64,000 nt of DNA from Phycicoccus sp. Root101 (GTDB taxonomy: Bacteria; Actinomycetota; Actinomycetes; Actinomycetales; Dermatophilaceae), in assembly GCF_001426245.1 (NCBI RefSeq), contig NZ_LMCM01000010.1, positions 477,830 through 541,829 of the forward strand, written 5' to 3'. Under the pieces are notes generated by a model. It was not told where the DNA came from and did no database searches. It was given only the letters and a program-made list of their open reading frames with translations. This document shows positions 1 through 64,000 of the stretch, piece by piece. A program made the position numbers and the translations under genes. Numbering within the stretch: position 1 is the stretch's first letter; each line of letters starts with the position of its first letter.

Positions 1-178
1 GCGAAGAGCCTCGTGGTGCTCGTTCCTCATCGCCTCACCCTAACCGGAATTTTTTACCGGAAGCAGGGCAAAGCACCCTTGAGATGCGCACCCGAACCCG
101 GGCAGGGTGGACGGATCGTCACGATTCCGACGCTGAAGGGGCGCCGGAACGGACGCCTCTACGGCAGGAGCCTGCGAG
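1..178. other. Left-edge leader region without a recognisable gene
   Basis: No ORF here looks genuine. A short CCGG-flanked, T-rich element lies near 43-59. A Shine-Dalgarno sequence AGGAG at 166-170 sits eight bases before the ATG at 179 and supports that start. Confidence 0.5.
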
Positions 179-1543
179 ATGAGAATGCGTCACACGGTGC
201 TGGCCACCGCTGCCGCGCTCGCCCTCACGATCCCAGCGACTGCGGCCTACGCCGCGGACGGGGTCGGCAAGTCCGGCACCCAGCTGGGACCGGACGAGAT
301 CGGGCGCAGCGCCAACGTCGAACACCTGATCAACCTCCCGAGCAGCGGCCCCCTCGCGGGCGCGACCGGGACCGACATCGCCTTCCAGGACGACATGGCG
401 TTCGTCGGCAACTACAACGGGTTCGTCATCTACGACGTGAAGAAGCCCGAGAAGCCCCGCATGGTCGCCCAGGTGAGCTGCCCGGGTTCCCAGAACGACG
501 TCACGGTCTCGGGCAACCTGCTCTACTTGTCCACCGACTCCTCACGATCGGACGACTCGTGCACCTCGGTGCCGCAGTCCGCGACGATCAAGGAGTCGTG
601 GGAGGGCATCAAGATCTTCGACATCTCGGACGTGCGCAACCCGAGGTACATCAAGTCGGTCGAGACGGCGTGCGGTTCGCACACTCACTCGCTCATCCCC
701 GGCAAGAAGACCGACTACCTCTACGTCTCGAGCTACTCGCCCAGCGAGACCTTCCCGGACTGCAAGCCGCCGCACGACTCGATCTCGATCATCGCGGTGC
801 CGAAGAAGGCGCCGACGAAGGCCGCGGTCGTGGCCGAGCCCAACCTGTTCCCCGACGGCGGCTACACCAACACCTCCGGTTGCCACGACATCACCGTCAA
901 CCCGGCCCGGGGCATCGCGGCCGGTGCCTGCATGGGTGACGGCATCATCATGGACATCACGAACCCGGTGGCGCCCAAGGTCATCGACCGCGTCAGGGAC
1001 ACGACGAACTTCGCCTTCTGGCACTCGGCGACGTTCAACAACGACGCCACCAAGGTCGTCTTCACCGACGAGCTCGGCGGCGGCGGTGCGGCCACCTGCA
1101 ACGCGGCCATCGGCCCGAACCGTGGCGCGAACGGCATCTACGACCTGGGCAAGGACCGCACGCTGACGTTCCGCTCGTACTACAAGATCCCGCGGCACCA
1201 GTTCGACTCCGAGAACTGCGTGGCCCACAACGGCTCGCTCATCCCGGTCAAGGGCCGCGACGTCATGGTGCAGTCCTGGTACATGGGCGGCACGAGCTTC
1301 TGGGACTTCACCGACAGCTCGAACCCCAGGGAGATCGGGTACTTCGAGCGGGGCCCGGCCGGCCCGGCCGGTGGTGGGGGCGGCACGTGGTCCTCCTACT
1401 ACTACAACGGCCACGTCTACTCCTCCGACCTCGGCAAGGGGTTCGACGTCCTGCGCATCACGGACAAGTCCCTGGGCAAGGCGGCCAAGGTCAGGATGGA
1501 CCAGCTCAACGTCCAGACCCAGCCGATCTACAAGGTCAAGTAG
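179..1543 (+). CDS. Secreted LVIVD-repeat protein
   Basis: The 454-residue product begins with a Sec signal peptide (basic MRMR start, alanine-rich core, likely cleavage after AYA at about residue 25). The mature part carries several repeats of the LVIVD type, for example GFVIYDVKKPEKPRMV near residue 81, GIKIFDISDVRNPRYI near 142 and GIIMDITNPVAPKVID near 260. Such repeats are thought to form a beta-propeller in cell-surface or secreted proteins; no catalytic function is established. The C-terminal third has Gly/Pro-rich stretches (around GPAGPAGGGGG). AGGAG before the ATG fixes the start. A strong hairpin follows the gene, so it is probably monocistronic. The substrate or partner cannot be read from the sequence. 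Confidence 0.85.
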   Translation: MRMRHTVLATAAALALTIPATAAYAADGVGKSGTQLGPDEIGRSANVEHLINLPSSGPLAGATGTDIAFQDDMAFVGNYNGFVIYDVKKPEKPRMVAQVSCPGSQNDVTVSGNLLYLSTDSSRSDDSCTSVPQSATIKESWEGIKIFDISDVRNPRYIKSVETACGSHTHSLIPGKKTDYLYVSSYSPSETFPDCKPPHDSISIIAVPKKAPTKAAVVAEPNLFPDGGYTNTSGCHDITVNPARGIAAGACMGDGIIMDITNPVAPKVIDRVRDTTNFAFWHSATFNNDATKVVFTDELGGGGAATCNAAIGPNRGANGIYDLGKDRTLTFRSYYKIPRHQFDSENCVAHNGSLIPVKGRDVMVQSWYMGGTSFWDFTDSSNPREIGYFERGPAGPAGGGGGTWSSYYYNGHVYSSDLGKGFDVLRITDKSLGKAAKVRMDQLNVQTQPIYKVK

Positions 1544-1583
1544 CCCGGCCGCACGACCCCGCCGGCGCGCGCCCGGCGGACCG

Positions 1584-1615
1584 GGTGGCCCGGACCCCGA
1601 CGGGTCCGGGCCACC
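1584..1615 (+). terminator. Hairpin terminator after the LVIVD gene
   Basis: A perfect 14-bp stem (1584-1597 with 1602-1615) closes on the tetraloop CGAC, 40 bases after the stop codon. There is no U-tract, which is common for actinobacterial terminators. Confidence 0.7.
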
Positions 1616-1705
1616 TCACTGTGCGCTCGCACCCGTCATACCGGTGCGCGGCGGTGGGGGACGCGCGGGGGGTGAGTGGTGCACACCGGGTATGGCGCCG
1701 CGACG

Positions 1706-1711
1706 TACCCT
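1706..1711 (+). promoter_or_regulatory. -10 box TACCCT for a leaderless LCP gene
   Basis: TACCCT is followed by seven bases and then an in-frame GTG at 1719, the spacing that puts the transcription start on the start codon. There is no Shine-Dalgarno sequence nearby. Confidence 0.5.
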
Positions 1712-1718
1712 GTTGCGC

Positions 1719-2927
1719 GTGGTTCCTCCCCTCGTGCGTGACTGCCTGCCCGGTCTCTCCCTCTTCCGTCGTCCCGTGCCCCGTCGCTCCCTGCTGCTCG
1801 GCCTGCTCGGCGCACCGTTGACGCTCGCGGCGTGCACGAAGGACGAGAAGAAGGCGGCAGCCCCCTCGTCGTCCTCGACCGCCGCAGCTCCACCGGCGCC
1901 CGCCAAGCCCGCCGCGACCGGCAAGGGTCTGCCGGCGGACCTGCTCGCCGTGATGACCAAGGTCTACCTCGGCGGAACGGTGCCGGCGTCCGGGGCGGTG
2001 GCCACGGCGCTGTCCAAGCGCAAGCCGGGCACCAAGGGCGTGATCGTGATCGGGTCGACCGGGAACTGGAAGGGCGTCGCGGTCGCGTCGGTCGTGCGGG
2101 GCAAGGACGTCACCCTGCTCGTGAAGGACAAGACCTGGAAGGTCGTCGGCGGCTGGTGGCCGTCGCTGGGAGTGGCGCGCCCGCCGTTCGCGACGATGCG
2201 GGTGCTGGCCATCGGATCCGACGCCCGGACGCCGCAGCCGGTCGAGAAGTGCCGTGGCGACGCCCTGCACATCATCGGTGTCGATGCCAAGGGCGTCGGC
2301 GGCATCGTCGGCATCCCCCGCGACTCGTGGGTGCCGCTCGCGGGCGGGGGCAACGCCAAGATCAACGCGGCCCTGGTGTTCGGCGGGGTCAAGGGCCAGG
2401 TCGCCGCGGTGTCCAAGGCCTCCGGGGTGCAGATCGACGGTTACGTCATCGCCGGCTTCAAGGGCTTCAAGGACCTGGTCCGGGCGATCGGCGGCATCTA
2501 CTACGTGGCCGACAAGGCGCTCAAGAGCGTCGACAACATGCAGATCACCAAGAAGGGCGCGAACCTGCTGGACGCCCAGCGGGCCCTCGCCTTCGCCCGC
2601 GAGCGCAAGCACCTGCCCAACGGCGACTTCGGACGCTCGGCCCACCAGGGCGAGCTGATCAAGGCCGGTGCGGTGATGGCCCGGAAGATGGGCCCTGCGC
2701 GGCTCGCGTCGCTGCTCGGCCGGATCGCACCGCACCTGGCCACCGACCTCTCGCCGGCCGAGGTGCTGAACCTCTCGGCCAGCGTGTTCGTGTCCGACCC
2801 GGCCGCGATCCGCAACACCGTCGTCCCGGGTGCGATCGGCACCCGTGAGCGCCAGTCGGTGGTCCTGCTGGGCTCGGCCGCCCAGAGCACGTTCAAGGAC
2901 ATGCGGAACGGTCGCCTTGGCGCCTGA
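1719..2927 (+). CDS. LytR-CpsA-Psr (LCP) family lipoprotein
   Basis: LCP proteins transfer undecaprenyl-linked glycopolymers onto peptidoglycan outside the membrane. The 402-residue product has a twin-arginine-like segment RRSLLLGLLG followed by a lipobox LTLAAC (Cys39), so it is predicted to be a lipoprotein; most LCP proteins are instead anchored by one membrane helix. A Ser/Pro/Ala-rich linker leads to the LCP domain with its conserved charged motifs: GSDAR near residue 166, RGDALHIIG, PRDSWVPL, KINAALVFGG and, at the end, RKHLPNGDFGRSAHQ. The GTG at 1719 is preferred because it stands seven bases behind a TACCCT box; an ATG at 1692 and a GTG at 1776 are in the same frame. The next gene starts inside its 3' end. 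Confidence 0.85.
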   Translation: MVPPLVRDCLPGLSLFRRPVPRRSLLLGLLGAPLTLAACTKDEKKAAAPSSSSTAAAPPAPAKPAATGKGLPADLLAVMTKVYLGGTVPASGAVATALSKRKPGTKGVIVIGSTGNWKGVAVASVVRGKDVTLLVKDKTWKVVGGWWPSLGVARPPFATMRVLAIGSDARTPQPVEKCRGDALHIIGVDAKGVGGIVGIPRDSWVPLAGGGNAKINAALVFGGVKGQVAAVSKASGVQIDGYVIAGFKGFKDLVRAIGGIYYVADKALKSVDNMQITKKGANLLDAQRALAFARERKHLPNGDFGRSAHQGELIKAGAVMARKMGPARLASLLGRIAPHLATDLSPAEVLNLSASVFVSDPAAIRNTVVPGAIGTRERQSVVLLGSAAQSTFKDMRNGRLGA

Positions 2928-3465
2928 GCCCGGCCTGCGCACGACGGGCGCCGGCCCGACCGGTGGGTTGGTCGTCCGCAGGGCCCGGACCAGCGACATC
3001 CGTGCCATCCGCGACCTCGTGCGCCCGCACGCCGAGTCGCGGGTGCTGGTCTCGAAGGACGCCGTCACCTACTACGAGGCCGTCCAGCAGTTCCGGGTCG
3101 CCGAGGTCGGGGACGGGTCCCCGCTGCTGGGCTGCGGTGCCCTGCACGTGATGTGGGAGGACCTGGCCGAGATCCGCACCCTGGCCGTGAGCCCGGCCGC
3201 CAAGGGCCGGGGCGTCGGGTCGCAGCTGCTGGAGGCGCTGATGGCCGATGCCCGCGAGCTCGGGGTGCAGCGGCTGTTCTGCCTCACCTTCGAGGTCGAC
3301 TTCTTCACCCGGCACGGGTTCGAGGTGATCGAGGGGCAGGCCGTCGAGCCCGAGGTGTACGCCGAGCTGGTGCGCTCCTACGACGAGGGTGTCGCGGAGT
3401 TCCTCGACCTCGAACGGGTCAAGCCCAACACCCTGGGCAACACCCGCATGCTCCTCACCCTCTGA
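2917..3465 (+). CDS. argA: Amino-acid N-acetyltransferase (N-acetylglutamate synthase, GNAT type)
   Basis: The product (about 182 residues) is a stand-alone GNAT of the kind used by actinobacteria, such as M. tuberculosis Rv2747, to acetylate glutamate or glutamine in the first step of arginine synthesis. Shared features are the opening VVRRARTSDIRAIRDLV, YYEAVQQFRVAE, and the acetyl-CoA loop AKGRGVGSQLLEAL, followed by CLTFEVDFFTRHGFEVIEG. It lacks the amino-acid kinase domain of classical ArgA. The start is uncertain: TTG at 2917 overlaps the LCP stop by 11 bases and suggests translational coupling, while TTG near 2965 lies just before the conserved domain. It converges with the MFS gene, with only 21 bases between the stops. 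Confidence 0.8.
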   Translation: MAPEPGLRTTGAGPTGGLVVRRARTSDIRAIRDLVRPHAESRVLVSKDAVTYYEAVQQFRVAEVGDGSPLLGCGALHVMWEDLAEIRTLAVSPAAKGRGVGSQLLEALMADARELGVQRLFCLTFEVDFFTRHGFEVIEGQAVEPEVYAELVRSYDEGVAEFLDLERVKPNTLGNTRMLLTL

Positions 3466-3486
3466 CCGCCCGGGGGCCGAGCGGGG

Positions 3487-4953
3487 TCAGACTGCCGGGG
3501 CGGGGTGGCCCAGGTGCCGTCGGGTCATCCTGATGCGGATCGAGGCGGCGAGCACCAGTACGAGCAGGCCGGCGATCACGCCGAAGCCGAGCTGGGGGAT
3601 CAGGGGCAGGCCGATGCCGATGCCGCCGCCGACGACCCAGGCGATCTGGAGCACCGTCTCCGACCAGGCGAAGACCCGCGTGCGCACGCTCTCGTCGATG
3701 TCGCGCTGGACGACGGCGTCGCTGCTCAGCTTGATCAGCTGGGCGGCGAGTCCGGCGACGAGGCCCAGCACGAGCAGCGTGACCAGCGAGTAGAAGACGG
3801 CCGCCACCAGGGCGGCGAGCACGTCGGCGATCAGGGCCACGGCGATGATCACGTCCGGGCGCAACCTGCGCAGGGCGTTGCCGATGACGGTGCCGAGGGC
3901 GTTGCCGGCGCCGGCCGCCCCCACCACCAGACCCAGCACGAGGGTGCCGCTGTGCCCCGGGATCGGGTGCTCGCGCATGAGGAACGCCATGAACAGCGTG
4001 AGGAATCCGGTCAGCAGCCGGGCCCCGACGGCGCTGGTGAGGGCTACGAGGACGGTGGTGGGCAGTGCGGCCACCCGCGCCCGCAGCCGCCGGAGCACGC
4101 CGGTGCGGCCCGCGTCACGACGAGGTATGGCGACCGGCCCGGTGTCCTCGATGTCCAGCTCGCCGGTGCTCGAGTCGACCCGCGCCGGGAGCCTGATGGC
4201 GAGCACCGTGCCCACGACGTAGATGAGGAACGCCAGCCGCAGCGACCATTCGGGGCCAACCTTGGCAGCCGCGCCGGCGAGACCGCCGCCGACGGCCATG
4301 CCGGCGACCCCGGCCAGGGCGTTGCGGGAGTTGGCGTTGACGAGGCTGAACCCCGCAGGGAGCAGGCGGGGTACTGCGGAGGCGCGGGTGACGCCGTACG
4401 CCTTGGACGCGACGAGGCATCCCAGGGCCGCAGGGAAGAGCCACGGCGAGTCGTTGGCGACCGCCCCCGCGAGCACCCAGCAGAGGAAGGCGCGCAGGGC
4501 CAGGGTGGTCCCGATCGCCCAGCGCCGGCCGTGCCGGAACCGGTCCAGCAACGGGCCGATGAACGGTGCGAGCAGGGCGAACGGCGCCATCGTCAGCGCG
4601 AGGAACTGCGCGACCTGCCCCCGGGCCTCGTCGGTCGGGATCGCGAAGATCGTGCCCGCGAGGCTGACGGTGAGGGCGGCGTCGCCCGCGAGGTTGACGA
4701 AGTGCAGCTCGATGATCCGGGCCAGGCCGGTCTCCCCGGCACCGGAGGAGCTCGTGTAGGCCCTGGCCCTGCGGGCTCCCGCCCGACCGCCCCGGCCGGC
4801 CAGACGCGCCCCCGCCACGGTCCCTCGTCCGATGGCCCGTCCGGTGGCCGAGGCACCGTGCCGCAGCGCCTTCGCCGCCCTCCGGTTGCGCGGCCGGTCC
4901 CCGGTGCCGGGCGCGGCCCGTCCCTGGTCGGAACCCACCGGAGGCGTGGTCAT
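3487..4953 (-). CDS. MFS-type transporter with basic N-terminal extension
   Basis: The 488-residue protein has about 12 hydrophobic segments. They start around residue 95 (RIIELHFVNLAGDAALTVSL) and include GPLLDRFRHGRRWAIG, which fits the MFS loop 2-3 signature. The first 90 residues are polar, rich in Arg, Gly and Ala, and probably cytoplasmic. A similar membrane protein often accompanies disA and mutY in actinobacteria, but the substrate is unknown. The ATG at 4953 overlaps or abuts the stop of mutY at 4955, so it is the last gene of a disA-mutY-MFS transcription unit. Export of a small molecule is possible but unsupported by sequence. Confidence 0.75.
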   Translation of the reverse strand: MTTPPVGSDQGRAAPGTGDRPRNRRAAKALRHGASATGRAIGRGTVAGARLAGRGGRAGARRARAYTSSSGAGETGLARIIELHFVNLAGDAALTVSLAGTIFAIPTDEARGQVAQFLALTMAPFALLAPFIGPLLDRFRHGRRWAIGTTLALRAFLCWVLAGAVANDSPWLFPAALGCLVASKAYGVTRASAVPRLLPAGFSLVNANSRNALAGVAGMAVGGGLAGAAAKVGPEWSLRLAFLIYVVGTVLAIRLPARVDSSTGELDIEDTGPVAIPRRDAGRTGVLRRLRARVAALPTTVLVALTSAVGARLLTGFLTLFMAFLMREHPIPGHSGTLVLGLVVGAAGAGNALGTVIGNALRRLRPDVIIAVALIADVLAALVAAVFYSLVTLLVLGLVAGLAAQLIKLSSDAVVQRDIDESVRTRVFAWSETVLQIAWVVGGGIGIGLPLIPQLGFGVIAGLLVLVLAASIRIRMTRRHLGHPAPAV

Positions 4954-4954
4954 C

Positions 4955-5902
4955 TCAGCTCCCGAGCGCGCCGGGCAGCCGGAAGAAGTCTCGGGCGAGG
5001 GGCTCGACCAACCCGTCGGCGACGAGCGAGTCGAGGCACCGCTCACGCTGGACGACGTTGTCGGACACGCCCTCGAGGACCGACCTCGGCACCGGTCCGG
5101 GGCTCTCCCGCAGGCGCCGCAGCAGGGCTCCCCGCATCTGGCGGTCGGTGCCGGCCCAGGCCTGGCCCCGTCGTGGTGGCCCCTCGTGGGCGGGACGGCC
5201 CAGCGACTGCCACCGGCACAGGTCGAGGATCGGGCACTCGCCGCAGCGGGGTGCCCTGGCGGTGCAGACCAGCGCTCCCAGCTCCATCACCGCGACGCTC
5301 CAGGTCCGGGCGCGGTCGGAGTCCTCGGGGACCAGGCTCGTGGCCAGGGTGTGCTCGGCCCGCGTCGGTGAGGCCGCGCCATACTCGTCGCCGGTGACCG
5401 CGCGGGCGATCACCCGGCGCACGTTGGTGTCGACCACGACGGTGCGCTCGCCGAACGCGAAGGTGGCCACGGCTGCGGCCGTGTAGGCGCCGACCCCGGG
5501 CAGGGTGGACAGCTCGGCCTCGCTCATCGGCACCTTGCCGCCGTGCCGTTCGGTCATGGCGACCGCTGCAGAGTGCAGGCGCAGCGCACGACGCGGGTAC
5601 CCGAGGCGGCCCCACGCGCGGACCGCCTCCCCGGGGGCCTCGGCCGCCAGGTCGGCCGGCTCCGGCCAGCGCTGCATCCACTCGGTCCAGACAGGAAGGA
5701 CGCGCGCCACCGGGGTCTGCTGCAGCATGACCTCGGAGACGAAGATGCCCCAGGCCGACGCGTCGCCGTGCCGCCACGGCAGGTCGCGCTGGGCATCGGC
5801 GTACCACTCGAGCACGCGCTCGTGGAGTCGCTCGGGGGCGACGGCCTGCGCGAGCGCCCCGCGGGAAGCCCCCGCAGCCGGCCGCGGGTGGGACCCGGTC
5901 AC
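4955..5902 (-). CDS. mutY: A/G-specific adenine DNA glycosylase MutY
   Basis: MutY removes adenine mispaired with 8-oxoguanine in base-excision repair. The 315-residue protein shows the catalytic Glu in [10 protein letters not shown], the helix-hairpin-helix [12 protein letters not shown], the catalytic Asp in [13 protein letters not shown], and a four-cysteine [4Fe-4S] motif C-x6-C-x2-C-x5-C ([17 protein letters not shown]). The C-terminus is short: the MutT-like domain that reads 8-oxoG in E. coli MutY is largely replaced by about 80 residues resembling a winged helix, as in many actinobacteria. The GTG start at 5902 overlaps the disA stop by four bases (GTGA), so the two are translationally coupled. 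Confidence 0.92.
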
Positions 5903-6975
5903 ACGTAGCGTTCGAGGATGCTGGACTCGGCGAGGCGCGACAGGCCCTCGCGGACGGCGCGGGCGCGGCCCTCGCCGACCCCCTCGACGTCCATGAGCTC
6001 CTCGAGGTTGGCGGCCAGCAGCTTCTGCAGGCTCCCGAAGTGGTCGACGAGGCGGTCGACGATCGCCCCGGGCAGGCGCGGGACCTTGCTCAGCAGGCGG
6101 TACCCGCACGGGCTCACCGCGGAGTCGAGCGCATCGCCGCCGATCGCGAACCCGACGGCCTTGGCCCCGGCCGACAGGTCGAGCAGCTCGGTCGAGGTGA
6201 GCTCCTCGAGCGCCGCCATGGCCTGGTCGAGGGTGAGGCCGCCGCGGCTGACGGGGAGGTAGTCGCGGATGACGAGCTCGCGGTCGTTGCCGAGGCCGCC
6301 GGTGAGCTCCTCGAGCTGGAGGGTGAGGAGCCGGCCGTCCACACCGAGCTCGACGACGTACCCCGAGATCTCGTCGCGGATCCGTCGCACCATCTCGAGG
6401 CGCTGCAGGACGCTGGCGACGTCGCGGACGGTGACGAGGTCCTCGATCTCGAGCGCGGACAGCGTGCCGGTGACCTCGTCGAGGCGGGACTTGTAGCGCT
6501 CGAGGGTCTGCAGGGCCTGGTTGGCCCGCGACAGGATGGCGAGGGAGTCCTCGAGCACGTGACGGCGGCCGTCGACGTAGAGCGCGACGATGCGCATCGA
6601 CTGGCTCACCGAGACCACGGGGTACCCGGTCTGCTTGGCCACGCGCTCGGCGGTGCGGTGCCGGGTGCCGGACTCGCTGGTCTCGATCGAGGGATCGGGC
6701 ACGAGCTGGGTCGCGGCACGCAGGATGCGGGACACCTCGCGGTCGACGACGATGGCGCCGTCCATCTTGGCCAGCTCGCGCAGGCGGGTCGCCGAGAACT
6801 CGACGTCGAGCGGGAACCCGCCCGTCGCGAGGCTCTCGACGGTGCGGTCGTAGCCGAGGACGATCAGGGCGCCGGTGCGGCCGCGCAGGATGCGCTCGAG
6901 GCCGTCACGGAGTTCGGTGCCCGGCGCCACTGCGGCGAGGGTCGCGCGGAGCGCGTCGTCCTCGCGAAGATCCAC
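5899..6975 (-). CDS. disA: DNA integrity scanning diadenylate cyclase DisA
   Basis: DisA makes cyclic di-AMP from two ATP and responds to branched DNA. The 358-residue length is typical. The N-terminal DAC domain carries DGA at residues 72-74 and RHR at 105-107 ([10 protein letters not shown]), the two signature motifs of the active site. A long helical spine follows, then a C-terminal helix-hairpin-helix ([14 protein letters not shown]) for DNA binding. The start is GTG at 6975, with AAGGGG upstream. It leads a disA-mutY-MFS operon, and radA, which inhibits DisA in other bacteria, lies immediately upstream on the same strand. Confidence 0.97.
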
Positions 6976-7016
6976 TTCTCAAGCCCCTTGGTATGCCGCC
7001 GGTCAGGTGTGCCGCG

Positions 7017-7022
7017 AGTCTA
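7017..7022 (-). promoter_or_regulatory. -10 box TAGACT of the disA operon
   Basis: Read on the minus strand, TAGACT lies about 42 bases before the disA GTG and overlaps the radA stop codon. It gives a leader of roughly 35 bases that contains the AAGGGG ribosome site. Confidence 0.45.
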
Positions 7023-8405
7023 ACCGTGCGAGGCCTGCAGAGCGGCGTGCACCGCGCTGCGGATGTCGGCGCACTCCACGACGTCCATCCCCGACGGCAT
7101 GGGCCCGTTGCCCAGGACACCGGCCGGGACGTACGCCGTCCGGAAACCCAACCGGGCCGCCTCGGCCAGTCGGCGCGGGATGCCGGCGACCGCCCGGAGC
7201 TCGCCGGCGAGCCCCAGCTCGCCGAACGCGATGGAGTTCTCCTTGAGCGGGCGCTCCATCACCGAGCTCGCCACGGCGAGGGCGATGGCGAGGTCGGAGG
7301 CCGGCTCGGTCAGCCGTACCCCGCCCACGGTCGACAGGTAGACGTCGGAGCTGCCGATCGGCGCTCCGGCACGCTTGGCGAGCACGGCGATGATCATGGC
7401 CACCCGGGCCGAGTCGAGGCCGCTCGTGGCCCGGCGCGGCGTCGGGATCTCGCTCTTGGCGACCAGCGCCTGGACCTCGGTCATCAGCGGCCGGCGGCCC
7501 TCGAGGGTCACGGTGACGCAGGTGCCGGGCACCGTGAGGGTGCCCCGCGAGAGGAACAGCGCGCTGGGGTCGGGGAGCCCGACGATGCCGACGTCGGAGA
7601 GCTCGAAGCAGCCGACCTCGTCGGTGGGGCCGTAGCGGTTCTTCACGGCCCGCACGAGCCGCAGCTGGGAGTGGCGGTCGCCCTCGAACTGCACGACCAC
7701 GTCGACGAGGTGCTCGAGCACCCGCGGTCCGGCGATCGAGCCGTCCTTGGTGACGTGGCCGACGAGCAGCGTGGCGATGCCGCGGGACTTGGCGACCTGG
7801 ATGACGGACGCTGCGACCTCACGGACCTGGCTGACGTTGCCCGCCGAACCCTCGACCTCACCGCTGGAGATGGTCTGCACCGAGTCGATGACGACGAGGT
7901 CGGGCTTGATGGCCTCGATCTGGCCCAGCACCGTCGCGAGATCGGTCTCCGAGGCGAGGTAGAGCGTCTTGGCCATCGCCTCGATGCGCTCCGCGCGCAT
8001 GCGGACCTGGGCTGCGGACTCCTCCCCGCTGACGTAGAGGACGGTGCGGCCCTCGCCGGAGCGAGCGGCCCGGGCGGCGACGTCGAGCAGCAGGGTCGAC
8101 TTGCCGATGCCGGGCTCCCCGGCCACCAGCACCACGGCCCCGGGGACGAGCCCGCCACCGAGCACCCGGTCGAACTCACCGACCCCGGTCGGATGGGCCT
8201 CGGCGCGGCGGACGTCGACCTCGCCGATCGGCAGGGCGGGACGCTCGACCCGGGCCGCGGCCGTCGTCCGGACGGTGACGGCACCGACCTCGCCGACGGT
8301 GCCCCAGGACTGGCACTCGCCGCAGCGACCGACCCACTTGGGCGCGGTCCAGCCGCACTCCGAGCAGCGGTAGCCGCTCGACTTCGTCGATGCCTTGGTT
8401 GCCAT
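7020..8405 (-). CDS. radA: DNA repair protein RadA (Sms)
   Basis: RadA is a DnaB-like helicase that extends recombination intermediates. The 461-residue protein has the N-terminal zinc finger (Cys14, Cys17, Cys28, Cys31), a RecA-like ATPase with Walker A GEPGIGKSTLLLD and Walker B region LVVIDSVQTI, and the RadA-specific motif KNRYGPTDEVG. The C-terminal part is Lon-protease-like (GLDSARVAMIIAVLAKRAG onward). An in-frame TTG nine bases upstream is less likely than the ATG at 8405, which has a perfectly placed -10 box. It ends just before disA, the usual actinobacterial arrangement. Confidence 0.96.
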   Translation of the reverse strand: MATKASTKSSGYRCSECGWTAPKWVGRCGECQSWGTVGEVGAVTVRTTAAARVERPALPIGEVDVRRAEAHPTGVGEFDRVLGGGLVPGAVVLVAGEPGIGKSTLLLDVAARAARSGEGRTVLYVSGEESAAQVRMRAERIEAMAKTLYLASETDLATVLGQIEAIKPDLVVIDSVQTISSGEVEGSAGNVSQVREVAASVIQVAKSRGIATLLVGHVTKDGSIAGPRVLEHLVDVVVQFEGDRHSQLRLVRAVKNRYGPTDEVGCFELSDVGIVGLPDPSALFLSRGTLTVPGTCVTVTLEGRRPLMTEVQALVAKSEIPTPRRATSGLDSARVAMIIAVLAKRAGAPIGSSDVYLSTVGGVRLTEPASDLAIALAVASSVMERPLKENSIAFGELGLAGELRAVAGIPRRLAEAARLGFRTAYVPAGVLGNGPMPSGMDVVECADIRSAVHAALQASHG

Positions 8406-8412
8406 GGGCGAC

Positions 8413-8418
8413 AACCTA
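8413..8418 (-). promoter_or_regulatory. -10 box TAGGTT of leaderless radA
   Basis: On the minus strand TAGGTT is followed by seven bases (GTCGCCC) and the ATG at 8405. The transcript would start at the initiation codon. Confidence 0.55.
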
Positions 8419-8438
8419 CGTGGCCGCCCCGACAGCGC

Positions 8439-9155
8439 TCAGAAGCGGCGCCACCAGAGGTTCACGGCGTAGTCGACCCCGGTGCCCTCGTGCTCGGCGA
8501 GGATCCCCTCGGCCGCGGTCTCGGGGAACTCGATCCCGACCACCGCCTCGAGGTCGGCCCGGCTGTCGAAGTCCCAGCGGATGGTCAGGCGCTCGCGGGA
8601 CCAGCCCTGCCGGCCCCAGAAACGCTCGACGGCCAGGGCGTCGTAGCCCGGGTAGGCCCGCGAGAACCAGTGGCCGAACGTCGAGCGGGTGGCGTCGTTG
8701 TCCACGACGAACGCCGTCCCTCCCGGTCGCAGCACGCGCTCGAGCTCGGCCAGCCCGGGCTCGCAGCCGGCGCCGAAGAAGTACGCCCAGCGCGCGTGCG
8801 CCACGTCCATGCTGTCGTCGGCCAAGGGCAGCGACTGGGCGACGCCCTCCTCGACCCGCACCCGCGGCATACCGGCGGTGCGGTCCCTCGCCACGTCGAC
8901 CAGGGGAGGGTGGGGCTCGACGCCGACCACGCTCGCGCACCCCAGGCGCACGAAGCGGGGCAGGTGGAAACCGGTCCCGCAGCCCACGTCGACGAGGTCG
9001 GTCCCCTCGAACGGGTGCAGCGCCGCCATGGCGGCCTCGATGAGGCCGTCGCGGTCGACGCCGAGGTTCTCGACCTCGTAGACGTCGGGGGAGTCCCAGA
9101 TGTTCGGGCTGCGGGTCGGCTCGTGCGGCGTCCCGCCCGTGGTCGGCTCGGTCAC
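8439..9155 (-). CDS. Class I SAM-dependent methyltransferase
   Basis: The 238-residue product carries methyltransferase motif I as [15 protein letters not shown] (about residue 60), motif II as [14 protein letters not shown], and a motif III-IV region with [30 protein letters not shown] split over residues 130-160. That layout is the UbiE/COQ5-like small-molecule class. The substrate cannot be inferred. The GTG start at 9155 shares GTGA with the stop of the upstream cysteine-rich gene, so the pair should be co-translated; a link in function is possible but not shown. Confidence 0.8.
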
Positions 9156-9952
9156 CGGCGCTTGCGGCCCTCCTGGGCAGCCAGCGTCGCCGGGTGCACG
9201 AGCAGGGGAAGCATCTTGCGGGAGTAGGCGTTCCGCGCAGCCTTGACGCTGGCCAGGTGGGCCTCGCATCGGATCTCGAGCTCGGCGTAGGCCTCCTCGC
9301 CCATGAGCTCGACGAGCTCGCCCCTGTTGCTGCGGAACACCGGCTCGCGGCCGACGTGGGCCTCGGGGTTGCTCGAGCAGTACCAGTCGAGGTCGTGGCC
9401 GCCGGGGCCCCAGCCGCGACGGTCGTACTCGGTGATGCTGACCTCCTGCCACGACGAGCCGTCCGGCATCTCGACCTTGCGGTAGGTGCGGCGGATCGGC
9501 AGCTGCCAGCACACGTCCGGCTTGACCGTGTGCGGCTCCTTGCCGTGGAGCACCGCGTGCTGGTGCAGGGCGCAGCCCGCGCCCGCCGGGAAGCCGGGGC
9601 GGTTGAGGAAGATGCAGGCGCCGTCGACGACCTTGGTCTTGGTGGCGTCGTCCTCGGGCTCGGTCCAGGCCGAGACCTTGGTCGAACCGGGGTGCAGCTG
9701 CCACTCGTCCTCGCCGAGCTCCTTGACGACCTTCTTGACGCGCTGGAGGTCGTCGTCGTCGGTGAAGTGGGCGCCGAGCGTGCAGCACCCGTCGTCGGGG
9801 CGGTCGGCGTAGATGCCCTGGCAGCCGCTGCCGAAGATGCAGGTCCAGCTCGACGTGAGCCAGGTCAGGTCGCAGCGGAACCGCTGACCGGAGTCGGTGG
9901 GGTCCGCGAACTCCACCCAGATGCGCGCCGTGTCCAGCGGGGTCTCAACCAC
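9152..9952 (-). CDS. Cysteine-rich protein of unknown function
   Basis: The 266-residue protein has no signal peptide or membrane helix. It contains about eleven cysteines, most of them in a cluster ([30 protein letters not shown]) and further single ones (GACIFL, DVCWQLP, WYCSSN, EIRCEAH). The pattern recalls the zinc- or iron-chelating YkgJ/DUF3109-type clusters, but I cannot assign the family with confidence. Conserved-looking aromatic and histidine residues ([15 protein letters not shown]) could add ligands. The GTG at 9952 sits seven bases after TAGGGT, a leaderless start. It overlaps the following methyltransferase gene by four bases. Confidence 0.65.
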
Positions 9953-9959
9953 GGGGGCA

Positions 9960-9965
9960 ACCCTA
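9960..9965 (-). promoter_or_regulatory. -10 box TAGGGT, leaderless start of the cysteine-rich gene
   Basis: Minus-strand TAGGGT is followed by TGCCCCC and GTG at 9952. The box overlaps the last codons of the upstream membrane-protein gene, which ends at 9963. Confidence 0.5.
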
Positions 9966-10499
9966 CGTGGCGTGGTGGCCTCCGGCGGGGACGGTCCGGC
10001 GCTGGACCACCCGTCGAGCGCTCCGGGAGCGTGCCGCCGAGACGGCGAGGAGGACCAGCAGCACCGCTGCGAGCACCCATCCGGGTCGCAGCAGCTCACT
10101 GCCGAGGTCCGCCCAGGCGAGTGGTCGGTCGGGCCAGGGCTCCCGGCCGATCCCGCTGCGGCTGGCCCACTCCAGGCCGAGGGGGACCAGGAGACAGGTC
10201 GGCGCGGCGAGCAGGAGGATCCCCCACCTGCTGCCCCAGCGCACGGCGAGCACGCACAGGAGGGCGAGTGGCACCGCGGCCGTCGCCAGGGCCATGCCCG
10301 ACTCGATCTGTTCGTCGCGGGTGGGCTGCTCACCGAAGAAGGGGGCCGAGTTGATCGCCGCGACGAGCAGGACCCAGGCGATGAAGCACCACCCGAGCAG
10401 GACGGCGGCCGCGGTGACGGGCCAGGTGCGGCGGGAGGGGTGCGGAGGGTCGGGCTGGGAGGGGTGGGGGAGATCGGGCTGGGAGGGGGCCGGCGGCAT
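9963..10499 (-). CDS. Small membrane protein, four predicted helices
   Basis: The 178-residue product opens with a proline-rich cytoplasmic head made of near-repeats ([17 protein letters not shown]). Four hydrophobic segments follow: [56 protein letters not shown] and [15 protein letters not shown]. No family is recognised. The ATG at 10499 is preceded by CACACT with a seven-base gap, a weak version of the leaderless pattern. It is transcribed divergently from the phosphatase gene. The repeats in the head are visible in the DNA as repeated GGGCTGGGAGGGG units. Confidence 0.65.
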
Positions 10500-10555
10500 A
10501 CCGGGCAGTGTGTCCCGGCCACGGACGGCGACGCATGGGTGCGGGTACTCACCAC

Positions 10556-10561
10556 TAGCGT
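10556..10561 (+). promoter_or_regulatory. -10 box TAGCGT of leaderless ppx/gppA
   Basis: TAGCGT is followed by six bases and the ATG at 10568. No Shine-Dalgarno sequence is present. Confidence 0.55.
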
Positions 10562-10567
10562 GGGCGC

Positions 10568-11494
10568 ATGCGCCTCGGAGTGGTCGACGTCGGATCCAAC
10601 ACGGTGCACCTCCTCGTCGTCGACGCGCACCGCGGGGCGCAACCGCTGCCCGCGACGTCGCACAAGATCGAGCTGAGGCTCTCGGAGCACGTCACCGACG
10701 ACGGCCACATCGACGAGTCCGGTGAGCGCGCGCTGTCGGGCTTCATCGGGGAGTGCCTCACCGTCGCGGAGGACCAGGGCGTCGAGGAGGTCCTGGCGTT
10801 CGTCACGAGCGCCGTCCGTGAGGCGCCCAACGGGGAGGACGTGCTGGCCCGGGTGCGCACGGAGCGTGGGGTCGACCTGCAGGTGCTCTCCGGGGAGGAC
10901 GAGGCGCGGCTGACCTTCCTCGCGGCGCGACGCTGGTTCGGCTGGTCGAGTGGCACCCTGCTCGTCGTCGACATCGGCGGTGGCTCGCTCGAGCTCGCTG
11001 CGGGCATGGACGAGGACCCCGACGTGGCCGTGAGCCTGCCGCTCGGTGCGGGCCGGCTGACCCGCGACCTCCTGCCCGGGGACCCGCCCGACGCCGACGT
11101 CATCCGTGAGGCGAGGCGCGCCATCCGTGTCCGCCTCGCGGGCGACATCCGCCCGCTCACCAAGGCCGGGGTGCCGGACCGCGCCGTGGGCACGTCCAAG
11201 ACCCTGCGCTCGCTCGCCCGGATCACCGGTGCCGCGCCGAGCAGCGACGGCCCGTATGCCGCCCGCCACCTCGAGCGCGCCGCTCTCGCCGACCTCGTCC
11301 GGACCCTGGCGGGGAAGACCGCCGCGCAGCGGGCCGGGCTCCCCGGCGTCTCGGCGGGGAGGGCCCGCCAGCTGCTCGCCGGCGCGCTGGTCGCCGAGGC
11401 CGCGATGGACCTGCTCGACCTCGAGCGCCTGGACATCTGCCCATGGGCGCTGCGCGAGGGCATCATCCTCAACCGGCTCGACAGCATGCGCTGA
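10568..11494 (+). CDS. Ppx/GppA-family exopolyphosphatase / pppGpp phosphohydrolase
   Basis: The 308-residue protein has the actin-like fold of this family: phosphate-1 motif [16 protein letters not shown] at the N-terminus, phosphate-2 motif [11 protein letters not shown] near residue 138, and an adenosine-type motif in the C-terminal half. It lacks the C-terminal HD domain of long Ppx proteins and so matches the short mycobacterial form (Rv0496), which hydrolyses short-chain polyphosphate. It is followed after 54 bases by the TIM-barrel isomerase gene with its own promoter, an order I recall from M. tuberculosis (Rv0496-Rv0498). Confidence 0.88.
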
Positions 11495-11535
11495 CGCGGG
11501 TGACCCGTGGCCGGGGCGTCTCGCGGCTGCGTCGG

Positions 11536-11541
11536 TAGGCT
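11536..11541 (+). promoter_or_regulatory. -10 box TAGGCT of the leaderless isomerase gene
   Basis: TAGGCT plus seven bases places the transcription start on the ATG at 11549. This decides between that ATG and the in-frame upstream GTG at 11507. Confidence 0.5.
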
Positions 11542-11548
11542 CGGTGAC

Positions 11549-12367
11549 ATGTCCTCGGCGGTCAGGGTTCCCGGTGCCACGGTGGCGCTCTCGACCGCCT
11601 CGGTCTACCCCGAGAACTGCGCAGCCGCCTTCGCGCTGGCCGCCCGACTCGGGTACGACGCCGTCGAGGTGATGGTCTGGACCGACCCGGTGACGCAGGA
11701 GGCGGGGGCGCTCCGGGCGCTCAGCGAGCTCCACGGCCTCCCGGTGGTGTCCGTGCACGCCCCGACGCTGCTGCTGACGCAGCGGGTGTGGGGTCCGGAG
11801 CCGTGGACCAAGGTCGACAAGTCGATCGAGCTCGCCCAGGAGCTCGGTGCCTCGACGGTGGTGCTGCACCCGCCGTTCCGGTGGCAGAAGGAGTACGCCC
11901 GCGACTTCGTCGAGGGGGTCGCGTTGCGCGAGCACGAGACAGGCATCCGGCTCGCCGTCGAGAACATGTTCCCGTGGCGGGCCCGGCAGCGGGAGTTCGA
12001 GGCGTACCTGCCGCACTGGGACCCGGTCTCCCAGGCGTACGACAACGTCACGCTCGACCTGTCGCACACGGCGACCGCGGGCTCCGACGCGATGGAGATG
12101 GCCCGGGTGCTCGGCCCGCGCCTGACCCACGTGCACCTCGCCGACGGGCTGGGCTCGCTCAAGGACGAGCACCTCGTGCCGGGGCGTGGCCTGCAGCCGT
12201 GCGCCGAGTTCCTCGAGATGCTCGCCGCCCGTTCCTACTCCGGCTCGGTCGTCGTCGAGGTCGGCACGAGGAAGCTGCTGCCGGAGGAGCGCGAGCTCGA
12301 CCTCGCCGAGGCGCTCGCGTTCGCGCGGCTCCACCTCGCGACGGCCTCGGTCGCAGGGGCGTCGTGA
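11549..12367 (+). CDS. Sugar phosphate isomerase/epimerase (AP endonuclease 2-like TIM barrel)
   Basis: The 272-residue protein has the TIM-barrel organisation of the xylose-isomerase-like family. Metal-ligand candidates are His in SVHAPTLLL, Glu in [10 protein letters not shown], Asp/His in [12 protein letters not shown] and the pair in [11 protein letters not shown], with Glu in VVVEVGTRK at the end. The substrate is unknown; the M. tuberculosis counterpart at this position (Rv0498) is also uncharacterised. The TetR gene begins within its stop codon (GTGA overlap), so the two are co-translated and the regulator may sense a related metabolite. Confidence 0.8.
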
Positions 12368-12963
12368 GCCCTCGCGGCCGGCGTCCGGGCGCCTCCGACA
12401 CCAAGGCGTCCATCCTCGCCGCCGCGCGGGCGGACTTCGCCGAGCAGGGGTATGACGCCACCTCCGTCCGCGGTGTCGCCCGCCGGGCCGAGGTCGACCC
12501 CGCCCTGGTGCACCACTACTTCGGCGGCAAGGCGGCGTTGTTCGCCGCCGTCATGGACATCCCCGCCGACCCGGCCGTCCTCATCGCCGCCATCGTGCAC
12601 GGCCCGCGCGAGCGGGTCGGGGAGAACCTGGTCCGCACCTTCCTCCGCGTCTGGGACGGCGAGGAGGGCAAGGAGCGCTTCCAGGCCCTGATCAGGTCGG
12701 CGCTGACGCACCACGAGGCGACCGTGATGCTGCGGGAGTTCCTGACCCGCGAGGTGTTCGGCCGGGTGCTGCGCGAGCTGGCACCGCAGGGGGAGCCGCC
12801 GCACGAGCTGGAGCTGCGGGCCGGGCTGGCGGCCTCGCAGATGGTCGGGCTCGCCGTGATGCGCTACATCGTGGAGTTCCCCGCCGTCGCCGACGCGTCG
12901 CACGACGAGCTCGCTGCCCAGCTCGGCCCCACCATCCAGCGGTACCTCGCCCCACTGGACTGA
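12364..12963 (+). CDS. TetR-family transcriptional regulator
   Basis: The 199-residue product has the TetR N-terminal helix-turn-helix: [20 protein letters not shown], then [27 protein letters not shown]. The C-terminal ligand domain shows [20 protein letters not shown], as in the TetR_C_17-like group. The GTG start at 12364 overlaps the isomerase stop. A perfect 16-bp hairpin follows, so the ABC exporter genes downstream probably have separate transcription. Its target is unknown; the exporter 220 bases downstream is the nearest candidate. Confidence 0.88.
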
Positions 12964-12973
12964 AGTGTCGGCG

Positions 12974-13010
12974 CTACGTCACTGATCGCACTGCGCGATC
13001 AGTGACGTAG
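12974..13010 (+). terminator. Perfect 16-bp inverted repeat (terminator)
   Basis: The arms CTACGTCACTGATCGC (12974-12989) and its complement (12995-13010) flank the loop ACTGC, ten bases after the tetR stop. No T-run follows. It could also be an intergenic repeat element. Confidence 0.65.
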
Positions 13011-13065
13011 GCCCCGGCGCACCTGCCGCCGAACCTGTCGTCGCAGCTGTTGCCGCACCGCCGTG

Positions 13066-13101
13066 GCACCCGTCCGCGCACCCGTCCGCGCACCCATCCG
13101 T
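13066..13101 (+). repeat. 12-bp tandem repeat, three units
   Basis: GCACCCGTCCGC occurs at 13066 and 13078, with an imperfect third unit (GCACCCATCCGT) at 13090 and a partial fourth at 13103. It lies in the gap between tetR and the ABC genes. Confidence 0.6.
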
Positions 13102-13150
13102 CGCACCCACCGGGCGCGCCTGCCGGCGCACCTTCGGGGCGCGCGCCCCC

Positions 13151-13179
13151 TTGTCGGGCGCCCGAACCGGGAGTACATT
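13151..13179 (+). promoter_or_regulatory. Promoter of the ABC exporter operon
   Basis: TTGTCG (13151-13156) and TACATT (13174-13179) are 17 bases apart, and the ATG at 13187 lies seven bases after the -10 box, giving a leaderless mRNA. GC-rich inverted arms at 13112-13119 and 13141-13148 stand directly upstream. Confidence 0.6.
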
Positions 13180-13186
13180 TCATCGC

Positions 13187-13912
13187 ATGATGAATAACGC
13201 CGTGGAGATCGACGGGCTGCGGGTCGTCCGAGGAGGGCGCACGGTGATCCCGGGGCTGTCGGTGCGTGTCCCCGCCGGTCAGGTGGTGGGCCTGCTCGGC
13301 CCGAGCGGGAGCGGGAAGTCCACCCTCATCCGCGCGGTCGTCGGGGTCCAGGTCGTGGCAGCCGGGTCGGTCCGTGTCCTCGGCGAGCCCGCCGGGTCGC
13401 CGACCCTGCGCCACCGGATCGGCTACGTCACCCAGAGCCCCAGCGTCTACGACGACCTCACGGTCCGGGCGAACGTCCGCTACTTCGCATCGATCCTGGG
13501 GGCCCCGCGCACGTCGGTCGACGAGGCCATCGCCGCCGTCGACCTCGGCAGCCACGCCGACTCGCCCGTGGGTCGGCTGTCCGGCGGCCAGCGGTCCCGG
13601 GCCTCCCTGGCCTGTGCCCTCGTCGGCGACCCGGAGCTGCTCGTCCTCGACGAGCCGACCGTCGGTCTCGACCCGGTCCTGCGACGCGACCTGTGGGACC
13701 TGTTCGGCCGCCTTGCGGCACAAGGCCGTTCGCTGCTCGTCTCGAGCCACGTGATGGACGAGGCCGCGCGGTGCGACCGGCTCCTGCTGCTGCGTGAGGG
13801 CGAGGTCCTCGCCGACGCGACGCTGCCCGACCTGCTCCAACGCACCGGTGCCACCGATGCGGAGGGCGCCTTCCTGGCCCTCATCGACCGAGCCGAGGAG
13901 GCTGCCCGATGA
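13187..13912 (+). CDS. ABC transporter ATP-binding protein (drug/antibiotic exporter type)
   Basis: The 241-residue ATPase has Walker A GPSGSGKST, Q-loop region GYVTQSPSVYDDLTV, signature LSGGQRSRASLA, Walker B LLVLDEPTVGLDP and the switch histidine in SSHVMDEA. It is most like the CcmA/DrrA-like type-2 exporters. Two ATGs stand in tandem (13187 and 13190); the first has ideal leaderless spacing. The stop overlaps the permease ATG (ATGA), so the two form a classical two-gene exporter. Substrate is unknown; drugs or lipids are usual for this class. Confidence 0.93.
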   Translation: MMNNAVEIDGLRVVRGGRTVIPGLSVRVPAGQVVGLLGPSGSGKSTLIRAVVGVQVVAAGSVRVLGEPAGSPTLRHRIGYVTQSPSVYDDLTVRANVRYFASILGAPRTSVDEAIAAVDLGSHADSPVGRLSGGQRSRASLACALVGDPELLVLDEPTVGLDPVLRRDLWDLFGRLAAQGRSLLVSSHVMDEAARCDRLLLLREGEVLADATLPDLLQRTGATDAEGAFLALIDRAEEAAR

Positions 13913-14643
13913 ACGTGCACCGCACCGTCGTCACCGCCGCCCGGGTGCTGGCCCAGCTGCGGGCCGACCACCGCACCATCGCCCTGATGCTCGTCGTGCC
14001 CTGCGTGCTCATCGGGCTGCTGGCGTGGATCTTCCAGGACACCCCCGTGTTCGACGCCCTGGGCGCGCCACTGCTCGGGGTGTTCCCCTTCGTCGTGATG
14101 TTCATCGTGACGAGCGTGGCCACCCTGCGCGAACGCACCTCGGGCACCCTCGAGCGACTGCTCACCACCCCGATGGGCAAGGGTGACTTCATGCTGGGGT
14201 ACGCTCTCGCCTTCGGGGTGATGGCGGTCCTGCAGGCCCTGGTGGCAACGGGTTTCGCGGTCTGGGTGTGCGGCCTCGACGTCGCCGGCCCGGTGTGGCA
14301 GCTCGTCGTGGTGGCCGTCCTCGACGCGCTGCTCGGCTCGGCCCTCGGCCTGCTCGCCAGCGGGTTCGCCCGCACCGAGTTCCAGGCCGTGCAGTTCATG
14401 CCGGCGTTCGTGCTGCCACAGTTCCTGCTGTGCGGGCTGCTCGTGGCCCGCGACCGCCTGCCCGACGTCCTGCACGTGGTGTCCGACGTGCTGCCCCTCT
14501 CGTATGCCGTGGACGCCATGAAGGTCGTCACCACCAGTGCCAGCCCCGGCCAGGACGTGACGGCCGACGCGACGGTGATCGTCGGCTGGGTGGTCGCCTC
14601 CCTGGTGCTCGGCAGCCTCACCCTGCGGCGACGCACGGCCTAG
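13909..14643 (+). CDS. ABC-2 type exporter permease
   Basis: The 244-residue membrane protein has six hydrophobic segments, starting with TIALMLVVPCVLIGLLAWIF and ending with VIVGWVVASLVLGSLTL. It carries the ABC-2 hallmark RERTSGTLERLLTTPMGKGDFMLGY between helices 2 and 3 (split here across that loop). This corresponds to DrrB/YadH-like permeases paired with the preceding ATPase. The ATG shares ATGA with the stop of that gene. Confidence 0.92.
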   Translation: MNVHRTVVTAARVLAQLRADHRTIALMLVVPCVLIGLLAWIFQDTPVFDALGAPLLGVFPFVVMFIVTSVATLRERTSGTLERLLTTPMGKGDFMLGYALAFGVMAVLQALVATGFAVWVCGLDVAGPVWQLVVVAVLDALLGSALGLLASGFARTEFQAVQFMPAFVLPQFLLCGLLVARDRLPDVLHVVSDVLPLSYAVDAMKVVTTSASPGQDVTADATVIVGWVVASLVLGSLTLRRRTA

Positions 14644-14658
14644 GACCTTCCCGACGCC

Positions 14659-14703
14659 CTACGACGATCGCAGGAGTTGCGACCCGTGGGGCGTGGCTAG
14701 CGT
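14659..14703 (+). promoter_or_regulatory. Promoter of first LamG gene with upstream 13-mer
   Basis: CTACGACGATCGC (14659-14671) precedes TAGCGT (14698-14703), which sits in GTGGCTAGCGTG. The same two elements with identical 26-base spacing stand before the second LamG gene, which argues for a shared control site. CGATCG inside the 13-mer is palindromic. Confidence 0.65.
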
Positions 14704-14776
14704 GATCGACGTGCAGTGGGTTCCGGCGGCCCCGCCGTCCCGACCTTCGCCGTCAGCGTCGCAGCAGGGGGCCACG

Positions 14777-17224
14777 ATGGGATCCACCCGATCGCCCCGC
14801 GCGCGGCCCACCCTGGTCCTCACCACGGTCGTGACCACCATCCTGGCTGCGGTCCTTGCTGCGGTCGCCCTCTGCCTCGCGCCCCTGCCGGCCGTCGCAG
14901 CGCCGGCGCCGGTGGTCCCGACCCCCGCTGACACCGTGACGGCCGACGCCCTGCCCACGGTGCAGGTCGACGGCGTCGTCTGGTCGCAGGTCATCGTCGG
15001 CAACACGGTGTACGTCGGGGGGTCCTTCCTCAACGCCCGACCGGCGGGGGCCCCACCCGGCACGAACCTCACCCGCCGGACCCACCTGCTCGCCTACGAC
15101 CTCACCACCGGTCGGCTGGTCCCGGGTTTCGTCACGACCCTCAACGCCCAGGTGCTCTCGCTGGCGGCGTCGACCGACGGCCGTCGCATCTACCTCGTGG
15201 GGGACTTCACCACGGTGAACGGACAGGCTCGCCGCAGGGTGGCTGCCGTCGATGCGGTCACCGGGGCCCTGGTGACGGCGTTCAAGCCCGTGGGGGTCAA
15301 CTCGCAGGCCCGCGCGGTGGCCGTGACGGCCGACACCGTCTACGTGGGTGGTGGCTTCGCCGGCCTCGGCAACGGGTTGCTCCGCAGCAACCTGGCGGCC
15401 TTCCGCGCCTCGGACGGCGCGACCAGGGCCTGGAACCCGGGTGCCGACTACACGGTCTGGGCCCTCGCGGTCTCGCAGGACCAGCAGTGGGTCATCGCGG
15501 GTGGCTCGTTCCAGAACGTCGGTGGGCAAGCGGCATACGGGCTGGCCAAGATCGGCGCGGGCAACGGGACGCTCGACCCCACCTGGCGCCCCGCGGTGCG
15601 CAACGCGGGCGTGGACGCGGGCATCAGCAGCCTCCGGGTGCAGGGGGCCTTCGTCTACGGCACCACGTGGCACTTCGGTCCCGGTGGCAACCTCGAGGGC
15701 ACGTTCAAGGTCCCGGTGACCACGTCCACCCTCGAGTGGGTGACCGACTGCCACGGCGACAACTACTCCGCCTACATGGCCCACGGGATCGTCTACACCA
15801 CGAGCCACACGCACTACTGCGGCACGCAGGGCGGCGGGATGCCGCAGGACAGCCCGACGCGTTTCCAGCGTGCGATGGCCTGGACCGACACGGCGCAGGG
15901 CGACATCCTCACCGACGCCCTCGGCTATGCGGACTGGCGCGGCAAGGCACGGACGCCGTCGATCGTCAGCTGGACGCCGAGCATGACCAGCGGGACCTTC
16001 ACCGGCCAGTTCCAGGCGGGCTGGAGCGTCGTCGGGAACGACGACTACATCCTGTACGGCGGTGAGTTCCCGAAGGTCAACGGCGTCGGCCAGCAGGGGC
16101 TGGTGCGCTTCGCCCGCAAGCCGATCGCGCCCGCGAAGCAGGGACCGCTGTTCGCCACCGGGGTGTTCACGCCGCGGCTGGTTCCCACGTCGTCGTCCGC
16201 CGTGCGGGTCAGCTGGGCGGCCGGGTACGACCGTGACGACCTCTTCCTCACCTACCGCGTGGTCAGGGGCGGCGCCTACGGCAGCCCGCGGTACACCACC
16301 ACGGCACCGTCGAACTGGTGGAACCTCCCGGCCCTCGGGTTCGTGGACACCGGGCTGACGCCGGGAGCGACGTACACGTACCAGCTGGTCGCGAACGACG
16401 ACGACGGCAACACCGTCTACGGCGCCACCACCACGGTGACGATGCCCCTGGCCGTGCCACCGAGCACTCCGTACGCCCAGGCCGTCCGCGCGGCCGGTGC
16501 GCGGCTGTACTGGCCGATGGACGAGCCGGCCGGACTACAGGTCACCGACCGCGCAGCCGGCACCACGACCTCGACGGGGGTGGGCGTCACCGACGGGCTG
16601 GCGGACACCGACAGCACCGGCGCCAGCGGGATCGGGTGGGGGCGTCCCGGGGCGATCGACGGGAGCGCGGCCGTCCAGCTCACGGACAGTGCCTACAGCC
16701 GCATCCACGCGCTGGGGACGGAGACGGCCCCGGACACGTTCAGCGTCCAGGCCTGGGTGCTCACCTCGACCACCCGGGGCGGCCGGATCCTCGGCTTCGG
16801 GGACCTGCAGTACGCCAACTCCCACCACGCGGACCGCCAGCTGTGGATGGACAACGCGGGACGCATCAACTTCGGCGTCCGCGCCCAGGACGGCACGACC
16901 AGGGTGGTCACGAGCACCGGTCCCTACAACGACACCCGGTGGCACCAGCTGACCGCGACGATGAGCCCCGCCGGGATGCGGCTGTACGCCGACGGGGTGC
17001 TCGTGGGCCAGCGGACCGACACCACGTCGGGCGAGGCCTACCTCGGCTACTGGCGGGTGGGCAGCGACCTGCTCACCGCGGCACGCGGGAGCATCGCCTG
17101 GCCGAACCTGCCGACGTCGCGGAACTTCGTCGGGGGCGTCGACGAGTTCGCGGTCTACCCGAGCGCCCTCACCCAGGCGCAGGTGCAGGCGCAGTACGCC
17201 CTGCGCGGCACCGGCACCCGGTAG
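14777..17224 (+). CDS. Secreted propeller-FN3-LamG protein, first copy
   Basis: About 815 residues from ATG 14777, which is preceded by an AGGGGG ribosome site; a GTG at 14711, seven bases after the -10 box, is an alternative start. A signal peptide ends near LPAVAA. The first 400 residues contain repeated blades with VYVGGSF, IYLVGDFTTVNGQ and VIAGGSFQNVGGQ motifs, like DUF5122/delta-60 beta-propellers. A fibronectin-III-like segment (VRVSWAAGYDRDD to GATYTYQLVANDDDGN) follows, then a C-terminal LamG/concanavalin-like lectin domain beginning AGARLYWPMDEPAGL and including LYADGVLVGQ. It probably binds extracellular glycans or protein. It is a tandem paralogue of the next gene, with long near-identical stretches, but lacks that gene's PKD and last domain. 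Confidence 0.8.
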   Translation: MGSTRSPRARPTLVLTTVVTTILAAVLAAVALCLAPLPAVAAPAPVVPTPADTVTADALPTVQVDGVVWSQVIVGNTVYVGGSFLNARPAGAPPGTNLTRRTHLLAYDLTTGRLVPGFVTTLNAQVLSLAASTDGRRIYLVGDFTTVNGQARRRVAAVDAVTGALVTAFKPVGVNSQARAVAVTADTVYVGGGFAGLGNGLLRSNLAAFRASDGATRAWNPGADYTVWALAVSQDQQWVIAGGSFQNVGGQAAYGLAKIGAGNGTLDPTWRPAVRNAGVDAGISSLRVQGAFVYGTTWHFGPGGNLEGTFKVPVTTSTLEWVTDCHGDNYSAYMAHGIVYTTSHTHYCGTQGGGMPQDSPTRFQRAMAWTDTAQGDILTDALGYADWRGKARTPSIVSWTPSMTSGTFTGQFQAGWSVVGNDDYILYGGEFPKVNGVGQQGLVRFARKPIAPAKQGPLFATGVFTPRLVPTSSSAVRVSWAAGYDRDDLFLTYRVVRGGAYGSPRYTTTAPSNWWNLPALGFVDTGLTPGATYTYQLVANDDDGNTVYGATTTVTMPLAVPPSTPYAQAVRAAGARLYWPMDEPAGLQVTDRAAGTTTSTGVGVTDGLADTDSTGASGIGWGRPGAIDGSAAVQLTDSAYSRIHALGTETAPDTFSVQAWVLTSTTRGGRILGFGDLQYANSHHADRQLWMDNAGRINFGVRAQDGTTRVVTSTGPYNDTRWHQLTATMSPAGMRLYADGVLVGQRTDTTSGEAYLGYWRVGSDLLTAARGSIAWPNLPTSRNFVGGVDEFAVYPSALTQAQVQAQYALRGTGTR

Positions 17225-17261
17225 CTGTCGCGGGGGACTGCTACCGCTGGCGGTCGGGGTC

Positions 17262-17306
17262 CTACGACGATCGCTCGATCCGGCGCCCGGCGTCCGTGGC
17301 TAGCGT
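17262..17306 (+). promoter_or_regulatory. Promoter of second LamG gene with upstream 13-mer
   Basis: CTACGACGATCGC (17262-17274) and TAGCGT (17301-17306) repeat the layout of the first copy base for base in spacing, although the sequence between them has diverged. A leader of about 75 bases would precede the ATG at 17391. Confidence 0.65.
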
Positions 17307-17390
17307 GGTCGTGTCCGACAGCGCACGACGCGTCTCGCAGGGGAGGCCCGACGCGACCTGGCGTCCGCACACCGGATCCGAGGTTCCCTC

Positions 17391-20300
17391 ATGGTGCCGA
17401 CCCGCAGGCTCACCGCCTCCCTGGCCGCCCTCGGGCTGGCGCTCGGGCTCCTCGTCGCGGCAGGGACACCCGCCGGCGCGGCCCCCGCCCCGGTCGTCCC
17501 CGCGCCGGCGAGCTCGGTCACGGCCGACGCACTGCCGACCGTGCAGGTCGACGGTGTCGTCTGGTCCCAGGTCATCATCGGCAACACCGTCTACGCCGGC
17601 GGCTCGTTCGCCAACGCCAGACCACCCGGCGCGGCGCCCGGCACCAACCTCGTCCCCCGCAGCAACCTCCTGGCCTACGACCTCACCACCGGCCAGCTGG
17701 TGGCGGATTTCGCCCCGGCCCTCAACGCCCAGGTGCTGTCCGTCGCCGCGGCCCCCGACGGCAGCCGCCTCTACGTCGTCGGCGACTTCACCGCCGTCAA
17801 CGGGCAGGCCCGTCGACGGGTCGCAGCGCTCGACCCCGCCACCGGTGCGCTCGTGACGGCGTTCAACCCCACCGGCGTGAACTCCCAGGCGCGGTCCGTG
17901 GCGGTGACCGCCGACACCGTCTACGTCGGCGGCGGTTTCGCGGGGCTCGGCAACGGTCAGCTGCGCAACAACCTGGCCGCCTTCCGCGTCTCCGACGGCG
18001 CGGTGCTGCCCTGGGACCCCGGTGCCGACTACACGGTCTGGGCGGTCACGGTCTCCGAGGACGGGCAGTGGGTCTTCGCGGGTGGCTCGTTCCAGAACGT
18101 CGGTGGGCAGGCGGCATACGGGCTGGCCAAGATCGGGGCCGTCAACGGCGTCCTCGACCCGACCTGGCACCCGGCCGTCCGGAACGCCGGGGTGGACGCC
18201 GGGGTGAGCAGCCTCCGGGTGCAGGGGTCGTTCGTCTACGGCACGACGTGGGCCTTCGGTCCGGGCGGCAACCTCGAGGGCACGTTCAAGGTCCCGGTGA
18301 CCACGTCCACCCTGGAATGGGTGACCGACTGCCACGGCGACAACTACTCGGTGTTCACGGCCAACGGCATCGTCTACGCCGCCGAGCACTCGCACTACTG
18401 CGGCACCCAGGGCGGCGGGATGCCGCAGTACGAGCAGTGGCGCTTCCTGCACGCCATGGCGTGGACGGACACGGCACAGGGCGACATCCTCACCGACGCC
18501 CTGGGGTACCCCGAATGGCGGGGCAAGGCGCGGACTCCGTCCATCGTGACCTGGCTCCCGGACATGACCATGGGGACCTACACGGGCCAGTTCCAGGCGG
18601 GGTGGAACGTCACGGGCAACGCGGACTACGTCCTCTACGGCGGCGAGTTCCCGACCGTCAACGGCGTCGGCCAGCAGGGGCTGGTGCGCTTCGCCCGCAA
18701 GCCGATCGCCCCCGCGAAGCAGGGCCCGCTCTTCGCCACCGGGGTGTTCACGCCGCGGCTGGTTCCCACGTCGTCATCCACCCTGCGGGTCAGCTGGACG
18801 GCCGGCTACGACCGTGACGACCTGGCCCTCGCCTACCGGGTCATCCGCAACGGTGCGTTCGGCGCCCCGCGGTACACGACGTCGAGCAGCTCGAACTGGT
18901 GGAACACCCCCGCGCTCGGGTTCGTGGACACCGGGCTGACGCCGGGAGCGACCTACACGTACCAGCTGGTCGCGAACGACGACGACGGCAACACCGTCTA
19001 CGGCGCCAGCGTGGGCGTGACCATGCCGACGACCTCGCCGACGAGCACGGCCTACGCGCAGGCGGTCCGGGCCGCGGGTGCGCGCCTCTACTGGCCGATG
19101 AACGAGACCTCCGGACTCCAGGTCAGCGACCGGGCAGCGGGCACCACGGCCAGCCCCGGCGTCGGCGTCACCGACGGCCGGGGCAACACCGGGATCAACT
19201 GGAACCAGCCGGGAGCCATCGTCGGTGACACCGCCGCCCAGCTCACCGACAACGACTGGAGCCGGGTCTACGCACTCGGCACCGAGACGGCCCCGGACAC
19301 CTTCACGATCCAGGCCTGGGTGCGCACCACGAGCACCCGCGGCGGACGCATCTTCGGTTTCGGCGACCAGCAGTTCGGCGACTCCGACCACCGCGACCGC
19401 CAGCTCTGGATGGACAACGCCGGACGGGTCAACTTCGGCGTCCGCGCCCAGGACAACTCGACCCGGGTCGTCACGAGCGCGGCCGCCTACAACAACAACC
19501 AGTGGCACATGCTCTCCGCGACGATGGGGGCGGCCGGCATGCGGCTCTACGTCGACGGTGCCCTCGTCGGCCAGCGTGCCGACACCACCGCGGGGGAGGC
19601 CTACCTCGGCTACTGGCGGGTGGGCGGCGACTGGTTCACCATGGCCGGCGCCACGCCCCCGTGGCCGAACGTCCCCACCTCGCGCAACTTCGTCGGCAAC
19701 GTCGACGAGTTCGCGGTGTACCCGACGGCCCTGACCCAGGCGCAGGTGCAGGCGCAGTACGCCCTGCGCAACGGCGGTGGCGGCGGCAACCAGCCCCCCA
19801 CCGCGTCCTTCACCTCCGGTGCGACCGGCCTGACCGCCACCTTCGACGGCTCCGGCTCGAGCGACCCCGACGGCTCGGTCACGAGCTGGGTGTGGACCTT
19901 CGGCGACGGTGCCACCGCCACCGGCGTGACTGCCAGCCGGACGTATGCCGCGCCCGGCACCTACACGGTCACCCTCACCGTCACCGACGACGCCGGGGCG
20001 ACGGGGACGACCAGCAGCCAGGTCGTCGTGGCCGACCCCGCCGTCATCGCCGCTGACGACTTCGAGCGCACCGTGACCGGCGGCTGGGGCTCGGCGGCCA
20101 CGGGCGGTGCCTGGACGCTGACGACGGCCGCGACCAACTTCTCGGTCTCGGGTGGCAGCGCCACGATGCAGCTCGCCGCGGGCAGCGGGCCCTCGGCCTA
20201 CCTGGGTTCCACCTCGGCGGTCGGCGCCGACGTCCGGACGGCGATGCGGTTCGACAAGGCGACCACCGGTGGTGGCGTCTTCGCCTCCGTCGTGGCGCGG

Positions 20301-20669
20301 CGGGCAGGCACCTCCGACTACCGGCTCAAGGTGCGGGTCACCGCGACCGACACCACGGCATACCTCGCGCGCACGGTGGGGGGAGTGGAGACGGTCCTCG
20401 CGACGGCGCCGCTGACGGGGCTCGTCGTGGCGGCCGGCGACAGCCTCGACCTGCGGCTGGTCGCCTCCGGCACGAACCCGACGACCCTGACCGGGAAGGT
20501 GTGGCGGTCCGGGACCGCCGAGCCGGCGGCCTGGACGGTCTCCTCCACGGACGCCACGGCCTCCCTCCAGTCGCCCGGCGCGGTCGGCGTCTACGCCTAC
20601 CTGTCCGGTTCCGCCACGAACGGTCCCATCACCCTCGGGCTGCCCTCTTTCGTCGCCACCGCGCCCTGA
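17391..20669 (+). CDS. Secreted propeller-FN3-LamG-PKD protein, second copy
   Basis: The 1092-residue protein has a signal peptide (LGLLVAAGTPAGAAPAP), then the same DUF5122-like propeller, FN3-like segment and LamG domain as its neighbour. After a Gly-rich joint (NGGGGGNQPP) there is a PKD domain (SGSSDPDGSVTSWVWTFGDG). The last 200 residues, DDFERTVTGGWGSA onward, form a jelly-roll-like domain as found at the end of actinobacterial surface lectins. No catalytic residues or sortase/cell-wall anchor are visible, so it should be released or held by lectin contacts. The ATG has only a weak ribosome site (GAGG). Confidence 0.82.
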   Translation: MVPTRRLTASLAALGLALGLLVAAGTPAGAAPAPVVPAPASSVTADALPTVQVDGVVWSQVIIGNTVYAGGSFANARPPGAAPGTNLVPRSNLLAYDLTTGQLVADFAPALNAQVLSVAAAPDGSRLYVVGDFTAVNGQARRRVAALDPATGALVTAFNPTGVNSQARSVAVTADTVYVGGGFAGLGNGQLRNNLAAFRVSDGAVLPWDPGADYTVWAVTVSEDGQWVFAGGSFQNVGGQAAYGLAKIGAVNGVLDPTWHPAVRNAGVDAGVSSLRVQGSFVYGTTWAFGPGGNLEGTFKVPVTTSTLEWVTDCHGDNYSVFTANGIVYAAEHSHYCGTQGGGMPQYEQWRFLHAMAWTDTAQGDILTDALGYPEWRGKARTPSIVTWLPDMTMGTYTGQFQAGWNVTGNADYVLYGGEFPTVNGVGQQGLVRFARKPIAPAKQGPLFATGVFTPRLVPTSSSTLRVSWTAGYDRDDLALAYRVIRNGAFGAPRYTTSSSSNWWNTPALGFVDTGLTPGATYTYQLVANDDDGNTVYGASVGVTMPTTSPTSTAYAQAVRAAGARLYWPMNETSGLQVSDRAAGTTASPGVGVTDGRGNTGINWNQPGAIVGDTAAQLTDNDWSRVYALGTETAPDTFTIQAWVRTTSTRGGRIFGFGDQQFGDSDHRDRQLWMDNAGRVNFGVRAQDNSTRVVTSAAAYNNNQWHMLSATMGAAGMRLYVDGALVGQRADTTAGEAYLGYWRVGGDWFTMAGATPPWPNVPTSRNFVGNVDEFAVYPTALTQAQVQAQYALRNGGGGGNQPPTASFTSGATGLTATFDGSGSSDPDGSVTSWVWTFGDGATATGVTASRTYAAPGTYTVTLTVTDDAGATGTTSSQVVVADPAVIAADDFERTVTGGWGSAATGGAWTLTTAATNFSVSGGSATMQLAAGSGPSAYLGSTSAVGADVRTAMRFDKATTGGGVFASVVARRAGTSDYRLKVRVTATDTTAYLARTVGGVETVLATAPLTGLVVAAGDSLDLRLVASGTNPTTLTGKVWRSGTAEPAAWTVSSTDATASLQSPGAVGVYAYLSGSATNGPITLGLPSFVATAP

Positions 20670-20672
20670 CGT

Positions 20673-20678
20673 TAGCCT
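20673..20678 (+). promoter_or_regulatory. -10 box TAGCCT of the proline dehydrogenase gene
   Basis: TAGCCT begins four bases after the stop of the LamG gene. It gives a 40-base leader with the ribosome site GGAAGGA in front of the GTG at 20724. Confidence 0.5.
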
Positions 20679-20723
20679 TGTGGGCGGCCTCCGGGCCCCC
20701 ACATCGTCGTCGGAAGGACCCCT

Positions 20724-21674
20724 GTGGACGCCAGTGACCTGCTGCGCAACTCCCTGCTCCAGCTCTCCAAGAGCGGAACGGTCCGCCAGACCATCGAGAA
20801 GGCGCCGGTCAGCCGCAGCGTCGTCCGGCGGTTCGTCCCCGGTGACGCCACCGCGGACGCCGTGGCCGCCGTCGCGGAGCTGCGGGCCACCAACCGGCTC
20901 GCGACGATCGACTACCTGGGCGAGGACACGACCGACCTCACGCAGGCGATCCGCACGCGTGACCACTACCTCGAGCTGCTCAAGGCGCTCGCCGACGCGG
21001 ACCTCTCCCAGCACGGGATGGGCGAGGTGAGCCTCAAGCTCTCCGCGCTCGGCCAGTACCTTCCGGGCGACGGCCACAAGATCGCCCTCGACCATGCGCG
21101 CGAGATCTGCCAGGCGGCCGCGAACGCCGGCACCACCGTGACCCTCGACATGGAGGACCACACGACCACCGACGCCACGCTGGAGTCCCTGCGCGAGCTG
21201 CGCCAGGACTTCCCGTGGGTGGGCGCCGTCATCCAGTCGTACCTCAGGCGCAGCGAGGGTGACTGCCGCGACCTCGCGCACGAGGGGAGCCGGGTCCGGC
21301 TCTGCAAGGGCGCCTACAAGGAGCCCGAGTCGGTCGCGCACCAGTCGTCGGCCGACGTGGACCAGAACTACGTGCGCTGCCTGAAGATCCTCATGGCGGG
21401 CGACGGCTACCCCATGGTGGCCAGCCACGACCCACGGCTCATCGAGATCGCGGGCGCGCTCGCGGCCCACCACCACCGCGACGCCGACTCCTTCGAGTAC
21501 CAGATGCTCTACGGGATCCGCCCCGAGGAGCAGAAGCGCATCGCCGACCGCGGCAACCAGATGCGCGTCTACATCCCCTACGGCGAGGAGTGGTACGGCT
21601 ACCTCATGCGCCGCATGGCCGAGCGTCCCGCCAACACCATGTTCTTCCTGCGCGGTCTCGCCTCGAAGAACTGA
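20724..21674 (+). CDS. pruB: Proline dehydrogenase
   Basis: This is the monofunctional FAD enzyme (316 residues) that oxidises proline to pyrroline-5-carboxylate. Motifs of the (beta/alpha)8 barrel are visible: GEVSLKLSALGQ, VTLDMEDH, VGAVIQSYLRR, RLCKGAYKEP, MVASHDPRLI, and the C-terminal FEYQMLYGIR with the paired arginines that bind the substrate carboxylate. It has no aldehyde dehydrogenase domain, as usual for actinobacteria. proC, 37 bases downstream, encodes the reverse reaction step, so the two genes form an intercellular proline/P5C cycle pair. Confidence 0.94.
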   Translation: MDASDLLRNSLLQLSKSGTVRQTIEKAPVSRSVVRRFVPGDATADAVAAVAELRATNRLATIDYLGEDTTDLTQAIRTRDHYLELLKALADADLSQHGMGEVSLKLSALGQYLPGDGHKIALDHAREICQAAANAGTTVTLDMEDHTTTDATLESLRELRQDFPWVGAVIQSYLRRSEGDCRDLAHEGSRVRLCKGAYKEPESVAHQSSADVDQNYVRCLKILMAGDGYPMVASHDPRLIEIAGALAAHHHRDADSFEYQMLYGIRPEEQKRIADRGNQMRVYIPYGEEWYGYLMRRMAERPANTMFFLRGLASKN

Positions 21675-21711
21675 CGCGCCCGAGCGCCTGCGCGGCTGAC
21701 AGACTGCCCCC

Positions 21712-22518
21712 ATGGGAACTGTCGCGATCCTCGGTGCCGGCACGATGGGGGAGACGCTGCTCTCCGGGTTGATCAGGTCCGGCCGACCGGCCGATGACCT
21801 CGTGGTCACTGCGCGACGCCCCGGGCGGGCCGAGGAGCTCGCGGCGCAGTACGGCGTGCGCGCGCTGTCCAACACCGAGGCCGCGGAGGCCGCCGACACC
21901 ATCGTCCTCGTGGTGAAGCCGCAGGACATGGGCCAGCTCGTCGAGGAGATCAGCGACCACGTCTCGGCGGGCAACCTCGTCGTGAGCCTCGCCGCGGGCA
22001 TCCCCACGGCCTGGCTGGAGAGCCGGCTCCCCGCTGGGGTGGCCGTGGTCCGCGTCATGCCCAACACCCCGGCGCTGGTCGACCAGGGCATGGCCGCGGT
22101 GAGCCCCGGACGCAGCGCCGACGCCGTCCACCTCGAGGAGGCGGCCGAGCTGCTGCGCTCCTGCGGGCGGGTGGTCCAGGTCGCCGAGAAGCACCAGGAC
22201 GCGGTCACCGCCATCAGCGGCTCCGGCCCCGCCTACATCTTCTACGTGGTCGAGGCGATGATCGAGGCCGGCGTGGTGCTGGGCCTGCCGCGGCCGACGG
22301 CCACGGAGCTGGTCGTCCAGACGTTGTTCGGCGCCGCAACCATGATGCGCGAGACCGGCCAGCACCCGACGGTGCTGCGCGAGCAGGTCACCTCCCCGGG
22401 CGGCACGACCGCGGCAGCCCTGCGCCAGCTGGACGACCACAAGGTGCGCGCCGCGTTCATCACGGCGATGGAGGCGGCCGCGAACCGTTCGCACGAGCTC
22501 GCCTCCGGGCATGAGTGA
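21712..22518 (+). CDS. proC: Pyrroline-5-carboxylate reductase
   Basis: ProC reduces pyrroline-5-carboxylate to proline with NAD(P)H. The 268-residue protein has the Rossmann start VAILGAGTMGETLLSGL, the conserved VVRVMPNTPALVDQGM and the C-terminal signature AISGSGPAYIFYVVEAM followed by LREQVTSPGGTTAAAL. The ATG at 21712 has CAGACT six bases upstream, a leaderless-type start, and no ribosome site. Its stop overlaps the GNAT ATG by eight bases. Confidence 0.96.
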   Translation: MGTVAILGAGTMGETLLSGLIRSGRPADDLVVTARRPGRAEELAAQYGVRALSNTEAAEAADTIVLVVKPQDMGQLVEEISDHVSAGNLVVSLAAGIPTAWLESRLPAGVAVVRVMPNTPALVDQGMAAVSPGRSADAVHLEEAAELLRSCGRVVQVAEKHQDAVTAISGSGPAYIFYVVEAMIEAGVVLGLPRPTATELVVQTLFGAATMMRETGQHPTVLREQVTSPGGTTAAALRQLDDHKVRAAFITAMEAAANRSHELASGHE

Positions 22519-23023
22519 CCTGACCATCCGCAAGGTGCTCCCGGAGCACTGGCAGGTGCACCGCGCGGTGCGCTTCGCCATGCTCCTGGACCAACCTCGT
22601 GCCTACGGGAGCACCTTCGCCCGCGAGATCGCCTTCGACGACCAGGTCTGGCACGACCGGGTCAGGGACGGCGCGGCCTGGCTGGCTCTCCACGGCGACC
22701 TGCCGGTGGGGACCGTGACGCTGTGGGCGGTGCCGGACCGTCCCGCCGACGAGGCCTGCCTCGTGGCGATGTGGGTCGCGGCGCACGCCCGAGGGACGGG
22801 GGTCGCGGACGGCCTCGTCGAGGCGCTGCTCGCGCACGCGACCGGGCTGGGGCTGCGCCGGGTCACCCTCGACGTCGCCGAAGAGAACCCCCGGGCCGCT
22901 GCCTTCTACGAGCGGGTCGGGTTCGTCCGCACGGGACGGACCGGCGAGCTGCCGCACTACCCGGGGGTGGGCGAGTTCGAGATGGAGCACCTTCTCAGGA
23001 GGCGCACAGACGCCTCACGGTGA
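22511..23023 (+). CDS. GNAT-family acetyltransferase
   Basis: The 170-residue product has the acetyl-CoA binding loop ARGTGVADGLVEALL near residue 96 and the C-terminal GNAT pattern VAEENPRAAAFYERVGFVRTG. Such enzymes acetylate amines of small molecules or protein N-termini; the substrate is unknown. The start lies inside proC (eight-base overlap), which implies coupling. The next gene is a second GNAT with similar opening features (FAREIAFDDQVW against FAASLDEERGYDEDFW), suggesting an old duplication. Confidence 0.85.
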   Translation: MSDLTIRKVLPEHWQVHRAVRFAMLLDQPRAYGSTFAREIAFDDQVWHDRVRDGAAWLALHGDLPVGTVTLWAVPDRPADEACLVAMWVAAHARGTGVADGLVEALLAHATGLGLRRVTLDVAEENPRAAAFYERVGFVRTGRTGELPHYPGVGEFEMEHLLRRRTDASR

Positions 23024-23076
23024 ACTCTGGGTGACCTCGCCCCACCAAACCGCTCCCGTCGTGCGAGAGTGTCCGC

Positions 23077-23601
23077 ATGAGCGAGATCTCCGTGCGCCGG
23101 CTGGGCGAGGACGAGTGGGAGCAGTACAAGACTGCTCGCCTCAGTGCTCTCGAGGAGTCCCCGGAGGCCTTCGCGGCCTCCCTGGACGAGGAACGCGGCT
23201 ACGACGAGGACTTCTGGCGCACCCGGCTGCGCCGCTCGCAGCGGCTGCTGGCCGAGGTCGAGGGTCAGACGGTCGGGGTCGTCAGCGTGGGGCAGGCCCA
23301 GGAGGGCAACGACCGCGTGGCCGAGCTCTTCGGGCTGTGGGTCACCCCCGCGGCCCGGGGGACCGGGGTCGCCACCCAGCTGGTCCAGGCCGGCGCCGAC
23401 GAGGCGCGCGCGCAGGGACGCAGCCACCTCGCCTACTGGGTCGGTTCGGACAACGGCCGCGCGGTCGCCTTCGCCAGCGGCGCCGGGTTCCGCCCGACGG
23501 ACAGCCGCCGTCCCATGCGGGTCCAGCAGGGTGAGGACGAGGAGGACGAGGTCGCCATGGTGCTGCCGCTCGGCGAGGACCGCGGGACCCCCTCGCTCTG
23601 A
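23077..23601 (+). CDS. GNAT-family acetyltransferase, second copy
   Basis: The 174-residue protein carries AARGTGVATQLVQAG as the acetyl-CoA loop and SDNGRAVAFASGAGFRPT as the last GNAT motif. The tail is acidic (EDEEDEVAMVL). GAGAGT six bases before the ATG could be a weak -10 box. It converges with the TrkA-type gene; a small hairpin (GACGCA at 23600 with TGCGTC at 23621) and a second palindrome over the other stop lie between. Substrate unknown. Confidence 0.85.
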   Translation: MSEISVRRLGEDEWEQYKTARLSALEESPEAFAASLDEERGYDEDFWRTRLRRSQRLLAEVEGQTVGVVSVGQAQEGNDRVAELFGLWVTPAARGTGVATQLVQAGADEARAQGRSHLAYWVGSDNGRAVAFASGAGFRPTDSRRPMRVQQGEDEEDEVAMVLPLGEDRGTPSL

Positions 23602-23643
23602 CGCAGGTGGCGCACCGTGGTGCGTCGGCGCCTTCCCTGACCG

Positions 23644-24309
23644 TCAGGGGCGGGAGGCCAGCCGGTCCAGCAGGTCCGTCGGACCACTGACGATGAGCGT
23701 GTCGTGCGCGGTGACCTTGGTCTCCGGCACGGCATACGTGAAGTCCTGCTCGGGTGCCTTGACGCCCACGACCGTGACGCCGTACTTGCTGCGGATCTGG
23801 CTCTGCGCCAACGTGAAGCCGATGGCCTCCTGCGGCGGCTTCATCTTGACGATGGCGAAGCCGTCGTCGAACTCGATGTAGTCCATCAGCTTGCCGTTGA
23901 GCAGGTGCGCGACGCGGCGGCCGCTCTCGGCCTCGGGCGAGATGACGTGGTGCACACCGATCCGCTCGAGGATCCGCGCGTGCTCGGGGCTCAGCGACTT
24001 GGCCCAGATGGTGGGGATCCCCGCGTCCACGAGGTTCATCGCGCAGAGCACCGAGGCCTCAACCGAGGAACCGATGCCCACCACCGCGAGCTTGAAGCTG
24101 CGCGCCTTGAGGTGCGCCATGGACTGCGGCTGGCTGGCGTCGGCCTGGACGATCTTGGTCACCTTGCCGAGGAACGTCTCGGCCAGCTCGTGGTCCCGCT
24201 CGACGGCGACGACGTGGTGCCCGAGCCGCTGCAGCTCGACGGCGACCGAGCCGCCGAAGCGCCCGAGCCCGATGACGAGGACGTCGTCCTCGTACAGCTT
24301 CTTACCCAC
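23644..24309 (-). CDS. TrkA/KtrA-type potassium channel regulatory subunit
   Basis: The 221-residue cytoplasmic protein has an RCK N-domain with the nucleotide-binding loop VIGLGRFGGSVAVEL and an acidic end of the second strand (VVAVERD). A TrkA_C domain covers residues 140-221 (DDGFAIVKMKPP to TLIVSGPTDLLDRL). It gates TrkH/KtrB-type K+ transporters and, in many bacteria, binds c-di-AMP through TrkA_C, which is relevant because disA lies in the same window. Unusually, no TrkH gene is adjacent. The GTG start follows GGAGGG at good distance. Confidence 0.88.
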   Translation of the reverse strand: MGKKLYEDDVLVIGLGRFGGSVAVELQRLGHHVVAVERDHELAETFLGKVTKIVQADASQPQSMAHLKARSFKLAVVGIGSSVEASVLCAMNLVDAGIPTIWAKSLSPEHARILERIGVHHVISPEAESGRRVAHLLNGKLMDYIEFDDGFAIVKMKPPQEAIGFTLAQSQIRSKYGVTVVGVKAPEQDFTYAVPETKVTAHDTLIVSGPTDLLDRLASRP

Positions 24310-24348
24310 CTGAGCAGCCCTCCGTGGCGTCGTCGACGTGAGCAGGCC

Positions 24349-24354
24349 ACGCTA
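24349..24354 (-). promoter_or_regulatory. -10 box TAGCGT of the trkA-type gene
   Basis: Minus-strand TAGCGT lies 40 bases before the GTG and gives a leader with the ribosome site CGGAGGG (24318-24324). It is divergent from the acuC promoter 50 bases away. Confidence 0.5.
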
Positions 24355-24404
24355 CCGCGTCCCTGCTGGTGGGACCGTGCTGTCCACCGGAGGCTACGCA
24401 CGGG

Positions 24405-24410
24405 TAGCGT
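24405..24410 (+). promoter_or_regulatory. -10 box TAGCGT of leaderless acuC
   Basis: TAGCGT followed by six bases and the ATG at 24417; no ribosome site. Confidence 0.55.
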
Positions 24411-24416
24411 TCCCGC

Positions 24417-25613
24417 ATGCCCTCACAGGTGCGGGTGGTCTGGGACCCCGGCTTCACCGCCTACGACTTCGGGCCGGGTCATCCGATGAGCCCGGTCCGT
24501 CTCGACCTGACCGCGCGGCTCTGCGACGCGCTGGGGGTCTTCGACGGGGACGGGGTCGACGTCTTCAGCCCCGAGGTCCCGGACGACGAGGTCCTCGAGA
24601 CCGTCCACGACGTCGACTACATCGCCGCGGTGCGGGCCGCCTCGCTCGACCCCGCGGTCGCCGACCCGGCCTTCGGCCTGGGCACGGAGGACGACCCCGC
24701 CTTCGTCGGTATGCACGAGGCAAGCGCGCGGGTCGCCGAGGGCACCAGGGCCGTGTGTGCCGACGTGTGGGAGGGCCGCGCCGAGCACGGAGTCAACTTC
24801 TGCGGCGGCATGCACCACGCCATGCCGGGGAACGCCGCCGGCTTCTGCATCTACAACGACATCGCCGTCGGCATCCAGTGGCTGCTCGACCACGGCGCCG
24901 AGCGCGTCGCCTACGTGGACGTCGACGTCCACCACGGTGACGGCGTGGAGCGGGCCTTCTGGGACGACCCGCGCGTCCTCACCATCTCCCTGCACGAGTC
25001 CGGGCGGGCGCTGTTCCCCGGCACCGGCTTCGCCGGCGACATCGGCGGCCCCGCGGCGCAGGGCGATGCCGTCAACATCGCCCTCCCTCCCGGCACCGGC
25101 GACTCCGCCTGGCTGCGTGCCCTGCACTCGACGGCGCTGCCGCTGGTGCGGGCCTTCAAGCCCGACGTCCTCGTAACCCAGCACGGGTGCGACACCCACG
25201 CGCAGGACCCGCTGGCCCACCTCTCCCTGTCGGTCGACGCCCAGCGGGCGGCCGCCGACGCCCTGCACCGGTTGTCGCACGAGGTCTGCCGGGGGCGCTG
25301 GGTCGCCCTCGGCGGTGGCGGCTACGAGATCGTCGACGTCGTCCCGCGGTCGTGGACCCACCTCACGGCGATCGCGGCGCACCGGCCGGTGCCGCTCACC
25401 GAAGCCGTCCCGGAGGGCTGGCTCGACCACGTGCGCACCCTGCTCGGGCGTGAGGGCCCACGCCGGATGGGCGACCTCGACCCCGCCGAGGGGCCGATCT
25501 GGCACCAGCCCTGGGACATGGGCTACAACCCGCACAGCGAGGTGGACCGGGCGGTGATGGCCACGCGCCAGGCCGTCTTTCCCCTCCACGGCCTCGATGT
25601 CTGGTTCGACTGA
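24417..25613 (+). CDS. acuC: AcuC-like zinc deacetylase (histone deacetylase family)
   Basis: The 398-residue protein belongs to the class I HDAC-like amidohydrolases; AcuC deacetylates acetyl-CoA synthetase in Bacillus. The active-site histidine pair is in GGMHHAMPGNAAGFCIYND, the zinc ligands in YVDVDVHHGDG (Asp and His), and a further Asp in VTQHGCDTHAQDPL. GGGGYEIVDVVPRSW carries the late glycine-rich motif. About 60 extra residues close the protein (from GWLDHVRTLL). It is next to but divergent from the TrkA-type gene, and followed by the small HTH gene. Confidence 0.9.
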   Translation: MPSQVRVVWDPGFTAYDFGPGHPMSPVRLDLTARLCDALGVFDGDGVDVFSPEVPDDEVLETVHDVDYIAAVRAASLDPAVADPAFGLGTEDDPAFVGMHEASARVAEGTRAVCADVWEGRAEHGVNFCGGMHHAMPGNAAGFCIYNDIAVGIQWLLDHGAERVAYVDVDVHHGDGVERAFWDDPRVLTISLHESGRALFPGTGFAGDIGGPAAQGDAVNIALPPGTGDSAWLRALHSTALPLVRAFKPDVLVTQHGCDTHAQDPLAHLSLSVDAQRAAADALHRLSHEVCRGRWVALGGGGYEIVDVVPRSWTHLTAIAAHRPVPLTEAVPEGWLDHVRTLLGREGPRRMGDLDPAEGPIWHQPWDMGYNPHSEVDRAVMATRQAVFPLHGLDVWFD

Positions 25614-25666
25614 GGGCGGTCCGTTCGGGCGATCTGTTCCATCCGTACGGCGTGTCGACTGGACAG

Positions 25667-25793
25667 TGGGGATTTAGTTTTCACATTGACTTCCCCATGA
25701 GTCACATCAGCCCCTACAGTTCCCCTTGCACGAGCGTAGAGGTCCGCCGGAGGGGAAGCCGGCGATGCGCGCGTGTAGAAGATCGAGGTTCAC
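25667..25793 (+). promoter_or_regulatory. Promoter and structured leader of the small HTH gene
   Basis: The AT-richest stretch of the area (25670-25700) holds an inverted pair TGGGGA (25667) and TCCCCA (25692) and a possible -10 box TACAGT (25715-25720). The leader contains a small hairpin CGCCGG/CCGGCG (25745-25764) whose loop carries the Shine-Dalgarno-like AGGGGAA. The true ribosome site of the HTH gene is GAGG shortly before 25794. Confidence 0.4.
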
Positions 25794-25833
25794 ATGTCCA
25801 ACGAGCGACAGCTCGCCGAGGTGCGGTTCCTGA
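25765..25833 (+). other. Possible 22-codon upstream ORF overlapping the HTH gene
   Basis: An ATG at 25765, nine bases after AGGGG, opens a short frame with three Cys codons. It ends at a TGA at 25831, inside the HTH coding region but in another frame. Nothing beyond the ribosome-site spacing supports translation. Confidence 0.2.
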
Positions 25834-25994
25834 CCGTCGCCGAGGTGGCCTCGATCATGCGCGTGTCGAAGATGACGGTGTACCGCATGGTGCACGCAGG
25901 TGAGCTTCCCGCCATCCGCGTCGGTCGGTCCTTCCGGGTCCCGGAGGATGCCGTGCACAAGTACCTGCGCACTTCGTACGTCGACACCGCCTGA
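25794..25994 (+). CDS. Small excisionase-like HTH DNA-binding protein
   Basis: The 66-residue protein is almost entirely a MerR-like winged helix: FLTVAEVASIMRVSKMTVYRM, then HAGELPAIRVGRSFRVPEDAV. It is the counterpart of M. tuberculosis Rv0500A and a relative of BldC; such proteins bind DNA as head-to-tail arrays and act as developmental or global regulators. Position between proC/acuC and the bS22 gene matches the mycobacterial order. It ends 18 bases before a 21-bp-stem terminator. Confidence 0.9.
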   Translation: MSNERQLAEVRFLTVAEVASIMRVSKMTVYRMVHAGELPAIRVGRSFRVPEDAVHKYLRTSYVDTA

Positions 25995-26011
25995 TCGGTC
26001 GGCTGCAGCAG

Positions 26012-26058
26012 ACAGCGAGGGCGGACCGGGACGAGGAGTCCCGGTCCGCCCTCGCTGT
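26012..26058 (+). terminator. Bidirectional terminator, perfect 21-bp stem
   Basis: Arms 26012-26032 and 26038-26058 are perfectly complementary around the loop GAGGA. It lies between the converging HTH and M36 protease genes and can serve both. Confidence 0.8.
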
Positions 26059-26099
26059 GCGTCGCGGCCGCCTGGTCGCCGCCCCGCAGGGACGCCCCG

Positions 26100-29000
26100 T
26101 CAGCGGTTGTCGACCGCGGTGACCGCCACCTTGACGTTCGCGCCGGTGTAGAGCTGCGTCACCAGGTAGACCGAGCCGGGTGGGATGACCGCCGACTCGT
26201 CGCCGGCCGCGGTCGCGACCGACCCGGTGGGCTGGCAGGAGCTGTCGAGGAAGTACAGGTCGAGGTCGTGCCCGACCGTGGCGTCCGCGTCGCTCGTGCC
26301 CTTGACCGACACCGAGTGCAGCCCGTCGGAGAACCCGGCCGGGAACTTGCTCACCCAGCCGTCCACCCCCTGGCTGGCCGGCGGGAACGTGCAGGCGGTG
26401 TTCATCTCCGTGCCCGTGACCCCGAAGACGTTCTGCAGCCCGGTGGCGTCACCCGCGGCGGGGTTCGGGGCGGTGATGGTGCCGGAGTCCGTGAAGGGCT
26501 TGTCAGGGGTGACCGAGCCGTTCTGGACGACCGCCCCCGACCCGAACACCTCGATGTCGGCGACCTGCGCCTGGGTGGCGGTGTTGCCCTGCACCGAGTC
26601 GACGAAGAACCGCACGTACCCCGCCTTCACCGGCGTCGACAACGCGAACGTCGTGAAGTTGAGGTCGGGCGCCGTGGGCCGCGGCGCGGCATACGCGAAG
26701 GCACCGGTGCGGGCCGTCGTCCAGGTGACCCCGTCGGTCGAGGTCTGCACGGTGAAGCCCTTCAGGGCGCTGAACCGCGAGGCGTTGGTGGCCTTGAACG
26801 CGCTGACGCGCACGCTGCTCACCGTGGCGGGAGCCGCGAGCTTCACGGTCACCCGCTGGTCCGGTCCCTGGTTGTACGGCGTCGTGCCCGCCTTGGTCGC
26901 CCAGACCGACGCCGCGGTGTCGTCGAAGGCGAACTTCGCCGGTGCACCGTCGTCCTGGCTGGACGCGCTCACCACCGTGGCACCCGCCGAAGTGGAGGCG
27001 AGGTTGGGGGCCAGCTTGATGGTGCGGGCCGCGTTCCTGCCCGCAGCGACGGCGAACCCGTCGATCGTCTGCACGCCGAACCCGGGGGCCTGGAGGGTCA
27101 GCGGGTAGGTGCCGGCGACGGCCTTGACGGAGAAGCCGCCGGTGGAGCCGGTCCGGCCGAGCGGGCTCACCCGCGCCTCGAAGCGACCGAGGATGACCTT
27201 GGCGTTCGGGACGGCCTTGCCGGTCGTGGCGTTGAGGACGGTCAGGGCGACCGTGCCGTTGCGCGCCGCGGCCGGGTGGTCGAAGCCGGGGGTCGGGTCG
27301 GTGTCGTCGCCCGTGATGCTCCTGGCCGAGGCGCCGGCGCCACGCTTGGCGAAGACCGACCAGATGAGGTCGGTGTTGGCGCCGTGGAAGCGGTCGAGGT
27401 CGGCGGACAGGATGCCGTCGCGGGCGTCGAGGAAGGACGGGTCCGGTGCGGTCAGCGGCATGCCGTCGGTCACGAGCCGGGCCGCCACGTCCGCACCCTT
27501 GGCCGCGCCGTAGCGGGCCACGAGAGCCTTGCGCAGGTCCCACAGCGTGGCCGTCCAGATCTCACCGTCGGCGTGCACCTCGGGCCCGGTGAGGTCGTAG
27601 CCGATGTCGCCGAACGTGGTGGGGTTCTGGTCGTAGTTCCAGTTGCGGATGCCGCGGGTCGCGTTGCCGGTCACGTAGTCGCCGACGATCGGCTTGGTGA
27701 GCAGGCCGGCGTTGAACCCGTGGTTGAGCGCGTACCAGTCGGACCAGCCCTCACCCATCGACCCGGCCTGCTGCGAACCGAGCGCACTGCCACCCGCGAC
27801 GTACCGCGTCGACAGGCCGTGGGTGTACTCGTGCTGGATGACGCTCATGTCGAACGAGCCGTCGCGGTAGGGCCCCTCGAACGCGTCGTCGATCGGCTCC
27901 CAGAGGAACATCCCGCTCCACGGCGGGATGCCGTCGTCGAGCGTGAGCATGTAGGCGTTGTCCCGACCGGTGTAGGTGGGGCTGCCACCGGAGGCGGCGC
28001 CGGCCTGGACGAGGCCGCGGATCGCATCGCCGCCCATGCCCCCGTTGCTGCCGTTGTCGAGCTGGAAGTTGCCCGCGGTCTCGGTGAAGCCGAGCGCGTA
28101 GTACTCGTCGTGGATCCGGTTGTGCTGGAAGAACAAGTTGGTCGCGGCGGGGTTGAGGTCCTGGGCGTACGACGGGGGAGTCGTCTGGCCCTTGGTCGCC
28201 GCCCACTGGTTCGTGTAGGTGTAGCTGAAGTTGCCCGTCGGAGCGACCGGCCGGGGCGCATTGTCAACAGGCGCAAGGAAGTTCGACCAGTTGGCGTAGG
28301 TGTCGGCGTTGTTGCCGTACGTCGTCACACCGGTGCCGACGAGTCCTGTCGGGTCCACCCAGCCCTTGGGGGACTGGGCCGTCGGCCCGAACGACTGCTG
28401 TCGGGGCGTGCCGCCCTTCGCGGCCCCCGGGTGGTTGTCGTACACCGTGCCCTGGGGGTCCTCCGCGTGCTGGACGACGCTGGTGCGGTAGAGGATCCGA
28501 CCCGTGGTGCCGTCGACGACGACCTCCCAGGCCTGCGCCGTGCTCTTGAGGAAGTACACCTTGTATGCCGCGACGGGGCCGGCCTTGGTGCCGAACGTGA
28601 CCTTCTTGACGTACGACGGCCCGCCGAACGGTCCCCGGGCGAAGGTGGTGTACCCGGCCTGCCTGCCGTCCGCCTTCGGCGTGAAGGCGGTCCCGGGTGC
28701 GAGGACGCCGGCGGTCCGCAGCAGGGCGCCGGTCTCACCCAGCACCCAGCCGCCCGTGAGGGTCGCGCCGGGGGTGGGGTCGCCGGCATACGAGAGGACC
28801 CGACCGTCCTGGGTGACCGCGATGTTGAGCCGACCGCCCCGGGCGGCGGCCACCCCGGCGGTGGTCTGCACGAGGTCCACGACGTGCGTCCCCGTGCCGG
28901 GGAGCGTGTGGTCGCGCACGACCGCGAGGCCGTCGACCTGGCCGGCGGTGAGCCCGAACGCCGCAGCGTTGGACCGCACCCAGCCGCGGGCCACGGCGAC

Positions 29001-29348
29001 GGCGGACCCGGTGGCGGGCGCCGTCAGCGGCTGCGACCCGCGCAGGGACCGCAGGGTCCCGAAGCGTTCGTCCCAGGTCGCACGCGCACCGGCGCCGCTG
29101 CGGGCGAGCAGCGCGCTCAACGCGTTCTTCGCGGCGGTGGTCGGGACGACGGGACGGGCCACGGCCCGGGTGTCGAGCGTCCTGGCGAGCGCGTCGACGG
29201 TGTCGCCGAGTGCCGGCAGCGCCGGCGAGCCGACGGCGTCGGGGACGGCGGCGGGGGCGCCCGCCGCGGAGGAGAGGGGGAGGGCGGTGGCGGCCGCGGT
29301 CAGCAGGCACACCCCCATGGCGATCGAGTGCGTGCGGGACGTCTTCAC
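26100..29348 (-). CDS. Secreted M36 (fungalysin) zinc metalloprotease with F5/8-type C domain
   Basis: The 1082-residue preproprotein has a signal peptide (AMGVCLLTAAATALPLSSAAGAPA split at residue 30), an FTP/PepSY-like propeptide (residues 100-300) and an M36 catalytic domain. The zinc site is HEYTH with His506, Glu507 and His510, and the third ligand is Glu533 in MGEGWSDWYAL. C-terminal to this are a carboxypeptidase-regulatory-like beta-sandwich (VALTVLNATTGKAVPNAKV), a discoidin-like domain (SASSQDDGAPAKFAFDD to VQTSTDGVTWTTA) and a last domain of pre-peptidase type (GHDLDLYFLDSSC). It is an extracellular protease for nutrient scavenging. The GTG start at 29348 follows AGGAGA. Confidence 0.92.
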   Translation of the reverse strand: MKTSRTHSIAMGVCLLTAAATALPLSSAAGAPAAVPDAVGSPALPALGDTVDALARTLDTRAVARPVVPTTAAKNALSALLARSGAGARATWDERFGTLRSLRGSQPLTAPATGSAVAVARGWVRSNAAAFGLTAGQVDGLAVVRDHTLPGTGTHVVDLVQTTAGVAAARGGRLNIAVTQDGRVLSYAGDPTPGATLTGGWVLGETGALLRTAGVLAPGTAFTPKADGRQAGYTTFARGPFGGPSYVKKVTFGTKAGPVAAYKVYFLKSTAQAWEVVVDGTTGRILYRTSVVQHAEDPQGTVYDNHPGAAKGGTPRQQSFGPTAQSPKGWVDPTGLVGTGVTTYGNNADTYANWSNFLAPVDNAPRPVAPTGNFSYTYTNQWAATKGQTTPPSYAQDLNPAATNLFFQHNRIHDEYYALGFTETAGNFQLDNGSNGGMGGDAIRGLVQAGAASGGSPTYTGRDNAYMLTLDDGIPPWSGMFLWEPIDDAFEGPYRDGSFDMSVIQHEYTHGLSTRYVAGGSALGSQQAGSMGEGWSDWYALNHGFNAGLLTKPIVGDYVTGNATRGIRNWNYDQNPTTFGDIGYDLTGPEVHADGEIWTATLWDLRKALVARYGAAKGADVAARLVTDGMPLTAPDPSFLDARDGILSADLDRFHGANTDLIWSVFAKRGAGASARSITGDDTDPTPGFDHPAAARNGTVALTVLNATTGKAVPNAKVILGRFEARVSPLGRTGSTGGFSVKAVAGTYPLTLQAPGFGVQTIDGFAVAAGRNAARTIKLAPNLASTSAGATVVSASSQDDGAPAKFAFDDTAASVWATKAGTTPYNQGPDQRVTVKLAAPATVSSVRVSAFKATNASRFSALKGFTVQTSTDGVTWTTARTGAFAYAAPRPTAPDLNFTTFALSTPVKAGYVRFFVDSVQGNTATQAQVADIEVFGSGAVVQNGSVTPDKPFTDSGTITAPNPAAGDATGLQNVFGVTGTEMNTACTFPPASQGVDGWVSKFPAGFSDGLHSVSVKGTSDADATVGHDLDLYFLDSSCQPTGSVATAAGDESAVIPPGSVYLVTQLYTGANVKVAVTAVDNR

Positions 29349-29490
29349 GGGATCTCCTGCGGACGGGCGGGTCCTCTGTGACCCGGTCGCCCTGTCAACG
29401 AGGCCCCTGACGTGGGGTTACTCGGCCTGCGTGGCGGACTGCCGTCGTGGTCGCGTCGGATCCCCGCCACGGGTCGCGCAGAGGGCGAGT

Positions 29491-29519
29491 TTGGGTGGGA
29501 CGTGTCGGGCCGCTAGAGT
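29491..29519 (+). promoter_or_regulatory. Promoter of the bS22 gene
   Basis: TTGGGT (29491-29496) and TAGAGT (29514-29519) are separated by 17 bases. Transcription would begin near 29526, leaving a leader of about 67 bases. Confidence 0.5.
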
Positions 29520-29592
29520 GGCCACCACTGTTCGGCGTGGTGCGTTGGTTCGTTGCCCCGTCCGGCAACACACCACGACCGCAAGGACACTC

Positions 29593-29691
29593 ATGGGCTC
29601 TGTCATCAAGAAGCGCCGCAAGCGGATGGCGAAGAAGAAGCACCGCAAGCTGCTTCGCAAGACCCGCCACCAGCGTCGCAACAAGAAGTGA
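29593..29691 (+). CDS. Small ribosomal subunit protein bS22
   Basis: This 32-residue, extremely basic peptide starts MGSVIKKRRKRM and ends RKLLRKTRHQRRNKK. It belongs to the AURKAIP1/COX24 group. The mycobacterial homologue (Rv0500B) was seen in ribosome structures as bS22, near the decoding centre and related to mitochondrial mS38. Such a gene is usually missed by annotation pipelines. It has a promoter upstream, a strong terminator three bases downstream, and the same neighbours as in mycobacteria (small HTH before, epimerase and acyltransferase after). Confidence 0.92.
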   Translation: MGSVIKKRRKRMAKKKHRKLLRKTRHQRRNKK

Positions 29692-29693
29692 TC

Positions 29694-29720
29694 AAAGGCC
29701 CCCGCAGCGCGGGGGCCTTT
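29694..29720 (+). terminator. Intrinsic terminator of the bS22 gene
   Basis: AAAGGCCCCCGC (29694-29705) pairs perfectly with 29709-29720 across the loop AGC, ending in TTT. It is the most classical terminator of the window. Confidence 0.85.
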
Positions 29721-29860
29721 GCTCTGCCCGGACGCGCCGTCCGGTCCGCGGCCGGGGGGCCGGGTGGTCCGCGGGCCCACGCCCCCTCGCGGCGCCCCGA
29801 GTGTGACGAGCGCCGCGTCCACGACGAGGACGCACCCCTCGACGGACGGGCCCGGCTGGA

Positions 29861-29866
29861 TAGGGT
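29861..29866 (+). promoter_or_regulatory. -10 box TAGGGT of the epimerase-acyltransferase operon
   Basis: TAGGGT is located 74 bases before the epimerase ATG. The leader holds the ribosome site AGGGGAGG. Confidence 0.45.
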
Positions 29867-29939
29867 GGCATCGGCTGCGAGGAGTGGGACGGCTCGTGAC
29901 CGCACCAGTTCGTGACTGCGAGATCCAGGGGAGGTGGCC

Positions 29940-30989
29940 ATGGCTGATGTCGTCCTCGTGACCGGCGTCTCCCGCTACCTCGGCGGCCAGTTCGCCCGGC
30001 AGCTCACCCAGGACCCGTCGGTCTCCCGGGTCATCGGCGTCGACGTCATCCCGCCCCCGCACGACATCGGTCGGGCGGAGTTCGTGCGGGCCGACATCCG
30101 CAACCCGATGATCGGCAAGATCATCGCGCAGTCCGAGGTCGACACCGTCGTCCACATGAACGTCATCGCGACGCCCACGCACGCCGGCGGACGGACCTCC
30201 CAGAAGGAGATCAACGTCATCGGCACCATGCAGCTGCTCGCTGCGTGCCAGAAGGCGCCGAGCATCCGCCGGCTCGTCGTGAAGTCGTCCGCAGCCGTCT
30301 ACGGTTCGAGCCCCCGTGACCCCGCGATGTTCACCGAGGACATGGGCCCGAAGGCGTTGCCCCGGGCCGGTTTCGGCAAGGACTCGGTCGAGGTCGAGGG
30401 GTACGTGCGCGGGTTCTCGCGGCGCCGGCCCGACGTCGAGATCTCCATGCTGCGGTTCGCCAACATCATCGGCCCTGGCATCCGCACCTCCCTGACCGAC
30501 TACTTCGCCCTGCCCGTCGTGCCGGTGCCGTTCGGGTATGACGCGCGCCTGCAGTTCGTCCACGAGCGTGACGCCGTCGGCGCCCTGCTGCTGGCCACGA
30601 CCGGCCCGGCCGCCGGCATCACGAACATCTCGGGCGACGGCATCATCACCGTCACGCAGGCGGCAGGCATGGCGGGGCGTCCCGTGCTCCCCGTGCCGAT
30701 GCCGGCTGCCGGGGTGTTCGGCCTCCTGGTCAAGCGCTCGGGCCTGGCCGACTTCAGCAGCGACCAGATCCAGTTCCTCGCCTACGGTCGAGGTCTGGAC
30801 ACCCGCCGGATGCGCGAGGTGTTGGGGTTCGAACCCGCGTTCACCACCCGTGAGGCCTTTGCCGACTACGTCCGCGGCATCGGCTCGGCCCTGCCCGGCG
30901 GGGCGGCCCTGGGGGCGGCCGTGTCCGGTGTGGCCGGTTCTGCCGCGACGGCGATCGGTCACGTGTGGGCGGCAGGGAGGAACGACTGA
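29940..30989 (+). CDS. NAD-dependent epimerase/dehydratase (SDR family)
   Basis: The 349-residue extended SDR has a modified nucleotide loop VTGVSRYLGGQFARQL (GxSxxLG in place of GxxGxxG). The catalytic Ser is in VVKSSAAVYGSS, and the usual YxxxK is not obvious (DSVEVEGYVRGF is at that place), so activity may be altered. It corresponds to M. tuberculosis Rv0501 (galE2), whose substrate is unclear. ATG 29940 with AGGGGAGG seven bases upstream is better than the in-frame GTG at 29934. The acyltransferase gene starts within its stop codon (TGATG). Confidence 0.85.
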   Translation: MADVVLVTGVSRYLGGQFARQLTQDPSVSRVIGVDVIPPPHDIGRAEFVRADIRNPMIGKIIAQSEVDTVVHMNVIATPTHAGGRTSQKEINVIGTMQLLAACQKAPSIRRLVVKSSAAVYGSSPRDPAMFTEDMGPKALPRAGFGKDSVEVEGYVRGFSRRRPDVEISMLRFANIIGPGIRTSLTDYFALPVVPVPFGYDARLQFVHERDAVGALLLATTGPAAGITNISGDGIITVTQAAGMAGRPVLPVPMPAAGVFGLLVKRSGLADFSSDQIQFLAYGRGLDTRRMREVLGFEPAFTTREAFADYVRGIGSALPGGAALGAAVSGVAGSAATAIGHVWAAGRND

Positions 30990-32518
30990 TGGCGACCAGC
31001 GAGCCCACGAAGAAGGCCACCGCGGCGACGCGGACCACGGCCGCGAAGCGGTCGGCGGCGACCACGAGGTCCGCCGCGAAGACGGCGGCCGGGAAGTCCG
31101 CGGCCAGGAAGTCCACGACCACGAAGTCCGCGGCCGCCAAGAGGTCGTCGGCGTCCACGAGGTCCGCCGCGAAGACGGCGGCGCCCCGCCGGGGTGCCCT
31201 GGCCGCCGGGGCGGCTCGTGCCTCGGGCGAGCGCGCGCGCCGCCGCAGCACCCCCCTGATCCAGGCGCCCGCTGCAACGACCCGCACCACGGCCCCCGAG
31301 ACGGCGGTGACACCCGCACCCGCGACCGCGAGCGAGCCGACGGCTCCCCCCAGGGCCACCGCGACCGCGTCGAGCGCGAGCAAGCACCGGCCGCGTCCGG
31401 TCGCCAAGGCCGTCCCGAGCCGCAAGGCGGTGGCGCGGTCCGGGGCCCGCACCGGACGACCGGTCAGGGCGCGGACCGCCAAGAAGTCGGCAGCGTCCAG
31501 CGCGACCCGCCCGACCCGGGTGCTCAAGGCCGTGCCCGACGAGGTCGTGCTGCCCCCGGAGCTCGTCGTGCCGACCCCCGACCGCACCTCCCGCAGCGTC
31601 GCGCCCGGGGTGGAGGAGCTGCTCACGGCCGGCATCGCCGCGATCCGGGTGGCGGCCGAGGCCGCCGGGGTCTCGCCCGATGACGTCGAGCGGCACCTCG
31701 CCGCGATGCTGTCCTACCTGCGCCGGCGGATCACCGGCGACTACGCGGTGGACGAGTTCGGTTTCGACGAGGACTTCACCCGCCACTTCTACCTGCCCGT
31801 GCTGCGCCCGCTCTACCGGTCGTGGTTCCGGGTCGAGGTGCGCGGCATCGAGAACATCCCGGCGACCGGTGGCGGCCTCGTGGTCGCGAACCACTCGGGC
31901 ACCATCGCGATGGACTCACTGATGACGCAGGTCGCCGTCCACGACGAGCACCCGGCCCACCGCCACCTACGCATGCTCGGCGCCGACCTGGTGTTCCAGA
32001 CGCCCGTCGTCGGGCAGGTCGCCAGGAAGTCGGGGTCGACCCTCGCGGCGAACCCCGACGCGGAGCGGCTGCTGTCCAACGGCGAGCTGTGCGGCGTCTG
32101 GCCCGAAGGCTTCAAGGGGGTCGGAAAGCCGTTCAGCGAGCGCTACAAGCTGCAGCGCTTCGGCCGTGGCGGGTTCGTCTCGGCGGCGCTGCGCACCGGT
32201 GCGCCGATCATCCCGTGCTCCATCGTCGGGGCCGAGGAGATCTACCCGATCATCGGCAACATGAAGGCCGTGGCCCGGCTCTTCGGCGCCCCCTACGCGC
32301 CGATCACGCCGACGTGGCCGCTGCTGGGTCCGCTGGGGCTGATCCCGCTGCCGAGCAAGTGGATCATCGAGTTCGGGCGCCCGGTGGAGACCGCCGACCT
32401 CGGACCGGGTGCGGCCGACGACCCCATGCTCGTCTTCGACCTCACCGACCAGGTGCGCGAGACGATCCAGCAGACGCTGTACTCGCTGCTCATGCAGCGC
32501 CGCTCGGTCTTCTTCTGA
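30989..32518 (+). CDS. PlsC-like acyltransferase with histone-H1-like N-terminal tail
   Basis: The 509-residue protein has two parts. Residues 1-175 are low-complexity, rich in Ala, Lys, Arg, Ser and Thr (TAAKRSAATTRSAAKTAAG, KSTTTKSAAAKRSSAST), like mycobacterial and eukaryotic histone-H1 tails. Residues 250-509 form a lysophospholipid acyltransferase domain: HX4D motif NHSGTIAMDS, the substrate motif GVWPEGFKGVGKPF and PCSIVGAEEIYP. It should make phospholipids at the inner face of the membrane. The equivalent M. tuberculosis Rv0502 lacks such a long tail as far as I recall. It is co-translated with the epimerase (overlap TGATG; GGGAGG as ribosome site). Confidence 0.85.
   Translation: MATSEPTKKATAATRTTAAKRSAATTRSAAKTAAGKSAARKSTTTKSAAAKRSSASTRSAAKTAAPRRGALAAGAARASGERARRRSTPLIQAPAATTRTTAPETAVTPAPATASEPTAPPRATATASSASKHRPRPVAKAVPSRKAVARSGARTGRPVRARTAKKSAASSATRPTRVLKAVPDEVVLPPELVVPTPDRTSRSVAPGVEELLTAGIAAIRVAAEAAGVSPDDVERHLAAMLSYLRRRITGDYAVDEFGFDEDFTRHFYLPVLRPLYRSWFRVEVRGIENIPATGGGLVVANHSGTIAMDSLMTQVAVHDEHPAHRHLRMLGADLVFQTPVVGQVARKSGSTLAANPDAERLLSNGELCGVWPEGFKGVGKPFSERYKLQRFGRGGFVSAALRTGAPIIPCSIVGAEEIYPIIGNMKAVARLFGAPYAPITPTWPLLGPLGLIPLPSKWIIEFGRPVETADLGPGAADDPMLVFDLTDQVRETIQQTLYSLLMQRRSVFF
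31062..31181 (+). repeat. 27-bp direct repeat inside the acyltransferase tail
   Basis: An identical 27-base segment is present at 31062-31088 and 31155-31181, both coding for TRSAAKTAA. It shows that the basic tail grew by internal duplication. Confidence 0.75.
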
Positions 32519-32607
32519 CCGACTGGCACCGGGAGGGCGCCTGCACAGCGCGCGCGAGAAGGTGCGTGGCGTGGCGACAGTGGCGGCCGTGCAGCCGCGC
32601 CCGGGGG

Positions 32608-33831
32608 TCAGGGGAGCTTGATCGTCGACCCGGGGAGCGTCACCGGGCCGAGCGTCGACCCCGGGACCGTCGCGGTGATGCCGCCGGTCCCGACCGTGGC
32701 CGAGGGGAGCGGGACCGTCACCGTCGCGGACGGCAGGGGGAGGGTCGCGCTGATCGTGGGCAGGGTCGCGGTCGCGCCACGGGTCGACAGGGTGGCCCCG
32801 ACGCCGCCGCCACCGATGGTTGCCCCGCCCGTGCCCGCGGTCGCGCCGGGAGCCGGCCCGTTGCCGCCGACGCCACCGGCGCCACCTGCGCCGCCGGTGA
32901 CCGGGGCGTCGGGGACGGTGATGCCGCCGCCACCGGCGGTCGCCGGGGAGCTCGACGAACCCGAGCGGACCGGGCCGGACGTGGAGCTCGCGGTGCTGGT
33001 GACGTTCGGAAGGGACGACGGCTGGAGGCTGGTCCGCAGCACCTCACCACAGTGCCCGCCGCAGGCGGCGATGCGCCTGGCGGTGGCCACCTGGGAGTCC
33101 CGCAGCAGCGCCTCGAGCCGGTCGAGCGACGCGCGGGAGCCGAGCGGGACCTCGTCGCGGAGCGCGTCGACCTGCGGCAGCGCCCGGTCGGTGAAGTCGC
33201 GCTGGGCGAGCAGGGCCTGCGGGTTGCCGGTGGCGGCGTAGTCGCGGTCGAGGGCCCGCTGGCCGGCCTGCACCGAGTCGGCGGCAGCGGACAGGGCGGT
33301 GTTGATGTCGCCGACGTCGGGCTCGGTGCGAGCAGCCAGGTCCCGGCTGTCGGAGATGTGCTCCTGGGCCTGTCCGAGGTACGTCGTCCCGCGCTGGAAG
33401 TCGCTGGTCGCCAGTCGGACGGCCACCCCGTCGAGCCAGCCCTTCACCGGGTACAGGGACTCGCCGGGCACGGATGAGCGCGATGCGACGCCGACGATGC
33501 CACCGACCAGGAGGGCGGAGGCCGCGGCGCCGACCAGGGCCCGCGGCAGCCCGCGACCGACGACGACCACGACGGGGGCGGTGCGGGCAGCGGCCCGTCG
33601 CGCCGTCGCGGCGCGGGCTGCGGCTGGCGTGGGGGCGGGCAGGGACCGCGCCTCGACCATGAGGCGCTCGCGCAGGGCGGCGACGAACTCGGCGTCGGGC
33701 CCGGGAGCGACGGCGCCGACCGACAGCAGCTGGTGGCTGGTCTCGAGGAGGGCGCGAACGCGCGGGTCGTCGGGGTGCTCTCCCTCGAGCGCACGCTGGA
33801 AACGATCTGCCGAACGGTTCAGGACTGCCAT
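32608..33831 (-). CDS. DUF5667 membrane protein, RsbN-like anti-sigma candidate
   Basis: The 407-residue protein has a cytoplasmic N-terminal part (residues 1-90) of anti-sigma type, one membrane helix (LVGAAASALLVGGIVGVA near 95-112), and an outside DUF5667 domain (PGESLYPVKGWLDGVAVRLA to ACGGHCGEVLR). A long tail of Gly/Pro/Thr/Ala repeats (GGAGGAGGVGGNGPAPGAT, ATLPTISATLPLPSATVTV) follows. In Streptomyces, RsbN is encoded next to bldN, restrains it and is itself transcribed by it. The gene order and a BldN-like promoter (33875-33902) fit that model. GGGAGG stands eight bases before ATG 33831. Confidence 0.78.
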   Translation of the reverse strand: MAVLNRSADRFQRALEGEHPDDPRVRALLETSHQLLSVGAVAPGPDAEFVAALRERLMVEARSLPAPTPAAARAATARRAAARTAPVVVVVGRGLPRALVGAAASALLVGGIVGVASRSSVPGESLYPVKGWLDGVAVRLATSDFQRGTTYLGQAQEHISDSRDLAARTEPDVGDINTALSAAADSVQAGQRALDRDYAATGNPQALLAQRDFTDRALPQVDALRDEVPLGSRASLDRLEALLRDSQVATARRIAACGGHCGEVLRTSLQPSSLPNVTSTASSTSGPVRSGSSSSPATAGGGGITVPDAPVTGGAGGAGGVGGNGPAPGATAGTGGATIGGGGVGATLSTRGATATLPTISATLPLPSATVTVPLPSATVGTGGITATVPGSTLGPVTLPGSTIKLP

Positions 33832-33874
33832 GCCGACACCTCCCTCCCCAGCTCGGTCGCGGTCTTACGTGCTG

Positions 33875-33902
33875 AGAACGACGCGGAGGGGCGGAAGTTA
33901 CG
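33875..33902 (-). promoter_or_regulatory. BldN-like promoter of the anti-sigma gene
   Basis: On the minus strand CGTAAC (33902-33897), 16 bases and CGTTCT (33880-33875) closely resemble the BldN-dependent promoter pattern of Streptomyces as I recall it (CGTAAC, N16, CGTTGA-like). The implied start is near 33868, 37 bases before the ATG. Confidence 0.55.
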
Positions 33903-33963
33903 CAGGGAAACCCGTGCGAACCGGGCGGACCGCACGGGGCCGGCCCCGGGCGTCATCGACCGC

Positions 33964-34779
33964 TCAGAGCGCGACATCGGCGAGCTCCCGGTGCAGCGAA
34001 CGGACGGCCCGCAGCTGGAGCTGCTTGACCGCCCCCTCGGACTTCCCGAGGACCTTGGCGGTCTCTGCGAGGGTGAGCCCCTGGAGGAAGCGCAGCACGA
34101 CGCACTCGGCCTGCTCCGGCTTGAGGTTCTTGACGGCGGTGAGCAGGCGCTCGTCACGGAGCCGGTCGAGCACCTCCTGGTCGGGGGCGTCCACGCGCCG
34201 GTCGGCGTCGAGCATGTCGGCCGTGGTCACCTCCATGCGGAAGCGGGCCGACTTGGCGTTGTCGGTGATGAGGTTGCGGGCGATGGTGATGAACCAGGCC
34301 GCGATGTCACGGCCCTGCCAGGAGAAGGAGTCCATCCTGCGCAGGGCCCGCAGGAACGTCTCCGAGGTGATGTCCTCGGCGAGCTGCTGGCCCCCGACGC
34401 GGACGTAGACGTAGCGGTAGACCACGTCCACGTAGCGCTCGTAGAGCATCCCGAACGCCTCGGCATCGCCGCGCTGGGCCAGCTCGACGAGGGCGCTGAT
34501 CCGCTCGAAGTCCTGGGGCGCCTCGCCCGGACCGAACCCGGCGCGCGCCGCCGGACCGGAGTCCTCCCCGCGGCCACCACCCGAGCCGTCGAGGGTCTCG
34601 CCACCGGCGACGCTGAGGGCGACCCGGAGCTGGTCGAGGAACCGCTGCGTCGCCGGTCCCATGCCGTGTCCGTCCAGTCCGACCCCTGCCGCGGCCGGGA
34701 CGAGGCCGCCGAACGGGTCCGTGCCCAGGGCAGCGCGCAGCCCCGCGAACGGGTCCGCGGCACGGCGACGTGGGCGCAT
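33964..34779 (-). CDS. ECF sigma factor, BldN type
   Basis: The 271-residue sigma factor has a 100-residue N-terminal extension (ADPFAGLRAALGTDPFGGL), then region 2 (AEAFGMLYERYVDVVYRYVYVRVG, TSETFLRALRRMDSFSWQGRDIAAWFITIARNL split at that point) and region 4 (ECVVLRFLQGLTLAETAKVLGKSEGAVKQLQLRAVRSL in three blocks). Both the extension and the region 2 wording TSETFLRALRR...FSWQGRD are typical of Streptomyces BldN, which drives aerial-growth genes; here the organism may use it for surface proteins or stress. The start is uncertain: ATG 34779 has AGGAGG 14 bases upstream, and a GTG 45 bases upstream is in frame. The anti-sigma gene follows. Confidence 0.85.
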   Translation of the reverse strand: MRPRRRAADPFAGLRAALGTDPFGGLVPAAAGVGLDGHGMGPATQRFLDQLRVALSVAGGETLDGSGGGRGEDSGPAARAGFGPGEAPQDFERISALVELAQRGDAEAFGMLYERYVDVVYRYVYVRVGGQQLAEDITSETFLRALRRMDSFSWQGRDIAAWFITIARNLITDNAKSARFRMEVTTADMLDADRRVDAPDQEVLDRLRDERLLTAVKNLKPEQAECVVLRFLQGLTLAETAKVLGKSEGAVKQLQLRAVRSLHRELADVAL

Positions 34780-34807
34780 CCAGATAGGGGGAACCTCCTG
34801 ACCGGAC

Positions 34808-34836
34808 AGTTTTGCCGAAATCACGGCGTTTGTCAG
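34808..34836 (-). promoter_or_regulatory. Housekeeping-type promoter of the sigma gene
   Basis: Minus-strand CTGACA (34836-34831) and AAAACT (34813-34808) are 17 bases apart, upstream of AGGAGG and the ATG at 34779. If the GTG at 34824 were the true start, the -10 box would lie inside the gene, which favours ATG 34779. Confidence 0.45.
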
Positions 34837-34935
34837 GAGACCTCCACCACACCCGGACGCACCCGGAGCCCGTCGCAGGGCAACTCACGTACCGACGGGT
34901 AACCCTCGCGTCGACCGGAACCCCGGCACGCGGCA

Positions 34936-34941
34936 TACGCT
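34936..34941 (+). promoter_or_regulatory. -10 box TACGCT of the leaderless glutaredoxin gene
   Basis: TACGCT followed by six bases and ATG 34948. Confidence 0.5.
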
Positions 34942-34947
34942 GGTCAC

Positions 34948-35217
34948 ATGCCCGACCACGCAGAGACCGATGGGGCCGTCGCGCCGCGGATCCGACTCCT
35001 CGGCAAGCCCGGCTGCCACCTGTGCGACGACGCCCGGGCCGTGGTCGCCAGGGTCGCCGCAGACCTGGGGGTGGGGTGGCGCGAGGACTCGGTGCTGGAC
35101 GACCCGGCCCTGATGGAGCAGTACGGCGAGCAGATCCCGGTGACGTTCGTCGACGGGCGTCAGCACGACTACTGGCGGGTCGACGAGACCCGGCTCCGCG
35201 CCGCCCTGCAGTCCTGA
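34948..35217 (+). CDS. Glutaredoxin-like thiol protein
   Basis: The 89-residue protein has a thioredoxin fold with the redox motif CHLC in LLGKPGCHLCDDARAVV and the cis-proline loop QIPVTFVDGRQHDYW. It matches the DUF836/glutaredoxin-like protein in front of hemA in mycobacteria (Rv0508). A redox role next to Rex and heme genes is plausible but unproven. It is separated from rex by a short palindrome and the Rex operator. Confidence 0.88.
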   Translation: MPDHAETDGAVAPRIRLLGKPGCHLCDDARAVVARVAADLGVGWREDSVLDDPALMEQYGEQIPVTFVDGRQHDYWRVDETRLRAALQS

Positions 35218-35250
35218 GCGAGGGTGCCGTGAGGGGCCGTGGTGACGTGG

Positions 35251-35267
35251 CTCACGCGGCGCGTGAG
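35251..35267 (+). terminator. Short palindrome between glutaredoxin gene and rex
   Basis: CTCACGC (35251-35257) and GCGTGAG (35261-35267) pair across GGC. It could be a weak terminator or a second binding site upstream of the rex promoter. Confidence 0.35.
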
Positions 35268-35281
35268 ACGGCTGCTTGTGA

Positions 35282-35312
35282 CTTTGTGCATCGGTTCACA
35301 AAGGCGTAATCT
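35282..35312 (+). promoter_or_regulatory. Rex operator overlapping the rex-hem promoter
   Basis: CTTTGTG-N8-CACAAAG (35282-35303) is a perfect 7-bp palindrome of the Rex type (TTGTGnnnnnnTTCACAA). It covers the presumed -35 TTGTGC (35285-35290), 16 bases before the -10 TAATCT (35307-35312). Rex bound here would block transcription when NADH is low. Confidence 0.75.
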
Positions 35313-35375
35313 CGGTTCGCAGCCCGCGTCAGCCAGGTGCGGACCTTGCATGAACTGAAGGAGCCGGAGAAGACG

Positions 35376-36068
35376 TTGTCTGCCGACCCGAGCGCTCGTC
35401 GGGGCATACCCGACGCCACGGTGGCACGGTTGCCGGAGTACCTGCGCGCCCTGACGGGGTTCGCCGAACGCGGCATCACGTCCGTGTCCTCCGAGGAGCT
35501 CGCGGCTGCCGCGGGGGTCCGCAGCGCCAAGCTGCGCAAGGACCTGTCGCACCTGGGTTCCTATGGCGTCCGCGGGGTCGGCTACGAGGTGGACCACCTC
35601 GCCTACCAGATCTCCCGCGAGCTCGGACTCACCCAGGACTGGCCCGTGGCCATCGTGGGGATGGGCAACCTCGGGCACGCGCTCGCGGCCTACAGCGGGT
35701 TCGCCACGCGGGGGTTCCGCGTCGTCGCCCTGCTCGACCAGGACACCGTCCTGCACGAGCAGGAGATCGCCGGCCTGCCGGTGCAGCCGATGGAGGCCCT
35801 CCCGTCACTGGTCACCGACCAGGGCCTGGCCATCGGGGTCATCGCGACCCCGGCCGCGTCGGCCCAGTCCGTGTGTGACCAGCTCGTCGCCGCCGGGGTC
35901 CGCTCGATCCTCAACTTCGCACCGTGCGTGCTCGTCGTGCCCGAGGGCGTCGACGTCCGCAAGGTCGACCTCTCGACCGAGCTGCAGATCCTCGCCTTCC
36001 ACGAGCAGCGCAAGTCGCTGGCCGCCCAGGGGGCCCTCGACGCCGTGGCCGAGGCGGTGTCGCGATGA
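35376..36068 (+). CDS. rex: Redox-sensing transcriptional repressor Rex
   Basis: Rex senses the NADH/NAD+ ratio. The protein (230 residues from TTG 35376, 243 from GTG 35337) has the winged helix IPDATVARLPEYLRAL to VRSAKLRKDLSHLGSYG, in which the recognition helix follows AAAGV. The Rossmann domain contains VAIVGMGNLGHALA and the conserved VGVIATPAAS-like and SILNFAP segments. TTG 35376 is preferred because of GGAGAAG in front and because Streptomyces Rex starts at the equivalent point. It heads rex-hemA-hemC-hemD-hemB, as in Streptomyces, and probably represses itself through the operator at 35282. Confidence 0.93.
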   Translation: MSADPSARRGIPDATVARLPEYLRALTGFAERGITSVSSEELAAAAGVRSAKLRKDLSHLGSYGVRGVGYEVDHLAYQISRELGLTQDWPVAIVGMGNLGHALAAYSGFATRGFRVVALLDQDTVLHEQEIAGLPVQPMEALPSLVTDQGLAIGVIATPAASAQSVCDQLVAAGVRSILNFAPCVLVVPEGVDVRKVDLSTELQILAFHEQRKSLAAQGALDAVAEAVSR

Positions 36069-37372
36069 GCCTGGTCATCCTGGGCCTGTCCCACCACACC
36101 GCGCCGCTGAGCCTCCTCGAGTCGATGTCCCTCGACGCCGACGGGCGCTCCGCCCTCGCGGCCAACCTCTTCGCCCGCGACAACCTCTCCGAGGTCACCG
36201 TGGTGTCCACGTGCAACCGCACCGAGGTGTATGCCGAGTCGCTCACCTTCCACGGCGCCGTCACCGACATCACCGACGCCCTCACCGAGGTGACCGGGGT
36301 GTCGCGCGACGAGCTGCGCGAACACCTCTACGTCCACTACGAGGACCGGGCCATCGCCCACGCCTTCACGGTCGCCTGCGGCCTGGACTCGATGGCGGTC
36401 GGCGAGGCGCAGATCCTCGGCCAGATGCGCACGTCGCTGCGCGAGGCCCAGCGCGCCGGGCACGCCGGGCCGTCCCTGAACACCCTCTTCCAGCAGGCGC
36501 TGCGGGTGGGCAAGCGGGCACACACCGAGACCGGGATCGACTCGGTCAGCGTCTCGCTCGTCGAGGCCGGGCTGGCCCGCGCCGAGCGTGAGCTGGGTTC
36601 GCTCGGGGGCCTCGACGTGCTCGTCGTCGGCGCGGGCGGCATGAGCTCGCTCGCGGCGACCACGGTGGCCCGGCGCGGCGTGCGTTCCCTCACCATCGTC
36701 AACCGCACGCTGTCCAAAGCCACGCGGCTGGCCGAGCGCACCGGGGCGAAGGCGCGTCCCCTGGACGAGCTCCACCGCGCCCTCGCCGGCGCCGACGTGG
36801 TCATCTCCTGCACCGGCTCCACCGGGGTCGTGGTCGACCTCGCCGGTGCCGCCGACGCCCAGGTGCTGCGTGCCGGCCGTCCCCAGGCCTACGTCGACCT
36901 GGCCCTGCCGCACGACGTCGCCCCCGAGGTCGACTCCCTCAACGGTGTGACCCTGGCCGGGCTCGCCTCCCTCGGTGCCGACCTGTCCGGCGGCGAGACC
37001 TCGAGCGAAGTGCAGCAGGTGGCCGACCTCGTGATCGGCGAGGTCGCGGCGTACCTCACCTCCCGCGCGGCGGAGACCGTGGCCCCGACCGTGGCTGCCC
37101 TGCGCTCGCACGCCGCCGACGTCGTCGCCGGTGAGCTCTCGCGCCTCGACCAGCGTCTTCCCGACCTCGACGACACCGAGCGGGCCGAGGTCCAGCTCGC
37201 GGTGCACCGCATCGTCGAGAAGCTTCTGCACACCCCCACCGTCCGCGTGAAGGAGCTCGCCGTGGGCGGTCACGGCGACGGGTACGCCCAGGCCCTGCGC
37301 GAGCTGTTCGACCTGCGCCCCGGCGAGGCCGCCACGATGTCCGTGCCGCCCGAGCGGGGAGGTATGCCGTGA
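36065..37372 (+). CDS. hemA: Glutamyl-tRNA reductase
   Basis: HemA reduces glutamyl-tRNA(Glu) to glutamate-1-semialdehyde, the committed step of the C5 heme pathway. The 435-residue protein has the catalytic Cys50 in [11 protein letters not shown], the conserved [15 protein letters not shown] and the Rossmann loop [15 protein letters not shown]-terminal dimerisation helix follows. ATGA overlap with rex couples the two. GTGA overlap with hemC is at its end. Confidence 0.97.
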
Positions 37373-38487
37373 GCTCCACGACCGCATACGCGACCGGCTC
37401 CCAGCCGGCCACCCGCCCGCTCACGCTGCGTCTCGGCACCCGGCGCAGCGCGCTCGCGACGACGCAGTCGTCGTGGGTCGCCGACCGGTTGCGCGCCCTG
37501 GGCCACACGGTCGACCTCGTCACCATCGTCACCGAGGGCGACACCTCCACCGCGTCGCTCTCGACGCTGGGCGGGACGGGCGTCTTCGCCGCGGCGCTGC
37601 GCCGCGCCCTGCTGGCCGGCGAGGTCGACTTCGCCGTCCACTCGCTCAAGGACCTGCCCACCGCCCCCGAGCCGGGCCTGACCATCGCCGCCGTCCCGGT
37701 CCGCGAGGACCCGCGCGACGTCCTCGTCGCCTCGGAGGGCCGCACCCTCGGCGAGCTGGGGGAGGGCGCCGTCGTCGGCACCGGCTCCCCGCGCCGGGTC
37801 GCGCAGCTGGCCGCCCTCGGGATGGGCCTGTCCTTCAAGGACATCCGCGGCAACGTCGACACCCGCATCGCCATGGTGCACGGCGGTGCCCTCGACGCCG
37901 TGGTGCTCGCGCGCGCCGGCCTGGCCCGGCTGGGCCGGTTGGACGAGGTGACCGAGTCGATCGACCCGCTGCAGATGCTGCCCGCGCCCGGTCAGGGCGC
38001 GCTGGCGGTCGAGTGCCGTGAGGACGACGACGCCACGCGCTCGGCCCTGGCCGTCCTGGACCACGCCGACACCCGCGCCTGCGTGACCGCCGAGCGGGCC
38101 GTGCTGGCCCGGCTCGAGGCGGGGTGCTCCGCCCCGATCGGCGCGCTCGCCGAGGTCGTCGAGGGTGAGGACGGCCTCGAGCTGTCGCTGCGCGCGTTCG
38201 TCGGCGCGATCGACGGCTCGGTCGACCTCCGTCGCTCCGTCGTCGGCCCCGTCGACGAGGCCGCCACGCTCGGTCACCGCCTCGCCGAGGTCCTCCTCGA
38301 GGACGGTGCCGACGTGCTGCGCGGGCCCGAGGAACGACCACCGGCTGACACCGGGGGCCCGGACCCGACGGGCGACCGCCCGTCCGGCCCCGGCCAGCCC
38401 CCCGACCCACCCGGGGCGAACGGAGCTACTCCGCTCGCCGCCCCCGACCGCCGCCCAGAAAACGACAGCACGGAGCGTGCCACGTGA
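37369..38487 (+). CDS. hemC: Porphobilinogen deaminase (hydroxymethylbilane synthase)
   Basis: HemC joins four porphobilinogens into hydroxymethylbilane. Visible motifs are [37 protein letters not shown] and the cofactor cysteine Cys253 in [13 protein letters not shown] that carries dipyrromethane. The 372 residues are longer than E. coli HemC (313) because of a Pro/Asp-rich tail of about 50 residues ([20 protein letters not shown]) with no known role. Start GTG 37369 overlaps the hemA stop. Confidence 0.96.
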
Positions 38488-40109
38488 GCCCCACGCGCAC
38501 CCAGCCCACCACCAAGCCCACCCGCCAGCCGGGTCGTGTCGCCTTCGTCGGCGCCGGCCCGGGTGACGCCGGTCTGATGACCGTCCGCTCGATCGAGTTC
38601 CTCGCCAAGGCCGACGTCGTCGTCATCGACCAGGTCGCCCGCGAGGACGTCGTCGCCCGTCACTGCCGTGCGGACGTCGAGGTCGTTGACGCCGGTCACG
38701 GCGACCACGGCCAGCCGCTGACGCACGCGATGCGTGCCAAGCTCGTCGTCAAGGCGGCCAAGGCCGCCCACGGCGGGCTCGTCGTCCGCCTCATGGACGG
38801 CGACCCGGCCACCTTCAACGGCCTCGCCGAGGAGGCGCTGGCCTGCCAGAAGGCCGGCATCGGCTTCGACGTCGTCCCCGGTGTCAGCGCCGTCTCCGCG
38901 GTCCCGGCCTACGCCGGCATCCCGCTCACCTCGAGCAGCTCGCCGGCCGTGCACGTGATCGCGGCGAACGACCGGAGCGTCGACTGGTCCGCCTCGGCGA
39001 CCGAGTCGGTCACCGTGGTGCTGCTCGGCGCGCCCGACGACCTCACCGGCGCACTGGCCAAGCTGCTGGCCGCCGGCCGGTCCGAGTCGTGCCCCGTCGC
39101 CCTGACCGAGCGCGGCACGACGATCCGCCAGTCGACCCGGGTCACCACGCTCGGTGAGGTCGCCAAGGTCATGAAGACCGTGGAGTTCCCGGCCCTGGCC
39201 GTCGTCGGCTCCACCGTCGCGCTGCGCGAGCAGCTGTCGTGGTTCGAGACCAAGCCGCTGTTCGGCTGGAACGTCCTGGTCCCGCGGACCAAGGAGCAGT
39301 CCGGCTCGACCATCTCCCGCCTCGAGTCCTACGGCGCCACCGCCGAGGTCGTCCCGACGATCAGCGTCGAGCCGCCCCGCACGCCCCAGCAGATGGAGCG
39401 CGCGGTCAAGGGCCTGGTCACCGGTCGCTACGAGTGGATCGGCTTCACCTCGGTCAACGCCGTCAAGGCCGTCCGCGAGAAGTTCGAGGAGTTCGGGCTC
39501 GACGCCCGCGCCTTCGCCGGGCTCAAGGTCGCGGCCGTCGGCGGGGTCACCGCCGAGGCGCTGCGCGAGTGGGGCATCGTCGCCGACCTGGTGCCGTCGG
39601 GGGAGAAGTCCGCCAACGGCCTGCTCGCCGACTGGCCCCCCTTCGACGAGGTGCTCGACCCGATCAACCGCGTCTTCCTGCCCCGCGCCGACATCGCCAC
39701 CGACACCCTCGTCGCCGGACTGGTCGAGATGGGTTGGGAGGTCGACGACGTCACGGCGTACCGCACTGTCCGTGCCGCTCCGCCCGCCGCGGAGATCCGT
39801 GAGGCCATCAAGGGCGGCCAGTTCGACGCGGCCGTCTTCACGTCGTCCTCGACGGTGCGCAACCTCGTCGGCATCGCCGGCAAGCCGCACCCGTCGACCG
39901 TCATCGCCTGCATCGGGCCGGCGACCGCCAAGGCGGCGGAGGAGCACGGTCTGCGGGTCGACGTCCTCGCCCCCGAGGCGTCCTCCGACTCCCTCGTCGA
40001 CGCGCTGGCCGACTACGGGCTGGGCCTGGCTGCTGCTGCGGCCGAGGCCGGTGAGGACGTGGTGCGACCGAGCGCCAAGAAGGCCTCGTCGCGTCGTCGG
40101 GCGAAGTGA
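38484..40109 (+). CDS. hemD: Fused CobA-like methyltransferase and uroporphyrinogen-III synthase
   Basis: The 541-residue protein has an N-terminal SUMT-like domain ([53 protein letters not shown]) and a C-terminal HemD domain (from [19 protein letters not shown] to [17 protein letters not shown]). HemD closes hydroxymethylbilane with D-ring inversion. The methyltransferase part differs from active SUMTs: the usual RLKGGDP is RLMDGDP and the residues after PLT are SSSS. So siroheme-branch activity is doubtful, as in other actinobacterial fusions. GTGA overlap with hemC; the tail is Lys/Arg-rich. Confidence 0.92.
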
Positions 40110-41110
40110 CCGACGTGACTGACGCGCGTCTGCCTGCGGGACCGGTCCTCCGGCCCCGCAGGCTGCGGCAGTCCCCGGCCGTGCGCCGGCTGGTCGCCGA
40201 GACCCGCCTGCACCCGGCCGAGCTGGTGCTGCCGGTGTTCGTCCGCGAGGGGATCACCGAGCCGGTCGCGATCTCGGCCATGCCCGGGGTCGTCCAGCAC
40301 ACCGTCGAGTCCCTGGTCGCCGAGGCGCACCGCGCCGTCGAGGCGGGTCTCGGTGGCCTGATGCTGTTCGGGGTGCCGGAGCACAAGGACGCCACCGGCT
40401 CCGGTGCGGACGACCCGGAGGGCATCCTCAACGTCGCTCTGCGTGCCGTCGCCGACGCGGTCGGTGACCGGCTCGTCGTCATGGCCGACCTGTGCCTCGA
40501 CGAGTTCACCGACCACGGCCACTGCGGTGTCCTCACCGCGGACGGGCGCGTGGACAACGATGCGACCCTCGAGCGGTATGCCGCGATGGGCCTCGCGCAG
40601 GCCCGCGCCGGCGCAGCCGTGCTCGGCCTCTCCGGGATGATGGACGGCCAGGTGGCGTTCGTCCGCGACGCGCTCGATGCGGAGGGCTTCACCGACACGG
40701 TCATCCTGGCCTACTCGGCGAAGTACACCTCCGGGTTGTACGGGCCGTTCCGCGAGGCCGTGCAGTCCTCGCTCCAGGGCGACCGCGCGACCTACCAGCA
40801 GGACCCCGCGAACGCCACGGAGTCGTTGCGCGAGCTCGAGCTCGACATCGCCGAGGGCGCCGACATCGTCATGGTCAAGCCGGCCGGGCCGCACCTCGAC
40901 ATCGTCGCCGCGGCGGCTGCCATGTCACCGGTTCCCGTTGCGGCATACCAGATCTCGGGCGAGTACAGCCAGATCGTGGCTGCCGCCGAGAACGGCTGGA
41001 TCGACCGTGAGCGGGTGATGATGGAGTCGCTCATCGGCATCCGTCGCGCCGGCGCGCAGATCATCCTGACCTACTTCGCGTTCGACGCCGCCGCCCTGCT
41101 CCGAGACTGA
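40106..41110 (+). CDS. hemB: Delta-aminolevulinic acid dehydratase (porphobilinogen synthase)
   Basis: HemB condenses two ALA molecules. The 334-residue enzyme has the two active-site lysines, Lys206 in [16 protein letters not shown] and Lys258 in [14 protein letters not shown]. The metal loop reads [14 protein letters not shown]: two of the three cysteines of zinc enzymes are kept and the middle one is Asp. The allosteric magnesium site near the C-terminus seems intact. Start GTG 40106 overlaps hemD by four bases; an in-frame second GTG follows at 40115. A long perfect hairpin closes the operon. Confidence 0.96.
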
Positions 41111-41148
41111 CCCGCAGCGGCCGCCCCGCGCCATACCCCTCCCGCCCA

Positions 41149-41206
41149 CCCGCGAGTTTGAAGCGGTGGCGACGTCAGGGCGTCGCCACCGCTTCAAACT
41201 CGCGGG
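41149..41206 (+). terminator. Perfect 26-bp inverted repeat between converging genes
   Basis: Arms 41149-41174 and 41181-41206 are fully complementary, with the six-base loop TCAGGG. The length exceeds normal terminators. It lies between hemB and the GH4 gene and can stop both transcripts; it may also belong to a dispersed palindrome family. Confidence 0.75.
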
Positions 41207-41255
41207 GTGGGGGAGGCGGGGCGGAGGCCGGGGGAGGTCGCCCGTGGGTGAGGGG

Positions 41256-42596
41256 TCAGCGGGTGAAGAGCGCGTCGACGGCGGGGATCCGCGCGCGGTA
41301 GCCGCGCAGGAGCTCGCGGGCGACGGTGACCGAGTCGACCAGCGGGTGCAGGGCGAACGCCTCCACGGCCTGACGCTCGTCGCCGGTGGCCGACGCGGAG
41401 ATGGTGAGGCGCTCCACCCCCCTGACCTGCAGCACCAGCCCGAGCTGGTGCGGTGTCAGGGGGCTGACCGGCAGCGGCCGCGGCCCGTCGGAGTCGACCG
41501 TGCACGGCACCTCGACCACCGCGTCCTCGGGCACGCCGGGGACGGCTCCGCGGTTGCGGACGTTGAGGATCAGCGAGGCGGGCTCACCGCGGGAGATCGC
41601 CGCCATGATCGCGAGGGCGACGCCTTCGTAGCCACCCCCCTGGACGTCGTGCTCGTCCCGCTCCTCGCCCTCGTCCCTGGCCTCCTTCATGTAGGTGGCG
41701 TTGCGCTCCATGCGGACGCGGTCCCACTCGCCGAGCGCGTCGGGGGGTGAGGCGGCCATCGACGCGTAGAAGCCGCGCTGCTGGTCCAGGAGGTACTCGC
41801 CGCGGGTCTGGTCCGCGGCCCGGATCGAGGCCACCGCGTCACGGTTGAAGTAGTAGTAGTAGAGGTACTCGTTCGGTATGGCGCCCAGGGTGCGGATCCA
41901 GTCGAGGCCGAAGAGCTGACCCTCCTCCATCGAGCCGAGCAGCAGGTCGTCGGCGAGGAGCCGGGGCAGGACGTCCTCGCCGCCGGAGTGCACGCCCCGC
42001 AGCCAGCCGAGGTGGTTGAGCCCGACGTAGTCGACGCTCGTCGTGAGCGGGTCGAGCCCGAGGGTCGCGGCCGCCCGCCGGCCGAGGCCGATGGGGGAGT
42101 CGCAGATGCCGACGACCCGGTCCCCGAGGACCTGCTGCATCGCCTCGGTGATCATGCCGGCGGGGTTGGTGAAGTTGATGACCCAGGCGTCCGGGGCGAC
42201 CGCGCGAACGCGTTCGGCGACGTGCCGCGCGACCGGGAGGGTGCGCAGCCCGAACGACAGCCCGCCGGGCCCGGTCGTCTCCTGCCCGAGCAGGCCGAGC
42301 TCGAGGGCGACGCGCTCGTCCTGGGTGCGCCCCTCGAGCCCGCCGACGCGGATGGCCGAGAAGACGAAGTCGGCGCCCTCCAGGGCCTCGTCGAGATCGG
42401 TCGTCGTGAGCACCGACGGCGGGTCCTCGTGTGCGGCGCCCATCTGGGTCAGGACGCGGCCGATCGCCTCGAGCCGTGACTCGTCGACGTCGTGCAGGCG
42501 GACCTCGTCGACCCGCTGCTCGTGGTGGTCGGTGAGCAGGGCCCCGTAGACCAACGGCGTCCGGAACCCCCCGCCACCCAGGATCGCGAGCCTCAT
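41256..42596 (-). CDS. Family 4 glycoside hydrolase (phospho-glycosidase type)
   Basis: GH4 enzymes use NAD+ and Mn2+ and an unusual redox-elimination mechanism. The 446-residue protein starts with a Rossmann loop (LAILGGGGFRTPLVYGALL), and shows NFTNPAGMITEA, the metal cysteine motif ICDSPIGL and NHLGW with the metal histidine, and the DVQGGGYEGVALAIM segment. Overall similarity is to 6-phospho-beta-glucosidases, but the motif CDSP (not CNVP) makes the substrate uncertain. There is no PTS here, so the phosphorylated substrate would have to be made by the PfkB-type kinase or the name is misleading. ATGA overlap with the DeoR gene, whose product probably controls it. Confidence 0.85.
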   Translation of the reverse strand: MRLAILGGGGFRTPLVYGALLTDHHEQRVDEVRLHDVDESRLEAIGRVLTQMGAAHEDPPSVLTTTDLDEALEGADFVFSAIRVGGLEGRTQDERVALELGLLGQETTGPGGLSFGLRTLPVARHVAERVRAVAPDAWVINFTNPAGMITEAMQQVLGDRVVGICDSPIGLGRRAAATLGLDPLTTSVDYVGLNHLGWLRGVHSGGEDVLPRLLADDLLLGSMEEGQLFGLDWIRTLGAIPNEYLYYYYFNRDAVASIRAADQTRGEYLLDQQRGFYASMAASPPDALGEWDRVRMERNATYMKEARDEGEERDEHDVQGGGYEGVALAIMAAISRGEPASLILNVRNRGAVPGVPEDAVVEVPCTVDSDGPRPLPVSPLTPHQLGLVLQVRGVERLTISASATGDERQAVEAFALHPLVDSVTVARELLRGYRARIPAVDALFTR

Positions 42597-43396
42597 ACGA
42601 CGTGGACCTCCGTGCCTGCCGCGCGAGCGGCGTCGAGGGTGGGGCCGTGGGCCCCGGTGGTGGTGATGACGGCATCGAACTCGTCGAGTCCGCAGACCCG
42701 CAGCGCTCCGGTGCCGGGGAACTTGTGGCGGTCGACGAGCAGCACCGACCGCTGCGAGGTCGCGAGCAGGGTCCGCTTGACCGGCACCTCGACGAGGGTG
42801 GTGTCGAGCACCGTGCCGTCGGTGGCGACCCCGCTCGCACCGAGGAAGGCGCAGGTGGCCCGCACCTGGCGCAGGGCGTCCTCGGTGAGGGTGCCGACGA
42901 GCGAGTGGTAGGTCCGGCGGACGATCCCGCCGAGCAGGACCAGCTCGACCGCCGGGTCGTCGCGCAGCACGTCGAGCACCGCGAGGCTGGCGGTCACGAC
43001 GGTGACGGGGCGGCCGCGCAGCTCGCGGGCCAGCATCATCGTCGTCGTGCCGATGTCGAGGATCACGCAGTCGCCGTCGGCGACCATCGCGGCGGCCCGG
43101 ACCGCCACGGCCCGCTTGTCGTCGGCGTCGCTCGCGGCCACCTCGGCGAACCCGCGCACCGCGTCGGCGTCGGTCTCCGGCGAGTCGCCGGTCCCGACTC
43201 CGGCGCCCCGGCCGTCCGCCGTGTCGAGCACCGCCCCGCCGTGGACCCGGCGCAGCGCACCCGCCGTCTCGAGCTCGATGAGGTCGCGGCGGACCGTGGC
43301 CAGGCTGACGTCGCAGAGCGCGGCCAGCTCCTCGGTGGAGGCAAGGCCGTGGGAGTGCAGCCGCTCGACGATCGAGCGTTGCCGGGTGACCCGCAT
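42593..43396 (-). CDS. DeoR-family sugar regulator
   Basis: The 267-residue repressor has the DeoR HTH (RQRSIVERLHSHGLASTEELAALC, then SLATVRRDLIELETAG) and hinge GALRRVHGGAV, followed by a ribose-5-phosphate-isomerase-like effector domain (GDCVILDIGTTTMMLARELRG, LLGGIVRRTYHSLVG). DeoR regulators usually respond to a phosphorylated sugar. ATG 43396 lies six bases after TATGTT on the minus strand, a leaderless start. It should control the GH4 gene behind it and the kinase-transporter operon in front, through half-sites in the divergent region. Confidence 0.92.
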   Translation of the reverse strand: MRVTRQRSIVERLHSHGLASTEELAALCDVSLATVRRDLIELETAGALRRVHGGAVLDTADGRGAGVGTGDSPETDADAVRGFAEVAASDADDKRAVAVRAAAMVADGDCVILDIGTTTMMLARELRGRPVTVVTASLAVLDVLRDDPAVELVLLGGIVRRTYHSLVGTLTEDALRQVRATCAFLGASGVATDGTVLDTTLVEVPVKRTLLATSQRSVLLVDRHKFPGTGALRVCGLDEFDAVITTTGAHGPTLDAARAAGTEVHVV

Positions 43397-43402
43397 GGAG
43401 GC

Positions 43403-43459
43403 AACATAACAATCACTTCCGCGCAGCGATATGCACAACGCTGAAGAATTGTGATCGTT
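43403..43459. promoter_or_regulatory. Divergent control region with DeoR half-sites
   Basis: The -10 box TATGTT of deoR (43403-43408, minus strand) is next to AACAATCAC (43408-43416). Its near-complement GTGATCGTT is at 43451-43459. The two are centred 43 bases apart, about four helical turns, as expected for DeoR looping or paired binding. Confidence 0.5.
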
Positions 43460-43528
43460 CTTGCTTGTCTAGGCCGGACCAACAGGGCATTCTGGCCAGC
43501 AGGCCCACCGACGAACAGGAGCCCGCAG

Positions 43529-44716
43529 GTGCCCGACCAGGTGCCCCACCCGCCGTCCGACGCGCCCCCCGTGTCCGACGACACGGCGGCCGCGCACGAG
43601 GACCAGGTCTACGACCCCCTCGCTGCCCTGCGCACCCCCGGGACCCCCGAGCTCGACGTCCTCATCTGGGGCACGGTCTTCCTCGACATCATCTTCACCG
43701 GGCTCGACGCCCTCCCCGAGGACGGCCAGGAGGTGTGGGCCGACGGTATGGGGTCGTGCCCCGGCGGGATCGCCAACCTCGCCGTCGCCGCGCGTCGCCT
43801 CGGCCTGCGCACCTCCTTGGCCGCCGCCTTCGGTGACGACGCCTACGGGGACTTCTGCTGGGAGACCCTGGCCGACAACGAGCACGTCGACCTGAGCCGG
43901 TCGCAGCGCTTCGAGGGCTGGCACTCGCCGGTCACCGTCTCCATGGCGGTCAACCGCGACCGCGGGATGGTCAGCCACGGGCACGCCCCGCCCCTCGGCC
44001 CCGCCGAGCTCATCGGCACGCCGCCGCCCACCCGGGCCGTCATGGTCGAGCTGTCCGAGCAGCGTCCGCTCATCGGCGCGTCCGAGCCCACCTGGGTGCA
44101 GCAGGCGCAGTCGGCCGGCTCGCTCGTCTTCGCCGACGTGGGCTGGGACCCCACCGGGCGCTGGTCGGGCGAGGTCCTCGACCAGCTCGCGGTCTGCCAC
44201 GGCTTCCTGCCCAACGCCGGTGAGGCGATGGCCTACACGCGCACCAGCACCCCGCACGAGGCGCTCTACGCCCTCGCCGACCACGTGCCGCTCGCGGTTG
44301 TCACGAACGGCGAGTCCGGTGCGCTCGCGATCGACTCGGCCACCGGCGAGGAGGCCGTCGTCCCGGCCCTGCGCGTACCGGCGATGGACCCGACCGGGGC
44401 GGGTGACGTGTTCGGCGCCTCGATCGTCCTGGGTACCCTCGCGGGCTGGCCGCTGCAGCAACGCCTGGCGTTCGCCGCCCTCTGCTCCTCGTTGTCGGTG
44501 CAGCAGTTCGGCGGCAGCCTGGCCGCCCCCGGCTGGGGTGACATCGCGGACTGGTGGACCCAGCGACGGGCGTCGGGCGACGCCAGCTCCTACCATCAGT
44601 CGCTGCTGCGCCGGTACGGCTTCCTCGACGACCTCGTCCCCACCATCCCGTTCGGCGCAGGTCGCCGCGCCACCGCCACGATCGCCCGCCACGTCGACGT
44701 CGAGGGCTACCCGTGA
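43529..44716 (+). CDS. PfkB-family carbohydrate kinase
   Basis: The 395-residue kinase carries the first PfkB signature region (GMGSCPGGIANLAVAARRLG) and the second, with the anion hole and catalytic Asp, DPTGAGDVFGASIVLG. It should phosphorylate a sugar or nucleoside at the expense of ATP. A polar, Pro-rich head of about 45 residues and a long C-terminal part (from WWTQRRASGD) are extra. GTG 43529 is selected because AGGAG lies seven bases upstream. In this locus it may provide the phosphorylated substrate for the GH4 enzyme or process its product. Confidence 0.88.
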   Translation: MPDQVPHPPSDAPPVSDDTAAAHEDQVYDPLAALRTPGTPELDVLIWGTVFLDIIFTGLDALPEDGQEVWADGMGSCPGGIANLAVAARRLGLRTSLAAAFGDDAYGDFCWETLADNEHVDLSRSQRFEGWHSPVTVSMAVNRDRGMVSHGHAPPLGPAELIGTPPPTRAVMVELSEQRPLIGASEPTWVQQAQSAGSLVFADVGWDPTGRWSGEVLDQLAVCHGFLPNAGEAMAYTRTSTPHEALYALADHVPLAVVTNGESGALAIDSATGEEAVVPALRVPAMDPTGAGDVFGASIVLGTLAGWPLQQRLAFAALCSSLSVQQFGGSLAAPGWGDIADWWTQRRASGDASSYHQSLLRRYGFLDDLVPTIPFGAGRRATATIARHVDVEGYP

Positions 44717-44787
44717 GCCGCCCGACCCCCGCACCGCACACCTCCAGCACCGCCAGCCCTGCGCCATACCCATCAAGGAGAACGCCC

Positions 44788-46146
44788 ATGAGGAACCGCC
44801 CCACGATCCTGCTGGCCACCGCCGGCCTCGTCGGTGCCGCCGCGCTCGCCGCCTGCACGCCGGGCTCCAACGCCGACACCTCGGGCACCACCCCCACGGG
44901 CCAGGTCTCGACCGACGCCTCGAAGCTCGGTGACGTGACCCTGACCGTCTGGGACCAGGAGGTCCGCGGCGGCCAGGCGGCGCAGATCGAGGAGCTCAAC
45001 AAGGAGTTCCAGGCGAAGTACCCGAACATCAAGCTCAAGCGGGTCACGCGCTCCTTCGACGACCTCAAGACCACGCTCAAGCTGGCGCTGTCGGGCAACA
45101 CCCCGCCCGACGTCTTCGAGGCCAACAACGGTCGCCCGGACATGGGGTCGTTCGTCCAGGCCGGCCAGCTGCTGGCGCTCGACAAGTACGCCACCGCCTA
45201 CGGGTGGGACAAGCGCTACCCGGAGTCGGTGCGCAAGTACTCGTCGTACACCCCGGACGGCAAGACCTTCGGCTCGGGCAACCTGTACGGCCTCCCGCAG
45301 GTCGGCGAGGTCGTCGGCATCTACGCCAACACCGACATCCTCAAGAAGGCCGGCGTCAACGAGGTCCCCACGACGTGGTCCGACTTCGAGTCGAGCCTCG
45401 GCGCCATCAAGTCGGCCGGCGAGCAGCCGCTCGTCCTCGGCAACCTCGACAAGTGGCCGGCCATCCACGTCTTCGGCACGGTCCAGGCCCAGAACGCCAA
45501 GCCGGACGCGATCCGCACCCTCGGCTTCGGCCAGAAGGGTGGCACGTGGAAGACCCCGGAGAACGCGAAGGCGGCGCAGACGCTCGTCGACTGGGTCGAC
45601 AAGGGCTACTTCGCCAAGGACGTCAACGGCCTGGGCTACGACCCGGCGTGGCAGGCGTTCTCCAAGGGCAAGGGCGCCTACCTCATCGCGGGCACCTGGC
45701 TGCAGGCCGACCTCGGCAAGGCCATGGGCGACAAAGTGACCTTCACCCTCCCGCCGGCTGCCTCGGGCACCCCGGTCGCGACCGGTGGCACGGGCCTGCC
45801 CTGGGCGGTCTCCAGCAAGTCCAAGCACCCTGACGCCGCCGCGGCCTACATCGACTTCATCACGAGCAAGGACGCCATGGGCGTGCTCGCGAAGAACGAC
45901 AACCTGCCCATCGCCGACACCGCCGACCAGACCGCCGGCGACGCGCTCGGCAAGGACGTGTTCGCGGCCTTCGGCACCGCGGTGAAGGACGACTCGCTCG
46001 TGCCCTACCTCGACTACGCGACGCCGACGATGGCCGACACCCTCGGCGCCTCGTTGCAGGACCTGCTCGCGAAGAAGGCGACGCCGGACAAGTTCCTCGA
46101 CACCGTCGAGAAGGACTACAGCGGGTTCGTCTCCTCGAACGGCTGA
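44788..46146 (+). CDS. Sugar ABC transporter solute-binding lipoprotein
   Basis: The 452-residue protein has a lipoprotein signal with the lipobox LAAC (Cys23), then a Ser/Thr/Gly linker and the family 1 solute-binding fold: LTVWDQEVRGGQAAQIEELN at the start, and GYFAKDVNGLGYDPAWQAF in the second lobe. It captures an oligosaccharide or sugar for the two permeases behind it. AAGGAG seven bases before ATG 44788 fixes the start. Ligand unknown; the neighbourhood suggests a glycoside or amino-sugar glycan. Confidence 0.92.
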   Translation: MRNRPTILLATAGLVGAAALAACTPGSNADTSGTTPTGQVSTDASKLGDVTLTVWDQEVRGGQAAQIEELNKEFQAKYPNIKLKRVTRSFDDLKTTLKLALSGNTPPDVFEANNGRPDMGSFVQAGQLLALDKYATAYGWDKRYPESVRKYSSYTPDGKTFGSGNLYGLPQVGEVVGIYANTDILKKAGVNEVPTTWSDFESSLGAIKSAGEQPLVLGNLDKWPAIHVFGTVQAQNAKPDAIRTLGFGQKGGTWKTPENAKAAQTLVDWVDKGYFAKDVNGLGYDPAWQAFSKGKGAYLIAGTWLQADLGKAMGDKVTFTLPPAASGTPVATGGTGLPWAVSSKSKHPDAAAAYIDFITSKDAMGVLAKNDNLPIADTADQTAGDALGKDVFAAFGTAVKDDSLVPYLDYATPTMADTLGASLQDLLAKKATPDKFLDTVEKDYSGFVSSNG

Positions 46147-46148
46147 GG

Positions 46149-47036
46149 GTGGCCACCCCCTCCGGTCCGCCGGGTGAGCCGCGCAGGATCGCGTGGCTCT
46201 ACCTGCTGCCCGCCTTCCTCGTCTACGCCGCGTTCCTGCTCTACCCCCTCGGGCGCGCGGTCCAGATCTCGTTCTACGACTGGAACGGCAACACCCTGGC
46301 CACGTGGGCGGGGCTGTCCAACTACGCGGACGTCGTCACCGACCCGGCCCTGCGGGCGTCGTTCGGGCACGCGCTGGTCCTCATGCTGTTCTACGCGGTG
46401 CTGCCCACCGTCATCGGCCTCGGTCTCGCGGCGATCCTCAACCGCGCCAAGGTCCGTGGGCTCGCCTTCTTCCGCACGGTGGTCTTCCTGCCGCAGGTCG
46501 TGGCGATGGTCGTCATCGCCGTGGCCTGGCGCCGGATGTACGCCCCCGACGGCACGGTCAACGACCTGCTGGGTGCCATCGGCCTGGACTCGCTGACCCG
46601 CGGCTGGCTCGGCGACTACACCGCGGCCCTGCCCGCGGTCGGGTTCATCGGCACGTGGTTCGAGATCGGCCTCGTGACGGTCCTGCTCCTCGCCGGTATG
46701 GGGCGCATCCCCGGCGAGCTGTACGAGGCCGCGCGCCTCGACGGCGCCGGCCCGTTCCGCGAGTTCTTCGCCGTGACGCTGCCGTCGGTGCGTGGTGAGA
46801 TCTCGGTCGCGTTGACGCTGACCGTGATCGCGGCCCTGCGGACGTTCGACCTCGTCTACGTCACCACCCGCGGTGGGCCGGGGACGAGCACGTCTGTGCC
46901 GTCCTTCGAGGTCTACAACCGGGCGTTCCAGCAGGGTCGGGTCGGCTCCGCCGCCGCCATCGCCGTCGTGCTGACGCTGATCATCTTCGCGATCTCGTTC
47001 GGCATCACCCGCATCGCCGAGAGGGACGACCGGTGA
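46149..47036 (+). CDS. Sugar ABC transporter permease (MalF/UgpA type)
   Basis: Six membrane helices in 295 residues. The EAA loop that contacts the ATPase is present as YEAARLDGAGPFREFFAVTLP (split at position 20). It starts with GTG two bases after the stop of the binding-protein gene, so expression depends on coupling. With the next gene it forms the heterodimeric channel. No ATPase gene is in the locus; actinobacteria commonly use a shared MsiK-type ATPase. Confidence 0.93.
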   Translation: MATPSGPPGEPRRIAWLYLLPAFLVYAAFLLYPLGRAVQISFYDWNGNTLATWAGLSNYADVVTDPALRASFGHALVLMLFYAVLPTVIGLGLAAILNRAKVRGLAFFRTVVFLPQVVAMVVIAVAWRRMYAPDGTVNDLLGAIGLDSLTRGWLGDYTAALPAVGFIGTWFEIGLVTVLLLAGMGRIPGELYEAARLDGAGPFREFFAVTLPSVRGEISVALTLTVIAALRTFDLVYVTTRGGPGTSTSVPSFEVYNRAFQQGRVGSAAAIAVVLTLIIFAISFGITRIAERDDR

Positions 47037-47860
47037 GGGTCTCGCGCGCCGAACGCACCGGCAACTACGTCATCCTCATCGCCTTCGCGGTCTTCGCGCT
47101 GACGCCGATCCTGACGGTCCTGGGTGCCGCCCTCGGCCCCGACGACGCCGCCGGGGGCGTGACGTCCGGGGGAGTGCTCGGACTGCACCCGGGCAACTTC
47201 GGGCAGGCCTGGGACATCGGCCACTTCGGCAGCTACCTGCGCACCAGCCTGCTCGTCTCCACGACCGTCGTGGTCGTCAGCCTCGTGCTGTCGATCCTGG
47301 CCGGGTATGCGTTGGGCACCATGCGTTTTCGCGGCGCGACGGTGGTGTTCTACCTCTTCCTGCTGGGCATCATGATGCCCAGCGAGGCCGTCCTCGTCCC
47401 CCTGTACTACGACCTGCGGGCACTCGGTCTGACCGACACCGTCTGGGCCGTCGTGCTGCCACAGGTGGCGCAGTCGGTGGCCTTCGGGACGTTCTGGATG
47501 CGGGCCTACTTCCGCAGCTCGAGCCGGGCCCTGGTCGAGGCCGCGCGCCTCGACGGCGCCTCCACGTGGCGGATCCTGTGGCAGGTGCTCGTCCCGCTGG
47601 CGCGGCCCGCCGTCGTCACCCTCACGGTGCTGGTCTTCATGTGGACCTGGAACGAGTTCCTCATCCCGCTGGTCATGGTCACCTCGGAGAACCTGCGCAC
47701 CGCCCCGCTCGGGCTCGCGTTCTTCCAGGGCCAGTACACGCAGGGCTTCACGCTCCTCGCGGCGGGCGCGTGCATCGTCGCGACCCCGGTCGTCCTGCTC
47801 TACGTCTTCCTCCAGCGCCACTTCATCGCCGGGATGCTCGAGGGGGCAGTCCGGGAGTAA
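47033..47860 (+). CDS. Sugar ABC transporter permease (MalG/UgpE type)
   Basis: The 275-residue membrane protein has six helices and the EAA loop VEAARLDGASTWRILWQV. GTGA overlap with the previous permease. It partners MalF-like protein in carbohydrate uptake. The tail FLQRHFIAGMLEGAVRE is the conserved C-terminus of this class. Confidence 0.93.
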   Translation: MRVSRAERTGNYVILIAFAVFALTPILTVLGAALGPDDAAGGVTSGGVLGLHPGNFGQAWDIGHFGSYLRTSLLVSTTVVVVSLVLSILAGYALGTMRFRGATVVFYLFLLGIMMPSEAVLVPLYYDLRALGLTDTVWAVVLPQVAQSVAFGTFWMRAYFRSSSRALVEAARLDGASTWRILWQVLVPLARPAVVTLTVLVFMWTWNEFLIPLVMVTSENLRTAPLGLAFFQGQYTQGFTLLAAGACIVATPVVLLYVFLQRHFIAGMLEGAVRE

Positions 47861-47890
47861 CAGACCGCAACCCGACCCAGGAGGTCAACG

Positions 47891-50668
47891 ATGATCGCAG
47901 GGAATCGCCCACTGGCCAGAGCGGCAGCGGCGTCAGCCGCAGCCCTCGCCGCCGCAGCAGCACTCGGACTCGCAGGATCCGGTCCGGCGCAGGCGTCGCC
48001 GCACGACCGCGGCGGACCCAGGCCACCGGACCGCACCACCTCGGCCGGGTCACCGGTCGACCTGGGAGCGCTGTTCATCGGGGCCCACCCCGACGACGAG
48101 GCGGGACAGCTCTCGGCGTACGGCGAGTGGAAGGAGAAGTACGGCCTGCGGACGGGCGTCATCACCGTCACCCGCGGCGAGGGCGGCGGCAACGCGGTCG
48201 GCCCGGAGGAGGGCCCGGCCCTCGGTCTCCTGCGCGAGAAGGAGGAGCGCGCGGCGGTCGGCAAGGCCGGCATCACCGACGTCTTCAACCTCGACAAGGT
48301 CGACTTCTACTACACGGTCTCGGCCCCGCTGACCCAGCAGATCTGGGACCACGAGCAGACGCTGGGCAAGGTCGTGCGCATCATCCGCCAGACCCGTCCC
48401 GAGATCCTGTCGACGATGAACCCGGCCCCGTCGCCGGGCAACCACGGCAACCACCAGGAGGCGGGGCGCCTGGCCATCGAGGCCTTCACCGCAGCGGCCG
48501 ACCCCACGCGCTTCCCGGAGCAGCTCAGCAAGGAGGGGCTGAAGACCTGGGCGCCCTTGCGCCTGCTGGTCCGTGGCTCTGCCGCGACCGCCCCGAACGG
48601 TGCCGCCTGCGCCACCGGGTTCACCCTCAAGGACACGACGCAGAACGTGTACGGCGTGTGGTCCGGTGAGCGCGCGAAGTCGGGGAAGACGTGGGCCGCC
48701 ATCGAACGTGACGCCCAACGGCTCTACGCCTCGCAGGGCTGGGCGACCTTCCCCGACGTGTCGAGCGACCCGAACGCCCTGGGCTGCGACTACTTCCAGC
48801 AGGTCGACTCCCGCGTGCCGTTCCCCGCGCCCGGCTCCGCAGCCGCGGGTCGGCCGTCCGCGTCCCTCGACGGGGCGGTGACGCACGCCGCGGGCACGGT
48901 GCCGCTGGGAACGCGGATGCGGGTGGCCACGACGAGGTTCGGCGTCCTCGCCGGAGCGCCGTTCACGGCGACGGTCGAGGTGACCGCTCCGGCCAAGGGC
49001 CTGCACGACGCCCGGCTGGTGCCGTCCGTGCCGTCCGGCTGGACGGTCGCCGGGAGCGGGGCGATCGGCACGCTCAAGGCCGGTCGCACGGTGACGAAGA
49101 CCTTCACGGTGACCCCGGCAGCCGGTGCCGCCGTGGGAGACCGCGCCCGCGTTGCCGCGACGCTGCGCTCCGACGAGGGCAGCGGCTACTCCGACCGCCC
49201 GGTGCAGGTGGTTGCCCCGGTCGCAGGCACCCAGCAGCTGCTCCCGCAGGTCGCCGACTTCGAGAGGTGGACCGGTGCTGCTGCCGGACAGCCGCAGCTG
49301 AGCGGCACGGTGAGCCCGGTGCTCACCCTCGCCTCCGGTGGTTCGCGCCAGGTGCGCGTCGACCTGCGAAACAACTCCGCGTCGGCCCAGTCCGGCACGG
49401 TGGCGCTCGCCCTCCCGGCCGGGTTCACGGCGTCGCCGGGCACGGCGGCATACGGGCCGGTCGCGGCGGGAGGGACAGGTTCGGTGACGTTCACGGTCAC
49501 CAACTCCGATCCCTCGCTGAAGACCTCGAACCAGGGCGGCACCCCGGCTGCGCCTGCGGGTGACTACGCCTACACGATCCGGACGACGTCGTCGGCCGGG
49601 TCGAGCACGGCGTCCGCCGCGCTCGAGCTGGTGCCACGGACGACGATCGCGCAGGCGCCGACCGCGCCGTCGGTCGACGGCGTCGACACGGCAGGGGAGT
49701 ACCCCGGTGCCGCGATCGACATCTCCCGGCTCTGGGAGGGGACGGCCTGCGACTCGGCGGCCGACTGCTCGGCGACGGCGAAGCTGGCGTGGCGCGACGA
49801 CACCCTCTACGTGCTGGTCGACGTCACCGACGACACCCTCGGCACGAAGCTCGACGCCGCCGACTGCAAGCGGCACTGGCGCACCGACTCCGTCGAGCTG
49901 GCCATCGACCCGAGGGGCACGTCGGAGAACACCTCGACGACGTTCAAGGCGGCGATCCTCCCGGTGACCGCGGAGGGTGGTCCCTGCTACGAGCGGGACG
50001 CCGACAACCACCAGGGTCCTGGTGCCCAGACGGCACCGGGCATGAAGGTGGCCTCGAAGGTCCGGTCCGGCGGGTACACCGTCGAGACCTCGATCCCGAT
50101 GTCGCTGCTGCCGGGAGCGGTCGACCCGGAGCACCTGGGGCTCAACCTGTTCGTCTACGACTCGGACACGCAGGACCTGACGGGCCAGACGCGGATCGGC
50201 TGGTCGACGTGGGGCGGGGTGCAGGGTGACCCCTACCGCTGGGGCCAGGCGACGGTTGCGGGCTACACGCCGCCGGCCGGTCGTCCGACCACGGCACCCG
50301 AGCCGGTCATCCCGCTCAGTGCGCTGTCCTCGCTCGACTCCCCGCAGAGCCTGCGTCAGGCGGTGGCCATCGACGTCCCACTGGCCGGGGGAGCGGCGAG
50401 CACGCGGGCGGCCAGTGGCTGGGTCGACAAGGCACGGCTGCGGGGCGACACCGCCCTGGTGCGGATGAGGGCGAACTCCGCCGGGTCGGCGCACGTCCAC
50501 GTGGTCGACTCGTCCGGGACCGTCGGCAGCCGCACGGTGCAGGTGGCGGCAGGCAGGCACGAGTACGGCGTCGTGCTGGACCGGGCGCCCGAGGGCTCGG
50601 TGACGGTGTACGTCGGGTGGCAGGACGCCGCCGGCGGCACCCTGGCCTCCAAGGCGGCCGTCCGTTGA
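47891..50668 (+). CDS. Secreted PIG-L deacetylase with NEW3 and CBM9-like domains
   Basis: The 925-residue protein has a signal peptide (AAAAALGLAGSGPAQA), then a PIG-L/LmbE deacetylase domain with the zinc motif GAHPDDEAGQ (His66) and the later NHGNHQEAGR. PIG-L enzymes remove N-acetyl from GlcNAc-containing compounds. Behind it are a NEW3/alpha-galactosidase-associated beta-sandwich (VEVTAPAKGLHDARLVPSVP) with a second similar module, and a CBM9-like sugar-binding domain (APTAPSVDGVDTAGEYPGA to LYVLVDVTDDTLGT). It is therefore an extracellular carbohydrate-active deacetylase. It is 30 bases behind the permease and likely belongs to the same operon (AGGAGG near 47879). Confidence 0.88.
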   Translation: MIAGNRPLARAAAASAAALAAAAALGLAGSGPAQASPHDRGGPRPPDRTTSAGSPVDLGALFIGAHPDDEAGQLSAYGEWKEKYGLRTGVITVTRGEGGGNAVGPEEGPALGLLREKEERAAVGKAGITDVFNLDKVDFYYTVSAPLTQQIWDHEQTLGKVVRIIRQTRPEILSTMNPAPSPGNHGNHQEAGRLAIEAFTAAADPTRFPEQLSKEGLKTWAPLRLLVRGSAATAPNGAACATGFTLKDTTQNVYGVWSGERAKSGKTWAAIERDAQRLYASQGWATFPDVSSDPNALGCDYFQQVDSRVPFPAPGSAAAGRPSASLDGAVTHAAGTVPLGTRMRVATTRFGVLAGAPFTATVEVTAPAKGLHDARLVPSVPSGWTVAGSGAIGTLKAGRTVTKTFTVTPAAGAAVGDRARVAATLRSDEGSGYSDRPVQVVAPVAGTQQLLPQVADFERWTGAAAGQPQLSGTVSPVLTLASGGSRQVRVDLRNNSASAQSGTVALALPAGFTASPGTAAYGPVAAGGTGSVTFTVTNSDPSLKTSNQGGTPAAPAGDYAYTIRTTSSAGSSTASAALELVPRTTIAQAPTAPSVDGVDTAGEYPGAAIDISRLWEGTACDSAADCSATAKLAWRDDTLYVLVDVTDDTLGTKLDAADCKRHWRTDSVELAIDPRGTSENTSTTFKAAILPVTAEGGPCYERDADNHQGPGAQTAPGMKVASKVRSGGYTVETSIPMSLLPGAVDPEHLGLNLFVYDSDTQDLTGQTRIGWSTWGGVQGDPYRWGQATVAGYTPPAGRPTTAPEPVIPLSALSSLDSPQSLRQAVAIDVPLAGGAASTRAASGWVDKARLRGDTALVRMRANSAGSAHVHVVDSSGTVGSRTVQVAAGRHEYGVVLDRAPEGSVTVYVGWQDAAGGTLASKAAVR

Positions 50669-50679
50669 GGTGAGGCCGG

Positions 50680-50742
50680 CCGGCGGTCAGGACCGCCGGT
50701 GGGTGCGCGGAAGGGGCCGGTTCCTCGCGGAACCGGCCCCTT
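50680..50742 (+). terminator. Two consecutive hairpins between PIG-L gene and yceI
   Basis: A small hairpin CCGGCGGT/ACCGCCGG (50680-50699) is followed by a perfect 14-bp stem (50711-50724 with 50729-50742, loop TCGC). The genes converge here, so the second should work both ways. Confidence 0.75.
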
Positions 50743-50769
50743 CTCGTGCGTCAGGTGTGCGTGTCGGGC

Positions 50770-51303
50770 TCAGGCAGCCTTGACGAGCTGGATGTCCAGG
50801 TTGATCTTGATCTTCTCGGAGACGAGGACGCCGCCACCCTCGAGGGCGACGTTCCACTCGAGGCCGAAGTCCTTGCGGTTGATCTCGGTGGTGGCCTCGA
50901 AGCCGGCCTTCTGGTTGCCCCACGGGTCGGTGGCCAGGCCGTTGAACTCGAGGTCGAACTCGACGGGCTTGGTGACGCCCTTGATGGTCAGGTCGCCCTT
51001 GAGGGTGTCGTCGCTGACCTCGGTGGAGGTGAAGGTCATGGTCGGGTTGTTCTCGACGTCGAAGAAGTCGCCGGACTTGATGTGGGCGTCGCGGTCGGCG
51101 GAGCCGGTGTCGACGGAGGCGAGCTGGACGGTCGCGTTGATCGTGGAGGCGGTGACGTCCTCGGGGACCGTCGCGGTCGCCTCGAACTCGTTGAACTTGC
51201 CGCGGACCTTGGTGACCATGAGGTGGCGGGCGGTGAAGCCGAGCTCGCTGTGCGAGGCGTCGACGTTCCAGGTTCCGGCGGAAAGGTCCTTGATGCTGGC
51301 CAT
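50770..51303 (-). CDS. YceI-family lipid-binding protein
   Basis: The 177-residue product is a complete YceI lipocalin-like beta-barrel: GTWNVDASHSELGFTARHLMV at the start (split after residue 20), VRGKFNEFEATATV, the conserved SGDFFDVENNPTMTFTST and LTIKGVTKPVEFDLEFNG. These proteins bind polyisoprenoids. No signal peptide is seen, as usual for actinobacterial members. AGGAGA stands eight bases before ATG 51303. It is divergent from a MarR gene, which likely controls it. Confidence 0.92.
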   Translation of the reverse strand: MASIKDLSAGTWNVDASHSELGFTARHLMVTKVRGKFNEFEATATVPEDVTASTINATVQLASVDTGSADRDAHIKSGDFFDVENNPTMTFTSTEVSDDTLKGDLTIKGVTKPVEFDLEFNGLATDPWGNQKAGFEATTEINRKDFGLEWNVALEGGGVLVSEKIKINLDIQLVKAA

Positions 51304-51423
51304 GGGGTGTATCTCCTGTGTTGAGGGGGTCTCCGCGGGACTTTCCCGCGGGGTCACTGTGTTGAACATAGCAGAACTGATTTATATTTCAACGATACCG
51401 AAGAGATGGAATACTTGACCACC
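51304..51423. promoter_or_regulatory. Divergent AT-rich yceI/marR control region
   Basis: GTTGAA (51361-51366) and TTCAAC (51388-51393) form an inverted pair around an unusually AT-rich core that includes TTATAT. It is a good candidate for the MarR operator. The marR -10 box is not clear. Confidence 0.45.
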
Positions 51424-51918
51424 ATGAGCACCGCAGTGACCGCGCCACCGCGCTGGCTGACCCCTGAGCAGCAGGAGGCCTGGCGCGCCTACCTGCGTGG
51501 CAGCCGCCTCCTCGAGGCCGCCCTCGACCGTGACCTGCAGTCCCACGGCGTCCAGCTGTCCGAGTACGAGATCATCTCGATGCTGTCCGAGTCCCCGGGG
51601 CGCCGCCTGCGCATGTCCGGCCTGGCCGACCTCGTCGTGCAGTCCCGCAGCCGCCTCACGCACACCGCTGCCCGGCTCGAGAAGCGTGGCTGGGTGCGCC
51701 GTGAGTCCTGTCTGGAGGACCGCCGCGGTGTCGAGCTCGTGCTCACCGAGCGTGGGCTCGCGGCCGTCGAGGAGATGGCGCAAGTCCACATCGAGAGCGT
51801 GCGCCGCAACATCGTCGACACCATGACGCCCGAGCAGTTCGCCACGCTCGGGCTGGCCATGGCTGCGATGCGCGACGCCATCCTGGCCGGCGGGCTGCCG
51901 TCCTGCAGCGAGGTCTGA
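51424..51918 (+). CDS. MarR-family transcriptional regulator
   Basis: The 164-residue protein shows the MarR winged helix: [46 protein letters not shown] (two blocks) and the wing [20 protein letters not shown]. It has one cysteine in the wing and one at the C-terminus, so thiol sensing is possible. ATG 51424 is preferred to ATG 51406 because related proteins start at [12 protein letters not shown]-like sequences. It probably represses itself and yceI. Confidence 0.88.
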
Positions 51919-51997
51919 CCCACCCACCCTCCTCCCCGGGTGTGACCCTGCGCACGCCCCCAGCCACACCCGTCCGTCCGTCCTCAGGAACGGCTGT

Positions 51998-52003
51998 GAC
52001 AAT
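51998..52003 (+). promoter_or_regulatory. -10 box GACAAT of leaderless hemL
   Basis: GACAAT is followed by seven bases and ATG 52011. The same hexamer occurs with a six-base gap before the next gene (53330-53335), inside the hemL 3' end. Confidence 0.4.
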
Positions 52004-52010
52004 GGGTGGC

Positions 52011-53345
52011 ATGACGGCACACCCCTTCGACGCCCCGGCTTCGCAGGCCCTCCTCGAACGCGCGCTCGCGGTCACCCCCGGTGGCGTGAACTCCCCGGTC
52101 CGGGCCTTCCGCGCCGTCGGCGGAACGCCCCGGTTCATGGCCTCCGGCTCCGGCCCGTACCTCACCGACGTGGACGGTCGCGAGTACGTGGACCTGGTCT
52201 GCTCGTGGGGTCCGATGATCCTCGGCCACGGTCACCCGGCCGTCGTCGACGCCGTCAGCACCGCTGTCTCGCAAGGGTTCTCGTTCGGCACCCCCAGCGA
52301 GAACGAGGTCGCGCTGGGCGAGGAGATCGTTGCCCGGGTCGAGCCCGTCGAGCAGGTCCGCCTGGTCTCCAGCGGCACCGAGGCGACGATGAGCGCCATC
52401 CGCCTCGCCCGGGGCTACACGGGCCGCTCCCTCGTCGTGAAGTTCGCCGGCTGCTACCACGGCCACGTCGACTCCCTCCTCGCCCAAGCGGGCTCGGGTG
52501 TCGCGACGTTCGCCCTCCCGGACTCCGCGGGGGTGCCCAAGGAGATGGCGGCCGAGACGATCGTCCTGCCGTTCAACGACCTGGCGGCGGTCGAGGAGGC
52601 GTTCGCCGCCCGTGGCTCCGAGATCGCCGCGGTCATCACCGAGGCCTCGCCCGGCAACATGGGCGTCGTCCCGCCCGCACCCGGCTTCACCGACGGGCTG
52701 CGCCGGATCACCGCCGCGCACGGTGCCCTGCTCATCTCCGACGAGGTGATGACGGGCTTCCGCTGCTCGGCTGCCGGCTGGTACGGGCTCGAGGGCCCGT
52801 ATGCCGCCGGGGCGCCGGACCTGTTCACGTTCGGCAAGGTCATGGGAGGCGGCTTCCCCGCGGCAGCCTTCGGTGGCCGGGCCGACGTGATGGCCCTCCT
52901 CGCACCGGTCGGGCCGGTCTACCAGGCCGGGACGCTGTCGGGGAACCCCGTCGCCACCGCGGCCGGACGCGCGACGCTGCAGCAGTGCACCCCCGAGCTC
53001 TACGCCCGGCTCGACGAGGTCGCCGACGCGATCACCGGCGCCCTCGACACCGAGCTCGGCAGGGCCGGCGTGCCGCACACCATCCAGCGCGCCGGGAGCA
53101 TGTTCAGCGTCTTCTTCCGGGACGGCGCCGTGACGAACTACGACCAGGCCCGGGCCCAGCACGTGCCGGCGTTCGCGGCGTTCTTCCACTCGATGCTCAG
53201 CCAGGGCGTGTACCTGCCGCCGAGCGCGTTCGAGTCGTGGTTCGTCAGCGGCGCGCACGACGACGCCGCGGTGGATCGCATCGTCTCGGCGCTGCCCGCC
53301 GCGGCGTCGGCGGCCGCCGAGTCGTTTGCGACAATCGACTCATGA
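52011..53345 (+). CDS. hemL: Glutamate-1-semialdehyde 2,1-aminomutase
   Basis: HemL makes 5-aminolevulinate, the step after HemA. The 444-residue PLP enzyme has Lys276 in [17 protein letters not shown] as the Schiff-base lysine, [16 protein letters not shown] for phosphate binding and the DEVMTGFR motif. It lies 11 kb from rex-hemACDB, at the start of the cytochrome c maturation cluster, so heme supply and cytochrome assembly are linked in position. ATGA overlap with the next gene. Confidence 0.96.
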
Positions 53346-53989
53346 GCCCTGCCCCCCGCACCGTGGTGCACCTGCTGCGCCACGGCGAGGTGCACAACCC
53401 CGACGGCGTGCTCTACGGGCGGCTCGACGGCTACCACCTGTCCGAGCTCGGCCGGGAGATGGCACAGGCCGCCGCCCGCCACCTCGAGGACCACGACATC
53501 ACCCACGTCGTCGCCTCGTCGCTGACCCGGGCCCAGGAGACGGCCACGCCGATCGCGACGTCGCACGACCTGCCCATCACCACGGACGACCGCGTCATCG
53601 AGGCGGGCAACTCCTTCGAGGGGGAGCACGTCGCCGGGATGCGGGCCTCGGCCTTCGCGCACCCGCGCTACTGGGGGCGGTTGACCAACCCCTTCAAGCC
53701 GTCGTGGGGCGAGCCCTACGCCGAGATCGCGACCCGCATGGTCGAGGCGATCGCGGACGCCCGTGAGCAGGCCCGCGGTCACGAGGCGGTGCTGGTGTCC
53801 CACCAGCTGCCGATCTGGACCGCCCGCAACCAGCTCGCGGGGCGCCACCTCTGGCACGACCCCCGCAAGCGGGAGTGCCGCCTCGCCTCCCTGACCACGC
53901 TCACCTACGTCGGCGACGAGCTCGAGGCCATCGCGTACTGCGAGCCCGCTGCCGCCCTGCTCGTCCGCTCCCACGGGGGAACCGGATGA
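53342..53989 (+). CDS. Histidine phosphatase (phosphoglycerate-mutase-like)
   Basis: The 215-residue product has the catalytic RHG motif in [19 protein letters not shown] (His near residue 15) and the second histidine in [11 protein letters not shown]. The [13 protein letters not shown] segment supplies the second arginine. The natural substrate is unknown; members at this locus in mycobacteria (Rv0525) are uncharacterised. It begins inside the hemL stop and ends inside the tlpA start, both ATGA. Confidence 0.88.
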
Positions 53990-54594
53990 GCCACCGCACC
54001 TCCCGTATGGCGCGCGCCTCGGCGATGCTCGCCATACCGGTCCTCGCACTGTCGCTCGCGGCGTGCTCGCAGGACCCGAACTCCATCGCGGCCCAGGCCA
54101 AGTCGGGCAACCGTCAGGGCTACATCTCCGGCGACGGCACGGTCGAGGCCATCCCCGTCGCCCAGCGCAACAAGCCCGTCGTGCTGTCCGGGAAGACGCT
54201 GGACGACCAGTCGTGGTCGGTGGCCGCCCAGGCCGGCAAGGTCGTCGTGCTCAACGTCTGGGCCTCCTGGTGCCCGCCCTGCGAGAAGGAGGCGCCCGAG
54301 CTCAAGGACGCCGCCGAGAAGGTCGCGGCTGCGAGCAAGCCGGTGGTGTTCATGGGGATCAACACCCGGGACAACCCCGACTCGGGCAGGGCGACCGCCA
54401 AGCGCCAGGGCATCCCGTACCCGTCCCTGGATGACCAGGACGGCCGGATGATCCTCGCGCTGCAGGGGAAGGCCCCGACGCCGCCGGTCACGCTCGTCCT
54501 CGACCCCACCGGCCGCATCGCGGCCCGGGTCGTCGGTGAGGTGACGTCCTCGACGCTCACCGGGCTCGTCGACGACGTGCTGGCCGAGAAGTAG
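53986..54594 (+). CDS. TlpA/ResA-like thiol-disulfide lipoprotein
   Basis: The 202-residue protein has a lipobox LAAC (Cys27) and a thioredoxin domain with the redox motif WASWCPPCEKEAPEL (Cys96, Cys99) and cis-proline TPPVTLVLDP. It keeps apocytochrome CxxCH thiols reduced outside the membrane, with electrons from CcdA encoded next. ATGA overlap with the phosphatase gene. Confidence 0.92.
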   Translation: MSHRTSRMARASAMLAIPVLALSLAACSQDPNSIAAQAKSGNRQGYISGDGTVEAIPVAQRNKPVVLSGKTLDDQSWSVAAQAGKVVVLNVWASWCPPCEKEAPELKDAAEKVAAASKPVVFMGINTRDNPDSGRATAKRQGIPYPSLDDQDGRMILALQGKAPTPPVTLVLDPTGRIAARVVGEVTSSTLTGLVDDVLAEK

Positions 54595-54605
54595 GTCGGC
54601 CACCC

Positions 54606-55370
54606 TTGACTGCTGATGTCGCGGACACGGTGACCTCCGGCGCCCTCCCGGTCGCCGTCGTCGTCGCCCTGCTCGCCGGGATGGTGTCGTTCGCCTCACC
54701 CTGCGTGCTGCCGCTCGTGCCCGGATTCCTGGGGTACGTCACCGGGCTGTCGGACGAGTCGCTGGCGCAGCGCTCGCGGCACCGGATGGTGGCCGGCGCG
54801 CTGCTGTTCGTGCTCGGATTCACCGTCGTCTTCATGGCGACGACGGTGTTCCTCGCGAGCCTCGGTGCCACCTTCGTCGAGCACCGTCAGCTGCTCATGC
54901 GCGGAGGGGGCGTCCTCGTCATCCTCATGGCGCTGGTCTTCCTCGGTGTGGGGACCCGCGCAGGGTCGCAGCGCGAGCTGAAGATCCACCGCCGTCCGGC
55001 CTCGGGACTTGCGGGCGCGCCCCTGCTCGGGGCGGTCTTCGGTCTCGGCTGGGCGCCCTGCACCGGCCCCACGCTGGGGGCGGTGGTCGCCCTGGCCACC
55101 ATCACCGGCGACCAGTCGGCGGTGACGCGCGGCACCATCCTCGCGCTGGCCTACAGCCTCGGTCTGGGCCTGCCCTTCCTCCTCATCGCCGCGGGGTTCG
55201 AGCGGTTCGGGCGGGTCTCGGCCTTCCTGCGCCGCCACCAGCGCGGCATCCAGCTGTTCGGCGGCGCCCTGCTGCTGGTCATCGGGGTCCTCCTCGTGAC
55301 CGGTGTCTGGGAGTCCTGGACCCGATACCTGCAGACCTCGCTGGTCAGCGGATTCCAGACGGTGATCTGA
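54606..55370 (+). CDS. ccdA: Cytochrome c biogenesis protein CcdA
   Basis: CcdA carries electrons from cytoplasmic thioredoxin through the membrane to ResA. The 254-residue protein has six helices, with one cysteine in SFASPCVLPLVPG and the partner in LGWAPCTGPTLG. The TTG start at 54606 follows GTAGGTCGG; GTG 54630 is a less likely alternative. It is directly followed by resB. Confidence 0.93.
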   Translation: MTADVADTVTSGALPVAVVVALLAGMVSFASPCVLPLVPGFLGYVTGLSDESLAQRSRHRMVAGALLFVLGFTVVFMATTVFLASLGATFVEHRQLLMRGGGVLVILMALVFLGVGTRAGSQRELKIHRRPASGLAGAPLLGAVFGLGWAPCTGPTLGAVVALATITGDQSAVTRGTILALAYSLGLGLPFLLIAAGFERFGRVSAFLRRHQRGIQLFGGALLLVIGVLLVTGVWESWTRYLQTSLVSGFQTVI

Positions 55371-55371
55371 C

Positions 55372-56928
55372 GTGGCCGACACCATCACCCAGCCGAGGCT
55401 GGGCCTCGTGGGCTGGCTGCGCTGGATGTGGCGCCAGCTCACGAGCATGCGCACCGCCCTCTTCCTCCTGCTGCTCCTGGCGATCGGCGCCCTGCCGGGC
55501 TCGATCTGGCCGCAGCGCAGCATCGACTCGGCGCGCACCGCCGACTACATCGCCAACCACCCCAAGGCCGGGCCGTGGCTCGACCGGTTCGGGTTCTTCG
55601 AGGTGTACGCCTCGCCGTGGTTCGCGGCGATCTACCTGCTGCTGTTCGTCTCCCTCGTCGGCTGCGTGCTGCCCCGCAGCAAGGTGCACTGGACCGCGAT
55701 GCGCTCCCGGCCGCCGCGGGCGCCGGCGCGGCCCGAGCGGCTGCCGTCGTCGGGTCGGGCCGAGCTGGAGGCCACCTCCGAGGAGGTGCTCGACGCGGCT
55801 CGTGAGGTGCTGCGCGGCAAGCGGTTCCGCACCGACTCGCACGACGAGACCTCGGTGAGCGCGGAGAAGGGCTACCTCAAGGAGACCGGAAACCTGGTCT
55901 TCCACCTGTCGCTGATCTTCGTCATCATCGGCGTCGCCGTGGGCCACCTGTGGGGCTGGAAGGGCGACGTGATCATCCCCGTGGGCAAGACCTTCTCGAA
56001 CACGCTGCTGCAGTACGACACGTTCGCCCCCGGGCCCTGGGTCGACCCGCAGAAGCTGTCCCCGTTCAGCCTCAAGGTCGACAAGCTCGACGCCACCTTC
56101 GAGGAGAACGTCACCGGGCGCGGCCAGTTCGGCCAGCCGCGCGACTTCACCGCACACGTCACGACCGAGGCCGTGCCCGGCGCCCCGCCGAAGCAGTCGA
56201 CGATCAAGGTCAACCACCCGCTCGAGATGACCGACGCCGGGGTCTTCCTGCTGGGCAACGGCTACGCCCCGGTCGTCACCGTGCGCGACAAGGACGGCAA
56301 CAAGACCTACAGCGGACCGGTGCCGTTCCTCGCGCAGGACAACAACTACACGTCGGTCGGGGCCATCAAGGTGCCCGGTGCCGGGCCCAAGCAGCTCGGC
56401 TTCTCGGGCCTGTTCCTGCCGACCGCCATCATCGACAAGGACAAGGGTCCGACCTCGATCTTCCCCGACGCGAAGAAGCCGGCGCTCGCACTGACGCTCT
56501 TCGAGGGAACCCTCTTCCCGGGTGGTCGGCCGCAGTCGGTGTACGTCCTCGACACCGCCGAGATGACCCAGGTGAAGACCGACAAGGACCAGCCCCTGCG
56601 GATCTGGCTCGAGCCCGGCAAGACCTTCGAGCTCCCCGGCGACCGGGGGTCGATCACCTTCGACAGCGTGGACCGGTTCGCCGGGCTGTCGATCCGGCAC
56701 GACCCCGGCAAGTTCATCACCCTGGCCGCGGCGCTCCTCGCGCTCGCCGGCCTGATCTCCTCGCTGGTGGTGCGGCGACGTCGGGTCTTCGTGCGGGTTT
56801 CCCCTGCACCCGAGGCGGGACGTACCGTGGTCACCGTCGGCGGGCTCGCCAAGGGCGACGACGACGGGCTCCAGGAGGTGGTCGAGGACATCCTCGCCAC
56901 CGTGCAACGACGATTGGGCAGCGCATGA
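55372..56928 (+). CDS. resB: Cytochrome c synthetase subunit ResB/Ccs1
   Basis: The 518-residue protein has three N-terminal helices (LFLLLLLAIGALPGSIW, FAAIYLLLFVSLVGCVL, LVFHLSLIFVIIGVAVGHLW), a large outside domain (residues 200-440) and a last helix near FITLAAALLALAGLISSLVV, as in the System II Ccs1 family. With CcsA it forms the heme export and ligation complex. GTG 55372 is one base after the ccdA stop; ATGA overlap with ccsA. Confidence 0.93.
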   Translation: MADTITQPRLGLVGWLRWMWRQLTSMRTALFLLLLLAIGALPGSIWPQRSIDSARTADYIANHPKAGPWLDRFGFFEVYASPWFAAIYLLLFVSLVGCVLPRSKVHWTAMRSRPPRAPARPERLPSSGRAELEATSEEVLDAAREVLRGKRFRTDSHDETSVSAEKGYLKETGNLVFHLSLIFVIIGVAVGHLWGWKGDVIIPVGKTFSNTLLQYDTFAPGPWVDPQKLSPFSLKVDKLDATFEENVTGRGQFGQPRDFTAHVTTEAVPGAPPKQSTIKVNHPLEMTDAGVFLLGNGYAPVVTVRDKDGNKTYSGPVPFLAQDNNYTSVGAIKVPGAGPKQLGFSGLFLPTAIIDKDKGPTSIFPDAKKPALALTLFEGTLFPGGRPQSVYVLDTAEMTQVKTDKDQPLRIWLEPGKTFELPGDRGSITFDSVDRFAGLSIRHDPGKFITLAAALLALAGLISSLVVRRRRVFVRVSPAPEAGRTVVTVGGLAKGDDDGLQEVVEDILATVQRRLGSA

Positions 56929-57923
56929 CGAACGAGACCCTGGCGGGCTACGCCAACGTCAGCCTCTACTCGGCGATGGCGGTCTTCACGATCGCCATGC
57001 TGTGCTACGCCGTCTACCTCGCCGGTCTGCTCCCGGCCCGCGACCGCGCGGGCGACCGGGAGCCGGAGCTCGCGGTCGACCGCGAGCTCGTCTCCGCCGG
57101 TGCCCCCTCGGAGACGGCGGGCACGCCTGTGTCCGGGACCCCGCGCCCCGGGCGCCCCGACGAGTCGGACGTCCCCTCGCGGGCCCGTGCCGCGGCCGGC
57201 ATCGGTGCGACGACGACCTGGCTGGGCGGGATGCTGCTGGTCGTGTCGATCGCCCTGCGCGGCCTGTCGGTCGACCGGTGGCCGCTGGGCAACATGTTCG
57301 AGTTCGCCGTGATGGGGTCGATGTTCACCTCGATCGCCTTCTCGGTCTGGGCGACCAAGCGGGACCTGCGCTGGCTGGGACTGTTCATCACCGGCCCGAT
57401 CCTGCTCGTCCTCGGCATGGCCGTCCGGGTCTGGTACACCGAGGCCGCCGAGCTGCTCCCGTCGCTGCAGAGCTACTGGCTCGTCATCCACGTGACCGTC
57501 GCCGTGCTGGCCAGCGCCATCTTCACCCTCGGCGCCGCCGCGTCGGCCGTCTACCTCGTCAAGGACGCGTTCGCCCGTTCCGGCCGCAGCAGCTTCCTCG
57601 ACCGGTTCCCCGACGCGCCGTCGCTCGAGCGCACGGCCTACGGCCTGCACATCGTCGCGTTCCCCCTGTGGACCTTCACCCTCATCGCCGGGGCCATCTG
57701 GGCCCGCCAGGCGTGGGCGTCCTACTGGAACTGGGACCCCAAGGAGGTCTGGACCTTCGTGATCTGGGTCGTCTACGCGGCATACCTGCACTCGCGGGCG
57801 ACCAGCGGGATCAGCCGGCAGACGGCGACGTACATCGCCCTGGCCGGCTACGCCTGCATCATCGTGAACTTCGCCGTCGTCAACGTGTTCTTCGTCGGCC
57901 AGCACTCCTACTCAGGCCTGTAA
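56925..57923 (+). CDS. ccsA: Cytochrome c synthetase subunit CcsA/CcsB
   Basis: The 332-residue heme handling protein has eight helices and the tryptophan-rich WWD motif in ASYWNWDPKEVWTFVIW. Conserved histidines for heme lie in VIHVTVAVLAS and LHIVAFPLWT. A 50-residue Pro/Glu-rich insert follows the first helix (residues 40-90) and is variable in the family. ATG 56925 overlaps the resB stop. Confidence 0.94.
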   Translation: MTNETLAGYANVSLYSAMAVFTIAMLCYAVYLAGLLPARDRAGDREPELAVDRELVSAGAPSETAGTPVSGTPRPGRPDESDVPSRARAAAGIGATTTWLGGMLLVVSIALRGLSVDRWPLGNMFEFAVMGSMFTSIAFSVWATKRDLRWLGLFITGPILLVLGMAVRVWYTEAAELLPSLQSYWLVIHVTVAVLASAIFTLGAAASAVYLVKDAFARSGRSSFLDRFPDAPSLERTAYGLHIVAFPLWTFTLIAGAIWARQAWASYWNWDPKEVWTFVIWVVYAAYLHSRATSGISRQTATYIALAGYACIIVNFAVVNVFFVGQHSYSGL

Positions 57924-57939
57924 AGGAACCACCCGAACC

Positions 57940-58248
57940 ATGCTGCGGTACTCCGTCCTGCGACTGCTCGTCTTCTTCGGGGTCCTGTCGTTGCTCTGGC
58001 TGCTCGGCCTGCGCGACAAGGACCAGCAGTGGATGCTGCTCGTGCTCAGCGCCCTGATCTCCATGGTGCTGTCGTACTTCGTGCTCGCGCGGTTCCGCGA
58101 GGAGAGCACCCGGCAGCTGGCCGAGCGCGTGCAGCGCCGCACCGAGGCGAAGCAGGCCGCGGCGGCGGCGGGCGTGGGCACGGTCCACGGGCGCGACGAG
58201 TCCGCCGAGGACGCCGAGGACGAGGGCGGCCCGGTCCAGTACCGCTGA
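57940..58248 (+). CDS. DUF4229 small membrane protein
   Basis: The 102-residue protein has two helices (LRLLVFFGVLSLLWLLGL and WMLLVLSALISMVLSYFVL), a basic coiled-coil-like stretch (REESTRQLAERVQRRTEAKQ) and an acidic tail. It matches DUF4229, often found after CcsA in actinobacteria. AAAGGA is before the ATG. A role in cytochrome assembly is suggested only by context. Confidence 0.85.
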   Translation: MLRYSVLRLLVFFGVLSLLWLLGLRDKDQQWMLLVLSALISMVLSYFVLARFREESTRQLAERVQRRTEAKQAAAAAGVGTVHGRDESAEDAEDEGGPVQYR

Positions 58249-58252
58249 CCCG

Positions 58253-58834
58253 CTAGCCGGGGGTCGCGGCCGAGGGTTCGGGCAGCGAGGGCCCGTCGGT
58301 GGGGTAGACGCCGACAGCGAAGCCGTAGACGGTGTCGCCGGACCGCGGGAGCTCGTCGAACTCCCGCACGAGGGCGGCCATCCGCTCCCAGAACTCGCCG
58401 ACCCGGTCCTCCGGAAGCCGGGCGTGGCGGATGAAGCCCCAGAGCTTCCCGTCCCGGAACGCGGCCGCAGACTCCTGCGCGGCGACCTCGAAGTCGTTGA
58501 AGTCGCCCGGCAGGTCGGGCTCGCCGGCGCCCCGCTCGACGGCGACGTGGAACATCCGGGCGGTGCGGCCGTAGAAGCGCTCCTCGACGGCGCGGACGCG
58601 ACGGGTGCGCACGACGCGGACCAGTCCCGCGTCGGCCAGGACCTTCACGTGGTGGGCCATCGTGCTCTTGGGGCGGCCCACCGCGGTCGCCAGCTCGGTG
58701 ACCGTGGCGGCCCGCTCGTGCAACAGGCCCAGGACCGAGGTGCGCAGGGGGTTGCTGATCGCCCGGACCTGGGCCGGGGTGGTCAGCGCGAGCCGGTCGG
58801 CGAGCTCGTAGTCGGGAGGGGTGTTGTCAGCCAT
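58253..58834 (-). CDS. ArsR-like winged-helix regulator
   Basis: The 193-residue protein has an ArsR-type DNA-binding domain (ISNPLRTSVLGLLHERAATV, ELATAVGRPKSTMAHHVKVL, wing RVVRTRRVRAVEERFYGRTA) and a C-terminal helical region of unknown ligand. There is no metal-binding cysteine set. TAGTCT nine bases before ATG 58834 gives a nearly leaderless mRNA. It is divergent from the hydrolase gene, with a clear inverted repeat between. Confidence 0.87.
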   Translation of the reverse strand: MADNTPPDYELADRLALTTPAQVRAISNPLRTSVLGLLHERAATVTELATAVGRPKSTMAHHVKVLADAGLVRVVRTRRVRAVEERFYGRTARMFHVAVERGAGEPDLPGDFNDFEVAAQESAAAFRDGKLWGFIRHARLPEDRVGEFWERMAALVREFDELPRSGDTVYGFAVGVYPTDGPSLPEPSAATPG

Positions 58835-58858
58835 GGCCCGATCAGACTACTCTCACAG

Positions 58859-58882
58859 AACGTTCCATACTGTTGGATCGTT
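58859..58882. promoter_or_regulatory. Candidate operator between regulator and hydrolase
   Basis: AACGTTCCA (58859-58867) and TGGATCGTT (58874-58882) form an inverted repeat with one mismatch and a six-base spacer. It overlaps CATACT (58866-58871), a possible -10 box for the hydrolase gene. The regulator would thus repress it. Confidence 0.6.
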
Positions 58883-58895
58883 GGAGGAGGAAGTC

Positions 58896-59495
58896 ATGGT
58901 CGAGGTCGTCGTGTTCCACCACGTGCAGGGGCTCACGCCGGGGGTGAGGGCGTTCGCGGACGAGCTGCGGCAGGCCGGGCACACCGTGCACACGCCGGAC
59001 CTGTTCGACGGCCGCACGTTCACGACGATCGACGAGGGCATGGCGCACGCGCGCTCCGTCGGGTTCGACACCCTCCTCGATCGTGGAGTGGCCGCCGTCG
59101 AGGACCTGCCGGCGGACCTGGTCTACGCCGGGTTCTCGCTCGGCGTGATGCCGGCCCAGAAGCTCGCCCAGACCCGGGCAGGGGCGCGTGGCGCGCTGCT
59201 GCTGCACGGATGCATCCCCGTCTCCGAGTTCGGAGAGCGCTGGCCCGACGGCGTGCCCGTGCAGGTGCACGGCATGGACGCGGACCCCTTCTTCGCCGAG
59301 GAGGGTGGCGACCTCGACGCGGCCCGCGCGCTCGCCGCGTCGACCGACCAGGCAGAGGTCTTCCTCTACCCGGGGGAGGAGCACCTCTTCACCGACTCCT
59401 CGCTGCCCGCGTATGACGCGCAGGCTGCGGACCTGCTCACGCAGCGGGCGCTGCAGTTCCTCGACCGCGTGGGGCGTACCGCGGACGAGGTGTAG
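58896..59495 (+). CDS. Dienelactone hydrolase-family protein
   Basis: The 199-residue alpha/beta hydrolase has the nucleophile elbow GFSLGVM (Ser in place of the usual Cys of dienelactone hydrolases), an Asp in HGMDADPFFAEEG and the His in GEEHLFTDSS. It begins VEVVVFHHVQGLTPGV. Substrate unknown. ATG 58896 has GGAGGAGG five bases upstream. Control by the divergent ArsR-like protein is likely. Confidence 0.85.
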   Translation: MVEVVVFHHVQGLTPGVRAFADELRQAGHTVHTPDLFDGRTFTTIDEGMAHARSVGFDTLLDRGVAAVEDLPADLVYAGFSLGVMPAQKLAQTRAGARGALLLHGCIPVSEFGERWPDGVPVQVHGMDADPFFAEEGGDLDAARALAASTDQAEVFLYPGEEHLFTDSSLPAYDAQAADLLTQRALQFLDRVGRTADEV

Positions 59496-59576
59496 GCCGG
59501 CGCCCTGGCCGAAAGCTCGCTGGACGGGCGGGTTCGGTGGCGCATCCTGACCCGCGACACGGCGGATTCCCGCTGC

Positions 59577-59582
59577 TAGTGT
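59577..59582 (+). promoter_or_regulatory. -10 box TAGTGT of the secreted orphan gene
   Basis: TAGTGT lies 59 bases before the ATG; the leader holds the ribosome site AGGGGA. Confidence 0.4.
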
Positions 59583-59640
59583 CCCAGCACCTCCATCAAA
59601 GGGGGTGGGGGCAAGGGGAACACGGGGACAGGGGACGCGT

Positions 59641-60291
59641 ATGTTCAGCACGCTCAAGCGGGTCGGGGTCGTCGCAGCACTGGTCGGGGGATCGGTTCTC
59701 GCGCCGACCCAGGCCTACGCCGCGGACGGGTGCGGCACCGACTACTACAAGCACAGTGACGGCTACCTCACGGCGGACCAGCACTGGACGCAGTCCGGGC
59801 GCAGCGCCTGGATCTACCACTCGGGCAGGGTGCGCTGGTGCACCCAGAACGACCCGTTGAACGACGACGAGCGACGCCGTGCGGTCGTCGGCTACCCGTC
59901 GTCGGACTACCCGTTCGAGAGCTGGATCATCAAGGGCAGCAACTACCGGGCCTTCTGCGTGAGCCAGAAGATCCGGATCCACATGACGGGGATCAAGTCG
60001 TCGTCGTCCTGGAGCCTCGGCGGCACCGTGTCCAAGGACGGACCGGGCGTGGGCTACACCTACAGCTCGAGCTCGGACACCGTGACCGTGACGGTCAACC
60101 GTTCGGGGGCCAAGGCGTGCAGCGCCACCAACAACGTCATCGCCCGCACCAGCGGCATCGTCGCGACGGCGCAGGACGAGTCCGGCAAGGTCGACTGGGT
60201 CGAGCTCCAGACGACGATCAGCGGGTCCTACGTGGTCAGCGGGACGGTCGTCGGTTTCAGCCACACGTTCTCGGAGAAGGACTACAGCTAG
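59641..60291 (+). CDS. Secreted protein of unknown family
   Basis: The 216-residue product has a Sec signal peptide (AALVGGSVLAPTQAYA, cleavage about residue 28). The mature part has four cysteines (DGCGTD, RWCTQN, AFCVSQ, KACSAT), enough for two disulfides, and many Ser, Thr and aromatic residues in a beta-like pattern (GYTYSSSSDTVTVTVNRSG). I recognise no domain or catalytic motif. ATG 59641 has AGGGGA seven bases upstream. A hairpin follows. It may be a taxon-restricted secreted factor. Confidence 0.7.
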   Translation: MFSTLKRVGVVAALVGGSVLAPTQAYAADGCGTDYYKHSDGYLTADQHWTQSGRSAWIYHSGRVRWCTQNDPLNDDERRRAVVGYPSSDYPFESWIIKGSNYRAFCVSQKIRIHMTGIKSSSSWSLGGTVSKDGPGVGYTYSSSSDTVTVTVNRSGAKACSATNNVIARTSGIVATAQDESGKVDWVELQTTISGSYVVSGTVVGFSHTFSEKDYS

Positions 60292-60310
60292 TCGCTCCAC
60301 GGTGTGCGGC

Positions 60311-60357
60311 CACGGGCCGTGCGGTCCTCGCACCTCGGGGGGATCGCACGGTCCGTG
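60311..60357 (+). terminator. Hairpin between converging genes
   Basis: CACGGGCCGTGCG (60311-60323) pairs with 60345-60357 with a single G-T wobble and a 21-base loop. It lies between the secreted orphan and the monooxygenase gene. Confidence 0.5.
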
Positions 60358-60378
60358 CCCTACCCGACGGGGCCCGGG

Positions 60379-61782
60379 TCACATGAGCTCGGCCAGTCGG
60401 GCCAGTCCCGGTCCCGTGTGGGTCGCCAGGCGTTCTCGGGCGTCGTCGAGGGCGGTCGACCCGGGGTGGCCGGGCGGAACCCTGGCCGGGTTGAGAGCGA
60501 CGCCTGTCGACCACTCACGGATGTCGTCCTCCGCCGAGAACGACAACGTGCTCCGGGTGCCGTGGACGATCATCCGCGCCCAGTCCTGGAGGGTGTTCCC
60601 GTACTGCGACGGGGGGCAGATCCGGTTCTTCTCGGTGTCGTCGCCTCGGGTCGCCTCGACGTAGCCGGTCAACGCGGCCCCGAACGAGGGGAACCCCGCC
60701 CTGATCGTCTGCAGCGTGATCGCCTCGGGCCGCCAGACCGGCACCCGCCCGGGGACCTTGAGGCCGTCCGCCGCGCAGTGGACCACCAGGGCGTCCGGGG
60801 CGACCGCGACCGAACCGTGCTCGAAGGTGAGCCGGCCCCGCTCGACGGCCCGGAGGTGTCCCCGGCGCACCACGTTCTCCACCGTCCGCAGCTCCTCGAG
60901 CTCCCACGTGGCCAGGGTCGGCGCCTTGGCCATGGCCGGGGTGACGGCAGGGTCGAGGCGCAGCATGATGCCGCGGTCCTCGAGCCGCAGGAACAGCTCG
61001 TCCAGCGATCGGGTGTGCCGTGCAGCCTGCATCAGGTCGGCCAGCATCCCGAGGAACACCGCCGGGTCCGGCTGGATGACCGCTCGGTTCAGCATCCAGG
61101 GATCCCGTGGCCTGACCCAGCAGATCGCATCCGGATCGACGCCGCGCGCGAGGAGCCAGACGCACGCGTCGGTCGCGGTCTTGCCCGACCCGACGACGAC
61201 GTACTGGCTCGGTGCCTCGTCCACCCTGCCGAGGTCGTTCACCGACACCACCCGGGCGCCCTTGGCCACCGCGAACGGTGGCGGCGTCTCGGCCGGGATG
61301 CTGGGGGACAGGTAGTGGGCGTCGACGATCCGGCACCCCGGCCGCACCTCGGACCGTGCGCCCGAGACCCGCGAGACGAACGTGCGGTTGCCGACGTACT
61401 CGGTGGTGGGGTGGAACTCGACCCGCTCGCTGCTCACCAGCCGGTCGAGGACGTGGGCGTAGTACGTGCAGATCTCCGGTTGGGTGGCCCGCTCCTGCAG
61501 GCCCCTCTCGGGACCGTCCTGCTGGACCTTGCCGCCGCCGAGCAGGGTCGACGCCACCCCGTAGAAGCACGACGGCTGGTGCAGTCGCACGAAGGGGTAT
61601 GCCTCGAGCCAGTGCCCGCTCACACCGTAGCGACGGTCGACCAGGACCACGCGGACATCGGCGTGGTCGACGAGCGCATCGGTGAACGCCATGCCCATGG
61701 CGCCCGCGCCCACCACGAGGTAGTCGGCTTCGACGACGCGGGTCACGGGGCCACGCTGCCACTCCCCGGGTGGCTCGTCCAT
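60379..61782 (-). CDS. FAD/NAD(P)-binding monooxygenase-like protein
   Basis: The 467-residue protein has an N-terminal FAD loop (ADYLVVGAGAMGMAFTDAL), an acidic strand end (VVLVDRRYGVSGHW) and a second nucleotide loop (YVVVGSGKTATDACVWLL), as in flavin monooxygenases that use NADPH. Conserved PFVRLHQPSCFYG is typical of a poorly studied actinobacterial subgroup. Substrate unknown. ATG 61782 is two bases after the stop of the winged-helix gene, so both are one unit. Confidence 0.82.
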   Translation of the reverse strand: MDEPPGEWQRGPVTRVVEADYLVVGAGAMGMAFTDALVDHADVRVVLVDRRYGVSGHWLEAYPFVRLHQPSCFYGVASTLLGGGKVQQDGPERGLQERATQPEICTYYAHVLDRLVSSERVEFHPTTEYVGNRTFVSRVSGARSEVRPGCRIVDAHYLSPSIPAETPPPFAVAKGARVVSVNDLGRVDEAPSQYVVVGSGKTATDACVWLLARGVDPDAICWVRPRDPWMLNRAVIQPDPAVFLGMLADLMQAARHTRSLDELFLRLEDRGIMLRLDPAVTPAMAKAPTLATWELEELRTVENVVRRGHLRAVERGRLTFEHGSVAVAPDALVVHCAADGLKVPGRVPVWRPEAITLQTIRAGFPSFGAALTGYVEATRGDDTEKNRICPPSQYGNTLQDWARMIVHGTRSTLSFSAEDDIREWSTGVALNPARVPPGHPGSTALDDARERLATHTGPGLARLAELM

Positions 61783-61784
61783 GG

Positions 61785-62897
61785 TCAGCGCAAGGACACC
61801 TTCGGCTCGATGCCGAGGATCTCGGCCAGGCGCGCCACTTCCTGCCGGAGTGCGCGGTCAGGGCGCGGGCTCCCGTCCAGCCAGGTGACGGTCAGCTCGC
61901 TCGCCTTCGTCGCCCAGGTGCCGCACACGAGACCGCCCCGGACGACGGGGTTCGCCTTGCGCGTCATCAGCTCTCGCAGGGGAGCCGGAGTGACGTGGAC
62001 GTCCTTGGTGCCGGGGCCCATGACCCACTGGTCGTGACCCGGCAGGAACCGGACCGCGTCCGACGGCTCCGCCGCGAGGAGGTCGTCGACGTCTGCCGCC
62101 AGGACCAGGGCCGGGGTGCCCGCCAGGTCGACCGTCGCCAGGTCGTCGGCCAAGGCCGCTAGCCAGCCGTCGATCCGCCTGCGCCCGGAGCTGAGGCCGT
62201 TGCCGAGCCAGTAGTGGACGTGGTCGCGGGTGGCCGGTCCGTACACGCGCAGGTAGGCCGACACGGCATACGCCCCGGCCTCGTCGAGGTCGGGGATGCC
62301 GCGCCAGCGCGGGTTGGTGTCGAGGCGCTGGAGCGTGAGGCGGCCGTCGCGGGCGGGCGCGATGCTCACGTCGCCCTGCCAGGTCAGTGGCTTCACGAGG
62401 GTGCCGGCACCCTCGTCGAACACCGGACGGAGGTGGCGGTACGCGCGGTTCCCGGCCAGGGCCTCCCCGAGCTCCTGCACGGTGAGGGGACCGTCCGCGA
62501 CCGCCTCACGGACCGCGGCCCGGAAGTCCGGCCAGGCTTCTGGAGTGAGCCGGTAGTGCTCGACCCAGCTCGAGCGTTCCCACTGTCGCCCCGCGGACCG
62601 GAGTGCGAGGTAGGCGCCGCCCTCCTCCGGCGACAGGTGGTGCACCGCGCCGCGGAAGGCGAAGGCCTTGATGACGGTGCCCTCGGCCAACGCCTCCGCG
62701 AGCCCACCGGGGGTCGAGGACCTCTGGCGCGTCCGGACCGCCAGCTCGGCGAGGGACTCGTCCATCGACGGTATGGCGCCGAGCCGGCGCACGACCTCCG
62801 CGACCCCTTGCGTGCCGACGGGATCGAGGAGGTGTCGCCGCAGGCGCCACGACAGGGCCTGCGCCCACGTCGTCGACACCTCTGTGCGCGTGCCCAT
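61785..62897 (-). CDS. Winged-helix DNA-binding protein (HTH_42/AlkZ-like)
   Basis: The 370-residue protein belongs to the HTH_42 family: N-terminal SWRLRRHLLDPV, FAFRGAVHHLSPEEGGAYLA and a C-terminal FLPGHDQWVMGPG...VVRGGLVCGTW region. AlkZ enzymes of this fold unhook interstrand crosslinks with a QxQ or QxD catalytic motif. I do not see a clear QxQ here, so glycosylase activity is uncertain and it may bind DNA only. It precedes the monooxygenase gene with two bases between. Confidence 0.8.
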   Translation of the reverse strand: MGTRTEVSTTWAQALSWRLRRHLLDPVGTQGVAEVVRRLGAIPSMDESLAELAVRTRQRSSTPGGLAEALAEGTVIKAFAFRGAVHHLSPEEGGAYLALRSAGRQWERSSWVEHYRLTPEAWPDFRAAVREAVADGPLTVQELGEALAGNRAYRHLRPVFDEGAGTLVKPLTWQGDVSIAPARDGRLTLQRLDTNPRWRGIPDLDEAGAYAVSAYLRVYGPATRDHVHYWLGNGLSSGRRRIDGWLAALADDLATVDLAGTPALVLAADVDDLLAAEPSDAVRFLPGHDQWVMGPGTKDVHVTPAPLRELMTRKANPVVRGGLVCGTWATKASELTVTWLDGSPRPDRALRQEVARLAEILGIEPKVSLR

Positions 62898-62912
62898 CGG
62901 TGCGCCGACCCC

Positions 62913-63554
62913 TCAGCCCGCCGCTGCCACGGTCTTGGTCATCACGCAGTTCTTCGCGCCCTTGGGGCGGTCGTAGGTGAAGCCGGCTCGCTCGAACAGG
63001 GCGCGGGTCCCGTTGTACAGCACCGACATCTTCTTCCCGTCGTTGTCGTGCGGGTACCCCTCGACGACCCCGCCACCGGCTGCCGCCACGAGGTCCAGGA
63101 CTCCCTGCAGGGCGATCGCGGAGATGCCGGAACGTCGGTAGCGCTTGTCGACGAACAGGCAGGTGATCCGGAAGTCGGGCACGCGCTCGCTCGTCTCCTC
63201 GTACTGCTTGCGGTGGTAGATGTTGGGCAGCTCGTCCGGCGGGCCGTACTGGCACCAGGCCACCGCCTCGTCGCCGTGCAGGACGACTGCGGCGTGCGCC
63301 CGGTCGCAGTGGACGAGCCGTTCCTTGAGGGCGCGGTTGGAGTCCGCGTCGTACGTCTTCTCGCCGGCCATGGTGTGGAAGTACGTGCACCAGCACCCGC
63401 CGAACACCCCGTTGTGCCGCTCCATGAGGGCCGCGTATGCCGCCCACGTGTCCGGTCCGAGGGCCTCGACCCTGAGCTCGTCCGTGGCCACGGGAGACCT
63501 GGTCGTCCTCGTGGTCGTCGTCTTCGTCGTCGTGGGCCTTGCTGTCCCCGCCAT
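62913..63554 (-). CDS. GNAT-family acetyltransferase with Thr/Arg-rich head
   Basis: The 213-residue product has a GNAT core with GGCWCTYFHTM, CLFVDKRYRRSGISAIALQG (the acetyl-CoA loop) and GTRALFERAGFTYDR. The first 25 residues (TARPTTTKTTTTRTTRSPVA) come from a GAC/GTC-type trinucleotide repeat in the DNA and could be variable. ATG 63554 lies six bases after TACCGT (63566-63561, minus strand), a leaderless start. The upstream in-frame start at 63722 would pass through DnaA-box-like sequences and is unlikely. Confidence 0.8.
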   Translation of the reverse strand: MAGTARPTTTKTTTTRTTRSPVATDELRVEALGPDTWAAYAALMERHNGVFGGCWCTYFHTMAGEKTYDADSNRALKERLVHCDRAHAAVVLHGDEAVAWCQYGPPDELPNIYHRKQYEETSERVPDFRITCLFVDKRYRRSGISAIALQGVLDLVAAAGGGVVEGYPHDNDGKKMSVLYNGTRALFERAGFTYDRPKGAKNCVMTKTVAAAG

Positions 63555-63621
63555 GGCGACACGGTAGACCTCGAAGCGGACGATCGGCTTCCGGAAAGTT
63601 GTCAGTCCCGGCTCCGGCCGC

Positions 63622-63659
63622 GTGTCCACAGGGCGGCACGTCACGTCTCGTTGTCCACA
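63622..63659 (+). promoter_or_regulatory. Pair of DnaA-box-like sequences
   Basis: TTGTCCACA (63651-63659) equals the actinobacterial DnaA box, and GTGTCCACA (63622-63630) differs at one base. They lie in the gap upstream of the DUF222 gene. Confidence 0.4.
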
Positions 63660-63781
63660 GGATGGGTCCTGGCGGGTTGCGTTCCCGGACAGGTCTGGCA
63701 GTCGGGATCCGTTGGGGTGCAACGGGTTTGGTGTCTCGGCGGAGTTCGATGGCTGTCGGTGGTCGGGGCTAGGGTTGTCGT

Positions 63782-64000
63782 ATGGATGGGGGCCAGACGC
63801 TGGTGCAGCGACGCGAGTCGATCGCGGCTGCCCGGGTGGCGTTGGCCGGTCTGGGGGACTGGTTGTGGCAGGCCGGTGGGGGTGCGGTTGGTGGTGTCGG
63901 CGGGTTGGCTGAGCTGTTGGGTGAGGTCGATGCGTTGGGGGCTGCGTGTGATGCGGCCAGGGTGGCGGTGGTGGGGGAGGCGATCGAGCGTGGTGAGCCC
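63782..64000 (+). CDS. DUF222/HNH-type protein, N-terminal part (runs off the window)
   Basis: The frame from ATG 63782 is open for 73 codons to the window end. The translation (QTLVQRRESIAAARVALAGL, GLAELLGEVDALGAACDAAR, VAVVGEAIERGEP) matches the start of DUF222 proteins (13E12 family), which usually end in an HNH nuclease domain and are multicopy in these genomes. TAGGGT (63770-63775) is six bases upstream, a leaderless start. Codons such as GGT and TTG are more frequent than in neighbouring genes, suggesting a separate history. Confidence 0.75.
   Translation, partial: MDGGQTLVQRRESIAAARVALAGLGDWLWQAGGGAVGGVGGLAELLGEVDALGAACDAARVAVVGEAIERGEP

Follow-up and report, generated by a model that had tools for sequence, protein, structure and literature searches.

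Descriptions of self-specific, word-based DNA uptake are limited to two proteobacterial families, and a recent account names Neisseriaceae and Pasteurellaceae as the only families known, as of 2025, to have DNA uptake sequences (PMC12616744). The Neisseriaceae DUS is characterized as a short over-represented word with eight dialects following phylogeny and with terminator-like inverted pairs (PMC3630211). The Pasteurellaceae USS is likewise a genome-wide word, of two main types and with inverted pairs, whose receptor the same 2025 account still calls unknown while proposing a candidate, a type IV minor pilin (PMC12616744). Transformation of Micrococcus luteus depends on a Flp/Tad pilus, and the term 'uptake sequence' is absent from the main text of that paper (PMC4322843). 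Here we examined a window (the whole stretch of 64,000 nucleotides analysed) from a 4.38 Mb genome of the Dermatophilaceae (Actinomycetota), together with the rest of that genome and its relatives. We propose, with a probability of roughly 0.7, that the octamer GTATGCCG serves as DNA uptake sequence, one of several dialects, in a lineage of actinobacteria capable of natural transformation.

Enrichment of the word and its codon cost

A preliminary description of the window had reported about forty GTATG/CATAC sites in both orientations, most of them extended. This was borne out, with 47 sites in the window (25 on the + and 22 on the - strand), every coordinate originally given lying at most 3 bases from a real GTATG site, and 36 of the 47 continuing as NCG (CCG 23, GCG 9, ACG 4, TCG 0; Table 1). 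Most sites listed at that time carry the extended word; those at 35405 (Rex), 43746 and 46695 are GTATG sites which do not form GTATGNCG. Within the window GTATGCCG was found 23 times against 1.8 expected from an order-3 Markov model, ranking 6th among 1680 octamers of the same composition, and window genes contained 20 copies compared to 1.4 in codon shuffles (maximum of 5 in 60).

Genome-wide, GTATGCCG occurs 1468 times (727+741) and the reversed word 82 times (36+46), a ratio of ~18. Among 395 called genes, 141 copies were observed relative to 10.8±2.6 in protein-preserving synonymous-codon shuffles (maximum 16 of 60). These counts confirm that the enrichment is real and genome-wide, and define a short word over-represented on both strands, as are DUS and USS. 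Since the bare GTATG pentamer was only mildly enriched (217 versus 110 in shuffles), the octamer was taken to be the signal; it extends more weakly to ~12-13 bases (S-GTATGCCG-Y-G-K-G-G), with no strong flank conservation seen past that length.

Codon usage carries a clear imprint of the word. In the 395 called genes, 25 of 32 ATA codons and 104 of 154 TAT codons fall within GTATGNCG. Over 464 kb of the same genome, TAT is used in 90/185 Tyr-Ala-(G..) contexts and for 64/2340 other Tyr residues, GCA in 38/84 word-making Ala-Tyr contexts and 6/257 others, and ATA in 16/127 Gly-Ile-(C..) contexts and for 16/4139 other Ile residues. Confinement of rare codons to word-making contexts was found in two word-bearing genomes and in none of three non-bearing ones. 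The earlier proposal that rare codons create the word consequently held for ATA, GCA and TAT in this context test; GGT, also named as rare, occurs at 14.8 per 1000 here and hence is not. Together, the codon shuffles, the codon-context test and the sister words of relatives (below) support selection acting on the DNA word itself, as had been suggested. An origin of the word in codon or dinucleotide bias, or in a dispersed repeat element, would fit the recurrence of a few near-identical hairpins; for the bulk of sites, however, this is refuted by the codon shuffles, and the finding that rare codons keep to the word, together with the flanks' lack of strong conservation past ~13 bases, also makes it extremely improbable.

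Table 1. Positions and settings of extended words in the 64,000-nucleotide window.
Word	Positions	Strand	Setting	Relatives or pairing
GTATGACG	1634..1641	-	intergenic	
GTATGGCG	1690..1697	+	intergenic	
GTATGGCG	4125..4132	+	antisense to gene 3487-4818, ATA codon	
GTATGGCG	5377..5384	-	sense, TAT codon	
GTATGCCG	6991..6998	+	intergenic	
GTATGCCG	8865..8872	-	sense, GMP	
GTATGCCG	10494..10501	-	on called start codon	
GTATGCCG	11254..11261	+	sense, PYAA	
GTATGACG	12450..12457	+	sense, GYDA	
GTATGCCG	14502..14509	+	sense, SYAV	
GTATGCCG	15531..15538	-	antisense, AAY, GCA codon	
GTATGCCG	18112..18119	-	antisense, AAY, GCA codon	
GTATGCCG	19943..19950	+	sense, TYAA	
GTATGCCG	20356..20363	-	antisense, TAY, GCA codon	
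GTATGCCG	23730..23737	-	sense, TYAV	
GTATGCCG	26687..26694	-	sense, AYAA	
GTATGCCG	28563..28570	+	antisense, AAY, GCA codon	
GTATGCCG	28784..28791	-	sense, SYAG	
GTATGACG	30536..30543	+	sense, GYDA	
GTATGCCG	34931..34938	-	intergenic	
GTATGCCG	36229..36236	+	sense, VYAE	5/15 aligned relatives keep word
GTATGCCG	37362..37369	+	sense, GMP	3/13 aligned relatives keep word
GTATGCCG	40576..40583	+	sense, RYAA, gene read as hemB	7/15 aligned relatives keep word
GTATGCCG	40941..40948	-	antisense, AAY, gene read as hemB	5/15 aligned relatives keep word
GTATGGCG	41129..41136	-	intergenic	
GTATGGCG	41876..41883	+	antisense, ATA codon	
GTATGGCG	44762..44769	-	intergenic	
GTATGCCG	49446..49453	-	antisense, AAY, GCA codon	
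GTATGCCG	52799..52806	+	sense, PYAA	
GTATGGCG	54005..54012	+	on called start codon	
GTATGGCG	54030..54037	-	antisense, ATA codon	opposite copy 25 bases away
GTATGCCG	57778..57785	-	antisense, AAY, GCA codon	
GTATGACG	59411..59418	+	sense, AYDA	
GTATGCCG	62264..62271	-	sense, AYAV	
GTATGGCG	62771..62778	+	intergenic	
GTATGCCG	63435..63442	+	antisense, AAY, GCA codon	

Strand symmetry, inverted pairs and phage DNA

Absence of replication-strand dependence is a feature of DNA uptake sequences; known Chi sites are skewed to one replication strand. We detected no replication-strand bias, either in 19 sampled stretches of one complete chromosome (99 copies with replication, 89 against) or over 400 kb of the Dermatophilaceae genome described above (76 versus 75). 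A Chi-like recombination hotspot, which would stop a RecBCD/AddAB-type nuclease and mark self DNA, shares with GTATGCCG the properties of being short, frequent and non-palindromic, and would be compatible with different clades having different words. The lack of strand bias nevertheless disfavours this reading, one of three analogies offered in the preliminary description, and neither hairpin pairs nor lineages in which no word was found are expected of such a site, leaving it improbable. Genome-wide spread in both orientations could also reflect binding of a chromosome-organising or segregation protein, which we consider quite unlikely, given that copies in the 19 stretches showed no preferred direction with respect to the origin and that the word is absent from many relatives.

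Close pairs of GTATGCCG not wholly inside genes (n=20) were arranged head-to-head in 16 cases, tail-to-tail in 3 and in tandem in 1; for pairs involving variant words the corresponding numbers were 5, 1 and 2. Judged by their sequence, the inverted intergenic pairs could form hairpins or stem-loops, as in DUS and USS. A few near-identical hairpins recur. A target of a DNA methyltransferase, or of another modification or defence system for which many modified sites would be useful, would be consistent with a sequence-specific, strand-symmetric word distributed patchily across genera. It would, however, leave the hairpin pairing without explanation, and no modification system is known to us in which codon changes have made a non-palindromic word so over-abundant; its probability is accordingly slight.

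Scarcity in foreign DNA is a further feature of DNA uptake sequences. Thirteen phage capsid elements were found in GTATGCCG-rich genomes, of which 11 were analysed. Within 2 kb of 10 capsid genes, leaving out a duplicated-element copy (L230), we counted 4 words against 17.3 expected; eight of nine control stretches (all except L243) gave 74 against 72.2. With L230 included, the 11 phage-capsid stretches hold 45 copies relative to a Markov expectation of 3.3; these regions are word-poor rather than word-free.

Dialects and losses among relatives

Among 71 Dermatophilaceae genomes, 41 possess 625-4,724 copies of GTATGCCG and 30 possess at most 293. The comparison with relatives proposed in the preliminary description revealed sister words (GTACGCCG, GGATGCCG, GTATGCGG and GTACGCC) in 7 of the 20 low-copy genomes scanned, and no word in the other 13. 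Such clade-specific dialects of one word are also a property of DUS and USS. GTACGCCG was verified at the whole-genome level in four family genomes; for this word the reversed sequence is a weak control, with ratios of up to 10 outside the family (G108, 770 versus 74). Counts of GTACGCCG in three further genomes (G063, 1125; G009, 1011; G029, 752) were not accepted as evidence of a dialect because three genomes of another family are equally high (G074, 834; G092, 900; G108, 770). Within Microbacteriaceae, GGATGCCG was raised in 5 of 9 loci.

In a ComEC tree, sister words cluster and wordless lineages are scattered. Conservation of aligned sites was uneven, amounting to 29/51 in nine word-dense relatives and 1/19 in three sparser bearing relatives. 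In four bearing genomes (G009, G010, G025 and G031) the word was not top-ranked by the shuffle scan; in G025 and G031 the simple gene caller probably failed, since most copies lie outside called genes (0/7 and 1/9 inside, respectively). In G037, GTATGACG ranked first (13 versus 1.1) and GTATGCCG fourth (9 versus 1.7), and GGTATGCC was first in G056 (23 versus 0.6).

Import genes, pilus and a model of uptake

DNA-import genes, shared with DUS and USS systems, are present in the focal genome, where a comEA-like gene (read by eye) adjoins comEC. As comEC occurs in 111/117 genomes, and wordless genera also have it as a long open reading frame, it was rejected as a discriminating trait. The focal genome also possesses a Flp/Tad pilus cluster resembling in layout that needed for transformation in M. 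luteus (PMC4322843). Its tadA gene was detected, whole or in pieces, in 47/48 bearing and 14/23 other family genomes, a link in which split and partial genes count as present, kinship is ignored and independent pairs are too few for a test, and which breaks in one bearing genome, G056. Four relatives carry tadA in two pieces. In two of them a serine recombinase lies at the breakpoint, and in another it lies close by, an arrangement that may be likened to the interruption of competence genes by mobile elements described elsewhere (PMC4774983).

The type IV pilus with minor-pilin receptor associated with DUS and USS was not found, Flp/Tad genes occurring instead: among 71 family genomes PilM was detected in 3 (two weak) and full-length PilB in 3, and type IVa genes were ruled out as a discriminating trait on account of this near-absence. 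ATPases did not discriminate fully either: the TIGR03819 Flp ATPase scored above cut-off in 100/117 genomes, wordless ones included (low scores of G000 and G014 being split hits), and a second Tad ATPase type showed only a partial link to the word. A narrow literature search found no reports of transformation for Dermatophilaceae.

From these features we infer natural competence, an uptake bias, a receptor and molecular drive. The DNA-binding part of the competence machinery, with a pseudopilin of the Flp/Tad pilus the most likely candidate receptor, would prefer word-bearing DNA, which ComEA and ComEC would import and RecA would then recombine. Preferred import of word-bearing alleles could spread the word at tolerant positions in either orientation, and inside genes through the choice of otherwise avoided codons. 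Receptor drift might in turn cause the word to drift, yielding dialects, and loss of uptake would result in word decay.

If true, a high-GC Gram-positive uptake sequence would show that self-specific uptake arose again on a second pilus type, would account for the marked local bias in codon use, and would imply that many actinobacteria with no known transformation are naturally competent. Addition of the word to donor DNA would offer a practical handle, and the dialects and losses within one family would make receptor-word co-evolution testable.

Comparison with known systems

Of the three earlier analogies, an uptake sequence provides the best fit to strand symmetry, hairpin pairs, scarcity near phage capsid genes and dialects. 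HIP1 of cyanobacteria is a very frequent palindromic octamer; GTATGCCG is as well a frequent octamer, but it differs from its reverse complement, and pairing occurs only between separate copies in opposite orientation. M. luteus, a member of a family other than Dermatophilaceae, provides a precedent for transformation through a Flp/Tad pilus, and the focal genome combines a similar cluster with comEA-comEC. With the Pasteurellaceae USS the word shares its genome-wide distribution and inverted pairs, and differs in word, core and the proposed type IV receptor. Over-representation, dialects and inverted pairs also liken it to the Neisseriaceae DUS, from which it is set apart by phylum, word, the near-absence of type IVa pilus genes, and binding and uptake that are here predicted. 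The genome pattern resembles the self-DNA address tags of some Gram-negative bacteria, and is best read as a DNA uptake sequence, split into dialects, that evolved independently in Gram-positive bacteria. We lean towards regarding it as a third independent system of this kind, the first outside Proteobacteria, extending at least over Dermatophilaceae (with GTATGCCG, GTACGCCG, GGATGCCG, GTATGCGG and further words) and Microbacteriaceae (with words of the GGATG type), which would employ a Flp/Tad competence pilus, not a type IVa pilus, and be old enough to have acquired dialects and undergone several losses.

Abundance and codon placement

The pentamer GTATG occurs 47 times in the window and is followed by NCG at 36 of these sites, 23 of which carry the octamer GTATGCCG. 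Across the genome of strain Root101 (4,384,879 bases in 12 contigs) the octamer is present in 727 + 741 copies on the two strands, against 36 + 46 for the same word read backwards. Genes were predicted with a simple codon-score method in the window plus 400 kb of contig C1; in the resulting 395 genes (398,670 bases), GTATGCCG was found 141 times (88 sense, 53 antisense), versus 10.8±2.6 (maximum 16) in 60 shuffles permuting synonymous codons within genes and 10.7±3.1 (maximum 21) under a second scheme that also kept the next base. An order-3 model of 464 kb gave 10.4 expected copies versus 174 observed, and GTATGCCG, along with an octamer sharing seven overlapping bases with it, headed the ranking of frequent octamers. 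Other forms within called genes were less prominent, comprising GTATGGCG (33 versus 5.5 in shuffles), GTATGACG (9 versus 3.4, with the top shuffle likewise reaching 9), and GTATGTCG, which showed no excess over codon shuffles.

GTATGGCG was also observed as a secondary form across the window and the first 400,000 bases of C1 (54 versus 11.1 by Markov model), at a density of 0.25-0.8 per kb between genes versus about 0.09 inside them, a pattern that would suit an accepted word that is wider or in the course of changing. Separately, two similar-looking neighbouring window genes, at 14777-17224 and 17391-20669, each carry a word (15531 and 18112, respectively) in almost the same flanking sequence, so these two copies may represent one event.

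The preliminary description had proposed that rare codons are placed where they create the word, indicating selection on DNA, and codon usage bears this out, as such codons are not equally common elsewhere. Within called genes, copies of GTATGNCG account for 25 of 32 ATA codons and 104 of 154 TAT codons. In 464 kb of this genome, TAT encodes 90 of the 185 Tyr residues that stand in a Tyr-Ala-(G..) context versus 64 of 2340 other Tyr, and GCA encodes 38 of the 84 Ala residues in Ala-Tyr pairs that can make the word versus 6 of 257 in other Ala-Tyr pairs. TAT usage is similar in G003, a word-rich genome from another species of the same genus (82/153 in context versus 84/1898 elsewhere), whereas three wordless relatives show little or no effect (G011, 1/29 versus 1/305; G054, 0/21 versus 7/332; G020, 2/16 versus 37/317). 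The corresponding values in G049, which uses the related word GTACGCCG, are 2/14 and 29/302.

Distribution and dialects within the Dermatophilaceae

Family loci were gathered with the HemB-like protein of the window (named by eye), yielding titles from Knoellia, Phycicoccus, Janibacter, Terrabacter, Lapillicoccus, Ornithinimicrobium, Arsenicicoccus and Dermatophilaceae MAGs; we take these genera together to constitute the Dermatophilaceae. Whole-genome counts of GTATGCCG range from 625 to 4,724 in 41 of 71 family genomes and from 7 to 293 in the other 30, while all 46 genomes from the order's other families have 167 copies or fewer. A rougher guide than counts is the ratio to the reversed word, which is at least 2.5 in the rich genomes and 0.6 to 5.0 in the low ones.

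To characterize dialects, 14-400 kb of sequence per genome was scanned in 40 relatives, 20 of the 30 low genomes among them, and all octamers were compared with 12 shuffles (6 in the case of G003). Sister words were identified in seven of these 20: GTACGCCG in G033 (26 observed versus 6.8 in shuffles), G049 (31 versus 6.2) and G057 (37 versus 11.3); GGCGTACG in G034 (33 versus 10.0); GGATGCCG in G026 (27 versus 7.0) and G036 (43 versus 10.7); and GTATGCGG in G030 (17 versus 2.5). GTATGACG and GTATGGCG are the top words of G037 and accompany GTATGCCG in G013, and G056 favours GGTATGCC. The same scan revealed no sister word in 13 of the 20, among them G046, which shows the different word CCCCTTCG. 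CCCCTTCG/CGAAGGGG is in excess both in G046 (L122, L185 and L186; 26 versus 6.5 in genes, 51 in all) and at a Janibacter melonis locus (L025; 11 versus 1.7 in genes, 17 in all), neither of which has the GTATG word.

Whole-genome counts of GTACGCCG confirmed four genomes, namely G049 (3903; reversed 310), G057 (2618; 161), G033 (2216; 143) and G034 (1359; 167). Beyond these four the counts are not decisive, since reversing GTACGCCG yields a word that serves poorly as a control. Counts in G063 (1125; reversed 171), G009 (1011; 284) and G029 (752; 163) were not taken as evidence of dialect because three genomes of another family are comparably high (G092, 900 and 211; G074, 834 and 140; G108, 770 and 74). 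The frequency in those three may stem from base and codon composition, or each may have its own word.

In a single-gene phylogeny built from ComEC of 44 genomes, with support of 95 or more at 18 of the 41 inner branches, the two GGATGCCG genomes are sisters (SH-aLRT 98), and word labels require 14 changes versus a shuffled mean of 21.7, a value as low being reached in 0 of 200 shuffles.

Related words beyond the family

Having been chosen beforehand from G026 and G036, GGATGCCG was examined in 29 of the 80 named loci obtained with the HemB-like protein (12-21 kb each, 40 shuffles), all representing one homologous region rather than whole genomes. It reached 3.2 to 3.5 times the shuffled count in five of nine loci from genera that we take to be Microbacteriaceae: Microbacterium testaceum (25 versus 7.1), Agromyces (28 versus 8.0), M. 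yannicii (17 versus 5.3), Subtercola (15 versus 4.3) and Cryobacterium (15 versus 4.5). In the 16 remaining loci outside Dermatophilaceae it was at most 1.8 times. Chance alone can give a single locus a top word with z near 4 to 6, and an unrelated palindrome scored 8.3, so that among unplanned words weight is given only to the strongest. Related top words were found at two further Microbacteriaceae loci, Schumannella (TGGATGCG, 20 versus 1.6) and M. oryzae (GGATGGCC, 19 versus 4.2); the top word was GCATCCGT in Cryobacterium (14 versus 1.0) and CCGGATGC in L064, a MAG of unassigned family (12 versus 1.5). Single loci of Glaciihabitans and a Leifsonia MAG gave no clear word with 40 shuffles. 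The palindrome CTGCGCAG was observed in 20 kb of Pseudonocardia endophytica (L092; 10 versus 0.8 by codon shuffle).

Anatomy, strand balance and turnover

The sequence logo extends to S-GTATGCCG-Y-G, with intergenic copies continuing weakly to K-G-G. Close pairs (starts at most 50 bases apart) in stretches of 21 word-rich genomes comprise 16 head-to-head, 3 tail-to-tail and 1 tandem where at least one copy lies outside called genes, versus 3 head-to-head and 7 tail-to-tail entirely within genes. Many head-to-head pairs form near-perfect stems, e.g. GTATGCCGCGTGG..CCACGCGGCATAC, and some lie near gene ends. Variant words in ten genomes gave 5 head-to-head, 2 tandem and 1 tail-to-tail pairs, the five head-to-head being limited to G036, G026 and G049; in the other 30 genomes (1,449 kb) none of five close pairs of GGATGCCG and GTACGCCG was head-to-head.

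Over 400 kb the copies are spaced a little more regularly than chance would place them (CV 0.86). Summed over the 41 rich genomes, forward and reverse copies number 40,293 and 40,087. Chi-like sites, raised in the preliminary description, and segregation motifs were both considered, and strand balance counts against them: in the complete genome G003 (dnaA at 2.997 Mb), 99 copies are co-oriented with replication and 89 are opposed to it (hand-summed over 20-kb stretches at even intervals, 19 of 20 being used and the one at the presumed terminus left out), and 400 kb of the Root101 genome holds 76 versus 75 copies by strand although gene length is about 2:1 in favour of one strand.

Thirteen elements with HK97-type capsid genes (PF05065) were found in GTATGCCG-rich genomes, of which 11 were fetched and, after removal of one duplicate, 10 counted. 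Copies near the capsid gene fell below host-density expectation within 2 kb (4 versus 17.3) and 3 kb (10 versus 25.5), and also within 4 kb (17 versus 33.4) and 8 kb (41 versus 63.6), wider windows that take in host genes, as several elements look small; eight control stretches gave 74 versus 72.2. Capsid stretches are poor in the word rather than free of it: the 11 stretches together contain 45 copies, where a Markov model predicts 3.3. Alignment of the window with 15 of the 17 family loci (all but L028 and L033) indicated retention of words at 29 of 51 places in nine word-dense relatives, where about 10 would be expected for ordinary octamers containing three A/T. Retention was 1 of 19 among three bearing relatives with sparser words (about 2.7 expected) and 0 of 15 among three relatives that do not bear the word (about 2.6 expected). 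These expectations were hand-summed, and the sites, few in number, recur across the comparisons, so that retention counts are not independent.

Putative competence genes and comparison with known uptake systems

comEC was identified in 111 of 117 genomes, and in Root101 it is preceded by a ComEA-like gene (L129), in which SLBB and HhH parts were recognised by eye. One comEC, in G005 (C1:1517076-1517881; 2537 word copies), was matched in two adjoining parts, possibly a frameshift. The tadA type of the Root101 cluster at C5 (described below) was scored as absent when the best match was weaker than 1e-57, with split or partial genes scored as present. It was found in 47 of 48 bearing genomes and, among the other family genomes, in 14 of 23 (Fisher 9e-5, uncorrected for ancestry, with few independent pairs on the tree), and in 47 of 48 versus 5 of 12 after dropping 11 unscanned or doubtful genomes. 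Four genomes carry tadA in two pieces 11-79 kb apart, with the break near residues 205-215 or 233.

Split tadA genes in four family genomes, three of them with a recombinase gene at or near the break
Genome	Coordinates	Loci	Recombinase
G004	C1:2352824-2424625	L275, L276	serine recombinase gene adjoins break, read by eye
G009	C11:594904-674698	L277	serine recombinase gene ~3 kb inside, read by eye
G017	C43:9233-21500	L273	serine recombinase gene adjoins break, confirmed by Pfam
G038	C23:365834-401819	L278	none at the single edge viewed

Breakage of competence genes by mobile elements is a known theme, according to passages of PMC4774983, and we read the broken tadA genes with recombinases as indirect support for an Flp/Tad pilus that would serve transformation. 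The TIGR03819-type tadA of Root101 (C10:355517-356451) was also matched in two adjoining pieces, perhaps owing to a frameshift.

From its sequence features, GTATGCCG is a putative DNA uptake sequence, and we place the probability that it works like one at roughly 70%. Among the papers listed by searches of the open literature, exclusive of preprints, that covered uptake sequences in Actinobacteria, Intrasporangiaceae, Microbacteriaceae and Micrococcus luteus, natural transformation in Janibacter, and the word itself, there was no report of such a system. Six features of uptake sequences were found here, and one, a type IV pilus receptor, was not. Root101 possesses a Tad cluster (C5:465573-470227) comprising tadA, tadB, tadC, flp, tadE, tadF and tadG, five of the seven being backed by Pfam (T2SSE, T2SSF twice, TadE and Tad) and flp and tadF named from position and appearance. 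This cluster shares its layout with the pilus cluster that, as described in passages of PMC4322843, Micrococcus luteus needs for transformation.
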